From a virus, in the IMG/VR virus record IMGVR_UViG_3300049595_001872, positions 1 through 38,166 of that record: DNA of 38,166 nt, one strand, 5' to 3'. The notes under the pieces were generated by a model. That model did no database searches, was not told the origin of the DNA, and saw only the letters and a list, made by a program, of their open reading frames with translations. Position 1 is the first letter of the stretch; each line of letters starts with the position of its first letter. A program made the position numbers and the translations under genes. Positions 1-38,166 of the stretch are shown here, piece by piece.

Positions 1-127
1 GAGTGAAGGACCGGGAGGAGAAGGACGCGGGCTATCGCTCGGCGGCAAAGGAGACGGCTCCTTGGGACGAGAAGGATGAGGAAGAGAAGCCAGCGGCAAG
101 CGGCGGCTGGGAGACAACGAAGGTGCA
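1..127. repeat. Terminal direct repeat, left copy
   Basis: Bases 1-127 are identical to 38040-38166. The repeat lies inside one open reading frame that continues in frame across the join. This shows that the contig is circular or terminally redundant. A length of exactly 127 equals a common assembler k-mer size, so an assembly overlap is more likely than a biological terminal repeat. Confidence 0.95.
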
Positions 128-287
128 TCTGGAGGGTTACAACGGGTTGCCTTTGGCTGACCTCGACCTCGAAACCATCGAGAAGCTGGTGAAGGCGGAA
201 CTGCCGAAGCTGGAGGCCAAGGAGAAAAAGACCATCGCTGACAAGCGGCTGATCGCGGCCCTGCTGGAAGCGAAGAAGGAACTCTAG
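1..287 (+). CDS. Putative ssDNA-binding protein, C-terminal part (gene begins at 37577)
   Basis: This is the 3' end of a gene that starts at 37577 and crosses the circular join; the whole product is 249 residues. The part here carries an acidic, Lys/Glu-rich linker (KDEEEKPAAS) and an Ala/Leu/Lys-rich helical tail ending at the TAG at 285-287. A GTG at position 3 could be mistaken for a start, but it lies in the middle of the full frame. The gene ends 71 bases before the exonuclease gene. See the entry at 37577 for the function argument. Confidence 0.9.
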   Translation, partial: VKDREEKDAGYRSAAKETAPWDEKDEEEKPAASGGWETTKVHLEGYNGLPLADLDLETIEKLVKAELPKLEAKEKKTIADKRLIAALLEAKKEL

Positions 288-317
288 GCACTGCCTGAAC
301 GTCGGGGGAACAGACGT

Positions 318-335
318 GACAGCCGGAGAGACGGC
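318..335 (+). promoter_or_regulatory. 18-bp leader repeat with small hairpin, copy upstream of the exonuclease
   Basis: GACAGCCGGAGAGACGGC occurs here and again at 37524-37541. Each copy sits 41-53 nt before the start codon of a replication gene. The core AGCCG-GAGAGA-CGGCT can fold into a 5-bp stem with a purine loop containing an SD-like GGAGAG. It may be an mRNA element for coordinated translation or a duplicated leader. No function is shown directly. Confidence 0.45.
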
Positions 336-358
336 TTCATTTCCAAACAACAACGATT

Positions 359-988
359 ATGATTTTTTTCGACATTGAAACGGCTCCGCTGACGGCGGAA
401 GAGATGGAGGCGTTCGCGCCTGAGTTCACCGCGCCTTCCAATTACAAGGACGCGGACAAGATCGCGGCGAACATCGCTGAACAAAAGACGGCTTGGCTGG
501 AGCGGGGGGCGCTCAATCCGATGACGGGGCGGGTGCTGGCTATCGGTCTGATGGAGGTGGCGGGCGACGAGGTGACGATTCATCACGGCGATGATGAACG
601 GGCCTTGCTGCTGGCGTTCCTTGAGGACACCAAGGAAATCTACAACGGGCCGTTGGTGGGCTGGAACAACAAGGGGTTTGATATTCCGTTTCTGACTCGT
701 CGGCTGTGGCGGCATGGCATCAAACCGCCGAAGTGGTGGACGGCGCGGACGGGCTGGGGCAAGGAGCCGATGGTGATTGACTTGATGGAGGAGTGGAAGG
801 CTGGGGACTTCAAGGCTCCGTTTACCAAGCTGGATCATGCGGCGAAGTTCTTGGGGTTGGAGGGCAAGACGGGTTCACACGGGAAGGACTTTGGGAAGCT
901 GTATGCGGAGGATCTGGAGACGGCTCTGGATTACTTGCGCCGAGATGTGGAGTTGGTGGCTGAAATTCATGGGAGGATCATGCTGTGA
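359..988 (+). CDS. DnaQ-like (DEDDy) 3'-5' exonuclease
   Basis: This 209-residue protein has an RNase H-fold 3'-5' exonuclease signature. Motif I is FFDIETAP with D5 and E7. Motif II is GWNNKGFDIPFL with D108. Motif III is YLRRD with Y192 and D196, the DEDDy pattern of predicted PolB-type exonucleases. Enzymes of this kind remove nucleotides from DNA 3' ends during replication or repair. There is no polymerase domain, so it would act alone or with a host polymerase. It follows the ssDNA-binding candidate, and its end overlaps the next gene by 4 nt (GTGA). There is no SD close to the ATG; the repeated hairpin leader lies 24-41 nt upstream. Confidence 0.88.
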   Translation: MIFFDIETAPLTAEEMEAFAPEFTAPSNYKDADKIAANIAEQKTAWLERGALNPMTGRVLAIGLMEVAGDEVTIHHGDDERALLLAFLEDTKEIYNGPLVGWNNKGFDIPFLTRRLWRHGIKPPKWWTARTGWGKEPMVIDLMEEWKAGDFKAPFTKLDHAAKFLGLEGKTGSHGKDFGKLYAEDLETALDYLRRDVELVAEIHGRIML

Positions 989-1260
989 ACGAGCCATCAA
1001 ATGACACGCTGTTAGAGGCGCGGTATGGTTTCCATGAACTGTTGCAGTTGCTTGGCGCTGCATCTTCTCAGGTGAAAGAGGCTTACGATGATAGCTCAAT
1101 GGGCAACATCCAGGGGGCGGCGATTGTGGCGGATGATGTCATTGGGACGTTAAGCGAACTGGAGGCGAAGGTGTCTCATGTGGCGGCGACGGTGGCGAAG
1201 TGGAAGGGTTGGGCAGAGGAGTGTTTGGAGGAAACTTCAAAGAAGGGAGGCAGACCATGA
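985..1260 (+). CDS. Hypothetical phage protein, 91 aa
   Basis: Starts with GTG at 985 and overlaps the exonuclease stop by 4 nt (GTGA), the coupling pattern used throughout this operon. The product is mainly helical by composition, with a Leu/Ala-rich middle (LGAASSQVKEAY, LSELEAKVSHVAATVAKW) that could form a short coiled coil, and a basic tail KKGGRP. I do not recognise the family. Its place between the exonuclease and the helicase suggests an accessory replication role, which is inference only. Confidence 0.7.
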   Translation: MNEPSNDTLLEARYGFHELLQLLGAASSQVKEAYDDSSMGNIQGAAIVADDVIGTLSELEAKVSHVAATVAKWKGWAEECLEETSKKGGRP

Positions 1261-1646
1261 CCTTGAAGGAAATGCTGGCGAAGAAACAGGCGGCGGTTGC
1301 GGGGGGTCAAATCCCCGTAGCCAAGGCGGGCGGGATAGTGCTCAAGCGTGATCCCGAAGGGGATGACGAGCACGCGCTCCCTGCAACGACGGCGCGGGAG
1401 GAGCGGCGGCTTGGCTTTGCTGAAGCGGGCGAACGTATCCCGATGGTGCATCCCTCTGATGGGATGGATGCTGGGTGGGCGAAGTTGGCTCACGCTCTGG
1501 ATGTGGAGTTGTCGGTGGTGATCGGTCCTGGGCCGAAGGATGAGGCTTGGCTGGCGGTGGTGCCAGAGGGTCTGGGGCTGAATCCTCCTCTGCTGATTAT
1601 GAAACTGCCGTTGGTGATCCTGCCTGGAACCTTCAACCCATTTTGA
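1257..1646 (+). CDS. Hypothetical protein, 129 aa
   Basis: The ATG at 1257 overlaps the preceding stop (ATGA), which decides this start over a farther upstream in-frame ATG at 1200. The product begins MTLKEMLAKKQAAVAGGQIPVAK. Its middle is charged and its C-terminus hydrophobic and Pro-rich (LLIMKLPLVILPGTFNPF). No catalytic motif is visible. It lies in the replication operon just before the PIF1-like helicase. The family is not recognised. Confidence 0.72.
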   Translation: MTLKEMLAKKQAAVAGGQIPVAKAGGIVLKRDPEGDDEHALPATTAREERRLGFAEAGERIPMVHPSDGMDAGWAKLAHALDVELSVVIGPGPKDEAWLAVVPEGLGLNPPLLIMKLPLVILPGTFNPF

Positions 1647-1649
1647 CCT

Positions 1650-3038
1650 ATGATTCTACAAGCTGCGAACATGGGCGGTCTGGGTGTCGGGGCGTTGCCT
1701 CTGGAACTGGATCCGTTGACAGGACACCTCAACGAAGAACAGGCGGCGGTGATTGAACGCATCGAGGCGGGGGGCAATGTCTTTCTGACGGGGGAGGCTG
1801 GCACGGGCAAGAGCACGCTGACGGCTGCGCTGGTGGCGAGACACGCGACGACGAAGGGGCTGTATGTGTGCGGGTCAACGGGCATCGCGGCTTTCAATCT
1901 GGCGGATCGGTTGGCGGTGGGGTTGCCTGCCGGGGTCGATGCGCCGAAGGTGACGACGTTGCACCGTTGGGCTGGGGTCGGTCTTGGTCCTGCTGCGGAT
2001 ATGCCGAACGAGGTGTTCTTTCGGGAGTGGTTTGAGCAGCGGATTACGAGGGCGAAGATGGGGGCGCTATCACGGGCGAAGTTTGCCAAGTGCTTGATTC
2101 TCGATGAGGTTTCAATGATCCCTGGGCGACTGCTGGATTATCTGGACTGGCATTTACGGAAGGTGCGGGGGGTGCCTGATGCGCCGTTTGGCGGGGTGCA
2201 ACTGGTGGCGGTGGGGGACTTCTTGCAACTGCCACCCGTGGCGAAGGATGGGAATTACGATTGGGCGTTTGCTTCGGGGGCGTGGGTGGGTGCGGAGATG
2301 GCTTCCTGTGTGCTGCGGAAGATTCACCGGCAGGCGGCGGGGCCGTTCACTCGGTTGCTCAATGCGTGTCGGGTGGGGCGGATCGACGGGGAGGCGGCGG
2401 CTTTGCTGGCCTCACGGGTGGCGCGGTTTCCTTCGTCGGATTTGGTGCGGATGTTCACGCACAATGTCCAAGTGGATAAGTGGAACGAATTTCAGATGAG
2501 CCGGATCGACGCGCCGGAGGTGGTTTACTGGATGGGGTTCAATGAGCATACGGCGGAATGGGACCAGAAAAGCCTTTGCAACAACATCCTGGCTCCTCGG
2601 CGGTTGGCGCTGAAGGTCGGGGCGAAGGTGATGGTGGTGGCGAACCTGAATGATGGCGGGGGCGAGATGATCGCTTGCAACGGGACGATGGGGCGGGTGC
2701 TGGCGCTTGAGGAAAACAAGGTGGTGGTGCGGACGGATGAGGGCAAGGAGATCGAGGTGGGCAAACAACTGTGGACGCTCAACGCGCTGGACGATGCCAG
2801 CCCTGGGGCGTTTCAAATCCCGCTGCGGCCTGCCTATGCGATGACCATTCATAAGAGTCAGGGGTTGAGCCTGGATGGGGCGGTGGTCGATGCGCGGGCG
2901 GCACGGGAGCCGGGGCAAACGTATGTCGCCTTGTCCCGGTTGCGGAGTCTGGAGGGGCTGCGCTTGAAGGAGTCCATCAAGGGGCTGGTGACGAGCAGTC
3001 GGGCCTTGGCTTTCATGCGGGAGGTGGAGGGGCGATGA
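1650..3038 (+). CDS. PIF1/RecD-like superfamily 1 DNA helicase
   Basis: This 462-residue ATPase carries the SF1B helicase motifs in order: Walker A GEAGTGKST around residues 48-56, Walker B LILDEVSMI near 148, motif III GDFLQLPPV near 190, and the C-terminal TIHKSQGLS and YVALSRL motifs near 400-430. PIF1/Dda-type helicases move 5'-3' on ssDNA and clear structures or proteins ahead of replication and recombination. The gene begins 3 nt after the preceding stop, and its own stop overlaps the next small gene by 4 nt. It probably works with the primase/SF3 helicase encoded downstream. The start at 1650 is the first ATG after the upstream gene; a second ATG seven codons on is possible. Confidence 0.92.
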   Translation: MILQAANMGGLGVGALPLELDPLTGHLNEEQAAVIERIEAGGNVFLTGEAGTGKSTLTAALVARHATTKGLYVCGSTGIAAFNLADRLAVGLPAGVDAPKVTTLHRWAGVGLGPAADMPNEVFFREWFEQRITRAKMGALSRAKFAKCLILDEVSMIPGRLLDYLDWHLRKVRGVPDAPFGGVQLVAVGDFLQLPPVAKDGNYDWAFASGAWVGAEMASCVLRKIHRQAAGPFTRLLNACRVGRIDGEAAALLASRVARFPSSDLVRMFTHNVQVDKWNEFQMSRIDAPEVVYWMGFNEHTAEWDQKSLCNNILAPRRLALKVGAKVMVVANLNDGGGEMIACNGTMGRVLALEENKVVVRTDEGKEIEVGKQLWTLNALDDASPGAFQIPLRPAYAMTIHKSQGLSLDGAVVDARAAREPGQTYVALSRLRSLEGLRLKESIKGLVTSSRALAFMREVEGR

Positions 3039-3199
3039 AATGCCCTGAGTGCAACGGAAGCGGCAAGCAGCGCGGGGAGCCTCATTACCGTTGTGAGGAC
3101 TGCGATGGCACGGGGCGAGTGCTGTGTGAGGAGTGCGGGGAGGTGCTGGAAGATTGTCAGTGTAACGAAAACGAAAACAACAACAACGATGATGAGTGA
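3035..3199 (+). CDS. Small DnaJ-type zinc-ribbon protein, 54 aa
   Basis: A short gene whose ATG overlaps the helicase stop (ATGA). It has four CxxC pairs: CPEC at residues 3-6 followed by NGSGK, CEDC at 20-23 followed by DGTGR, CEEC at 31-34, and C41/C43 near the end. The CxxCxGxG pattern resembles the DnaJ cysteine-rich zinc domain. The tail is acidic and Asn-rich (NENENNNNDDE). It probably binds two zinc ions and acts as an adaptor. The function is unknown, but such proteins are common in phage replication operons. Confidence 0.75.
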   Translation: MKCPECNGSGKQRGEPHYRCEDCDGTGRVLCEECGEVLEDCQCNENENNNNDDE

Positions 3200-3452
3200 A
3201 CTTGAATTGATTTCAGAAGTGCCGATGACGGCGCAAGACAATGGGGCGGAGGCAAGGCGAAGGGCTTTGTTTCTGGCGGCACGGGATAACGGCTCTGCCT
3301 TGTGCGGGGTGGACGCGGGAATGATTGCGATGGTGCTGGATCATCACATGGAGACGGATGATTTTTGGGCGAGGTATGTGGACGAGGTTTTTGAACGGGT
3401 GGAGCGTGAGGCACATTTGCGCGGCGAATCATGGGAATGGAGGGACGCATGA
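3192..3452 (+). CDS. Hypothetical protein, 86 aa
   Basis: Reading begins at ATG 3192, or at the adjacent in-frame ATG at 3189, overlapping the end of the zinc-ribbon gene by 8-11 nt. An in-frame ATG at 3093 would overlap that gene almost completely and is less likely. The product (MSELELISEVPMTAQDNGAE...) is acidic and helical, with a conserved-looking MVLDHHMETDDFWARYVDEVFERVE segment. The 3' end overlaps the next start (ATGA). The family is not recognised. Confidence 0.7.
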   Translation: MSELELISEVPMTAQDNGAEARRRALFLAARDNGSALCGVDAGMIAMVLDHHMETDDFWARYVDEVFERVEREAHLRGESWEWRDA

Positions 3453-3673
3453 GAACGCCGGGAATCACACCAGGAACAGGAACGGCGCTGACTGAGGACT
3501 ACAAGCGGCGGGTCATTAAGCGGGCGCTGGCGATCTTGCGCGATGGTTATTCCAAGCGGCAAACTGAGAAGATCATCAAACACGACATGGAATTTGTTGA
3601 AGTGTGGGCGGCTGAGTTTCAGATCGCCTGGCCGGAGAAACACAAGCGGAAGATTAAGGGGCTGAAACTATGA
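3449..3673 (+). CDS. Hypothetical small basic protein, possible HTH, 74 aa
   Basis: The ATG at 3449 overlaps the preceding stop and has a good SD (GGAGG at about 3440-3444), so it is preferred over the in-frame ATG at 3431. The product is basic, and its centre (RALAILRDGYSKRQTEKIIKHD) could form a helix-turn-helix. The C-terminus is KHKRKIKGLKL. It overlaps the primase start by 4 nt. A DNA-binding role is plausible from charge and context but not proven. Confidence 0.7.
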   Translation: MRTPGITPGTGTALTEDYKRRVIKRALAILRDGYSKRQTEKIIKHDMEFVEVWAAEFQIAWPEKHKRKIKGLKL

Positions 3674-6207
3674 CTCAAGACGAACTGATTGAACGGGTGA
3701 AAGAGGCGGCAACGGTGTATGTGGCGGCGGAGGTGTGCGGGGTGCGACTGCCAAGGCCGGGAGTGAAATGCAAGGTGCCGTGGCGGGCGGATAAGAATCC
3801 CTCGGCCACGGTGCTGCCGGATGGTCGGCGGATCCACGACTTCAGCGCGGGCGATGGCATGGATGCGGTGGGGATGGTGCAAGAAATGAAGGGCGTGGGG
3901 TTTCCGATGGCGCTCAATTTGCTGGCCGAAGAGATGGGGTTGCCACTGCCCTTTGAGCAGGAGTATGGGCGGGGGCGTTCGCGGGTGCTGGTGGAGGCGC
4001 TGGGGCGCTGGCCGGGGGCGGTGATCGAGGTGGAGGCGGTGCCGGTGGTGGAAGAGGTGCGCGGGGGGATTGCGAACTTTGCGGGGGGCATGAAGGATGA
4101 GGCAGCGCATGAGACGATCACGGCGGCGTGTCGGGCTTTGGCGGAGGATGAGAAGGATCAGGAGGCGGTGGCGGAGTGGCGGGGCTTCTCGGTGTCGTTT
4201 GTGCGGGCGCTGGCGGTTGAGGGTAGGCTGGGGGCGGTGCGTGATGAGGCGGGGGCGCTGTGTGTGTTGCTGCCTTGCGCGAAGAATGCCGCGGGGCTGT
4301 GGGTGCGGGCGCAACTGCGGAAGGTGGGACCAAGGGCGGCGGGCTGTGAATGGTTCTGGCCTGCCAAGAGCGAGCATAAGCCGGGGCCGTGGGTGGCTGC
4401 GGAGGGGCTGGCTGGGGGTTTGCTGATTGTGGGTGAGGGCTGGGGCGATGCGGCGGCGGGGCGGCTGCTGGCCGATGAACCAGAAGCGCGGATCGTGGCA
4501 ACGCTGGGGACGGGGGTGCGGAAGTTGGAAGGCGTCAATGCGGGGGCGGTGGTGCTGCTGCGGCAAAATGAGGCGGGGGACGCGAATGCGCGGTGGTCGC
4601 GTGGGGTGCGGGCTTTGTTTCCAACGGTGCCGTTCAAGAGTGCGCTACCGCCTGCGGGTCTGAAGGACTGGAACGATGTCTTGAAACGGCACGGGCAGAA
4701 GGTGGGCGAAGGTTTGCTGACGGATGCGCGGGGCGTGGCCGATGATCCAACAATGGAGGGCATGACGCCTGAACAGGCGCGGCGGGGGGCGACTCTGTTT
4801 AATGACACGATGGCGGCGGAGATGCTGGCGGAGGTGTGCGAGGGCAAGCTCAAGCATGATGCGGTGACAGGCTGGCATGAGTTACAGGAGGAAGGGCATT
4901 GGGAGCCGGTGCCACCAAAGCGGGCGCTGTGGTGGGCGGCGAAGATGGCAGAGGCGGCACGGGCGGAGGCCGATGAGGTGAGGAAGAAGATGGGGCGCGG
5001 TGGCAAGGACGGCAAGAAAGAGGATATGGTGACGGCTCTGCTGAACTTTGCGCGGGCCTGCGGTTGCACTCGGTCCCAAAAGGCGGCGTTGGAAATGGCG
5101 CTGGCGCGGGATGATCTGAGCGCGAGCTTCCGACCTTGGGAGATTGATAAGATGCTGCTCCCGGTGCGCGGTGGGATGCTGGACCTACGGCGGGAGGCCA
5201 AGGGTTTGTGGCGTCCGCTGCGGCCTGACGATCTGGTGACGTGGCGGGCGGGCTGCGCGTTTGATGAGGCGGCGGGCTGTCCGCGCTGGTCGGCCTTTGT
5301 GAGTAGCATTTGCCAAGGGGACAAGGAGATGGTGGCCTTTCTGCAACGGTGGGCGGGCTATGTGCTGACGGGGGATGTGAGTGAGCAACAGCTTCTTTTC
5401 TTGTTTGGCATGGGGTCGAATGGCAAGAGCACGTTTCTCAAGACGCTGCAAGCGGTCCTGGGTGACTTTGCGCGGGTGGTGCCTCTGTCGATGGTGACGC
5501 TGGACCGGATGGGCAATGCCGCGCCAGATGTGGAAATGCTGCGGCTGAAGGGTGCGAGGCTGGCGGTCCCGCCTGAGTTGGAGCGGGGGGCGAAGCTGGC
5601 GGAGGCGGTGGTGAAGACGCTGACGGGCGGGGACCGGCTGCGAGGTCGGGGGCACTATCAAAGCTCGGAAGAGTTCATGCCAACGCATAAGCTGGCGTTT
5701 TTCAGCAATTCCAAGCCAGGGATTCGCGGGGGGGATGAGGGGATTTGGCGAAGAATGAACTTGGTGCATTTGCTCAAGGCGTTCAAGGGGGCGGAAAAGA
5801 TCGCCAAGCTGGATGAGTTGCTACTCAAGGAACTGCCTGGGATTTTGAATTGGTGCATCGTGGGCTGTTGGGAGTGGCAGCGGATGGGCCTCAACCCGCC
5901 GCAAAGCGTTTTGGACGAGGTGAACGAATACCGGGAGACAAGTGATGTGCTGGGGATGTTCCTGGACGAGCACGTTGAGCGGGTGCCGGTGAGGGTGGTC
6001 ACGCTGGCGGAATTGCGGAAGAAGATCAAGGCTTGGGCAGAGGCGGAGGGCGAGAACTGGCTGGCCTCAATCTCAACAAGGAAGCTCCGCAAGGAGATGG
6101 AGGAGCGGGGTTGGGAGGTGCGGACGGATCGGAACAAGATGGGGTTTGTGATGGCGAATTGGTTGGATGCTGACGGCGAACTTGGACCTTGGGAGGACGG
6201 GCAATGA
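3670..6207 (+). CDS. Phage replicative primase / SF3 helicase
   Basis: This 845-residue multidomain replication protein has a CHC2-primase-like N-terminal part (about residues 30-95, with KVPWRADKNPSATVLPDGR and IHDFSAGDGMDAV), although the classical zinc cysteines are reduced. A Toprim-like segment follows near residues 250-340 (LLIVGEGWGDAAAGRLLA, then GLKDWNDVL). A D5/P4-family SF3 helicase forms the C-terminal half, with Walker A GMGSNGKST near 580, an ELERGAKLAEAVVK-LTGGD segment near 635, and THKLAFFSNSKPGI near 670. Such proteins recognise an origin, unwind it and prime synthesis. ATGA overlaps join it to both neighbours. The iteron cluster directly downstream could be its binding site. 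Confidence 0.9.
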   Translation: MTQDELIERVKEAATVYVAAEVCGVRLPRPGVKCKVPWRADKNPSATVLPDGRRIHDFSAGDGMDAVGMVQEMKGVGFPMALNLLAEEMGLPLPFEQEYGRGRSRVLVEALGRWPGAVIEVEAVPVVEEVRGGIANFAGGMKDEAAHETITAACRALAEDEKDQEAVAEWRGFSVSFVRALAVEGRLGAVRDEAGALCVLLPCAKNAAGLWVRAQLRKVGPRAAGCEWFWPAKSEHKPGPWVAAEGLAGGLLIVGEGWGDAAAGRLLADEPEARIVATLGTGVRKLEGVNAGAVVLLRQNEAGDANARWSRGVRALFPTVPFKSALPPAGLKDWNDVLKRHGQKVGEGLLTDARGVADDPTMEGMTPEQARRGATLFNDTMAAEMLAEVCEGKLKHDAVTGWHELQEEGHWEPVPPKRALWWAAKMAEAARAEADEVRKKMGRGGKDGKKEDMVTALLNFARACGCTRSQKAALEMALARDDLSASFRPWEIDKMLLPVRGGMLDLRREAKGLWRPLRPDDLVTWRAGCAFDEAAGCPRWSAFVSSICQGDKEMVAFLQRWAGYVLTGDVSEQQLLFLFGMGSNGKSTFLKTLQAVLGDFARVVPLSMVTLDRMGNAAPDVEMLRLKGARLAVPPELERGAKLAEAVVKTLTGGDRLRGRGHYQSSEEFMPTHKLAFFSNSKPGIRGGDEGIWRRMNLVHLLKAFKGAEKIAKLDELLLKELPGILNWCIVGCWEWQRMGLNPPQSVLDEVNEYRETSDVLGMFLDEHVERVPVRVVTLAELRKKIKAWAEAEGENWLASISTRKLRKEMEERGWEVRTDRNKMGFVMANWLDADGELGPWEDGQ

Positions 6208-6578
6208 GGGTGTGGAACATGGCCTTAAAGGGTGCGGAGAACTTCCGCAGGTTTTCCGCAGTTTTCCGCAGCAGTGGGGGCGGGTGCCAGTGCGGGCCGA
6301 CTGATGCCGCTGTGTCGGTGCGGAAAACCACGCGGTTTTGCGGAAGTTTGCGGAAAACTAAAAATGGAAATCCGCAGCGCAATCCCTTTATTTGTAACGC
6401 TTTTGACGTTTTTGCGGAAAATGCGGAAAACTTAACGGAAAAGTATCTGAAGGAGGAAATAAAAACCAGTGTTCAGAGGAACGGCTTTTTCTGGCGAGAA
6501 GCAACAGTACTGAATTTTTTCCGCATTTTCCGCAGCGGACCCCGTGGAACATTTTTTTCAACCCCTAAAATCCCATGA
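6204..6578 (+). CDS. Doubtful 124-aa ORF over the iteron region
   Basis: The frame overlaps the primase stop (ATGA at 6204) and the ERCC4 start (ATGA at 6575), a coupling pattern that argues for translation. Against this, its sequence is dominated by repeated TTTTCCGCA/TGCGGAAAA words. The product is low-complexity and rich in Phe, Arg and Asn (FRRFSAVFRSS, FAENAENLTEK). Its base composition is more AT-rich than its neighbours, and no domain is visible. It may be a real but fast-changing peptide, or an open frame kept only so that ribosomes can cross an origin. An SD-like AAGGAGG lies inside at about 6450. Confidence 0.4.
   Translation: MRVWNMALKGAENFRRFSAVFRSSGGGCQCGPTDAAVSVRKTTRFCGSLRKTKNGNPQRNPFICNAFDVFAENAENLTEKYLKEEIKTSVQRNGFFWREATVLNFFRIFRSGPRGTFFSTPKIP
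6243..6534. repeat. Inverted 9-mer iteron cluster, candidate replication origin
   Basis: Exact TTTTCCGCA copies lie at 6252, 6262, 6517 and 6526. Exact copies of its complement TGCGGAAAA lie at 6319, 6349, 6413 and 6422. Degenerate copies lie near 6243, 6339 and 6368. The order is two direct, four inverted, two direct, flanking an AT-rich stretch (about 6357-6475) in a GC-rich genome. Iterons of 8-10 bp in opposed orientation around AT-rich DNA, next to a primase/SF3 helicase gene, fit a phage origin. Which protein binds is inference. Confidence 0.6.
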
Positions 6579-7087
6579 CTGACCTCCCTCTGAAATTCCT
6601 CTGTGACACCCGCGAACCTTGGCCTCATCCGTGGGTTGATTGGCTCCCTGATGGCTGTGGGTTGGAGCGGGCCACTATTGAGACTGGTGATTGGTGTGTG
6701 GCAGGGGCCAAGGACGGCGTGGTGATCGAGCGTAAGACGGCCAGCGACTTTCTGGGAACCATCACGGCGGGTCGGGAGCGATGGGAGAAGGAACTTCGGC
6801 GGGCGCGGCTTGACTGCCGGGAACTAATCGTGGTGGTGGAAGCGTCTTTTTCAGTGGTCAACGCCAAGCGCGGGATGATGAGTGAGGAGAGCTTGATTGG
6901 GACGGTGGCGGGCTTGGCGCGGCGTGGGGTGCCGGTGATTTTTGCGGGCAGCATTGAGGCGGCGGCTCGGATCGCGTTCGCGGCATTGGCCCAGCCGGTG
7001 AAAAGTGCTGACAAGGCGCTGCGCTCGGTGCGGTGGCAGGCGAAGCGGAAGGCTAACGTTTTAGATGACCCACGCGCCAAATTATGA
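6575..7087 (+). CDS. ERCC4-domain (XPF/Mus81-like) nuclease
   Basis: This 170-residue protein has the ERCC4 nuclease motif set: DTRE (D11-E14), TGDW (G38, D39) and IERKTASDF (E52, R53, K54, D58). These make up the GDx(n)ERKxxxD active site of XPF/Mus81 enzymes, which cut branched DNA. A single domain without HhH or helicase parts is usual for phage and archaeal Hef-like nucleases. It probably resolves replication or recombination intermediates before packaging. ATGA overlaps join it to both neighbours. The C-terminus is basic (RWQAKRKANVLDDPRAKL). Confidence 0.87.
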   Translation: MTDLPLKFLCDTREPWPHPWVDWLPDGCGLERATIETGDWCVAGAKDGVVIERKTASDFLGTITAGRERWEKELRRARLDCRELIVVVEASFSVVNAKRGMMSEESLIGTVAGLARRGVPVIFAGSIEAAARIAFAALAQPVKSADKALRSVRWQAKRKANVLDDPRAKL

Positions 7088-7326
7088 GCACCACTGCACT
7101 GCAATCCACGCTACCACAGGCCGAAAATCTCGCGTTGGGTCCAGCGCCGTGTTCTGGCTTGTATCGTCGCTATCTGCGTGAGGACTGGGACGACTTGATG
7201 ACTTTTGATGATTTCTGCGAGCGAGTCAAAAACGAACCGTGCCAAACTTGCCAGGGAACGCGACAAATACAGACGACCGAATGGCCTGCGCTCTATGACG
7301 CCTGCCCTGATTGCCAGAACGCATAA
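7084..7326 (+). CDS. Small zinc-finger-like protein, 80 aa
   Basis: Starts in an ATGA overlap with the ERCC4 gene. The N-terminal half is acidic and helical (LREDWDDLMTFDDFCERVKN). The C-terminal half has CQTCQGT and, 20 residues on, CPDC, a four-cysteine zinc ribbon like DnaJ/TraR-type adaptors. The function is unknown. Its place between a structure-specific nuclease and a methylase-like gene suggests a DNA-metabolism accessory role. Confidence 0.72.
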   Translation: MSTTALQSTLPQAENLALGPAPCSGLYRRYLREDWDDLMTFDDFCERVKNEPCQTCQGTRQIQTTEWPALYDACPDCQNA

Positions 7327-7330
7327 GGTC

Positions 7331-8059
7331 ATGGACACGGCACCCTCAACGCTTGAACTCGCCCTGGACGCGCCCGCCGTGTTCCATGCACCGCCTTGTT
7401 CACCGTCTTTTATCGCTGCGCTCTACGTCGAATCTGGCGGAGCCTATTACGGCCTGCCCGGTGTGGACGCATGGGATGAAGAGAGAGACGCCCGCCGATA
7501 CGCTGGGCCGCATCCGGTCGTGGCACATCCACCCTGCCAACGCTGGGGGAAAATGTGGTTCGGGCAACCGCTGACGGTGAAGCTAACCGGCGTCCGCAAG
7601 ACGAAAGGTGACGATGGCGGATGCTTCGCCGCTGCGCTCGCCGCCGTGCGGCAATGGGGAGGAGTCCTAGAACATCCATGGGGGAGCCATGCGTGGCCAC
7701 ACTTCGGACTGAATCGCCCGCCGCGCTCTGGCGGATGGATCGCCGCTGACATGCTCGGCGGATGGACGTGCTGCGTGGAGCAAGGCAAGTATGGCCACTA
7801 CGCCCGCAAGCCGACGCTACTCTACGCTTTCGGCACGGAACTGCCGGAACTCCATTGGGGCCACAGTGAGGCGCAATACGACCCCGCTGTCGTGGCTCGC
7901 ATGGGATTGAAGCGGGCGAAACGCCTTGGAGAAGTCGGAGCGCGTGGCGGCGGCACCAACAGCACGCCACGAATCCACACTCCACCGCCGTTCCGCGAGT
8001 TGCTCTTACGCATCGCGTCTTCGGTGAACAACGCAATAACACAACCGCATGAGAATTAG
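7331..8059 (+). CDS. DNA methylase-like protein
   Basis: The ATG at 7331, four bases after the zinc-protein stop, is chosen; the frame is open upstream to 7205 but would overlap that gene heavily. The 242-residue product carries AHPPCQRWG near residue 60 and GGVLEHPWGSHAW near 107. These resemble motif IV (PPCQ) and motif VI (EN/HP) of C5-cytosine methyltransferases, and CCVEQGKYGH follows. No clear S-adenosylmethionine-binding FxGxG motif is visible at the N-terminus, so it may be a divergent or partial enzyme. Related phage proteins are usually left as hypothetical. It could protect phage DNA from restriction. The C-terminus is rich in Gly and Arg. Confidence 0.6.
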   Translation: MDTAPSTLELALDAPAVFHAPPCSPSFIAALYVESGGAYYGLPGVDAWDEERDARRYAGPHPVVAHPPCQRWGKMWFGQPLTVKLTGVRKTKGDDGGCFAAALAAVRQWGGVLEHPWGSHAWPHFGLNRPPRSGGWIAADMLGGWTCCVEQGKYGHYARKPTLLYAFGTELPELHWGHSEAQYDPAVVARMGLKRAKRLGEVGARGGGTNSTPRIHTPPPFRELLLRIASSVNNAITQPHEN

Positions 8060-8408
8060 ACGCAAATCCCGCCCAAGAACTACTGGAAGCTGGACGCCGG
8101 AACGCTCAAAACTGGCTCACGCGGCGAAAGCACGGAAGCGCATTGAACGGATGCAATCCGGCGAGGTTGACGAAGAACCGCAACGAGTACCCGAAGGGAG
8201 GCCGCTTGGGGTGCTGACATGGCACGCAATCGACGGAACGGTGAGGCGGTGGGTGATTGACCAAGGGCCGAGGGCGAACAATATTGGAGTCACGGCGCGG
8301 GTTGCTGGCGGCGATGAGGTGAGGCGCGTGATGGGCTGGGATAAGCTCTTGAGTGGGTTACGGAAGCGGTTGGCAATTCCGAAGCGTGTGTTAAGCTCTC
8401 CGCAATGA
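8049..8408 (+). CDS. Hypothetical basic protein, 119 aa
   Basis: Overlaps the methylase-like gene by 11 nt and the terminase small subunit start by 4 nt (ATGA). The N-terminus is strongly basic (MRIRRKSRPRTTGSWTPERSK), followed by an Ala/Arg helix and a short beta-rich part (GVLTWHAIDGTVRRWVIDQG). It might bind nucleic acid. No known family was recognised. Its last codons contain a variant of the genome's 11-mer repeat (8388-8402). Confidence 0.65.
   Translation: MRIRRKSRPRTTGSWTPERSKLAHAAKARKRIERMQSGEVDEEPQRVPEGRPLGVLTWHAIDGTVRRWVIDQGPRANNIGVTARVAGGDEVRRVMGWDKLLSGLRKRLAIPKRVLSSPQ
8388..8402 (+). repeat. Variant of the dispersed GTTAAGGACTC repeat, before terS
   Basis: GTGTTAAGCTCTCCG matches GTGTTAAGGACTCCG (10385-10399) at 13 of 15 positions. 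It ends 2 nt before the ATG at 8405, much like the copy before the portal gene. The frame here reads Val-Leu-Ser-Ser-Pro, unlike the exact copies, so it could be coincidental. Confidence 0.4.
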
Positions 8409-8770
8409 ACCCCGCTGAACCATTACCAGACGCGCAACATGAGCGGTTCGCGTGCCTATTAGCGAAGGGCACGGGAGTGAGCGCGGCCTATGTGCTGGCG
8501 GGTTACAAAGAGTCTCCGGCAAGTGCAACTAGGTTGTCAAAGAAAGTCAACGTGGCGGCAAGAGTGGAGTGGTTGCAAAAACAGGCGGCAACGGGTGACG
8601 TTCTTGACCTGGCTGAAAAGCGGAGGATCACGGCTGAAATCGCACGAACGGGGGACAAGAATGCTGACCGCCTCAATGCGATCAAGGTGGATAACGATCT
8701 TGCCGGGGACGGGAGCGAGGCAAAAGGGCAGGGGGCTTTGGCTTTGCTGCTGGGGAGGTTGCGGCGATGA
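8405..8770 (+). CDS. Terminase small subunit (putative)
   Basis: A 121-residue protein directly upstream of the large terminase, overlapping it by 4 nt. The N-terminal part (QHERFACLLAKGTGVSAAYVLAGYKESPASATRLSKKVNVAARVEWLQKQ) fits the HTH-bearing, Terminase_2-like small-subunit pattern: a helix, an 'AYxxAGY' turn, a recognition helix, then 'ARVEWLQ'. The rest is helical and would serve oligomerisation. The small subunit recognises the packaging site on concatemeric DNA. Identification rests on this pattern and position. Confidence 0.75.
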   Translation: MNPAEPLPDAQHERFACLLAKGTGVSAAYVLAGYKESPASATRLSKKVNVAARVEWLQKQAATGDVLDLAEKRRITAEIARTGDKNADRLNAIKVDNDLAGDGSEAKGQGALALLLGRLRR

Positions 8771-10368
8771 CTGAGGAGGACTTTGCGCTGTTGGAGTCTC
8801 GCCTATCTGACCCGATGTGGAGGCTGACGAGCGGGGAGATTTACAAGATCAAGACGGCGGATGGGCGGGGCATTATCCCGTTTGAGCCAAGGCCGGAACA
8901 GGTGGCGCTTCTCGGTGACTTGCTGGGGGCGGTGGAGGCGGTCAAGACGGGGGGCGTGGCGTTGCGGCGGATGGTGAAGCTCAAGTCTCGGCGGCTGGGC
9001 TTCTCGACCTGCATCGGCGTATTCATTGCGGACTGCCTGGGGTTCCGCAAAAGCTTCACAGCCTCGCTCATTGACCAGACGGGCGACGACTCAGCCAAGA
9101 AGATGAACGGCATTGTGAAGGTGGCGCTGGCCTCGCTGCGGGAGTCGTGGCCGGTGAAGACGCTGAAGGAGAATGACAGTGAGTTAGCTGTGGACCTGGA
9201 CATTGACGAGGAGACGGAGGGTGACGGGGTTTCGACCTTTTACGCGGGGACAAAGTTTCGGGGCGGCTCGGCTGACTTTCTGTGGTGTTCTGAGTTGGGC
9301 GTCATTCAGTTTGAGGACGAAACAAGGGCGGAGGAAATCGTTACAGGGGCTTTTCCTGCTGCTCGGCATGGTGTGATTGTGGTTGAGACGACTTGGAAGG
9401 GCGGCAAGGGCGGCAAGCTGTGGGACATCATCGAGCCATCACTGAACGGCACGGCGTCTGACTGGCGGGTGGACTTTACTCCTTGGTGGGTGGATCCGCG
9501 CAACGTGAGCGCAACAGCGGCCCATGACGCGGAGAGCGCGGCCTACTTCACTAAGATTGAGGCGCGGCTGGTGTCGGCTGGTGTGCGCCTGAGTGACGAG
9601 CAGCGGCGGTGGTGGGCGGCTGAACGGCGGGTGTTGGGTATCTTCATGCAGCGGGAGAACCCCACGTTCCTTGATGAGTGCTGGACGGCACCGATTGAGG
9701 GCAGCGTGTATGCAGAGGCTATTGAGCGGGCGAGGACTGAGGGGCGTATCTGCCCGATGCCGATTGACGGGAATGTGTTGGTGAATACCTCCTGGGACTT
9801 GGGAGCGCCAGCAAATACCGTCGTCTGGTATTGGCAGGCGGTGGGGCGGGAGATTCGGATTGTGGACGTGGATCAGCACTTTGACGGGACGTTGGTGGAG
9901 CGGGCGGGGATGATGCGAGCCAAGGGCTACGCCTACGGCAAGCACTTCGTTCCCCATGACGCGGCCCAAACGAGCCGAAGCGGGACAACGGTGATGTCTG
10001 AGCTTCTGCCGCTGCTGCCGGGGGTGACGGCGGTTCCGCGCTGCCATACGGAATGGATCGGCATCAATCACCTGTTGCAGATGTTCAACACGCTGGCGTT
10101 TCGGGCGTCTCCAGAAGTAACGAAGGCGTTGGAAACCCTGGCGTGCTACCACACGCGCAAGAGCGGCCTTCAGGTGGGCGAGTTGGTTCACGACTGGTCA
10201 AGCCATACCGCCGACGCGCTGCGGACGATGGCGGAGGCTCACCGTTCGGCGCTGTTCAAGTTCACGCACACGGCAGCGGAACCCCGCCCAGACTGGTATG
10301 ATCTTGATGGCAAGGACCGAAAGCGCAAAGGGATGAAGGCGCGGCTGGTGTCGGGGCTGCGGGTGTGA
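8767..10368 (+). CDS. terL: Terminase large subunit
   Basis: A 533-residue packaging ATPase-nuclease. The Walker A-like segment KSRRLGFST is at residues 73-81. A Walker B-type hydrophobic strand followed by Glu (FLWCSELG) lies near 175, and the coupling segment VVVETTWKG near 205. The C-terminal RNase H-like nuclease starts at NTSWDLGAPANTVVW near 341 and ends with HDWSSHTADALRTM near 478, supplying Asp residues. Large terminases pump DNA into the prohead and cut it. The next gene is the capsid, not the portal, which is unusual. The frame stays open for 52 codons after the TGA. Confidence 0.92.
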   Translation: MTEEDFALLESRLSDPMWRLTSGEIYKIKTADGRGIIPFEPRPEQVALLGDLLGAVEAVKTGGVALRRMVKLKSRRLGFSTCIGVFIADCLGFRKSFTASLIDQTGDDSAKKMNGIVKVALASLRESWPVKTLKENDSELAVDLDIDEETEGDGVSTFYAGTKFRGGSADFLWCSELGVIQFEDETRAEEIVTGAFPAARHGVIVVETTWKGGKGGKLWDIIEPSLNGTASDWRVDFTPWWVDPRNVSATAAHDAESAAYFTKIEARLVSAGVRLSDEQRRWWAAERRVLGIFMQRENPTFLDECWTAPIEGSVYAEAIERARTEGRICPMPIDGNVLVNTSWDLGAPANTVVWYWQAVGREIRIVDVDQHFDGTLVERAGMMRAKGYAYGKHFVPHDAAQTSRSGTTVMSELLPLLPGVTAVPRCHTEWIGINHLLQMFNTLAFRASPEVTKALETLACYHTRKSGLQVGELVHDWSSHTADALRTMAEAHRSALFKFTHTAAEPRPDWYDLDGKDRKRKGMKARLVSGLRV

Positions 10369-10548
10369 AAGATTTTCGTTGACAGTGTTAAGGACTCCGT
10401 AGAAACTGTAATCGTCAGCGGACCCGCGAGGATTATCCACCCTGACACTCCGCCCACATTCGCGACCCGATACCGTGATTATCCGAATGGGAGATTCCGC
10501 CTGAAGGCTGGGAAGCCGATGGCTTGAAATCTTAACCCATTCAAAATC
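10369..10548 (+). other. 180-bp leader between terL and capsid
   Basis: This is the longest gap in the structural operon. It holds TTGACA at 10379-10384, which could be a -35 box, though no convincing -10 lies 17 nt away. It also holds the 11-mer repeat at 10387-10397 and an open frame in phase with terL ending at TGA 10525-10527. The last 20 bases before the capsid ATG are AT-rich with no SD. It is likely to carry a promoter for abundant capsid expression, but that is inference. Confidence 0.4.
10387..10397 (+). repeat. Dispersed 11-mer GTTAAGGACTC
   Basis: Exact copy in the terL-capsid leader. With its flanks it shares 17 bases, GTGTTAAGGACTCCGTA, with the copy at 31601. In the frame open after terL it reads Val-Lys-Asp-Ser. 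Confidence 0.85.
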
Positions 10549-11409
10549 ATGTCTGATATTTCTGACCATTTCACAACCGAGTTCTCGACGAATTTCATTC
10601 ATCGAGTTCAGCAAGGTACGGCTCGCCTCGACGCTTTTGTTGAGGACGAGATGTTTGACGGTGAGCGCAAGCGCTATGACCGTCTCGCTGCTCAAACCTC
10701 CCGCGAGAAAACGGAACGCATCGCGCCAACCAACCCGATTGAGGTCGGTTCGGATTCGCGCTGGGCCTTCCGCCGCACGTTCGACATCCCGAACATTCTC
10801 GACGAGGACGATGCGAAGAACCTGGGCCAGCTGGTCCTGCCAACCTCCGACTATGTGAAGTCTCACGCGATGGCCTACCATCGTGACTGTGACCGCATCG
10901 CTTGGGCTGCTGCCATTGACGATTGTATCACTGGCAAGCTTGGCACAACGGCGACGGCGCTGGGCAGCGATCAAAAGATTGTCCACGGTTCCACCGGCTT
11001 GACGCTGGCGAAGCTGCTTGAAGCCAACGAAATCCTTGAAGGCGCTGACCTTGAGGACGGCGCTCCTCGCGTCATGGTGGTTTCTCCCCAGCAACTCACG
11101 AACCTGCTGAACACCACGGAAATCAAGAACGCTGATTACAACACCGTCAAGGCGTTGGCAACCGGCCAGATTGATACCTTCATGGGCTTCAAGTTCATCA
11201 AGTCCAACTACCTCCGCAAAGTCTCCACCACCCGCACTTGCGTTGCCTGGGTGAAGGGCGCGATCAAACGGACCAAAGGCGCGATGACGAGCAAGATCAG
11301 CACACGGGATGACCTCTCGGGCGCGACTCAAATCCGCTCGGTCTGGCACCTTGGCGCAACCCGCGTCTATGACGAGGGCGTTGTGAGCATCGAATGTACC
11401 GAATCCTAA
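10549..11409 (+). CDS. Major capsid protein
   Basis: A 286-residue protein directly after the packaging genes and before a small decoration-like protein. The N-terminus MSDISDHFTTEFSTNFIHRVQQGTA, an extended strand region (FRRTFDIPNILDEDDAKNLGQLVLPTSDYVKSHAMAYHR), and the C-terminal GFKFIKSNYLRKV and VYDEGVVSIECTES segments match the phage capsid family found in short-tailed phages, with an HK97-like fold expected. Codon choice is rich in C and shifts from the neighbouring replication genes, as in many highly expressed phage genes. No protease accompanies it. The ATG at 10549 has an AT-rich leader without an SD. Confidence 0.8.
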   Translation: MSDISDHFTTEFSTNFIHRVQQGTARLDAFVEDEMFDGERKRYDRLAAQTSREKTERIAPTNPIEVGSDSRWAFRRTFDIPNILDEDDAKNLGQLVLPTSDYVKSHAMAYHRDCDRIAWAAAIDDCITGKLGTTATALGSDQKIVHGSTGLTLAKLLEANEILEGADLEDGAPRVMVVSPQQLTNLLNTTEIKNADYNTVKALATGQIDTFMGFKFIKSNYLRKVSTTRTCVAWVKGAIKRTKGAMTSKISTRDDLSGATQIRSVWHLGATRVYDEGVVSIECTES

Positions 11410-11439
11410 CCCAACCCATCACTGAAAGGAAACTGACTT

Positions 11440-11931
11440 ATGCCCACATTCGATACCGCGCACTACGCGCTTCAAGTCCCTACCCGCGCCAATACTTCTG
11501 TCGCGGCTCCCTCCAATGTTGCCAGTGGCGAGATTGAGTTTGCAACCATCCCTTACGTTCTGACGAGCGGCACGGATGAAGCGGCCAACGACATCATCAA
11601 CCTGTGCATCCTCCCCGCTGGCTGCATTCCAGTTCCGCAAATGTCCAGCATTACCTGTGACGCCGACCCCGGCACCGCCTTTACGGTGGACGTTGGGACC
11701 GCGGCTAACACGGATGGCTGGGGCGATGGTGTGGCGCTGACTGCTGCTGGCAAGGTTGAGTTCTGCGCTGCGGCTCACACGGCTCCCGCGTGGCTCGCTG
11801 CGACTCCGCTGGTGGCTGACACCGGCAGCGGCAATGCTGTGGTGTATGCCACGGTGATGACCTCAACCTCTCCGACTGCGGGCGTGACTCTTTACTTCAC
11901 GCTGGCTTACAAGCGGGGTCGGGGCTGCTAA
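11440..11931 (+). CDS. Head decoration or stabilisation protein (putative)
   Basis: A 163-residue protein, 30 nt after the capsid gene, with an SD (AAGGAAA at about 11426) before ATG 11440. It is rich in Ala, Thr, Gly and Val with alternating small and beta-branched residues, as expected of an all-beta virion protein. It has several hydrophobic strands near the C-terminus (GNAVVYATVMTSTSPTAGVTLYFTLAYK). A strong terminator follows, so capsid and this gene may be transcribed at high level as one unit. The role is inferred from composition and position. Confidence 0.6.
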   Translation: MPTFDTAHYALQVPTRANTSVAAPSNVASGEIEFATIPYVLTSGTDEAANDIINLCILPAGCIPVPQMSSITCDADPGTAFTVDVGTAANTDGWGDGVALTAAGKVEFCAAAHTAPAWLAATPLVADTGSGNAVVYATVMTSTSPTAGVTLYFTLAYKRGRGC

Positions 11932-11940
11932 TCCCTAACA

Positions 11941-11981
11941 GGTGACCTGTCCTGCTTCTGGTGGGGCAGGTCGCCTTTTTT
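11941..11981 (+). terminator. Rho-independent terminator after the capsid unit
   Basis: A 12-bp stem pairs GGTGACCTGTCC (11941-11952) with GGGCAGGTCGCC (11964-11975), with two G-U pairs and an 11-nt loop, followed directly by six T residues (11976-11981). It lies between the decoration gene stop and the ATG of the tail tubular gene. It probably separates highly expressed head genes from tail genes. Confidence 0.85.
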
Positions 11982-11986
11982 GTATC

Positions 11987-12799
11987 ATGGCACAATCCGT
12001 CCTTGAGATCTGCAATCTGGCACTCTCCCACCTGGGTGAGGCATCAGTTCTGAGTCTGACGGACGACACCACTGCATCCCGTGCCTGTTCCTCCAACTGG
12101 GAACCGACACGCGATGAAGTGCTGAGAAGCCACCGCTGGAACTTCGCCAGCAAGCGGGCCGCTCTCAGCCTGAACCTTGTCACCATCACCAGCGTTGCCG
12201 ATGCTTCTGGACTGGTGGCCGTCACTAAAGCCGGTCACGGACTGACGACAGGGGACCGTGTGGAGATCGACGGAAGCACGACCTCTGACGGGGTGTGGAC
12301 GATCACTGTCACCAGTTCGAGCGTGTTCAAGTTGGACGGCTCGGCTTACTCCGCATCAACCGTCGCTGGCACATACCGTCTTCTCCCTGCCTTTGGCTGG
12401 ACCTATCAATACACACTCCCCAGTGATTGCCTTCGGGTGCTTGAGGTCAACGACAGCGAGGACGGGGACGGAACAAACCCGTGGTTGATCGAGGGGCGCA
12501 AGCTGCTGACCAATGACGAGGAATGCCGGTTGGTCTATCTGGCCGCGCCGGATGATGTGGCAGACTTTGACCCGATCTTTGTTCAAGCACTGGTTCTCAA
12601 GCTGGCGGTCAAACTCTCCGAAGTCATTCGGGGTTCGACAAGCAAGACTGAGCAACTGCTGGCGCAATACGAGCGGGTGACGGCTCCCTTGGCTCGTCGG
12701 GTCGATGCAAACGAGGCGCGTCGGCGTAAGGGGTTACGGCCCATGAATAGCCTCGCCATTCAAGCACGATTAGGGCGCGGCTACCATGTCACAAATTAA
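11987..12799 (+). CDS. Tail tubular protein A (T7 gp11-like)
   Basis: The 270-residue product begins MAQSVLEICNLALSHLGEAS and has an early segment (SRACSSNWEPTRDEVLRSHRWNFASKRAAL) typical of T7-like tail tubular protein A, which forms the adaptor ring under the portal. An inserted beta-rich domain (about residues 70-130, with TKAGHGLTTGDRVEIDGST) resembles extra domains found in larger homologues. The upstream in-frame ATG at 11942 lies inside the terminator stem, so 11987 is preferred. The 3' end overlaps tail tubular B by 14 nt. Confidence 0.85.
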   Translation: MAQSVLEICNLALSHLGEASVLSLTDDTTASRACSSNWEPTRDEVLRSHRWNFASKRAALSLNLVTITSVADASGLVAVTKAGHGLTTGDRVEIDGSTTSDGVWTITVTSSSVFKLDGSAYSASTVAGTYRLLPAFGWTYQYTLPSDCLRVLEVNDSEDGDGTNPWLIEGRKLLTNDEECRLVYLAAPDDVADFDPIFVQALVLKLAVKLSEVIRGSTSKTEQLLAQYERVTAPLARRVDANEARRRKGLRPMNSLAIQARLGRGYHVTN

Positions 12800-15686
12800 G
12801 CTTCACCTTCAGTCATTCAACGCGGGCGAACTGTCCGAGTCGATGGGGCAACGCTTCGGCGTGGAGAAGGTGGCGACGGGTTGCCGGAAGCTTCGCAACT
12901 TCATGTTGGATGTTCACGGTCCAGCTAGCAAACGTCCAGGGATGGGGTTCATCGGGTCAAATGCTGATGCAGCGGTGAGGTCACACCTGATCCCGTTCAA
13001 CTTCTCGACCACCACCACCTTCATGTTGGAGGCAAACCCTGCGGGGCTGCGGGTGTGGAGCAATGGGGCGCTGGTGACACTGGATGCTCCCGTTGCTTGG
13101 CCTTACACGGACGCGGAGACGGAAGAGGTGCAAACCACCCAGATCAACGATGTTGTCTATTTGGCCCATGCCAATCACCCGCCTCGCAAACTCACACGGG
13201 TGACTGACACCAACTGGAAGCTGGAGGAGGTGCCTTGGTTGTATCCTCCGCTCCTTGATGAGTATTTTCGCACCGGTCTAGCAATCCCTCCAAGTGAGAT
13301 TCCATTGCTGCAAGTGAAGGGTGAAATTTGGCAGGAGGCTCAAGCCTACACGGGTGACACCTTCCAAGTGTCATGGAGCGGTGGGACTGGAACAAACACA
13401 GTAGTTCTTGAGAGGTGGACAGGTTCAGCGTGGACAACCGTCAACACTCGGACTGGATCTGCTGCCACCTACGTTTCGCCAGTGTTCACGTTGGTAACCA
13501 GTGGAGTGCATCGCATCAATGTCACCGCTCAAAGAAGCGGTGTGACGGGATCAGCTGTCCTTCGTCCACCGATTCCAGCCTTTCCTCTTCCCGCTCCATC
13601 GCCACACATCACCGTGGACCTTGGATTGACCCAGCCTGTGTCAAAGGCAAGCGTCAGTGTTCCAATCGGTGACTGGAACGTCAAGGTGGATGGGACCAAC
13701 TCAACGACTGTCCCTGCTGGCGTTAGCGGGAAGATTCAGCAGTTTATCAGCGGAAGTTGGTCCGATGTCTCTGGCGGGGCGTTGACTCTGACACCAGGGA
13801 AGTTCACCACCGTGAGTCCAGCGGCGGTTTCTGGCTCCGCAAAGCTGACTCGCATCCTCTGGGCTGGCAACGCTTGGCCTAATGCGACGGTGAGCATCAA
13901 CCGGCTGGAATATCCGGCAAGCAGTGATGTCACCTTGGAAGTGTCCGACACCACCGGGACAGGTAAGAACCTCACCTGTTCTGTGGCGAAGTTTGAGGAA
14001 GGCCATGTGGGGAGCTACTGGCAACTGGCTCACCGAAGAGACACGGCTTACGCGGAGGTAAAAGCAATTTCATCTTGGAGCAGTGATCGCTTGAGTGGTG
14101 AGGTTCGCATGGTCGGAAGCTGGGATTTGTTCTCGTATGGCACCTGGACATCAACGGTCCACCTTGAGCGGGAGCGGCCAGACGGAAGCTGGGAGGTGAT
14201 TCGGACTTGGGTTGGCGACAAGGATCGGAACATTATCGCCAACGGGACAGAGGATCAAGAGGCCAACTTGCGGATTCGGCTTGTCTCAGGCGGCACAAGC
14301 AGCGGCACCCCGCTTGCGCGATTCATTTTGGAGGCTGCGGATGCGCGAGTGTATGGCGTGGTGAAGATCAAGAGCATCACTAGTTCAACCGTCGCAGTCT
14401 GCGACATTGTTCAGACGGTTCACGCGACGACTCCAACAGCCCTCTGGACTGAGGGCGCGTTCTCTGCCTATCAGGGTTATCCTCGTTCGGTGGTGGCGCA
14501 CGGGGCGCGGGTCTGGTGGGGTGGCACCAAGAAACAACCTTCCCGGCTGTGGGGCAGCGTCATTAACGACATCGAGAACTTCAGGCGCTCCACCTTTGAC
14601 GATGGCGGGGTGAGCTTCACGGGTCACAGCGGCCAGTCTCACCCGATTCACTGGCTGGCTTCTCAGGGTAAGGATATGCTGATGGGAACAGCGGGTGACG
14701 AGTGGCTTGTCACTTCTGAGGGGCCAATCATCACGGCGGCTGACGCGGTATTCAAGCGCCAGTCCGCTTTTGGGAGCGCCTACCTTCCGGCCTTACTCGT
14801 TAATGAGTCGGTGGTGTGGATTCAGCGGGGCGGGAAGAAGGTGCGGCGGGTGTCTCCTCGGTCTGACTCGGACGCTTGGGCGGTGGCTGATTTGACTGTT
14901 CTGGCCTCCCACGTCACTGGCACTGGCATCCGGCAAGTGGCGTTCATGTCCAACCCAACGAGCATCCTCTGGGCGGTGACTGAGGAGGGCAAACTTATCG
15001 GCATGACCTACGAGACGGAACAGAACGTTTTTGGCTGGCACGTCCACGAGACAGACGGCATCGTTGAATCCGTTGCGATCATCTACGGATCGGGCGCTGA
15101 TGAAGTCTGGTTGGAGGTGGAGCGGAACGGGGCGCGGAACATCGAACGCCTGGACCCTGTGGCGATGGAGCGGGATATGACGGAGTGGGAAACCATGCTG
15201 TTCTGTGACTCGGCTATCCGTCTGACTGGACCCAACACAACCTTTACTGTGGCTCACTTGCAGGGTCGGACAGTGGTCGGGCTGGCGGATGGTGTGCCGT
15301 TTGAGGCGGTGGTGTCTGAGGCTGGGGTTCTCACTCTCACCGCGTCGGCAACGAATGTCATTGTTGGCCTACCCTACACGGCAACCCTCCAGCCAATGCG
15401 GATGGATGTCCCGATGCAGGACGGCACCAGCCAAGCGCGAACGCTGAAGGTGTCACGGGTCGGGGCGCGGGTGATTGATTCGAGGTCGGGACAGGTGGCT
15501 GACGGCCTGGACGGCGTATTTGAAACGCTCCCCTACCGGCACGGGTCGGGACTGTTCACGGGCATGGTGGAAACGGCCATCACCTCCCGCACGATGGAAG
15601 ATATGAATGTTTGCGTTAAGGACTCCAAACCTTTGCCTTTCACGCTGGCGGGTCTTGTGCTAAAAATGGACGTGTTTGGCGATTGA
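12786..15686 (+). CDS. Tail tubular protein B (T7 gp12-like nozzle)
   Basis: A 966-residue protein immediately after tail tubular A, as in T7. The N-terminus (MSQIKLHLQSFNAGELSESMGQRFGVEKVATGCRKLRNFML) with 'GPASKRPGM' matches the start of gp12-like nozzle proteins. A beta-rich insert with Thr/Ser/Gly repeats (about residues 180-520) makes it longer than T7 gp12 (794). The conserved core resumes near YPRSVVAHGARVWWGGTKKQ, SRLWGSVINDIENF and GDEWLVTSEG. The nozzle closes the tail and binds fibres. A copy of the dispersed 11-mer lies near the 3' end (15615), reading Val-Lys-Asp-Ser. Confidence 0.87.
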   Translation: MSQIKLHLQSFNAGELSESMGQRFGVEKVATGCRKLRNFMLDVHGPASKRPGMGFIGSNADAAVRSHLIPFNFSTTTTFMLEANPAGLRVWSNGALVTLDAPVAWPYTDAETEEVQTTQINDVVYLAHANHPPRKLTRVTDTNWKLEEVPWLYPPLLDEYFRTGLAIPPSEIPLLQVKGEIWQEAQAYTGDTFQVSWSGGTGTNTVVLERWTGSAWTTVNTRTGSAATYVSPVFTLVTSGVHRINVTAQRSGVTGSAVLRPPIPAFPLPAPSPHITVDLGLTQPVSKASVSVPIGDWNVKVDGTNSTTVPAGVSGKIQQFISGSWSDVSGGALTLTPGKFTTVSPAAVSGSAKLTRILWAGNAWPNATVSINRLEYPASSDVTLEVSDTTGTGKNLTCSVAKFEEGHVGSYWQLAHRRDTAYAEVKAISSWSSDRLSGEVRMVGSWDLFSYGTWTSTVHLERERPDGSWEVIRTWVGDKDRNIIANGTEDQEANLRIRLVSGGTSSGTPLARFILEAADARVYGVVKIKSITSSTVAVCDIVQTVHATTPTALWTEGAFSAYQGYPRSVVAHGARVWWGGTKKQPSRLWGSVINDIENFRRSTFDDGGVSFTGHSGQSHPIHWLASQGKDMLMGTAGDEWLVTSEGPIITAADAVFKRQSAFGSAYLPALLVNESVVWIQRGGKKVRRVSPRSDSDAWAVADLTVLASHVTGTGIRQVAFMSNPTSILWAVTEEGKLIGMTYETEQNVFGWHVHETDGIVESVAIIYGSGADEVWLEVERNGARNIERLDPVAMERDMTEWETMLFCDSAIRLTGPNTTFTVAHLQGRTVVGLADGVPFEAVVSEAGVLTLTASATNVIVGLPYTATLQPMRMDVPMQDGTSQARTLKVSRVGARVIDSRSGQVADGLDGVFETLPYRHGSGLFTGMVETAITSRTMEDMNVCVKDSKPLPFTLAGLVLKMDVFGD
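15615..15625 (+). repeat. Dispersed 11-mer GTTAAGGACTC
   Basis: Exact copy inside the 3' end of tail tubular B, in the frame Val-Lys-Asp-Ser, 74 nt before the next start codon. Confidence 0.85.
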
Positions 15687-15688
15687 TT

Positions 15689-16096
15689 ATGACCATTCGA
15701 GACGCAACCCCTGACGATTACCCGCTGATTGAAAAGTGGGCGATGGCGCATGGTCGGGCAACCTTTGACCCTCGCACCGTTCCACCTACTGCGTTCATGG
15801 TGGAGGATCACAAGGGGCCGCTGGTGTTCTGCAAGCTTTACCTCTCGCTGGGGGTGGGCGTGGCCTTCCTTGAGGGGCTGTTCTCTCGGCCTTGGGAGTC
15901 TCCCGGCGTGGTTATTGCGGGTGTGGCGTTTCTGGTGGAGGCGGTGAAGAAGATCGCAGAGGCGCATGATTACGGGATGCTGGTGTGTCACACGTTCCCT
16001 TGCATGGCGCGGAAGGCGCTGGGTATGGGCTTTACGGAGACTCAAAGCGGGCTGGTGCAAATGGTGGTTTCAACGAGGGAGGTTTCCAATGCTTGA
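15689..16096 (+). CDS. GNAT-like internal virion protein (T7 gp13 position)
   Basis: A 135-residue protein starting at ATG 15689, 2 nt after the tail gene; a TTG two codons upstream is less likely. It begins MTIRDATPDDYPLIEKWA, the usual first strand and helix of GNAT N-acetyltransferases, and continues with core strands (LVFCKLYLSLGVGVAFLEGLF) and a late helix (AEAHDYGMLVCHTFPCMARKALGMGFTET) like the family's end. T7-like phages carry a gp13 of similar size and fold at this place, needed for ejection-protein assembly. Acetyltransferase activity is uncertain, because the Q/RxxGxG/A acetyl-CoA loop is not clear. Confidence 0.7.
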   Translation: MTIRDATPDDYPLIEKWAMAHGRATFDPRTVPPTAFMVEDHKGPLVFCKLYLSLGVGVAFLEGLFSRPWESPGVVIAGVAFLVEAVKKIAEAHDYGMLVCHTFPCMARKALGMGFTETQSGLVQMVVSTREVSNA

Positions 16097-16883
16097 GACT
16101 GCTCTCGTTTTAACGGTGATCGGCGCGGGCGTCGGCGCTTATTCGTCCTACCAGTCGGGCAAGAATCAACAAATCATGGCCGACATGAACGCGGCCCAGA
16201 TGGAGCGCAACGCCAAGACACAGTTGATCGCCATGCAGACGCAAGCGAACCTTGCCAAGCGTGATGCAGAAGCCAATTTCATGCTTCGTTCGGCTGAGTC
16301 TCAGGCGCGGATGAACAACGCGAAGAGCATCGAGAACGGGCAGCTTGGGCAGGATCGGATCAATCGCGTCAACCTCCGCAAGCGCCGGGAGGAAATGAGC
16401 CGGTTTCAAGGGACGCAACGGGCAAACATCGCGGCCTCTGGTCTGGTGGAATCCACCGGCACGCCCTTGGATGTGCTGGCTGAGACAGCGGCAACCATCC
16501 AGCAGGACCAAGAGGAGCAGTTTTACGGGATGGAGCTTCAGCGCCGGACGATCTTCAGGGAGGCGGAAATGGAACGCCTTGGCGGGCGGCTGGCGCTGGC
16601 TGGCGCAACCCTTGATCGCAACTCAGGTGTCGCGGCTGCATCACTCCAACAAGCGGCTGCGGGCGCGGAGTATCGCGGCAATATGCGGGCCTCTCAAATC
16701 ACACGGGCGGGCGGTGCGTTTGCGCGGGAACAGGGTGCTTGGGGAGCGGGTGCAACTTTATTCAGCGGCCTTGGATCAGCGGCGGGTATGTATTCCCAAG
16801 GTGGCGGCGGTTGGGGTGGTTCCCGTGTCCCAACTGGCGACATTGCGGGACGCTCGGCCTCACAGTGGTTCAAAGCCTCCTAA
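16089..16883 (+). CDS. Internal virion protein, T7 gp14-like
   Basis: A 264-residue protein overlapping the previous gene by 8 nt. It starts with a hydrophobic segment (ALVLTVIGAGVGAYSSY), then a long helical Ala/Gln/Met/Arg-rich stretch (residues 25-150) that should form coiled coils, with the RFQGTQRANIAASGLVESTGTPLDVL motif common to gp14-like core proteins. The C-terminus is Gly-rich. In T7, gp14 leaves the head first and makes a pore in the outer membrane during DNA ejection. The ATG at 16089 is the only sensible start; the open frame upstream is a shadow of the GNAT gene. Confidence 0.75.
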   Translation: MLETALVLTVIGAGVGAYSSYQSGKNQQIMADMNAAQMERNAKTQLIAMQTQANLAKRDAEANFMLRSAESQARMNNAKSIENGQLGQDRINRVNLRKRREEMSRFQGTQRANIAASGLVESTGTPLDVLAETAATIQQDQEEQFYGMELQRRTIFREAEMERLGGRLALAGATLDRNSGVAAASLQQAAAGAEYRGNMRASQITRAGGAFAREQGAWGAGATLFSGLGSAAGMYSQGGGGWGGSRVPTGDIAGRSASQWFKAS

Positions 16884-16886
16884 CTT

Positions 16887-19058
16887 ATGCCAATCATTCC
16901 ACGCCTCCAAGCTCCCGGCCCTCTCGATGCCGCTCCCGCGCCTGTGCTTGACCGTGAGCGCCGTCCTACGGTGGACAGTAGCCGGGAGATTGCGGCGGTG
17001 GGGGCGCTGGGTCGGGCAGGGCAGATGCCGCTTGATGGCAATGACTATTCTTTGCGTGGCCTGGGCGCGGTGGGGGATGCGGTGATGCGGGCGGGGAGTG
17101 TGATGGGGGCGATGGCTCAGAAGGAAATCGAGGAGAAGTCTCGGACTGCGATCATTGAGGCGCAAAACACGATGGATGTTGCAGGTGATGAGCTTGGCGG
17201 CTTTTACGCGGCGAACAGGAACAACACTTCAGCCTGGGTGCCTCAAGCCGGGAAGACGGCGGAAGAATTGAAGGCCAAGCTTTTGAAGGATGAGCGTTTG
17301 ACCAAGCTGGACCGGGAGCGGCTGGGGGTGCAGTTGGATTCATGGGGCAAGAAGCAACTGATTCACGCTCAAACGGCTGGCGCGTCAACGGTCTATGCCA
17401 ACAGCAAGAACGCTATTTCAAGCAGGATGGCAAATCTTCGGCGGGCAGAACGCTTTGACGAGATTCCGCCGTTGATGGAGCAGGCGAAGGCGTCCGGCGC
17501 TTTCTACGATTGGGAAATTGAAGATGAGGACTTTAAGACACAAGAGGCGGTGAAAATGAAAACGGCGGAGGGTATCAATGGCAGATACAGCATCGCCATT
17601 GACAGCGCCAACGAGGAACTTCTCAACCAGACGATCAACGAGGGCAAGACGGCGCTGGGCTGGGATAAGGACTATGCAGAGGCAAAGAGGCTTGAGGGCA
17701 TGAAGGGGATTGAGAAGACGCGGTTTGTGAATGAAAAACGGGCAGAGTCCGATTTTATCGGAGACATTGAAATGCGAAGGGCGTTGGGAGAAGTTTTCAC
17801 CCCGGCACAAGTAGAGGGATGGGTGAGGGATAAGCACGTAGACAAGGCTACAGGGGCGCGATTCTTGGTCACTTTCAAAAGTGAGCAGGGTGCAATGACG
17901 GGTGAGTTTTTAGACTTCTTGAACAAAGAGGTGGACGTTTACGACCCTGATTCTGACCCCGATGGGCTGAAAACTTACGAGCTTCAAAAGAAAGCCGATC
18001 TCCTTGGCCTCAACCAACGCCAGCGGGAACTTTACTCGGCACGGTTGGAGCGAGCGGCCAAGGTCAACGCTGACCCGAAACTGAAGCCATTGGAAGCGGT
18101 GCGGCGGGCGGCGAAAGCTCAGATTGGCGATATGTTCAAGGACGTTGGCAAAACGAATGTTTGGGCCGACAATCTGGCAGGAGCATTACAGGACACGGCC
18201 AAGCTGGAGGCGTGGGGGCTGGATGGGACGGCGCGTGAATCCATTCGGACTACGCTGACGGATGACAAGCGCACGCCGGAAGATCGCAATCAGGCGGCGT
18301 TGCGGATTTTCAAGGAAGCTTCCAAGGATCGAAAAGACAAGACGGCGGCGGGCCTGACTGAGTGGGAGTTCAACCTTTTCAATCGGGCGGAAAAGGATGA
18401 CGAGGCGACACAGTTTGACGCCAAGTTTGAAGCAGAGTTCAATCGCGCCATTCTGGAAGAGGGTTTTGATAATTGGTATGACAGCGAGACAGCCAAGCGG
18501 GGCGCTCCGCCTTCAGACGTGGAAGCGCGGCAGTGGGTGGGCGACAAGTCGCGGGCGGTGATTCAAGGGGTGGGGGCGGCGAACCTGTTCAAGACGAGCG
18601 AGGTGAAGCCGGCCAAGGCAACAACTCCCGCAACCCCGGCAACTCCAGGGGCGATTGACGAGCCTACGGTGTCGATGATTAAAGACTTTGAATCCTTCAT
18701 TCCTGAAGCGTATGGAGACTACAAACAAACTTCTGTGGGCTACGGTACACGGGCGCGATTTGATGGCGAGGTGTTGACGGAACCGGAGGCGGACGCTCGT
18801 TTGCGTGACGAGTTGCAAGGCCACGTTTCAAGAGTGGATTCATTGGCGGCAGAGAACGGCGTCAAGCTCACAGAGGCGCAACGTTCGGCGCTTATCTCTT
18901 TCGACTTCAACACTGGGGCGGTGCATCGTGTCTTTGAGCGCGGGGGCGCGGACACGAACCGATATGCCCCCATTATGAAGGAGTGGCGCAAGGCGGGCGG
19001 AAAAGTCCTTCCTGGCCTCGTCGCTCGTAGAGCCAAGGAAGCAGCAGCTTTTGAATAA
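16887..19058 (+). CDS. Internal virion protein with C-terminal GH24 lysozyme domain
   Basis: A 723-residue core protein, four bases after the gp14-like gene. Residues 1-560 are helical, charged and without known enzymatic motifs, like gp15-type ejection proteins. An Ala/Pro/Thr linker (ATTPATPATPGA, near 575-590) leads to a phage-type lysozyme (about 594-723). MIKDFESFIPEAYGD puts the catalytic Glu at 602 and the Asp nine residues later at 611, then TSVGYGT. The middle ends with SALISFDFNTGAV and the domain with LVARRAKEAAAFE, both typical of GH24. The third catalytic Thr appears shifted or replaced by Ser. This would drill the cell wall during DNA entry. Confidence 0.85.
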   Translation: MPIIPRLQAPGPLDAAPAPVLDRERRPTVDSSREIAAVGALGRAGQMPLDGNDYSLRGLGAVGDAVMRAGSVMGAMAQKEIEEKSRTAIIEAQNTMDVAGDELGGFYAANRNNTSAWVPQAGKTAEELKAKLLKDERLTKLDRERLGVQLDSWGKKQLIHAQTAGASTVYANSKNAISSRMANLRRAERFDEIPPLMEQAKASGAFYDWEIEDEDFKTQEAVKMKTAEGINGRYSIAIDSANEELLNQTINEGKTALGWDKDYAEAKRLEGMKGIEKTRFVNEKRAESDFIGDIEMRRALGEVFTPAQVEGWVRDKHVDKATGARFLVTFKSEQGAMTGEFLDFLNKEVDVYDPDSDPDGLKTYELQKKADLLGLNQRQRELYSARLERAAKVNADPKLKPLEAVRRAAKAQIGDMFKDVGKTNVWADNLAGALQDTAKLEAWGLDGTARESIRTTLTDDKRTPEDRNQAALRIFKEASKDRKDKTAAGLTEWEFNLFNRAEKDDEATQFDAKFEAEFNRAILEEGFDNWYDSETAKRGAPPSDVEARQWVGDKSRAVIQGVGAANLFKTSEVKPAKATTPATPATPGAIDEPTVSMIKDFESFIPEAYGDYKQTSVGYGTRARFDGEVLTEPEADARLRDELQGHVSRVDSLAAENGVKLTEAQRSALISFDFNTGAVHRVFERGGADTNRYAPIMKEWRKAGGKVLPGLVARRAKEAAAFE

Positions 19059-19060
19059 TC

Positions 19061-22000
19061 ATGCCCACACTCCAAGAAGCAAACATGATGGTGTCCGATT
19101 GGGATACCTGGGAAAAGTCGTTGGACCCTGCCAAGAGGCAACAACTCGACTCTGTTTTTCGCTTTGAGCCGGATCGGGCAGCGGCACAACAACGGTTTGC
19201 GGCGGTGGCTCATGTGAGCGCGGCCACGGGTGCGGACATTGAGGACGTGTCCCGGCGCTTTGAATCGTGGTATATGCCAGCGTTCGCGGCAGATGCCAAG
19301 GTGGGGCTTGGGAAGGTGGACGGTGTTAAGGACTCGAACGAGTTCTTTGGGTTGCTGAAGGGGCGGGCTGACACGCTCAAAATGCGGAACGAACTTTTCA
19401 CCGATGCGGCTGGGGCGGCTCTGGAGTCGGTGCTAATGGATGGCAATGCGCTTGACGATTTTGCAACGTGGCAGGCGGGGCAGGATCACGAGGACGCCTA
19501 TGGTGACAAGGCTTTGGAGGTTTGGAAGAAAGCGCGTGAAGAGGCGCAGGCAAAGCTGGGCGCGGATGGGCTGGCGATTGCCAAGCGTGGGGTGCGGGCA
19601 ATGCGGACTGAGATGGGCGTTACTCAAGAGGGTGACGCCTGGATGAACGAAGCGCGGCGGGATTTGATTCGGGTGAAGGCAGAGAATCCGGCGAAATACA
19701 ACCTCATCTTGGGGGCAATGACGCGGCTCGGGAAAGCGGCCCCGAAAGGTGACAAGGGAGTGGTGGAAGGGATGGGCGAACAAGCGGGGCGGGTGCTGGG
19801 CGATATGGCAACGGGAGTGGCTGACCTTGGAACGAACATGATGCGTGATGCGTCCGCTTCACTGGCAGAGGCAGGCATCACCAACGCGGAAAACCCTGAA
19901 GCTTTGGCGGCTCAGATTCGGGCTGGGCGTGATGTGGATATTGATTTGGAGGATCTAAAAAAAGGCGTCATTGACCCGATCAAGAGCGAGCGCGATGGCT
20001 GGACGGGTTGGATTGAGGATGCGGCCTATGGGCTTTCGTCGTCGGCCCCGATCATGGCGGCGGCACGGAACCCGCTCGGTCAACTGGCCTTGGCTGGGAT
20101 GTTTGCCGATGAGAGCTACAACGACTTCAGGCGGGCAGGGTGGACCGGTGCGGGAGCGGCTGGGGCTGCGGTGGCGTCGGGCGTGTTTCAAACGGGCGTG
20201 GAATACGTTTCGGAATTGGCGATTAAGATTCCAGGCGTGGCGGGTGTCATGGCTAAGTTTGGCGTCAAGCCGGGGTCGTCGTGGGCAACTCAGTTTTTCA
20301 TGCGTTCGGGACTTCGGGCGGGGACGGAGTTGGGCGAGGAAGCGATTCAAGAGGCGACATCACCATTCATTCAGGAACTAAGCGCGGCGATCTTTGACTC
20401 GGTGCCGGACAGACCAGAAGGGCAGAAGCTCAAGGATGTGATGGGGCATTTCATGGAAGCAGATCAGTTTATGCCGCTGGTCTTGTCCATCCTACCGCTG
20501 GGCATGATGGGCGCTGGAATGTCCACGTCTCAAGATATGGCCGTGATTAACGCGGTGACGAGCAACAATAAGCTTCTGCGGGCGGTGTTTTCGGAGGAGG
20601 ATACAGCGGCGATCATCGCGGAGACTGACCCCGCCAAACGGCAGGCAATGATTCAGGAGAAGTGGGTGGCGACTCCCATCCCTGAAATCGTGGAGCGGGC
20701 GCGGGCGGTGATGGAGGAGGAGACAAACACACTGACCGAAGCGCGGGAGGCGTTGGCGACAATGGAAGCGGCCCCGTTCTTCCTGATGCCAATCGTGAAG
20801 CGGGATGAGAACGGCTGGCTAGTGAGGTATCGCGGCCAAGGATCGGAAGCGGAGTCCGTGGTAAGAGTTGCCAACAAAGAGGCGGCGGTGAGCCTCGCCT
20901 ATGACGGCTACGAGGAGAACGTCAGAACGGAGGCGCGGGCGATGGTGGACACCTTGGAGGCGTTTGCTGGCGCAACTGACATCTTTGAAGTCGATCTTGC
21001 GAACGAGCGGCTACTCAAGGACACGGGCATTTCAGAACAGCAGATGACAGAGGCGGCGATTGCGGAGGGCATCATCAACGGCATGACCCGCGAAGAGGCT
21101 CAAAACATCACCTGGGCTGTGCATGGTCAAAACCGACTGGAGCAAGTCGAGGGCGTTCGGCGCGTGGTGTCAAATCTGGCGCGAGGGGCGAACGTCTTGG
21201 ATGCGGTGGAAGAGCCGATTGAAGGCAAGTTCATGGCGGCGATCAAACAGGGGCGGCTGACGCGGGAACAGGCGGTGTCATGGGTCAAGGTGGCGGCGGG
21301 CGTGATGAACGCGCCTGAACTCGTCACAGCGGCGGAGTCGGGCGAGCGCGGGTTGATTGAGGCGGTGTCAGATGTGGTGCTTGCTGATGTGTTCGGAAAG
21401 CGCAAGGACGGCAGCAAAGCGGCACAAGGCGCAATCTCGGCAGGTATTCGGGCGAAGATCAGGCGCGGCGGAGTCGGCAAAGCTGAGACGCAACTCGGGC
21501 AGATTCTCGCCTCGTTTCGGCATTTCTTCGGGCAAGTGTTCAAGCGGGCGCGGCAACTGGTCAAGGCGCGGAAGGATGGGCGCATTGGTGAGGACTTCGA
21601 CACCTTCCTCGATACTCTCATGGAGACGGACGCCAGCGTGATTTACGATCGGGAAGCCGCACAAGAGGCGGTGACGATGGCGGGGGAGGTTGACAATGCG
21701 CCGTTTTCGCTTAGTCCTGCGGGCATGGCATCCGAATCCGGGGCCGCCCAAAACACAGCACCTTCGACGGGCGGTCTCACAGAGTCGGAAGTCATTAGTT
21801 ATGAGCGTTCAGATAAGCACGGCTCCACCTATTTGGATTTAAAGGATTCAGCAGGCAGGTGGTTCAAAGTGCGAATCAGTGACCACGAACAGCGCACACA
21901 AAACCCTGACAACAAGCGGCCCAACCAATTAACTCAAGTTCTCAAACGCCGGTTTTCCATTACCCAAGAATCGCCGCAAGACATCAATATTTTAGTGGAT

Positions 22001-25000
22001 GCGCCATTGTCTGAGGAAGCAACCAAGCGATTAGCACAGGCAGCAATTGAAACATTGACTCCAGAAGCCCGAGACGCTGCCATAGAGGACGGTGACGAAC
22101 TAGCATTTGATGCGCGTGAAAAGTATCATGCCGACCAACTTCAATGGGCAAAAGTGCAAACGGAACGCTATGGAGGTAAACCACCAACAAGTGAAGTTCG
22201 AATCATTCTTGAAAAGACTCCAACAAAACTGGCGGCAGCGTCGAACTTGCTACAAAAAAGCCAGTCAAGGGCAGAAAGCAGATCGGACATGCCCGGCAGA
22301 GGACCGACCAACTTGGTGACGTCCAAGACTGGCTCCCAAAGCGTTGAACAGCCACCAACCAAAGTCAACCCTGAATCCACCCGCGCCGAAGATGGCGCGT
22401 TCTCCCTCGCCCCCCGCTCCCTCGCCTCCGTAGCCGATACCGTCCTAGCCTCGCGGATGAAAAAGCCCGAGTTTCGAGAGGCGTTCTACAACGTGGCGCG
22501 GCAGAAGATGGAGAAGCTTCGGAGTGATGGCGAATGGAAGGTGAGCAAGTTCGGCGTGGCCTCACGGCGCACCGGCACGGATACAATGGCGGGGCGCACG
22601 GTGGACAAGACGCAAGAGCAGTGGAACCGGGAAATGAAAGCCCGTGAAGGATTCGAGTATGACCGTCTCTTGCGGGAGAACTTCGGGGCCGATACGACCA
22701 AAAAGCAAGAGGCTTTGCCCGTGGTGGACAGGCAGGCGGCAAGGTCGGAAGCGCGGACGTTTGCGGAACGATGGTTGGAAGGTGAGAAAAAGAAACAGCC
22801 AACCCCCAAGGAAAGGCAAATGGCCGCACTCCGCACGCTTGACGCGATCCTCTCGGCTTTCCCTCCCGAGATTCGTGGGCGTGTGGGTGGGTTCGTGAAA
22901 CTTGCCAGCCTCGGCACCGACAAAGCGCGGGAGGCTGAGATTGTGAAGCGGCTGGACTTGCTGGATTCGGTAGTTGAGAAGGAGGCGAAGAAGTTCTATC
23001 GCGGGAAGATCGAGGACACATTCGAGAAGGCCAAGCCCAAGAAGGGCAAGGCGGGTGAAAAGCCAAAGGGCAAGCTTGGGGCGCAGACTCAAGCCCTCGT
23101 TGATCTGGCTCGCACATTCTCGGAACTGGATGAAGCGGGCGTAGCGGCGGAACGGGCGGCGATTACGGACCGGATGACCAAAGAGACAGACCCCGCGAAG
23201 GTGGCTGACCTGTTCGAGCGCGAGCAGCTTCTTGACCTGTTCGGGGACTTGGATGAGCGGACAAGCGCGGAACTGGAAGCGGCGGCGGCTTGGCTCTCTG
23301 AAACCTACAACACGGGGCGCAATCGCTGGCGTGCTGTGATTGAGCAGCGGGAGGAGCAGACGCGGGCACAGCGCCAGAAAGCGCGGGAAGAGATCGGTTT
23401 GCAAGGGCTGGACGCGGAACAACAAAAGGCGCTTGAAGAGGCGAGGACGATCACCAAACGAGCGGCAGGCGTGGCGCTTTCGTGGTTGAGCTTCGAGCAA
23501 GTGATGACCTCCATCCTCGGGCGCGGTTCCAAGTTGGCGCGTGATGTGGTCCGGCAGGCGCGGGCGGCGACGACTTCCAAGACTGACGCACTTCGGGCAA
23601 AGCGGGCGGCGTTCAAGGCTACCATGTCCGGCATTTTCGGCACGACAAAGCAACGGGAATGGCAAGACAAGCTTTGGCAGCTTTCGCAGATTGGCGGCGT
23701 CCAGGTGGTGAAGATGGAAGGGGCGCGGACTGAAACGCGCACCGTGGCAGTCGAAGCGGTGCAACGGATCATTGAGGGCAAGGCAAGCGCGAAGGCGTTT
23801 GGGCTGGATGCGTTGAAGCTGGACAAACTGGCGGATGCGTGGGCGGAGAATGACAGCCTGCCAGCGAATCGGAGGAAAGAGAACCTTTCCTTTGAAGTCC
23901 CGATAGCGGGCACGGCAACACCGACGCGGCTTTCTCAGCTTCAGGCGGTGAACATCACAATGCTTGCCCGTCAACCGGGATACACCGAGAACATGGCGGG
24001 CCACGGGTGGACGGCGGAAGTTCTGGAGGAGATTGAGAACCAACTCACGCCGGAAGCAAAGGCAATCCGTGATTGGTTGGCGGGTGAGTATCGCAACGGA
24101 TACGACTCATTAAATGAGGTCTATGCGCGGATGTATGGCGTGAACCTGCCAAGGCTTACCAACTACTCCCCCGGCACGTTTGAGGCAATGGACATGATGG
24201 GGCAGGACATCGACCCGTACGGCCAAGGGCTTTTGTCTGAGGGCGGCTTTCGGGCGGGAATGCTCAAGACTCGCGGCAATCACAAAGCGGCCCCGCGGCT
24301 TGAGGATGCGCTTTCGGTCTATTGGTCCCATGTGAACGCAACGGAACATTTCAAGGCGTTTGGTGAGTTTGCGCGGGATCTTCGCGGCGTGATGAACAAC
24401 GCGGAAGTTCGCAAGTCCATCAAAGCCAAGGGCGGGAAGGACTTGCTGGAAGCGGGGCAAAACTGGATAGGAGCGTTTGAGCGGAACGGGGTTGAGAATC
24501 GTTCGACCTCCTCGGCATTTGACGAGTTCATTCGGCGGCGGCAGGCGTCACAAGCCTACCTTGCTCTTGCCTACAACATGGGAACGCTGATGAAGCAGAG
24601 CACAGCGGCTCTTGGGTCACTGCTCAACATGGGGCCGGGAGCGGCTGCACGGCAGTTCTCGAAGCTGGTCACGGGCGGGCTTGACCTGAAAGCGGCTTAC
24701 AACTCGGATGTGATTCAGCGGCGGCTTGATGCCGGTTACTCCCCCGAAGTCCGGCAAGCAATGGCGGCGATGATGGCAGAACGGCCAAGCTGGGGCACGG
24801 GCCTTGTGCAAAAGGGCATGGAGATTATCGGCGTGGTCGATGCGGTATTCACGACAGCGAGCTATGCGATGGCTTACGACTACCATCTGCAATCCGCGAA
24901 GGATGCCGGGATGAATGACGCTCTAGCCCAAACGGAAGCGGAACGGGAGGCAGAGGCGACAGTTGCAAGGACGGCGCAACCCTCGGAGATGATGGACCGC

Positions 25001-25576
25001 TCCCTTTTTGAAATGGGGCTTCAACCCACGGGCAAGTTCTTGTTTATGTTCGCGTCTGAGGCGCGGCAGAAGGCGGCGATTGCGCTTGAGGCTTACTCCC
25101 CATCTTCGGGCTTATCGAAAGGCGAACGGGCAACGCGCTTGCTTCTTCTTCATGTGGTTTTCCCGCTGGCGATCCAAACGATTTCGAATCTCTGGCGTGA
25201 TGCGCGGGACGATGACGATGACGAGCTTTTCGACTCGGACAACTGGCGGGCGGGTGACTATGCTAAGGCGATGCTTCTCGGTCCTATGATGGGTATTCCT
25301 TTGATCGGTTCGGCGCTGAATGCGGCCATGACTCCCATTTTTGGCGGTCACTATTTCCCGAATGATCCAACCCAACCCCTCAACCGCGCTCTCGGTGGCG
25401 GTGCTGACGTTCTCGAAGCCATCCAAGAGGGCGACTTGGAAAGCGGATTGAAGGGCGCTCGCTCCCTCATGTGGGCGCTGGCACTGGCGATGGGTGGTGA
25501 GAAGGCGGCGGCGGTTGGGGTGGGGACCAATGTCCTTTATGATGCCTTCCGAGTGGCGGATAACGCGCTGGAATGA
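19061..25576 (+). CDS. Giant ejection / polyvalent virion protein (T7 gp16-like position)
   Basis: A 2171-residue protein two bases after the lysozyme core gene, in the T7 gp16 position. It has a charged helical N-terminus. A hydrophobic Gly/Ala-rich zone (about residues 325-500, including SSAPIMAAARNPLGQLALAGMF and GAGAAGAAVASGVFQTGVEY) could enter the membrane. A long middle contains FSLSP (882) and FSLAP (1114) motifs, and Lys/Arg coiled coils follow (1150-1500). The C-terminal domain (about 1960-2130, MDRSLFEMGLQPTGKFLFMF, LLLHVVFPLAIQTISN, acidic DDDDDELFD) resembles the LPD38-type domain of large polyvalent proteins. It probably forms the DNA-ejection conduit. The 11-mer repeat occurs at 19325. 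The segment between the two FSL motifs is less GC-rich. Confidence 0.82.
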   Translation: MPTLQEANMMVSDWDTWEKSLDPAKRQQLDSVFRFEPDRAAAQQRFAAVAHVSAATGADIEDVSRRFESWYMPAFAADAKVGLGKVDGVKDSNEFFGLLKGRADTLKMRNELFTDAAGAALESVLMDGNALDDFATWQAGQDHEDAYGDKALEVWKKAREEAQAKLGADGLAIAKRGVRAMRTEMGVTQEGDAWMNEARRDLIRVKAENPAKYNLILGAMTRLGKAAPKGDKGVVEGMGEQAGRVLGDMATGVADLGTNMMRDASASLAEAGITNAENPEALAAQIRAGRDVDIDLEDLKKGVIDPIKSERDGWTGWIEDAAYGLSSSAPIMAAARNPLGQLALAGMFADESYNDFRRAGWTGAGAAGAAVASGVFQTGVEYVSELAIKIPGVAGVMAKFGVKPGSSWATQFFMRSGLRAGTELGEEAIQEATSPFIQELSAAIFDSVPDRPEGQKLKDVMGHFMEADQFMPLVLSILPLGMMGAGMSTSQDMAVINAVTSNNKLLRAVFSEEDTAAIIAETDPAKRQAMIQEKWVATPIPEIVERARAVMEEETNTLTEAREALATMEAAPFFLMPIVKRDENGWLVRYRGQGSEAESVVRVANKEAAVSLAYDGYEENVRTEARAMVDTLEAFAGATDIFEVDLANERLLKDTGISEQQMTEAAIAEGIINGMTREEAQNITWAVHGQNRLEQVEGVRRVVSNLARGANVLDAVEEPIEGKFMAAIKQGRLTREQAVSWVKVAAGVMNAPELVTAAESGERGLIEAVSDVVLADVFGKRKDGSKAAQGAISAGIRAKIRRGGVGKAETQLGQILASFRHFFGQVFKRARQLVKARKDGRIGEDFDTFLDTLMETDASVIYDREAAQEAVTMAGEVDNAPFSLSPAGMASESGAAQNTAPSTGGLTESEVISYERSDKHGSTYLDLKDSAGRWFKVRISDHEQRTQNPDNKRPNQLTQVLKRRFSITQESPQDINILVDAPLSEEATKRLAQAAIETLTPEARDAAIEDGDELAFDAREKYHADQLQWAKVQTERYGGKPPTSEVRIILEKTPTKLAAASNLLQKSQSRAESRSDMPGRGPTNLVTSKTGSQSVEQPPTKVNPESTRAEDGAFSLAPRSLASVADTVLASRMKKPEFREAFYNVARQKMEKLRSDGEWKVSKFGVASRRTGTDTMAGRTVDKTQEQWNREMKAREGFEYDRLLRENFGADTTKKQEALPVVDRQAARSEARTFAERWLEGEKKKQPTPKERQMAALRTLDAILSAFPPEIRGRVGGFVKLASLGTDKAREAEIVKRLDLLDSVVEKEAKKFYRGKIEDTFEKAKPKKGKAGEKPKGKLGAQTQALVDLARTFSELDEAGVAAERAAITDRMTKETDPAKVADLFEREQLLDLFGDLDERTSAELEAAAAWLSETYNTGRNRWRAVIEQREEQTRAQRQKAREEIGLQGLDAEQQKALEEARTITKRAAGVALSWLSFEQVMTSILGRGSKLARDVVRQARAATTSKTDALRAKRAAFKATMSGIFGTTKQREWQDKLWQLSQIGGVQVVKMEGARTETRTVAVEAVQRIIEGKASAKAFGLDALKLDKLADAWAENDSLPANRRKENLSFEVPIAGTATPTRLSQLQAVNITMLARQPGYTENMAGHGWTAEVLEEIENQLTPEAKAIRDWLAGEYRNGYDSLNEVYARMYGVNLPRLTNYSPGTFEAMDMMGQDIDPYGQGLLSEGGFRAGMLKTRGNHKAAPRLEDALSVYWSHVNATEHFKAFGEFARDLRGVMNNAEVRKSIKAKGGKDLLEAGQNWIGAFERNGVENRSTSSAFDEFIRRRQASQAYLALAYNMGTLMKQSTAALGSLLNMGPGAAARQFSKLVTGGLDLKAAYNSDVIQRRLDAGYSPEVRQAMAAMMAERPSWGTGLVQKGMEIIGVVDAVFTTASYAMAYDYHLQSAKDAGMNDALAQTEAEREAEATVARTAQPSEMMDRSLFEMGLQPTGKFLFMFASEARQKAAIALEAYSPSSGLSKGERATRLLLLHVVFPLAIQTISNLWRDARDDDDDELFDSDNWRAGDYAKAMLLGPMMGIPLIGSALNAAMTPIFGGHYFPNDPTQPLNRALGGGADVLEAIQEGDLESGLKGARSLMWALALAMGGEKAAAVGVGTNVLYDAFRVADNALE
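19325..19335 (+). repeat. Dispersed 11-mer GTTAAGGACTC
   Basis: Exact copy inside the giant virion gene, near codons 89-92, in the frame Val-Lys-Asp-Ser. It is far from any start codon. Confidence 0.85.
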
Positions 25577-25732
25577 TTACCCTCTCAACGATTCAAAAAG
25601 CCAAGTGACATCATCCCGTTTGTTAAGTTGAAGTTCATCCCATTCAGTCCCCGCAATGCAATCCATTAAAACATAAACCTCTCTGGAGTCATAAATAGAA
25701 TTCCACCAATCTTTTGCGTTGTCGTATTTCAT
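25577..25732 (-). CDS. Small antisense gene candidate, 51 aa
   Basis: The gap between two plus-strand genes is filled by a complete minus-strand frame from ATG (25732-25730) to TAA (25579-25577). The product begins MKYDNAKDWWNSIYDSREVY and ends TWLFESLRG. It is acidic, with four Trp and well-mixed composition, and looks like a real small protein. The DNA is more AT-rich than the flanks. Just upstream of its start, on the minus strand, is GTGTTAAGAGTCTCCC, similar to the dispersed 11-mer. It may be a lysogen-expressed accessory gene. The family is unknown. Confidence 0.5.
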   Translation of the reverse strand: MKYDNAKDWWNSIYDSREVYVLMDCIAGTEWDELQLNKRDDVTWLFESLRG

Positions 25733-25749
25733 GGGAGACTCTTAACACA

Positions 25750-26121
25750 ATGACCCCCGTAGAACAAGCCTCATCCTTCTACGGCCCGCACTTCTGCGAG
25801 GTGGTGGCGGATCACCTCTTGACGGGCTACGTCTTTTCAACGCCTGACTGTTTTCTCCTCGGCAAGCGGAAAGAAGATGCGTGGTTTGTGACCTACCTTG
25901 CGGGCGATCTGGCGGCGGCGGTGCCGTTCATTCCGTTCCCGTTGCCCTACCTGATTTTTCAGCGTGACAATGGGGAGCTTCGGCGTTATTCTGCGGAGTC
26001 CTTAACCCGCCGCATTTATGGGAAGCAAACCAAAAGGGCCAAGCGCCCAACAGAAGAAGGCCGAAAAGCTGCAACTGGAGTTGTTGCAGAAGCAGCTAGC
26101 GGCTTCCCAAGAGCCGATTGA
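25750..26121 (+). CDS. Hypothetical phage protein, 123 aa
   Basis: The ATG at 25750 is chosen over an in-frame ATG at 25714, which overlaps the antisense gene. The product contains FCEVVADHLLTGYVFSTPDCFLLGKRKEDAWFVTYLAGDLAAAVPFIPFPLPYLIFQRDNG as a conserved-looking centre, of the kind seen after the gp16-like gene in other short-tailed phages. There is no catalytic motif. Its last 35 codons overlap the next gene by 104 nt in another frame, and those codons (KQTKRAKRPTEEGRK...) are low-complexity, so the functional part probably ends near 26015. Confidence 0.6.
   Translation: MTPVEQASSFYGPHFCEVVADHLLTGYVFSTPDCFLLGKRKEDAWFVTYLAGDLAAAVPFIPFPLPYLIFQRDNGELRRYSAESLTRRIYGKQTKRAKRPTEEGRKAATGVVAEAASGFPRAD
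25996..26006 (-). repeat. Dispersed 11-mer GTTAAGGACTC, reverse copy
   Basis: The plus strand reads GAGTCCTTAAC, the exact complement of the 11-mer. It is the only exact copy in reverse orientation. It lies in a plus-strand gene (frame Glu-Ser-Leu), 12 nt before the next start at 26018. Confidence 0.85.
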
Positions 26122-26332
26122 GATGCCGACTTTTTCGGTTCCGCCACCGGCTCCCCCTCCTCCGCCTCCTCCCTCTGCGAGTTCGGCGGATGCTTTGGAG
26201 GCGTCAACGGACCAGCGGCGAAAGGCTTCTCAGCGAACCAACGCAGGCCGGAACACGATCTTTGCGGGTGAGACGGGCGGGCTTGGCGGGATGAAACAAC
26301 AAATCGGGCAACCCTCGACCCTCCTTGGATGA
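26018..26332 (+). CDS. Small Pro-rich virion-associated protein, 104 aa
   Basis: Begins MGSKPKGPSAQQKKAEKLQ, then a coiled-coil-like QLELLQKQLAASQEP segment, a run of prolines (VPPPAPPPPPPPSAS) and an Ala/Arg/Asn-rich tail ending QIGQPSTLLG. Proteins with this 'G-KPK-P ... Pro-run ... TLLG' layout are common beside gp16-like genes in short-tailed phages and are thought to be structural. Overlaps of 104 nt (upstream) and 4 nt (downstream) show tight packing. Confidence 0.65.
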   Translation: MGSKPKGPSAQQKKAEKLQLELLQKQLAASQEPIEMPTFSVPPPAPPPPPPPSASSADALEASTDQRRKASQRTNAGRNTIFAGETGGLGGMKQQIGQPSTLLG

Positions 26333-26682
26333 GTTACCAACCCGCCAGACGCGATCTTGATATTAGGCGGGGAACCACCCTCGGCCCTTATGTCTTTCGC
26401 TGTCTGGATGTGGACGGCAACCCTGTCGATCTGACGGGCTGGACGGTTGAAGGGAAGGCTGCGACGAGTCCCGGCTCTGCTGCTGCGTTTGACCTCGACC
26501 CTGATGTGACGGATGCAGACGATGGCGAGGTAACGATTGTTTTAACCGATGAAGAGACGGCACTTCTGACGGTGGGCCGCTACGGTTGGGACTTGGTATT
26601 CACTGACCCTGCCGGAACGAGGATGCCGCCTCACGTTGTCGGCGTTTGCACTGTCACCAACATCTACACTCCCCGCCCATGA
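26329..26682 (+). CDS. Beta-sandwich virion protein (Ig/BppU-like), 117 aa
   Basis: Starts in an ATGA overlap. The sequence RRDLDIRRGTTLGPYVFRCLDVDGNPVDLTGWTVEGKA, then DGEVTIVLTDEETALLTVGRYGWDLVFTDPAG, is the classic small beta-sandwich domain used in tail and baseplate adaptors. It probably helps attach the fibre encoded just downstream. It ends in an ATGA overlap with the next gene. Confidence 0.65.
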   Translation: MSYQPARRDLDIRRGTTLGPYVFRCLDVDGNPVDLTGWTVEGKAATSPGSAAAFDLDPDVTDADDGEVTIVLTDEETALLTVGRYGWDLVFTDPAGTRMPPHVVGVCTVTNIYTPRP

Positions 26683-26903
26683 GTGACATCATCACCATCA
26701 CCCTTACCACTCCTGATCCAATCATTCACACGATTGAGATCATTGGGCTTGGGCCGGAAGGTCCGACTGGTCCGACTGGCGCGACAGGGGCGGGATTGCC
26801 AGCCAACACGGACATCACACGGGTTGGCAATTACATCGAGTACGATTTCAACGGAACTATTTTTCACCAGCGCCTCCTTGCGGGTGCTGCTCCTCTTGCA
26901 TGA
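26679..26903 (+). CDS. Small fibre-associated protein with collagen-like repeat, 74 aa
   Basis: Starts in an ATGA overlap at 26679; a farther in-frame start at 26646 would lie inside the previous gene. The N-terminus is a Thr/Ile-rich beta strand region. Residues 26-40 read GPEGPTGPTGATGAG, five Gly-X-Y triplets able to form a short collagen-like triple helix. The tail (GNYIEYDFNGTIFHQRLLAG) is common in tail fibre fragments. It is probably a trimerising connector for the fibre. Confidence 0.65.
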   Translation: MSDIITITLTTPDPIIHTIEIIGLGPEGPTGPTGATGAGLPANTDITRVGNYIEYDFNGTIFHQRLLAGAAPLA

Positions 26904-28873
26904 AGATTTTCGCTTTGCTTCTACTGCTTCCCTCGATCTGCCTTGGGCAGACGATCACAAGCGTCATGTCAGACTTGCAGATGTCTGACGACACTTTCGA
27001 GCAAAGGACGACGACGATCACGGCGAATTCACTTTTTTACTTCGACTCGTCCAAAGCGCCACAAGTCAGCAGTTTGACGAGCGCGGCCCGCGGCTTGCTG
27101 GATGATGCGGATGCTTCGGCCATGAGGACAACGCTGGGACTTGGGACGTTGGCGACACAGAACGGGACCATCACGGATTATCTGACGATTGCGACGGCGG
27201 CGACTAGCTATCAACCATTGGACAGTGATTTGACGAGCATCGCAGCGCTGTCCACCACCAGCTTTGGCCGGGGGCTTTTGACGTTGGCGGATGAGGCGGG
27301 GCTGAGAACTGCGGCGGGGGCGCAGGCAACTCTTGTCTCCGGCACCAACATCAAAACCGTCAACGGCACCTCCCTCCTCGGCAGCGGCAACCTCACCACC
27401 GCCCAACTCGGCGCCATCGCCGACGGCAACACCCTCACCACCGGCCTCACCTTTCCAAACAGCGGCCTTCACATCTTAGACGACAGTGCCGCCTTTGATT
27501 TGATTTTATCCACCGACGACAATCTCACCGCTGACAAACGGCTGGCATTTAATATCAATGATTCAAATCGAGTCATCACACTGTTTGGAGATCTTGAAGT
27601 TGAAGCCTCAGCCGAAGTTTCCGGCACCAACACCGGAGACCTCACCCTAGCCGGCACGCCAAACTACCTCACCCTCACCAACCAGGTCCTCACCCGCAGC
27701 CTCATCAACCTCGGCACCCACGTCACCGGCAACCTCCCCGTCACCCACCTCAACAGCGGCACCGCCGCCAGCGCCACCACCTTCTGGCGCGGAGACGGCA
27801 CCTGGGCCACCCCCACCGGCGGCAGCGGCACCGTCACCAGCGTCACCGGCACCGGCACCGTCAACGGCCTCACCCTCACCGGCACCGTCACCAGCACCGG
27901 CTCCCTCACCCTCGGCGGCACCCTCAGCAGCGTCGACCTCGCCAATCAAGTCACCGTCCCCGGCAGCGGCACCGAACTCCTCTTCCGCTCCACCAGCACC
28001 GCAGTCGACGCCGTCCTCCGCAGCACCGTCACCGGCAGCGCCATCACCCTCGGCGCCGCCGAATCCCTCGGCACCACCCCCACCGCCCTCCTCACCCTCC
28101 GCAACACCAGCGCCGCCGCCGCAGGCGCGCAGCAGGTCAGCCCCTCCATCGTCCTCGAAGGCCAAGGCTGGAAAACCACCGCCACCGCCGCCAGTCAAAC
28201 TGTCCGCTTTCGTGAAAACGTGCTCCCCGTCCAAGGCACCACCAACCCCTCCGCCACCTACCGCATCCAAAGCGAAATCAACAACTCCGGCACCTGGTCA
28301 GACAACCTCACCCTCACCTCCGCCGCCTCCATCATGCTCCTCGGCGCAGGCAACGGCACAGGGGAAGTGCAATTCGGCACCAGCACCGTCAACATCCGCA
28401 ATTTCGGTGGGGCTATGTCGCTTTATGGAGACACTGTTAGTATAGGAAGTGCTGGCGTAGTTCTTGGAAGTGATGATTGCCTTGGCTGGGCCTCAACCAC
28501 TGGCGCAAGCGGCTCCGCAATGACAGTCGGCCTATTCCGAGACGCCAACCAAGTCCTCGCTCAACGCAACGGCACCAATGCCCAGACCTTCAGAATCTAC
28601 GAAACCGACAGCGGCGCAAACGACGAATACCTTGAACTCTCCGCCGCCGCAGGCACCAACCTCATCCGCCCCCAGGCCACCGGCACCGGCACCGCCTCCG
28701 TCGTCCGCTACCACACCACAACCAGCGTTTTCTGGACTAGTGGCAGCGGCTCGCCCGAATCTGTCGTTACAGCGCCAGTTGGCTCCATTTACACCAGAAC
28801 AGATGGCGGTGCAGGAACCACCCTTTACGTCAAAGAATCCGGCACCGGCTCCACCGGCTGGGTCGCCAAATAA
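26900..28873 (+). CDS. Tail fibre / receptor-binding protein with apparent signal peptide
   Basis: A 657-residue Thr/Ser/Gly-rich fibre. Repeats such as LGTLATQNGT, TSFGRGLLTLADEAGLRTAAGAQ and GSGTVTSVTGTGTVNGLTL are typical of trimeric phage tail fibres, and the C-terminus (GSIYTRTDGGAGTTLYVKESGTGSTGWVAK) matches many fibre ends. The first 17 residues (MKIFALLLLLPSICLGQ) look like a Sec signal peptide, unexpected for a protein assembled in the cytoplasm. Codon use changes sharply near 27340 to C-ending codons, with two AT-richer islands (27475-27620 and 28400-28500). No chaperone peptidase domain is seen. Confidence 0.78.
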   Translation: MKIFALLLLLPSICLGQTITSVMSDLQMSDDTFEQRTTTITANSLFYFDSSKAPQVSSLTSAARGLLDDADASAMRTTLGLGTLATQNGTITDYLTIATAATSYQPLDSDLTSIAALSTTSFGRGLLTLADEAGLRTAAGAQATLVSGTNIKTVNGTSLLGSGNLTTAQLGAIADGNTLTTGLTFPNSGLHILDDSAAFDLILSTDDNLTADKRLAFNINDSNRVITLFGDLEVEASAEVSGTNTGDLTLAGTPNYLTLTNQVLTRSLINLGTHVTGNLPVTHLNSGTAASATTFWRGDGTWATPTGGSGTVTSVTGTGTVNGLTLTGTVTSTGSLTLGGTLSSVDLANQVTVPGSGTELLFRSTSTAVDAVLRSTVTGSAITLGAAESLGTTPTALLTLRNTSAAAAGAQQVSPSIVLEGQGWKTTATAASQTVRFRENVLPVQGTTNPSATYRIQSEINNSGTWSDNLTLTSAASIMLLGAGNGTGEVQFGTSTVNIRNFGGAMSLYGDTVSIGSAGVVLGSDDCLGWASTTGASGSAMTVGLFRDANQVLAQRNGTNAQTFRIYETDSGANDEYLELSAAAGTNLIRPQATGTGTASVVRYHTTTSVFWTSGSGSPESVVTAPVGSIYTRTDGGAGTTLYVKESGTGSTGWVAK

Positions 28874-28881
28874 CTACTGCC

Positions 28882-29232
28882 ATGCCTGACCTCATCCCCG
28901 CTCCACCACCGCCCGAGAAAACGCAAGCAGAACGCATTGCCGAAGCCATCATAGCCGAGTCGAATCGGCACTTCCCGCAGCGTCTCGACACCTTCAAAAA
29001 CCTCTGGAGTCTGCTCTGGGAAAACGACACCGCAACCCCCGCCGAAATTCTCGAAGCGTGGGGCACCAATGCCAAGTTGATGTTCCAGGCAGCGGGCGCA
29101 GAACGCGCATGGGTGACAACCATCGCCACCGCCCTCGGCACCACGGCAGAGGCTTTGCTGGAAGATGCCAAATACTTGACGCCAAAACAACCAGTGACCT
29201 TTCACCCCAACGGCACCGTCACCCTCCAATGA
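28882..29232 (+). CDS. Hypothetical protein after the fibre, 116 aa
   Basis: Nine nucleotides after the fibre gene. It starts MPDLIPAPPPPEKTQAERIAEAIIAESNRHF; the rest is helical (LDTFKNLWSLLWEN, ATPAEILEAWGTNAKLMFQAAG) and ends in a short beta strand (FHPNGTVTLQ). It shares the C-rich codon use of the fibre. Similar small proteins follow fibres in other phages; their role is unknown. The end overlaps the next gene by 4 nt. Confidence 0.65.
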   Translation: MPDLIPAPPPPEKTQAERIAEAIIAESNRHFPQRLDTFKNLWSLLWENDTATPAEILEAWGTNAKLMFQAAGAERAWVTTIATALGTTAEALLEDAKYLTPKQPVTFHPNGTVTLQ

Positions 29233-29387
29233 CCCGCGCCCTCCAGCTCCTCCTCGTCCTCCTCGCCGCCACGGTGTGCGCCGGATGCACCGCCCTCGCG
29301 ATGGCGCAGCAGCGGCTGGAGATCCGCCGCATCGAGCAGGATTGGGGCGTCCACAAACCCCGGCAAAGTATTAAGGACTCACAATGA
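29229..29387 (+). CDS. Small lipoprotein, 52 aa (possible spanin-like)
   Basis: Begins MTRALQLLLVLLAATVCAGC: a basic start, a hydrophobic stretch and a cysteine at residue 20 in a lipobox-like CAGC setting. The remainder is hydrophilic (QQRLEIRRIEQDW) and ends SIKDSQ. Such short lipoproteins can be outer-membrane spanin subunits (Rz1-like) or other phage surface proteins. It lies before the portal rather than in the lysis region, so a spanin role is only a guess. The start overlaps the previous stop and the end overlaps the portal start by 4 nt. Confidence 0.6.
   Translation: MTRALQLLLVLLAATVCAGCTALAMAQQRLEIRRIEQDWGVHKPRQSIKDSQ
29371..29380 (+). repeat. Variant of the dispersed 11-mer before the portal start
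   Basis: ATTAAGGACTC (29370-29380) differs from the consensus only in its first base. Reading Ile-Lys-Asp-Ser at the end of the lipoprotein gene, its TAAGGA can serve as the SD for the portal ATG at 29384. Confidence 0.8.
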
Positions 29388-31096
29388 CTGAATCAACCCT
29401 AGGCTCTAAAATCTCTGACCGCTATGAAACGCTGGTGGCGGTGCGGCGTCCGTGGGAAACACTTTGGCAGGAGGTGGCAAAATACGTCATGCCTCGGCGC
29501 GGGCCTGGGTTGAGTGGCACGGTGAGCCTTCCCTCCACAACGGACGCTGACACGCTCTTCGACACCACCGCAGTTCGCGCCAACCTCACTCTTGCCAACG
29601 GTCAACTCGCGTGGATGTCACCGATGGAAGCGGCATGGTTTGGGTTCGAGCCACCGGACGGCATCGAGGAGGACGAGGCTAAACGCTTTCTAGGCAAGGC
29701 GGGGCAGACGGCGCGGAACAAGCTGGCGGGGTCCAACTTTTACTTGGCGGTGCATGAGTTCTATCTGGACCGTGGCGGCTTCGGGACGGCTTGCCTTTAC
29801 CTTGAGAAGTCCAAACTCCGCAACGGTAACGAGCGGTTGAACGCGCAATGCTGGCCGGTGGGAACCTACGTCATTGATGAGGATGCAGATGGGCAGGTGG
29901 ACACGGTGATTCGGTCCTTCAAGCTCTCGGCCCGTCAAGCGGTGCAGAAGTTCGGGACTGACAAGGTGAGTGCTAAGATTCTCGCGGCCTCCGAAGACCC
30001 GAAGAAGCAGGGGGAAAAGTTCGAGTTTCTTCACGCCATCTATCCACGCGAAGATGCAGAACGCGACCTGAAGAAAAAAGATGCTACCAATATGCCCATT
30101 GCCTCCGTTTACATGGAGAAGGACGGTGACAAGATGGTGAACATGGTGGGCGGCTACCCTGAAATGCCCGTGTTCGTCTCTCGGTATTTGGAATGGGGAA
30201 CGGGGCTGGGTGGGATGTATGGTTGGTGTCCGTCCTTTGTGGCGCTGCCGGAAGCTCGCCAACTGAACTTCCTTCAAATGTGGATGGACGCGATGGCTGA
30301 ACGCCTAGCTGATCCGCCTTGGCTGGCACCGGATGAACTGGAAGGCGAAATTGACGCCAACCCTCGCGGCGTCACCTACTTTTCCCGTGATCTGGCGGCG
30401 GCTAATGCGCTGCCTCGACCTCTGACAGCTGACATTGGCAACGTCCAGGCTTTGCTTGAACGGATCAAGGAGCGGCAAGGGTCGGTCAATGATGCCTTCC
30501 ATGTCGATCTGTTCCAGATGTTCAGCCAACTTCAAAAGCAGATGACGGCGCGGGAGGTGGCGGAACGCTCGCAAGAAAAGCTGATTCAGTTCTCGCCCAC
30601 CTTTGCCCGCCTCACCTCTGAGCTTTTCAACCCACTCTTGGAACGGGTGTTTTCCATTGGCCTTGTGTCCGGCTGGTTTGGCGAAGTGCCGGAATCCCTG
30701 CGGCGTCCAATTTCAGAAACGGAAGAGTTTGTTCCCAACCCATCCATTCAATACTCTTCCCGAATTGCGCTCTCGCTGCGGGCGCTGCCAACCCTGGGCT
30801 ATATGCGGACGGTGGAGCGGCTGCAAGTGGTGGCGCAACTCAACCCGTCCGTTCTGGACAACTATGATTTTGATGCCGCTGAACGCACCGCCGCCCTGAC
30901 GGATGGTGTGCCGCCTGAGTTCCTGCGGCCTGAAGAGGCACGGGATGAGATGCGGGCTGCGCGGGCGGAAGCGGAAGCAGCGGCCCAGCAGCAGGAACAG
31001 GCGATGATGATGGCGGATGCAGCGGCAAAGGTGGGCAAGGTTCCGGCTGAATCTCCTGTGGGGCAAGCAGTTAACAACGCACTTCAAGCAGCATGA
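29384..31096 (+). CDS. Portal (head-to-tail connector) protein, T7 gp8-like
   Basis: A 570-residue protein with the N-terminal pattern of the Head_tail_con family (SKISDRYETLVAVRRPWETLWQEVAKYVMPRRG), then LANGQLAWMSPMEAAWFGFEPP, the mid segment MPVFVSRYLEWGTGLGGMYGWCPS, and the Gln-rich helix FQMFSQLQKQMTAREVAERSQEKL. The C-terminus is Ala/Gln/Met-rich. Portals form the dodecameric ring through which DNA is packaged. In most phages the gene lies between the terminase and scaffold; here it lies about 19 kb after terL, behind the fibre. SD TAAGGA precedes the ATG by 5-6 nt. Confidence 0.9.
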   Translation: MTESTLGSKISDRYETLVAVRRPWETLWQEVAKYVMPRRGPGLSGTVSLPSTTDADTLFDTTAVRANLTLANGQLAWMSPMEAAWFGFEPPDGIEEDEAKRFLGKAGQTARNKLAGSNFYLAVHEFYLDRGGFGTACLYLEKSKLRNGNERLNAQCWPVGTYVIDEDADGQVDTVIRSFKLSARQAVQKFGTDKVSAKILAASEDPKKQGEKFEFLHAIYPREDAERDLKKKDATNMPIASVYMEKDGDKMVNMVGGYPEMPVFVSRYLEWGTGLGGMYGWCPSFVALPEARQLNFLQMWMDAMAERLADPPWLAPDELEGEIDANPRGVTYFSRDLAAANALPRPLTADIGNVQALLERIKERQGSVNDAFHVDLFQMFSQLQKQMTAREVAERSQEKLIQFSPTFARLTSELFNPLLERVFSIGLVSGWFGEVPESLRRPISETEEFVPNPSIQYSSRIALSLRALPTLGYMRTVERLQVVAQLNPSVLDNYDFDAAERTAALTDGVPPEFLRPEEARDEMRAARAEAEAAAQQQEQAMMMADAAAKVGKVPAESPVGQAVNNALQAA

Positions 31097-31371
31097 CCAT
31101 TGAGGAAGCCAAAACCAAAGAGGAACAGGCACGGCGCGATCTGGCGCATTGCTACGCCCGTGTTCTGCTGGGCAATGACGACGGTAAGCGGGTGCTGCGT
31201 GACCTGCGGGCCAAGTTCGGCACGGATCGCGCTGTATTCAGGCGGCAGCACGGCCAGCGGTATGATGCCCTAGAGGCGGCGGTGTATGAAGGCGAGCGGC
31301 GGGTGATGGCTGACATCGAGGCAGCACTAAAAACAGCGGCTCCCGGCCAATGGGCTGAATCCCTGATCTGA
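31093..31371 (+). CDS. Bbp19-like phage protein, 92 aa
   Basis: Starts in an ATGA overlap with the portal. The pattern ARRDLAHCYARVLLGNDDGKRVLRDLRAKFGTDRAVF resembles Bbp19-family proteins (…F…xxDGxxVLxDLxxxF), small helical proteins that accompany portals in podoviruses. The role is unknown. After its stop there is a run of seven T residues (31373-31379), without a convincing upstream stem. Confidence 0.65.
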   Translation: MTIEEAKTKEEQARRDLAHCYARVLLGNDDGKRVLRDLRAKFGTDRAVFRRQHGQRYDALEAAVYEGERRVMADIEAALKTAAPGQWAESLI

Positions 31372-31381
31372 CTTTTTTTCC

Positions 31382-31807
31382 ATGCAATACGAACACCCAC
31401 ACATCACCGTGTCCAGCCCAGCGCCGGGACATTACGTCATCGCTGGCCTTCGCGCCGGTTCCACCTCAACTGAAGAAGGGAGGTTGGTGCATCCGATGTC
31501 GGTTCACATTTCACCCGAAGTTCCCAACGATCTTCTTTATGCGATTATCAATGACCGGGGCGCGGTGCCTGGGCCTGTGACGGTGGAAGATGTGGGTGGT
31601 GTTAAGGACTCCGTAATCGAAACAAACGAAACGGGGGCGCTGGGCCTGATTCTTGAAGCCCTCAAGGACAAGCCGATGAGGATTCGGGATTTGGCTGACA
31701 AGGTGGGTGTCGTGACGGTGGACGACATCAAGGCTCTGGCGGGCAACGGTTTCGAGATTGGAAACGCTGGCTGGGTGAAACTCTCGGTTGAAGGAGGTGA
31801 AGCATGA
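31382..31807 (+). CDS. Hypothetical protein, 141 aa
   Basis: The N-terminal part is beta-rich (HITVSSPAPGHYVIAGLRAGST, MSVHISPEVPNDLLYAIIND). A linker carries the 11-mer repeat as GGVKDS (31601-31611). The C-terminal part (ALGLILEALKDKPMRIRDLADKVGVVTVDDIKALAGNGFEIGNAGWVKL) looks like a small winged-helix domain. It overlaps the scaffold start by 4 nt. The two-part layout, with the repeat exactly in the linker, is notable. The function is unknown. Confidence 0.65.
   Translation: MQYEHPHITVSSPAPGHYVIAGLRAGSTSTEEGRLVHPMSVHISPEVPNDLLYAIINDRGAVPGPVTVEDVGGVKDSVIETNETGALGLILEALKDKPMRIRDLADKVGVVTVDDIKALAGNGFEIGNAGWVKLSVEGGEA
31601..31611 (+). repeat. Dispersed 11-mer GTTAAGGACTC
   Basis: Exact copy in a linker of a hypothetical gene, frame Val-Lys-Asp-Ser. 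With flanks it shares 17 bases with the copy at 10387. Confidence 0.85.
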
Positions 31808-32766
31808 ACTGGCTCCTTTGGAATCGCGGGCGGCTGATGGAAGGTGAAGGCGGCGAAGGTGCTTCTGGTGGTGGTGACGGTGGCGCGGCTGGTGGCGCTA
31901 CGCTCTTGGGTGGTGATGGTGGCGCTGCTCCTGCGGCTGGCGAAAGCGCGGCTCCTGCTGCGTGGACTTGGGCCAAGGAAGATGGCTCTTTCAGTGAAGG
32001 CTGGGTGGACAAACTACCGGAGAACCTGCGCGGTCATGCGGCCTTGAAGGTGATGCCCTCGGTGATCGACCTCGCCAAGTCCTACGTTGAGACGAAAAGC
32101 ATGGTGGGCAAAAAGTTGGAGGCTCCCGGCGAAGGCGCAACGCCTGAACAACTCGCATCTTGGCGAAAGGTGGTGGGCGCTCCTGAAACTCCAGAGGGTT
32201 ACTTGGGTGAGTCGAAGTCACTGCGGCCTGAAGCCATCCCTGAGACACTTTGGGACGGCAACAGTGAGAAGGCTTTTCTGGCGTTGGCTCACAAGCACAA
32301 CCTACCACCGGGGGCGGTCAAAGAGATCCTTGGCTTCTATGGCGAGTCTCTGACCAAAGGGGTTCAGATGAGCGCGGAAGCGGAAGCGGCTCACCTCACC
32401 GCGGAAACGGGCAAACTGCGCGAAGCGTGGGGGACAGAGTTTGACTCCCAGCTTGGCCTTGCTTCACGGGTGGCGAAAACGGCGGGCCTTGATCCGGCAA
32501 CCAACCCCATCTTTGCGGATGCGGAGGTGGTGAAGGCGTTCGCCAAGCTGGGCAAGATGTTTTCTGAAACCTCCCTTGTGGCTGGTGATACCTCATCCTC
32601 GGCAAGTGGTGGGGTCACTCAACGCATCACAGAGATTCAAGACCCGAAATCAACGGCGGTTGTGGCGCGGGAATACCGTGGCGAGTTCGGTCCTGAACGG
32701 CAAGTGCAAGCAGCGGAGGCGCTGCGCTCACTGCTCAAAGCTCAAGCGGAGGTCAAAGGACGATGA
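31804..32766 (+). CDS. Capsid scaffold / assembly protein (putative)
   Basis: A 320-residue protein. A Gly/Ala-rich start (residues 15-55, GEGASGGGDGGAAGGA) precedes the segment WAKEDGSFSEGWVDKLPENLRGHAALKVMPSVIDLAKSYVETKSMVGKK, a pattern common to T7-type scaffolds and phage capsid assembly proteins. WRKVVGAPETPEGYLG and a helical acidic body follow, ending in a charged basic tail (LRSLLKAQAEVKGR). Scaffolds guide capsid assembly from inside and leave later. It lies after the portal, but far from the capsid gene. Confidence 0.75.
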   Translation: MNWLLWNRGRLMEGEGGEGASGGGDGGAAGGATLLGGDGGAAPAAGESAAPAAWTWAKEDGSFSEGWVDKLPENLRGHAALKVMPSVIDLAKSYVETKSMVGKKLEAPGEGATPEQLASWRKVVGAPETPEGYLGESKSLRPEAIPETLWDGNSEKAFLALAHKHNLPPGAVKEILGFYGESLTKGVQMSAEAEAAHLTAETGKLREAWGTEFDSQLGLASRVAKTAGLDPATNPIFADAEVVKAFAKLGKMFSETSLVAGDTSSSASGGVTQRITEIQDPKSTAVVAREYRGEFGPERQVQAAEALRSLLKAQAEVKGR

Positions 32767-32930
32767 TTACTCATCCCGGCACACCAGTTCCAGGGTGGGA
32801 CGTTCCACCCAAAGCACCGCAAGAGGCGGCGACTTTCAAGCCTGTGCCTAAGCGTGAAAAGCCCAGATGGGCAATCAGCCTGGGCGCGGCTTTGAAAAGC
32901 TTTCGAGTCACCATCACCAGACGATTCTAA
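32763..32930 (+). CDS. Small basic protein, 55 aa
   Basis: The ATG overlaps the scaffold stop (ATGA). The product starts MITHPGTPVPGWDVPPKAP and ends in a basic amphipathic part (KREKPRWAISLGAALKSFR, then VTITRRF). The length and composition suggest a small virion or assembly factor. No family was recognised. The lysis region starts 18 nt later. Confidence 0.6.
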   Translation: MITHPGTPVPGWDVPPKAPQEAATFKPVPKREKPRWAISLGAALKSFRVTITRRF

Positions 32931-32948
32931 CCATAAAAACCAACCCAT

Positions 32949-33506
32949 GTGGACGATGATACCTTATCTGATCCTAGAGTTATTCATGCTTTCTGGCATC
33001 ACGGCCCTGTTTGCAAGGCTTTGGTATCAAGAGAGGGAATCATTCGCATGGTCAATAATGCATGGTTCAGGATGCTTGGCTACTCCAACAACGAACTTGT
33101 TGGCAAACACTTCAAACACTTCACCCATCCAGCCGACATTGATGTCGATGTTTCAGAGGTCAAACGACTCCTTGCCGACCCAGGGGCGGAAGGTTATTCG
33201 TTGGCGAAACGATACATCGCCAAGTCAGGCTCCATTGTGTGGGTGGAGTTACACGTCACTGCAATTAGAGACGAGCAGGGGCGTGTCGATTTCTTCACTG
33301 TCCTCATCCTCGTTTGCCCTGACAAAAAGGCTGAAGCTGTGGTCGCTGGCACTGGTTTGTTCAGCACTTATATCCCTCGTTTCTGTGACCTCATCCTTGC
33401 TCGTCCCAGAGAATTTTTGGTTGCTACCGTGTTGGGGCTTTTTGCTATTGGTCGCATTCCCGTGGCAACAGTCGTTGACCTTGTAAAGAACTATCTTGCG
33501 CCATGA
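32949..33506 (+). CDS. PAS-domain membrane protein at the head of the lysis region
   Basis: A 185-residue product from GTG 32949. Residues about 18-122 follow the PAS fold: GPVCKALVSREGIIRMVN, then NAWFRMLGYSNNELVGK, the THPADIDVDV helix, AKRYIAKSGSIVWVEL and TAIRDEQGRVDFFTVLI, as in sensor kinases. It lacks any kinase, GGDEF or EAL output. A hydrophobic helix follows (residues 156-178, FLVATVLGLFAIGRIPVATVVDL), so it should sit in the membrane with the PAS domain at one face. No SD and no other in-frame start after the upstream stop (32934-32936). ATGA overlap to a holin-like gene. PAS domains usually sense ligands, redox or light; a link to lysis timing is inference. Confidence 0.72.
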   Translation: MDDDTLSDPRVIHAFWHHGPVCKALVSREGIIRMVNNAWFRMLGYSNNELVGKHFKHFTHPADIDVDVSEVKRLLADPGAEGYSLAKRYIAKSGSIVWVELHVTAIRDEQGRVDFFTVLILVCPDKKAEAVVAGTGLFSTYIPRFCDLILARPREFLVATVLGLFAIGRIPVATVVDLVKNYLAP

Positions 33507-33760
33507 GTTTCCCAACACCACCCCACCTTGAACGTCTCAATCGCAGAAAACCCAACCCAATTAAGCCTATGAATGTCGTACTTTCAAAACTCTCTGAACC
33601 CTCCACCGTGCGCGGCCTCCTCGCTCTCGCTGCTGCTTTTGGCGTCACGATCCAGCCGGAATACCATGAGCACATTATCGCGGCTTTCCTCGCTTTGGTG
33701 GGCATCATTAACGTGTGGCGCAAGGAGCCTAAAATCCCAAAGGCGGAGGTGGTGGAATGA
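33503..33760 (+). CDS. Holin-like small membrane protein, 85 aa
   Basis: Starts in the ATGA overlap with the PAS gene; an alternative ATG at 33569 would give a 63-residue protein. It has two short hydrophobic segments (TVRGLLALAAAFGVTI and HIIAAFLALVGIINVW) separated by a polar QPEYHEH turn, and a charged tail, a pattern common in phage holins that hold or open the inner membrane at lysis. It is followed by two more small genes and the endolysin. The function is inferred from topology and context. Confidence 0.65.
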   Translation: MSFPTPPHLERLNRRKPNPIKPMNVVLSKLSEPSTVRGLLALAAAFGVTIQPEYHEHIIAAFLALVGIINVWRKEPKIPKAEVVE

Positions 33761-33993
33761 AAGAGTTTCTCATCAAGCACATTCTGGCGTGGCTGGCTGG
33801 CATCACGGCAAAGCAATGGTCAACCGCTCTTCATTGGGTGGGCATGGCCGCAAGTGACGTGATGTTGCAAAGCGGGGCGAACCGCAAGGAGTCGGTGACG
33901 AAGATGCTGAAAAGCCTCTGGCCTGACCTTCAAGGCTGGGCCGTGAACCTGCTGATTGAAACCGCTGTGGCTTTCCAACGCAAAGCTCAATGA
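33757..33993 (+). CDS. Hypothetical lysis-region protein, 78 aa
   Basis: Starts in an ATGA overlap with the holin-like gene and ends in one with the next. MKEFLIKHILAWLAGITAKQW begins with an amphipathic or membrane-associated helix; the rest is helical (ESVTKMLKSLWPDLQGWAVNLLIETAVAFQRKAQ). It could be a holin partner or antiholin. No family was recognised. Confidence 0.62.
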   Translation: MKEFLIKHILAWLAGITAKQWSTALHWVGMAASDVMLQSGANRKESVTKMLKSLWPDLQGWAVNLLIETAVAFQRKAQ

Positions 33994-34103
33994 TGTTCAA
34001 AAAATGCTACCTGTGCCTTCTCTTTTCCGTCTCGCTTGTGGTGACGGTGGTGTTGGTTCGGTGCGTGCTGGACTCCGTGGCCCTTCTTCAAATGCCTCAC
34101 TAA
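33990..34103 (+). CDS. Single-span mini membrane protein, 37 aa
   Basis: A very small frame starting at ATG 33990 (the adjacent ATG at 33993 is also in frame) and overlapping the previous stop. Most of it is one hydrophobic helix (LCLLFSVSLVVTVVLVRCVL) after a basic start (MMFKKC). The stop TAA (34101-34103) abuts the endolysin ATG at 34104. It could be a pinholin-type or spanin-type component. The tight packing supports translation. Confidence 0.55.
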   Translation: MMFKKCYLCLLFSVSLVVTVVLVRCVLDSVALLQMPH

Positions 34104-34679
34104 ATGAACACCTTTGAAATTCAGAAGATGCAGCGAAGGATTGGCGTTGACCCTGATGGGTTCTGGGGGCCGAAGTCACAAGCGATGTGTCGCGCCTACC
34201 TGCGCGGCCTGATGCCAGCAAGGAACCCGTGGCCCCGCTCGGATCGTGAAAGCGTTGAAGCGTTTTTCGGAAAGCCGGGGGACGAGAACAACCTTGTACC
34301 GTTCGACTTCCCATTTCCAACCTACTACGGCGGCAAGCGTGTTTTCAAAGGCCGATGCCATCACAAGGTCAAAGACTCACTTTTGCGGGTGCTGATTGAC
34401 ATTGGTTCCCGATACGGCGCGGATCGTGGCATTATGGAGGAAGCGGAGGACTACGGCGGCATTTACAACTATCGCCCAAAACGCGGCGGCTCGTCTCTCT
34501 CGCTTCACTCATGGGGCATTGCCATTGATCTTGACGCAGACGACAACACGTTTCGAGACTCCTGGCCCATGCGGTCTGATATGCCGCTGGAGATTATGGA
34601 GTGTTTCGCCCGAGAGGGTTGGCTTTCGGCTGGCGCTTTTTGGGGATTCGATTCGATGCATTTCCAATCGACTCAGTGA
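34104..34679 (+). CDS. Endolysin: M15-family D,D- or L,D-peptidase with N-terminal wall-binding segment
   Basis: A 191-residue protein. The start IQKMQRRIGVDPDGFWGPKSQ is a peptidoglycan-binding-type repeat. The catalytic part has SLHSWGIAIDLD, giving H135 and D142 of the SxHxxGxAxD zinc motif, and FWGFDSMHFQ with H186, the M15 (VanY/endolysin) set. The enzyme cleaves peptide cross-links in peptidoglycan and should release progeny after the holin step. It has no signal peptide, so it needs holins. It follows directly after small membrane proteins. Its end overlaps the convergent minus-strand gene by 86 nt. Confidence 0.88.
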   Translation: MNTFEIQKMQRRIGVDPDGFWGPKSQAMCRAYLRGLMPARNPWPRSDRESVEAFFGKPGDENNLVPFDFPFPTYYGGKRVFKGRCHHKVKDSLLRVLIDIGSRYGADRGIMEEAEDYGGIYNYRPKRGGSSLSLHSWGIAIDLDADDNTFRDSWPMRSDMPLEIMECFAREGWLSAGAFWGFDSMHFQSTQ

Positions 34680-34995
34680 CTTTGCCGCCAGTGTCCCGCT
34701 TCCGCGAGGCGCGGGGAGGTTTCGTTGTTGTTCCTTCTGTGCCACTGGCGGCACCTTCTTTGCCAAGGGCGCGGGCTTCCCTGCCTGAAATGCCGTAGCG
34801 TTCATAGAACTCTTGAACGTACTGGAGGTTCTTCTTCGCGTTCTTCTTCTGCCACTCGGCTTTTTTGGCCTGCTTCTTCTCTTTGTAGGCTTTGCCCTTG
34901 GCTCCTGTGGTCCTGCGCTTCCAGCGTTCGCGCTCCTTGGCCCGCTTCGCTTCGAGTTTGGCCTCTTCCTCTTTCTGGGCCTTCGTCTTTCTCAT
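34594..34995 (-). CDS. Lysine-rich protein downstream of integrase, 133 aa
   Basis: The ATG at 34995 overlaps the integrase stop by 4 nt (ATGA on the minus strand), a coupling sign. The first half is one highly charged helix (MRKTKAQKEEEAKLEAKRAK, ending with KKAEWQKKNAKKN). The second half is basic and low-complexity. The region FYERYGISGREARALG could be a small folded element. Its 3' 86 nt overlap the endolysin gene in the opposite strand. It might be a nucleic-acid-binding partner of the integrase. No family was recognised. Confidence 0.55.
   Translation of the reverse strand: MRKTKAQKEEEAKLEAKRAKERERWKRRTTGAKGKAYKEKKQAKKAEWQKKNAKKNLQYVQEFYERYGISGREARALGKEGAASGTEGTTTKPPRASRKRDTGGKVTESIGNASNRIPKKRQPKANPLGRNTP
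34684..34752. repeat. 10-bp inverted repeat where convergent genes meet
   Basis: GCCGCCAGTG (34684-34693) and CACTGGCGGC (34743-34752) are perfect complements with a 49-nt spacer; an outer T-A pair extends it. It lies just after the endolysin stop. It could help stop the two converging transcripts, but neither side has a T-tract, so it is not called a terminator. A chance match is possible. Confidence 0.3.
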
Positions 34996-36101
34996 GGCGG
35001 GGTGAGGTAGTGGTTGATGGTGGTGGCGGTGGTCGTATGCCCAAGGGCTGCGCTTGCCTCACGAACGCCAGCGAGACGGGCCGCAACAGCATCCTGAGTG
35101 AGTCGGGCCACCTCGTCGGCGTAAAGCCCTCTGAGGCGATGCAGCGGCTTCTTGGCGGTGGGGCAGAATGGCCGGACGAGGCGGGGCAAGTCCCGTTCAA
35201 ACCACTCTGACCGCTTCGCGGTGGTCGGCTGGACGATGGGGGAACCTTCGGGCAAAGCGCGGATGGCTTCGGTCAATTCGGGGCGGAGGATAAGGGCGCG
35301 GTAGGGCTTGCCCGTTTTGGTCAAGAATCCCTCCTCTGGTCGGTCCCTCAGTTCGATGGAGTCACCCGCCAACCAACCGGGGCGGGCGGCTGAAATCTCG
35401 GCAGACCGCAACCCAGCGAATCGAGCAAGGCCCGCGGCGAACCATTCGGGCGAACCCGCGGGTAGTGACTCCCACCAACGCAACAAGGCATCATCATCTG
35501 ACGGCGCGGGCGGAAGGTGCATGACAGGCAACCACTGAATGACAATCGCATCGCCGGGAATGGTGATGTCGTGCTCTGCGTAGGCGGGGCGTAGGCGCGG
35601 GATGAAGATCGAGGCGGCAGAACGAACAGCGGCGTTGATCGCGGCATTGCCTGGGCGACGGGTGGCAAGGTCAAGAACGCCCCCCAGCTTTGCGGCCATG
35701 AAGTCCCGCCATAGCTTCGGGTTGAGATCCACAAGCCGGACCTGCGACAACTCCCGCCCCCATGCAAGCCGGACGATGGAGCGGAGACGCTGCACGTTAT
35801 CCGTAGCCGCTCGCTCCCCGCAACGCTTGGGCATGTCGAGGTAGATGCGGGCGACATCCTCCAAAGTCTCGCCACCCTTGCGCGGGATGAGTTTAGAGCG
35901 GCCTTCCAAGTGGTCGCGGGCGATGCGCTTCGCTGCGTTGAGGTCGGAAGTTCCCAGCCCGAAATCAATCGCGTAGTGACGGCTGCGGCTGCGGAGCCGC
36001 CAAGTTCCTGATGCTTCCTTCACCAGTGGAATCTTTCGCCCCGCAAAAAGGACGAACTCTTTTCGGGCAATCGGGGGCGTTTTTCGGGCAGCGGTTCCCA
36101 T
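34992..36101 (-). CDS. int: Tyrosine integrase
   Basis: A 369-residue site-specific recombinase. Catalytic residues are visible in the right order: R232 in FAGLRSAEISA, a Lys in the FLTKTGKPYR hairpin (262 or 265), HRLR with H321 and R324, and LGHTTTATTINHY with H355 and the nucleophile Y365. The N-terminal 75 residues are basic, with IDFGLGTSDLNAAKRIARDHL like arm-binding or core-binding domains. It joins phage attP to bacterial attB through the tRNA 3' half 60 bases upstream of its start (36161-36216). SD-like GAGG precedes the ATG on the minus strand. It shows that the phage is temperate. Confidence 0.92.
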   Translation of the reverse strand: MGTAARKTPPIARKEFVLFAGRKIPLVKEASGTWRLRSRSRHYAIDFGLGTSDLNAAKRIARDHLEGRSKLIPRKGGETLEDVARIYLDMPKRCGERAATDNVQRLRSIVRLAWGRELSQVRLVDLNPKLWRDFMAAKLGGVLDLATRRPGNAAINAAVRSAASIFIPRLRPAYAEHDITIPGDAIVIQWLPVMHLPPAPSDDDALLRWWESLPAGSPEWFAAGLARFAGLRSAEISAARPGWLAGDSIELRDRPEEGFLTKTGKPYRALILRPELTEAIRALPEGSPIVQPTTAKRSEWFERDLPRLVRPFCPTAKKPLHRLRGLYADEVARLTQDAVAARLAGVREASAALGHTTTATTINHYLTPP

Positions 36102-36160
36102 GCCTCAACTACTCCCTCACTTTGCTCCCATTTGCAACTCGCTTTGTTTTCCTTTTGTTT

Positions 36161-36216
36161 TGGTGCCGATGACGAGACTCGAACTCGTAACTCCATTGCT
36201 GGAGGGCAGATTTTAA
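36161..36216 (-). other. attP: attP: 3' half of a tRNA-Leu(UAA) gene
   Basis: The minus strand reads TTAAAATCTGCC from the anticodon loop, a variable arm CTCCA-GCAA-TGGAG, a T-arm ACGAG-TTCGAGT-CTCGT, and the acceptor CATCGGC-A-CCA at 36161-36163. There is no 5' half. The long variable arm and the TTAAAA anticodon-loop remnant point to tRNA-Leu(UAA). A tRNA 3' half next to an integrase is the usual attP core: recombination restores the host tRNA. The predicted intact tRNA starts GCCGATG. Confidence 0.85.
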
Positions 36217-36237
36217 GGGAGGCGGGAGGGCTTGATT

Positions 36238-36429
36238 TTATTGGTCTGGCGAGGGTTTCGGGCGGGGTTCGGGCGATGAGAAGAGGAAAGGAAAGAGAGC
36301 GACGGTTGGGAGGGCGATGAGAACAAGGAAGGCGAAGTAGTCGAGCAAGGTCGAGGGTGGCGATTCTTCGGCGCGTTTGCACACAAGAACGAACTGGACG
36401 AGGGCGAGAATGAATGTTGCCGCTTTCAT
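36238..36429 (-). CDS. Small two-span membrane protein, 63 aa
   Basis: The ATG at 36429 is preceded on the minus strand by AAGGGAAG, a fair SD; the in-frame upstream ATG at 36447 lacks one. The product begins MKAATFILALVQFVLVCKRA (first span) and has a second hydrophobic span (LDYFAFLVLIALPTVALFPFLF), then a Pro-rich tail ending in KPSPDQ. It lies next to attP and is read away from the control region, as lysogenic conversion genes are. A superinfection-exclusion role is possible; no family was recognised. Confidence 0.6.
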   Translation of the reverse strand: MKAATFILALVQFVLVCKRAEESPPSTLLDYFAFLVLIALPTVALFPFLFSSPEPRPKPSPDQ

Positions 36430-36521
36430 TCTTCCCTTATAACACAAGGGATTGAAAACAAAATTAGCAAAATGATGTTTTTTTGTTGCGATTGTAAGTA
36501 ACCCACGTTAAACCTTTCCCC
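36430..36521. promoter_or_regulatory. AT-rich divergent control region
   Basis: These 92 bases separate the minus-strand membrane/integrase side from the plus-strand regulator genes. They are clearly AT-rich in a GC-rich genome (for example ATTGAAAACAAAATTAGC, then a T7 run). They contain TGTAAGTAACC at 36493-36503. Promoters in both directions are expected here, but I do not see a strong sigma-70 consensus pair. Confidence 0.5.
36493..36503 (+). promoter_or_regulatory. Putative operator TGTAAGTAACC, copy 1
   Basis: This 11-mer occurs here, 18 nt before the first RHH gene, and again at 36838-36848 before the excisionase-like gene. Two copies in the immunity region suggest binding by one of the RHH proteins or a shared promoter element. 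Confidence 0.45.
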
Positions 36522-36803
36522 ATGCCAAATGCCCACGCCGCCGACAAGGTAGTCCTCTCCGTGAGGATTCCGGTCCTTGTTCGCGCAAGGCTTGAGAAGA
36601 TGGCAAAACAAAAGGGCTGGGACTTATCCCGGCTTGTCACCTCGATCTTATCAGACTCCACCCATGAAATCTCGCTCACTCCAGCCGAATATCAAGAAAT
36701 CGCCGAAGCCGTCGCAAGGAAGCACATCAGTGCTGTCAATCCGAATCCCTCTGGACGTAGCAAAAAGGTTGGCAAAAGTGGCAAAGGAAGAGCGGCGGAG
36801 TAA
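36522..36803 (+). CDS. Ribbon-helix-helix DNA-binding regulator 1, 93 aa
   Basis: First plus-strand gene of the regulatory region. Residues 9-45 (KVVLSVRIPVLVRARLEKMAKQKGWDLSRLVTSIL) fit the ribbon-helix-helix fold: a beta strand with alternating residues for the DNA groove, helix A, a Gly turn and helix B. The tail (SAVNPNPSGRSKKVGKSGKGRAAE) is basic and Gly/Lys-rich. Such proteins act as dimeric repressors or activators. Its last 140 nt also encode the start of the second RHH protein in another frame. It is a candidate lysogeny regulator. Confidence 0.72.
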   Translation: MPNAHAADKVVLSVRIPVLVRARLEKMAKQKGWDLSRLVTSILSDSTHEISLTPAEYQEIAEAVARKHISAVNPNPSGRSKKVGKSGKGRAAE

Positions 36804-36846
36804 GGCCCAACAAGCTCTCTTTTTTTTGGACGCCGCGTGTAAGTAA
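36664..36846 (+). CDS. Ribbon-helix-helix regulator 2, overlapping regulator 1, 60 aa
   Basis: The ATG at 36664 starts a frame different from regulator 1 and overlaps it by 140 nt. The product (MKSRSLQPNIKKSPKPSQGS, then TSVLSIRIPLDVAKRLAKVAKEERRSKAQQALFFLDAACK) has a clear RHH core: strand SVLSIRIP, helix LDVAKRLAKVAKEE, helix SKAQQALFFLDAA. The RHH core lies partly beyond the end of regulator 1 (36804-36846). It could be made by its own start or through a frameshift that joins two RHH units. Confidence 0.6.
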   Translation: MKSRSLQPNIKKSPKPSQGSTSVLSIRIPLDVAKRLAKVAKEERRSKAQQALFFLDAACK

Positions 36847-36848
36847 CC
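36838..36848 (+). promoter_or_regulatory. Putative operator TGTAAGTAACC, copy 2
   Basis: Identical to 36493-36503. It includes the stop codon of regulator 2 and lies 35 nt before the ATG at 36884. Confidence 0.45.
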
Positions 36849-36883
36849 TATACGCCCCGAAACCCTAAGCCCTGAACAATTTT

Positions 36884-37144
36884 ATGGATAAAGCATTAAG
36901 CGAAGAGTTAAAGGAAATCTACGTCCCGCTGCACCTCGTCTGCAAGCTGGTGAACCGCACGGCCCAAACCCTTCGCAACGATCAGCGGGCGCGGCTGGTG
37001 ATTATTTCCAAACACACGGGCGTTCGCTCTCCTTCGGTGCGGGCTGACAGACTCAACACCTACATCCGCAAGAAGCACTTCGGGCGGGTCCAGCCGGTGA
37101 CGGTGGAGAGTTTGGAATCTTTGCTGGGAGGTGTGAAGCCATGA
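36884..37144 (+). CDS. Excisionase-like or MerR-type DNA-binding protein, 86 aa
   Basis: Residues 10-60 (YVPLHLVCKLVNRTAQTLRNDQRARLVIISKHTGVRSPSVRADRLNTYIRKKH) look like a winged HTH of the Xis/MerR kind: helix, 'R-T-xx-TLRN' recognition helix and a wing. The location in the regulatory operon after the RHH genes fits an excisionase or early activator. An ATGA overlap joins it to the next gene. The call is tentative. Confidence 0.5.
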   Translation: MDKALSEELKEIYVPLHLVCKLVNRTAQTLRNDQRARLVIISKHTGVRSPSVRADRLNTYIRKKHFGRVQPVTVESLESLLGGVKP

Positions 37145-37362
37145 GCATTCTCGAACTGTGTCAGAAGATGGGGGATTTGGCGGCGGAGAATCCACGCGGG
37201 ATGGATGCGGAGGTGGTGATTTGGCTGCGCTCCCGCAAGGAGATTCCGCTTCTGTCCATCTTGGAGTTGACTCATGTGGAGCCGGGGTTTCGGCAGAGTT
37301 GCGGCGGGCCGGTGGTGTGTCTGTGCGCGACATTGGGTGAAGAGGAGGTGGGCCATGATTGA
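37141..37362 (+). CDS. Hypothetical protein, 73 aa
   Basis: Starts in an ATGA overlap with the excisionase-like gene. The sequence MSILELCQKMGDLAAENPRGMDAEVVIWLRSRKEIPLLSILELTHVE looks like a small alpha/beta fold; the end has VVCLCATLGEEE. Three cysteines near the C-terminus could be structural. The family is not recognised. Confidence 0.62.
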   Translation: MSILELCQKMGDLAAENPRGMDAEVVIWLRSRKEIPLLSILELTHVEPGFRQSCGGPVVCLCATLGEEEVGHD

Positions 37363-37564
37363 GGCGCTTGATTTGCTGTGGCAGTTCGCTTGCCGTTCGT
37401 GGCAGCTTTGGGGCGCTCTCGCGTTCGTGATGGCTCCATTCGGGTTGGCGGTGGTGGCGGTGTGGGACTTTGCCGATTGGCACAAGAGAAAAGATTTCGG
37501 GTCCGGTGTTAAGGACTCAAAAGGACAGCCGGAGAGACGGCATTCAAACAAACCAAAAGCATAA
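37355..37564 (+). CDS. Small membrane protein, 69 aa
   Basis: The ATG at 37355 overlaps the previous stop by 8 nt and follows an SD (AGGAGG at about 37342). One hydrophobic helix (LWGALAFVMAPFGLAVVAVW) precedes a basic tail DFADWHKRKDFGSG, then VKDS from the 11-mer repeat (37508-37518), then GQPERRHSNKPKA encoded by the leader repeat. The C-terminal 20 residues therefore come from DNA that appears to be regulatory. The function is unknown. Confidence 0.6.
   Translation: MIEALDLLWQFACRSWQLWGALAFVMAPFGLAVVAVWDFADWHKRKDFGSGVKDSKGQPERRHSNKPKA
37508..37518 (+). repeat. Dispersed 11-mer GTTAAGGACTC
   Basis: Exact copy at the 3' end of the small membrane protein gene, frame Val-Lys-Asp-Ser, 5 nt before the 18-bp hairpin leader repeat and 69 nt before the ssDNA-binding gene. 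Confidence 0.85.
37524..37541 (+). promoter_or_regulatory. 18-bp leader repeat with small hairpin, copy upstream of the ssDNA-binding gene
   Basis: Identical to 318-335. The core AGCCG-GAGAGA-CGGC can form a short stem. The start codon at 37577 lies 35 nt after its end, and the bases between are A-rich. Confidence 0.45.
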
Positions 37565-37576
37565 GCATTCAATACT

Positions 37577-38166
37577 ATGAGCATGATTCTGAAAAAAGGC
37601 AGTGGCACGGGTGATTTCACACCCCATCCTGAAACCGAATCGCCAGTTTTGGCGGTCATTGTGGACATCACCCCCCCAAAGGAGCGTGAAAAAACATGGC
37701 AAGGCAAGACTCAGACGGTGAACGAGGTGAAGGTGGTCTATGAGACGGCGGTTGAGGATGAGGAGGGCAAGCGGTTCTGTCTGTGGAGCCGGGGCTATCG
37801 CATCGACGGGCGCGATCCGTTGCATGAGAAGAGCAACCTCCGCATCGACCTCAAGAAGATTCTGGGTCGTGACCTTTCGGCTTCTGAGTTGGAAGGGTTT
37901 GATTTGGAATCCATTCTGGGGCGCACCGTCAAGCTGATGGTGGAACATGAACACACTGAGCGGGGGGTGTTCAGCCGTATCACCATGCTGAAGGCGGCGA
38001 AGGAAGGCGAGGTGTTCAAACCTGCCGGAAAGTATGTGAGAGTGAAGGACCGGGAGGAGAAGGACGCGGGCTATCGCTCGGCGGCAAAGGAGACGGCTCC
38101 TTGGGACGAGAAGGATGAGGAAGAGAAGCCAGCGGCAAGCGGCGGCTGGGAGACAACGAAGGTGCA
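37577..38166 (+). CDS. Putative ssDNA-binding protein (5' part; continues at 128-287)
   Basis: The gene runs off the window end and continues in the left repeat, giving 249 residues in total. Residues 20-145 look beta-rich like an OB fold (LAVIVDITPPKEREKTWQG, EVKVVYET, FCLWSRGYRI, then LGRTVKLMVEHEH). The 'VDITPPK…LWSRGYR…NLRIDLKKILGRDL' pattern is one seen in phage genes next to exonucleases and primases. The C-terminal part is acidic, as in many ssDNA-binding proteins. This suggests protection of single strands at the fork. Identification is moderate. The 11-mer and hairpin leader lie just upstream. Confidence 0.6.
   Translation, partial: MSMILKKGSGTGDFTPHPETESPVLAVIVDITPPKEREKTWQGKTQTVNEVKVVYETAVEDEEGKRFCLWSRGYRIDGRDPLHEKSNLRIDLKKILGRDLSASELEGFDLESILGRTVKLMVEHEHTERGVFSRITMLKAAKEGEVFKPAGKYVRVKDREEKDAGYRSAAKETAPWDEKDEEEKPAASGGWETTKV
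38040..38166. repeat. Terminal direct repeat, right copy
   Basis: Identical to bases 1-127; see the left copy. Confidence 0.95.

Follow-up and report, generated by a model that had tools for sequence, protein, structure and literature searches.

Late promoters of the T7 type are directional elements made of a single block, and they stand before the genes for the portal, scaffold, capsid and internal virion proteins, some of them inside the upstream gene.

Control words dispersed over a whole genome are known from mycobacteriophages. The repressor of phage L5 has as its sites asymmetric 13-mers that are aligned with transcription, and reversal of a site abolishes repression (PMC9283540). The sequence of these stoperators differs between related phages (PMC6550527). 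Phages of cluster K carry start-associated sequences, which are asymmetric, 13 bp long and typically located 3–7 nt before a start codon; several of the genomes have just one copy reversed (PMC3203893). Their role is still termed ill-defined (PMC11373665). As far as shown, the literature reports of dispersed directional control words come from mycobacteriophages.

Here we describe words of a like kind in the window, the whole stretch of 38,166 nt that was analysed (IMG/VR record IMGVR_UViG_3300049595_001872), and in its relatives. The portal, terminase, capsid and tail genes of the window are kin to those of HTVC010P-type Pelagibacter phages. The window is a podovirus of this type with an integrase, and it infects bacteria. 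Contig L008, which is 97% identical to the window, spans from the window end to the window start, showing that the record is circularly permuted or circular. At the DNA level, window bases 1–25000 match no phage in the annotated collection. One relative, L009, displays 77% DNA identity to the window. L173 is more distant, with 76% identity in TerL and 75% in the capsid protein, and among the genes sampled it has only virion, terminase and integrase genes in common with the window. The terminase, capsid and portal proteins of G007 are 62%, 72% and 61% identical to those of the window. The integrase gene is evidence that the window phage can be temperate:

34992..36101, minus strand: integrase gene, matching phrog_1 integrase (E 1e-10).

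Adjoining the integrase gene, nt 36161–36216 of the minus strand resemble the 3′ end of a tRNA-Leu(TAA) gene, and this stretch is a probable attP core. Used as a route to the host, it had no match in 388 genomes from the phylum of an Akkermansiaceae assembly.

The word GTTAAGGACTC occurs in six exact copies in the window, five on the plus strand (10387, 15615, 19325, 31601 and 37508) and one on the minus strand (25996–26006). A copy at 29370, before the portal gene, differs by one mismatch, and the copies at 10387 and 31601 are identical over 17 bases, GTGTTAAGGACTCCGTA. All of these copies and matches had been listed in a preliminary description of this DNA and were found again at the same positions. 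A fuller form of 13 letters, GTGTTAAGGACTC, is present in four of the window copies. The sites are as follows:

10385..10397, plus strand: site 1, GTGTTAAGGACTC, 17 nt past the terminase stop codon and 151 nt upstream of the major capsid gene.
15613..15625, plus strand: site 2, GCGTTAAGGACTC, in the last 24 codons of the tail protein gene 12786–15686.
19323..19335, plus strand: site 3, GTGTTAAGGACTC, at codon 89 of the giant virion gene 19061–25576.
25733..25748, minus strand: degenerate copy GTGTTAAGAGTCTC, inexact, of uncertain membership.
25996..26008, minus strand: site 4, GGGTTAAGGACTC, the sole inverted exact copy, 10–22 nt before gene 26018–26332.
29368..29380, plus strand: site 5, GTATTAAGGACTC, 3 nt before the portal ATG (29384).
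31599..31611, plus strand: site 6, GTGTTAAGGACTC, in the linker of the small gene 31382–31807, which directly precedes the scaffold gene 31804–32766.
37506..37518, plus strand: site 7, GTGTTAAGGACTC, 59 nt before gene 37577.

The degenerate copy lies 2 bases before the ATG of a minus-strand ORF of 51 residues (25577–25732). This ORF follows the giant gene and has no family match.

The preliminary description estimated 0.02 copies of the word by chance, which is of the right order for composition alone; a third-order Markov model expects 0.005. It had also set shuffling beforehand as a check that might refute the element. In 200 shuffles with codons swapped among synonymous sites, so that the proteins were unchanged, GTTAAGGACTC averaged about 0.25 copies with a maximum of 2, and no 11-mer of any kind rose above 4 copies. 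The copy number was thus not reproduced, and these shuffles rule out a chance origin of the repeats. In 200 second-order Markov sequences GTTAAGGACTC was absent, and one sequence reached six copies of another word. The window itself holds six copies of another 11-mer, CACCGGCACCG, a low-complexity word with a far higher expectation, whose copies are partly clustered. The 13-letter word, with about seven copies in the window, is a real, conserved and mostly one-directional element.

Conservation in relatives, the other check proposed with the first finding, was observed: close relatives keep all covered sites, the inverted one included. Sites 2 and 3 are kept in L087 and L088, where the downstream flank of site 3 has diverged (45%). 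Site 4 is kept in G001 and G002. Site 7 is present in L141 too, where the sequence upstream of it has been replaced (47% identical). The place of site 5 holds an exact GTGTTAAGGACTC in L007 and GTTAAGGACTC in L009. Both sites covered by L009 are kept; at site 6 the word is exact in a linker that is shifted and diverged, with flanks 61% and 30% identical. At site 1 a stretch of 19 bases, TTGACAGTGTTAAGGACTC, is unchanged in L173, where the flanks are 42% and 19% identical.

L173 harbors six exact GTGTTAAGGACTC 13-mers, all on one strand and mostly in small intergenic gaps. Two of them lie between a stop codon and the following ATG. A third, 6 nt ahead of an ATG, shares bases with a stop codon; the capsid leader has one copy on either side, and the sixth is past the conserved domain of recT. 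Four (L173:1312, 1567, 7708 and 9968) are 6–20 nt before an ATG. Viral contigs scanned for 14-mers containing the word gave multiple copies in relatives only, not in unrelated phages. The exact word was not found in six genomes holding related prophages, and G007 has neither an exact copy nor a substitute word.

A second word was found by scanning portal relatives for over-represented dispersed words. The second clade (clade 2, that of the window being clade 1) comprises about 75 contigs with GACTGATACC, and its portal protein is about 45% identical in amino acid sequence. From 35 divergent contexts the consensus of its word is AGTTTYGACTGATACC. The search demanded the inner 12 bases, whose conservation is therefore built in, but left the outer AGT and the last C free. 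Outside the word there is little conservation except for A/C-richness downstream, and the information drops at once after it to about 0.5 bit or less. Complete clade 2 genomes carry 8–9 exact copies each, and exactly one copy is inverted in each of eight records.

The sites of the clade 2 genome G013 match places in the window, being inside the giant virion gene (G013:6308) and before the portal, scaffold and capsid genes. The inverted copy, the only one in clade 2, precedes a small gene upstream of the portal gene, as in the window. This gene is the probable orthologue of window gene 26018, judged by synteny and short common motifs, BLASTP alone being weak. Both clades have a conserved leader of the capsid gene (window 10385–10530; L251 6815–6945) with a site at its start, and L173 and clade 2 have a second site near the capsid gene. 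An integrase is encoded by the window and by 6/6 complete clade 2 genomes tested. Scans for dispersed words found nothing comparable in HTVC010P, Baldr, ZP6, YeP5, DC33, Vibrio and Manatee Spring phages or in prophage loci.

Two RNA features were considered in clade 2 and dropped. A hairpin, AGT-TTYG-ACT, can be drawn inside the word but is missing from some sites. By eye, the conserved stretch that follows the inverted site reflects plus-strand coding sequence and not an antisense RNA. The only match in an Rfam search was a tRNA of clade 2.

The orthologous positions, together with the different word at equivalent positions in the sister clade, speak against a tiny mobile sequence, which the preliminary description had entertained. 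Among the functions listed there, regulation stands as possible, while recombination and packaging gain no support, since the placement of the sites goes with gene starts and their orientation with transcription. The difference of the word by group at many equivalent places suggests that each group has its own putative partner protein for late-gene control. Two words at equivalent places in two HTVC010P-type clades also suggest either repeated origins of the strategy or a greater age than has been assumed.

Elements of like kind are known in the L5 stoperators and the cluster K start-associated sequences, yet none with the sequence of the present word was found described. The words resemble cluster A stoperators in being many asymmetric 13-mers spread genome-wide, often in short intergenic gaps, in phages that encode an integrase. 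As in stoperators, the orientation follows transcription (5/6 exact copies on the plus strand in the window, 6/6 on one strand in L173, a single exception per clade 2 record), and the sequence differs between related phages. However, there are 7–9 copies here against 20–30 stoperators, and the phage group and the sequence are unrelated. The clade 2 word is 16 bp with a partial dyad, a symmetry that stoperators lack. Stoperators are bound by the immunity repressor of the phage itself, which halts elongating transcription in one orientation, whereas here there are candidates only.

With the cluster K sequences the words share an asymmetric 13-bp form, about ten copies mostly in one orientation, many of them a few bases before an ATG, and a single reversed copy in several genomes. 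In contrast to them, the present sites are mainly in the virion region, while start-associated sequences are mainly outside structural genes. Virtually all start-associated sequences lie 3–7 nt before a start; here only some do so, and others are in genes or 59–151 nt away. The cluster K sequence is GGGATAGGAGCCC, unlike the words GTGTTAAGGACTC and AGTTTYGACTGATACC; it holds a Shine-Dalgarno core, which AGTTTYGACTGATACC does not. The T7 late promoters are matched in the directional, single-block placement before portal, scaffold, capsid and internal virion genes, in part within the gene upstream, but not in a conserved initiation region beside the block or a recognisable RNA polymerase gene. 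We file the words as neither stoperators nor start-associated sequences, but as a new variant of such elements.

Our tentative reading, held at somewhat less than even confidence, is that the words are lineage-specific directional operators bound by a putative phage regulator, stoperator-like in action and often placed like the cluster K sequences. We infer a DNA-binding regulator, most likely phage-encoded, that would bind about 7–9 copies, mainly across the late (virion) half. From the asymmetry of the site and its alignment with transcription, we infer that the bound protein would probably stop or gate RNA polymerase ahead of the portal, scaffold, capsid and large virion genes. Such gating, the mode of action of the stoperators of mycobacteriophage L5, may silence these genes in the prophage or delay them until infection is well advanced. 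Every lineage would have a word of its own and, presumably, a regulator of matching specificity; co-evolution with a partner whose specificity changes predicts just such a difference of words at equivalent places.

The non-chance number of copies, conservation against diverged flanks and the six one-strand 13-mers of L173 count for the operator, as do the integrases in the window and clade 2 and the lack of a -10/-35 element at a fixed place. Counted against it are the closeness of most clade 2 copies to an ATG, the weak dyad of the clade 2 word, the missing symmetric form in clade 1, the mismatch of ribbon-helix-helix proteins between the window and L173 (see below), and G007 and YeP5, in which an integrase is present and such a word is not.

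The symmetry of some sites bears on the level at which they act. In clade 2 the site in recT is often a full palindrome, GGTATCAATTGATACC or GGTATCAAATGATACC, and L173 also carries its own word in recT. Two GGTGTCWGACACC palindromes are located at the clade 2 genes for ribbon-helix-helix proteins, where a DNA-binding protein that regulates itself would be expected to have its sites. The recT and GGTGTCWGACACC palindromes suggest that a dimeric protein binds the DNA. The clade 2 word itself resembles an imperfect recT palindrome (AGTTTY-GACT-GATACC compared with GGTATC-N4-GATACC), with agreement at 4/6 arm positions, which alone is weak evidence. The clade 1 word has no clear dyad, and a search of the window and L173 for a symmetric form of it gave none. 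On balance we take the palindromes, the strictly inverted copy and those copies that are remote from starts as favoring DNA.

Two genes beside the integrase encode candidate regulators:

36522..36803, plus strand: candidate regulator, ribbon-helix-helix-like, adjoining the integrase gene, with a weak match to the Arc-like repressor phrog_582 (E 0.004).
36884..37144, plus strand: candidate regulator, a small protein at the position of the HTH/excisionase genes of L173 and clade 2.

Gene order around the first is alike in L173 and clade 2, and the second has no family match of its own. Integrase-side ribbon-helix-helix and HTH proteins are present in L173 and clade 2, and in the window by position and weak similarity. 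No repressor homologue was found in the window, and both proteins are candidates only. Window gene 31382, the ribbon-helix-helix and HTH genes of clade 2 and an XRE gene of L173 are further candidates. The ribbon-helix-helix proteins of the window and L173 differ in the DNA-contact strand although the word is common to both; therefore the word could also be read by a host factor, or by a protein encoded beyond the sampled part of L173. In the same region TGTAAGTAACC occurs at window 36495–36506 and 36838–36850, upstream of both integrase-side small genes (36522 and 36884), and is possibly a second operator.

It is rather unlikely, though worth serious weighing, that the words are late promoters or their core and that transcription starts just after the word. 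The polymerase would then be either an unrecognised one of the phage or that of the host aided by a phage factor. The placement ahead of portal, scaffold, capsid and internal virion genes does resemble that of T7 late promoters. The site that opens the capsid leader in the two clades, the further one that L173 and clade 2 have by the capsid gene, and the A/C-rich, leader-like sequence after the clade 2 word fit this as well. The clade 2 capsid leader folds better than its shuffles (z −3.1), while those of the window and L173 do not, and the degenerate copy precedes a minus-strand ORF with which it is oriented. However, some copies are 1–3 nt from an ATG, and their mRNAs would be leaderless. 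The clade 2 word has neither a -10/-35 element at a fixed distance nor conserved initiation bases. A search of ten records for T7-type RNA polymerase (PF00940) found nothing, a weak result as the control genomes were silent too, and the giant virion protein has no match in Pfam, PHROGs or PDB. With no -10/-35 element at a fixed distance and no T7-type polymerase found, promoters become less likely.

We consider it improbable that the words work at the RNA level, serving translation or mRNA processing as start-associated elements, similar to the role proposed in cluster K. An ATG is found within 10 nt in 100 of 214 distinct clade 2 contexts (47%) but near only 37 of 214 random positions (17%). 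This nearness fits a role in translation or elsewhere at the RNA level; it also fits a mere lack of room elsewhere. The four L173 copies before an ATG and the mostly sense orientation agree with such a role. It does not account for copies 150–180 nt before the capsid gene, copies inside genes far from starts (19325, 31601 and G013:6308), the one strictly conserved inverted copy or the recT palindrome of clade 2, and the clade 2 word has no Shine-Dalgarno sequence.

That a host factor, instead of a phage protein, reads the element has a low probability. The window and L173 share the word while their sampled common genes are only virion, terminase and integrase genes, as a host factor would allow. 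Yet multiple copies in the 14-mer scans were confined to relatives, and the genomes with related prophages hold no exact copy.

There is next to no chance that coincidence or a common peptide, V-K-D-S, accounts for the repeats: the four exact plus-strand copies inside genes do share one codon frame that encodes it, and a stop codon in one of the other two frames alone favors that frame, but every coding copy uses identical codons (one further VKDS in the window uses others), the inverted copy is conserved, and the conserved non-coding copies (window 10387; L173:1312, 1567, 9822 and 9968) rule out the protein motif. The element is one of the nucleic-acid level, as the preliminary description had proposed.

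It is possible, though doubtful, that HTVC010P-type podoviruses use lineage-specific, genome-wide directional words at equivalent late-gene positions, in which word and partner change while the positions stay, as a late-gene switch that needs neither a recognisable phage RNA polymerase nor a known stoperator repressor. The words offer a route to the regulator and to the prediction of immunity groups among uncultured phages from sequence alone. They also raise the question of late-gene timing in HTVC010P-like phages that have no recognisable RNA polymerase.

Other short words were noticed in the same collection. AAATCGGGTA has six copies in L168, a contig of 5.5 kb whose terminase end matches the window, and is perhaps an origin. 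AAAGGGAAACAA has four copies on one strand of L206 (Pelagibacter phage Lederberg, 11701–13188), in a leftward block of small genes, and may be one more short word of the directional kind. TATCCACAA, part of a DnaA-box-like sequence, has five copies in L256 (Limnohabitans phage DC33, PQ492659.1). The taxonomy of PQ492659.1 says Inoviridae; the genome is of tailed-phage size and encodes a head-tail connector homologue.
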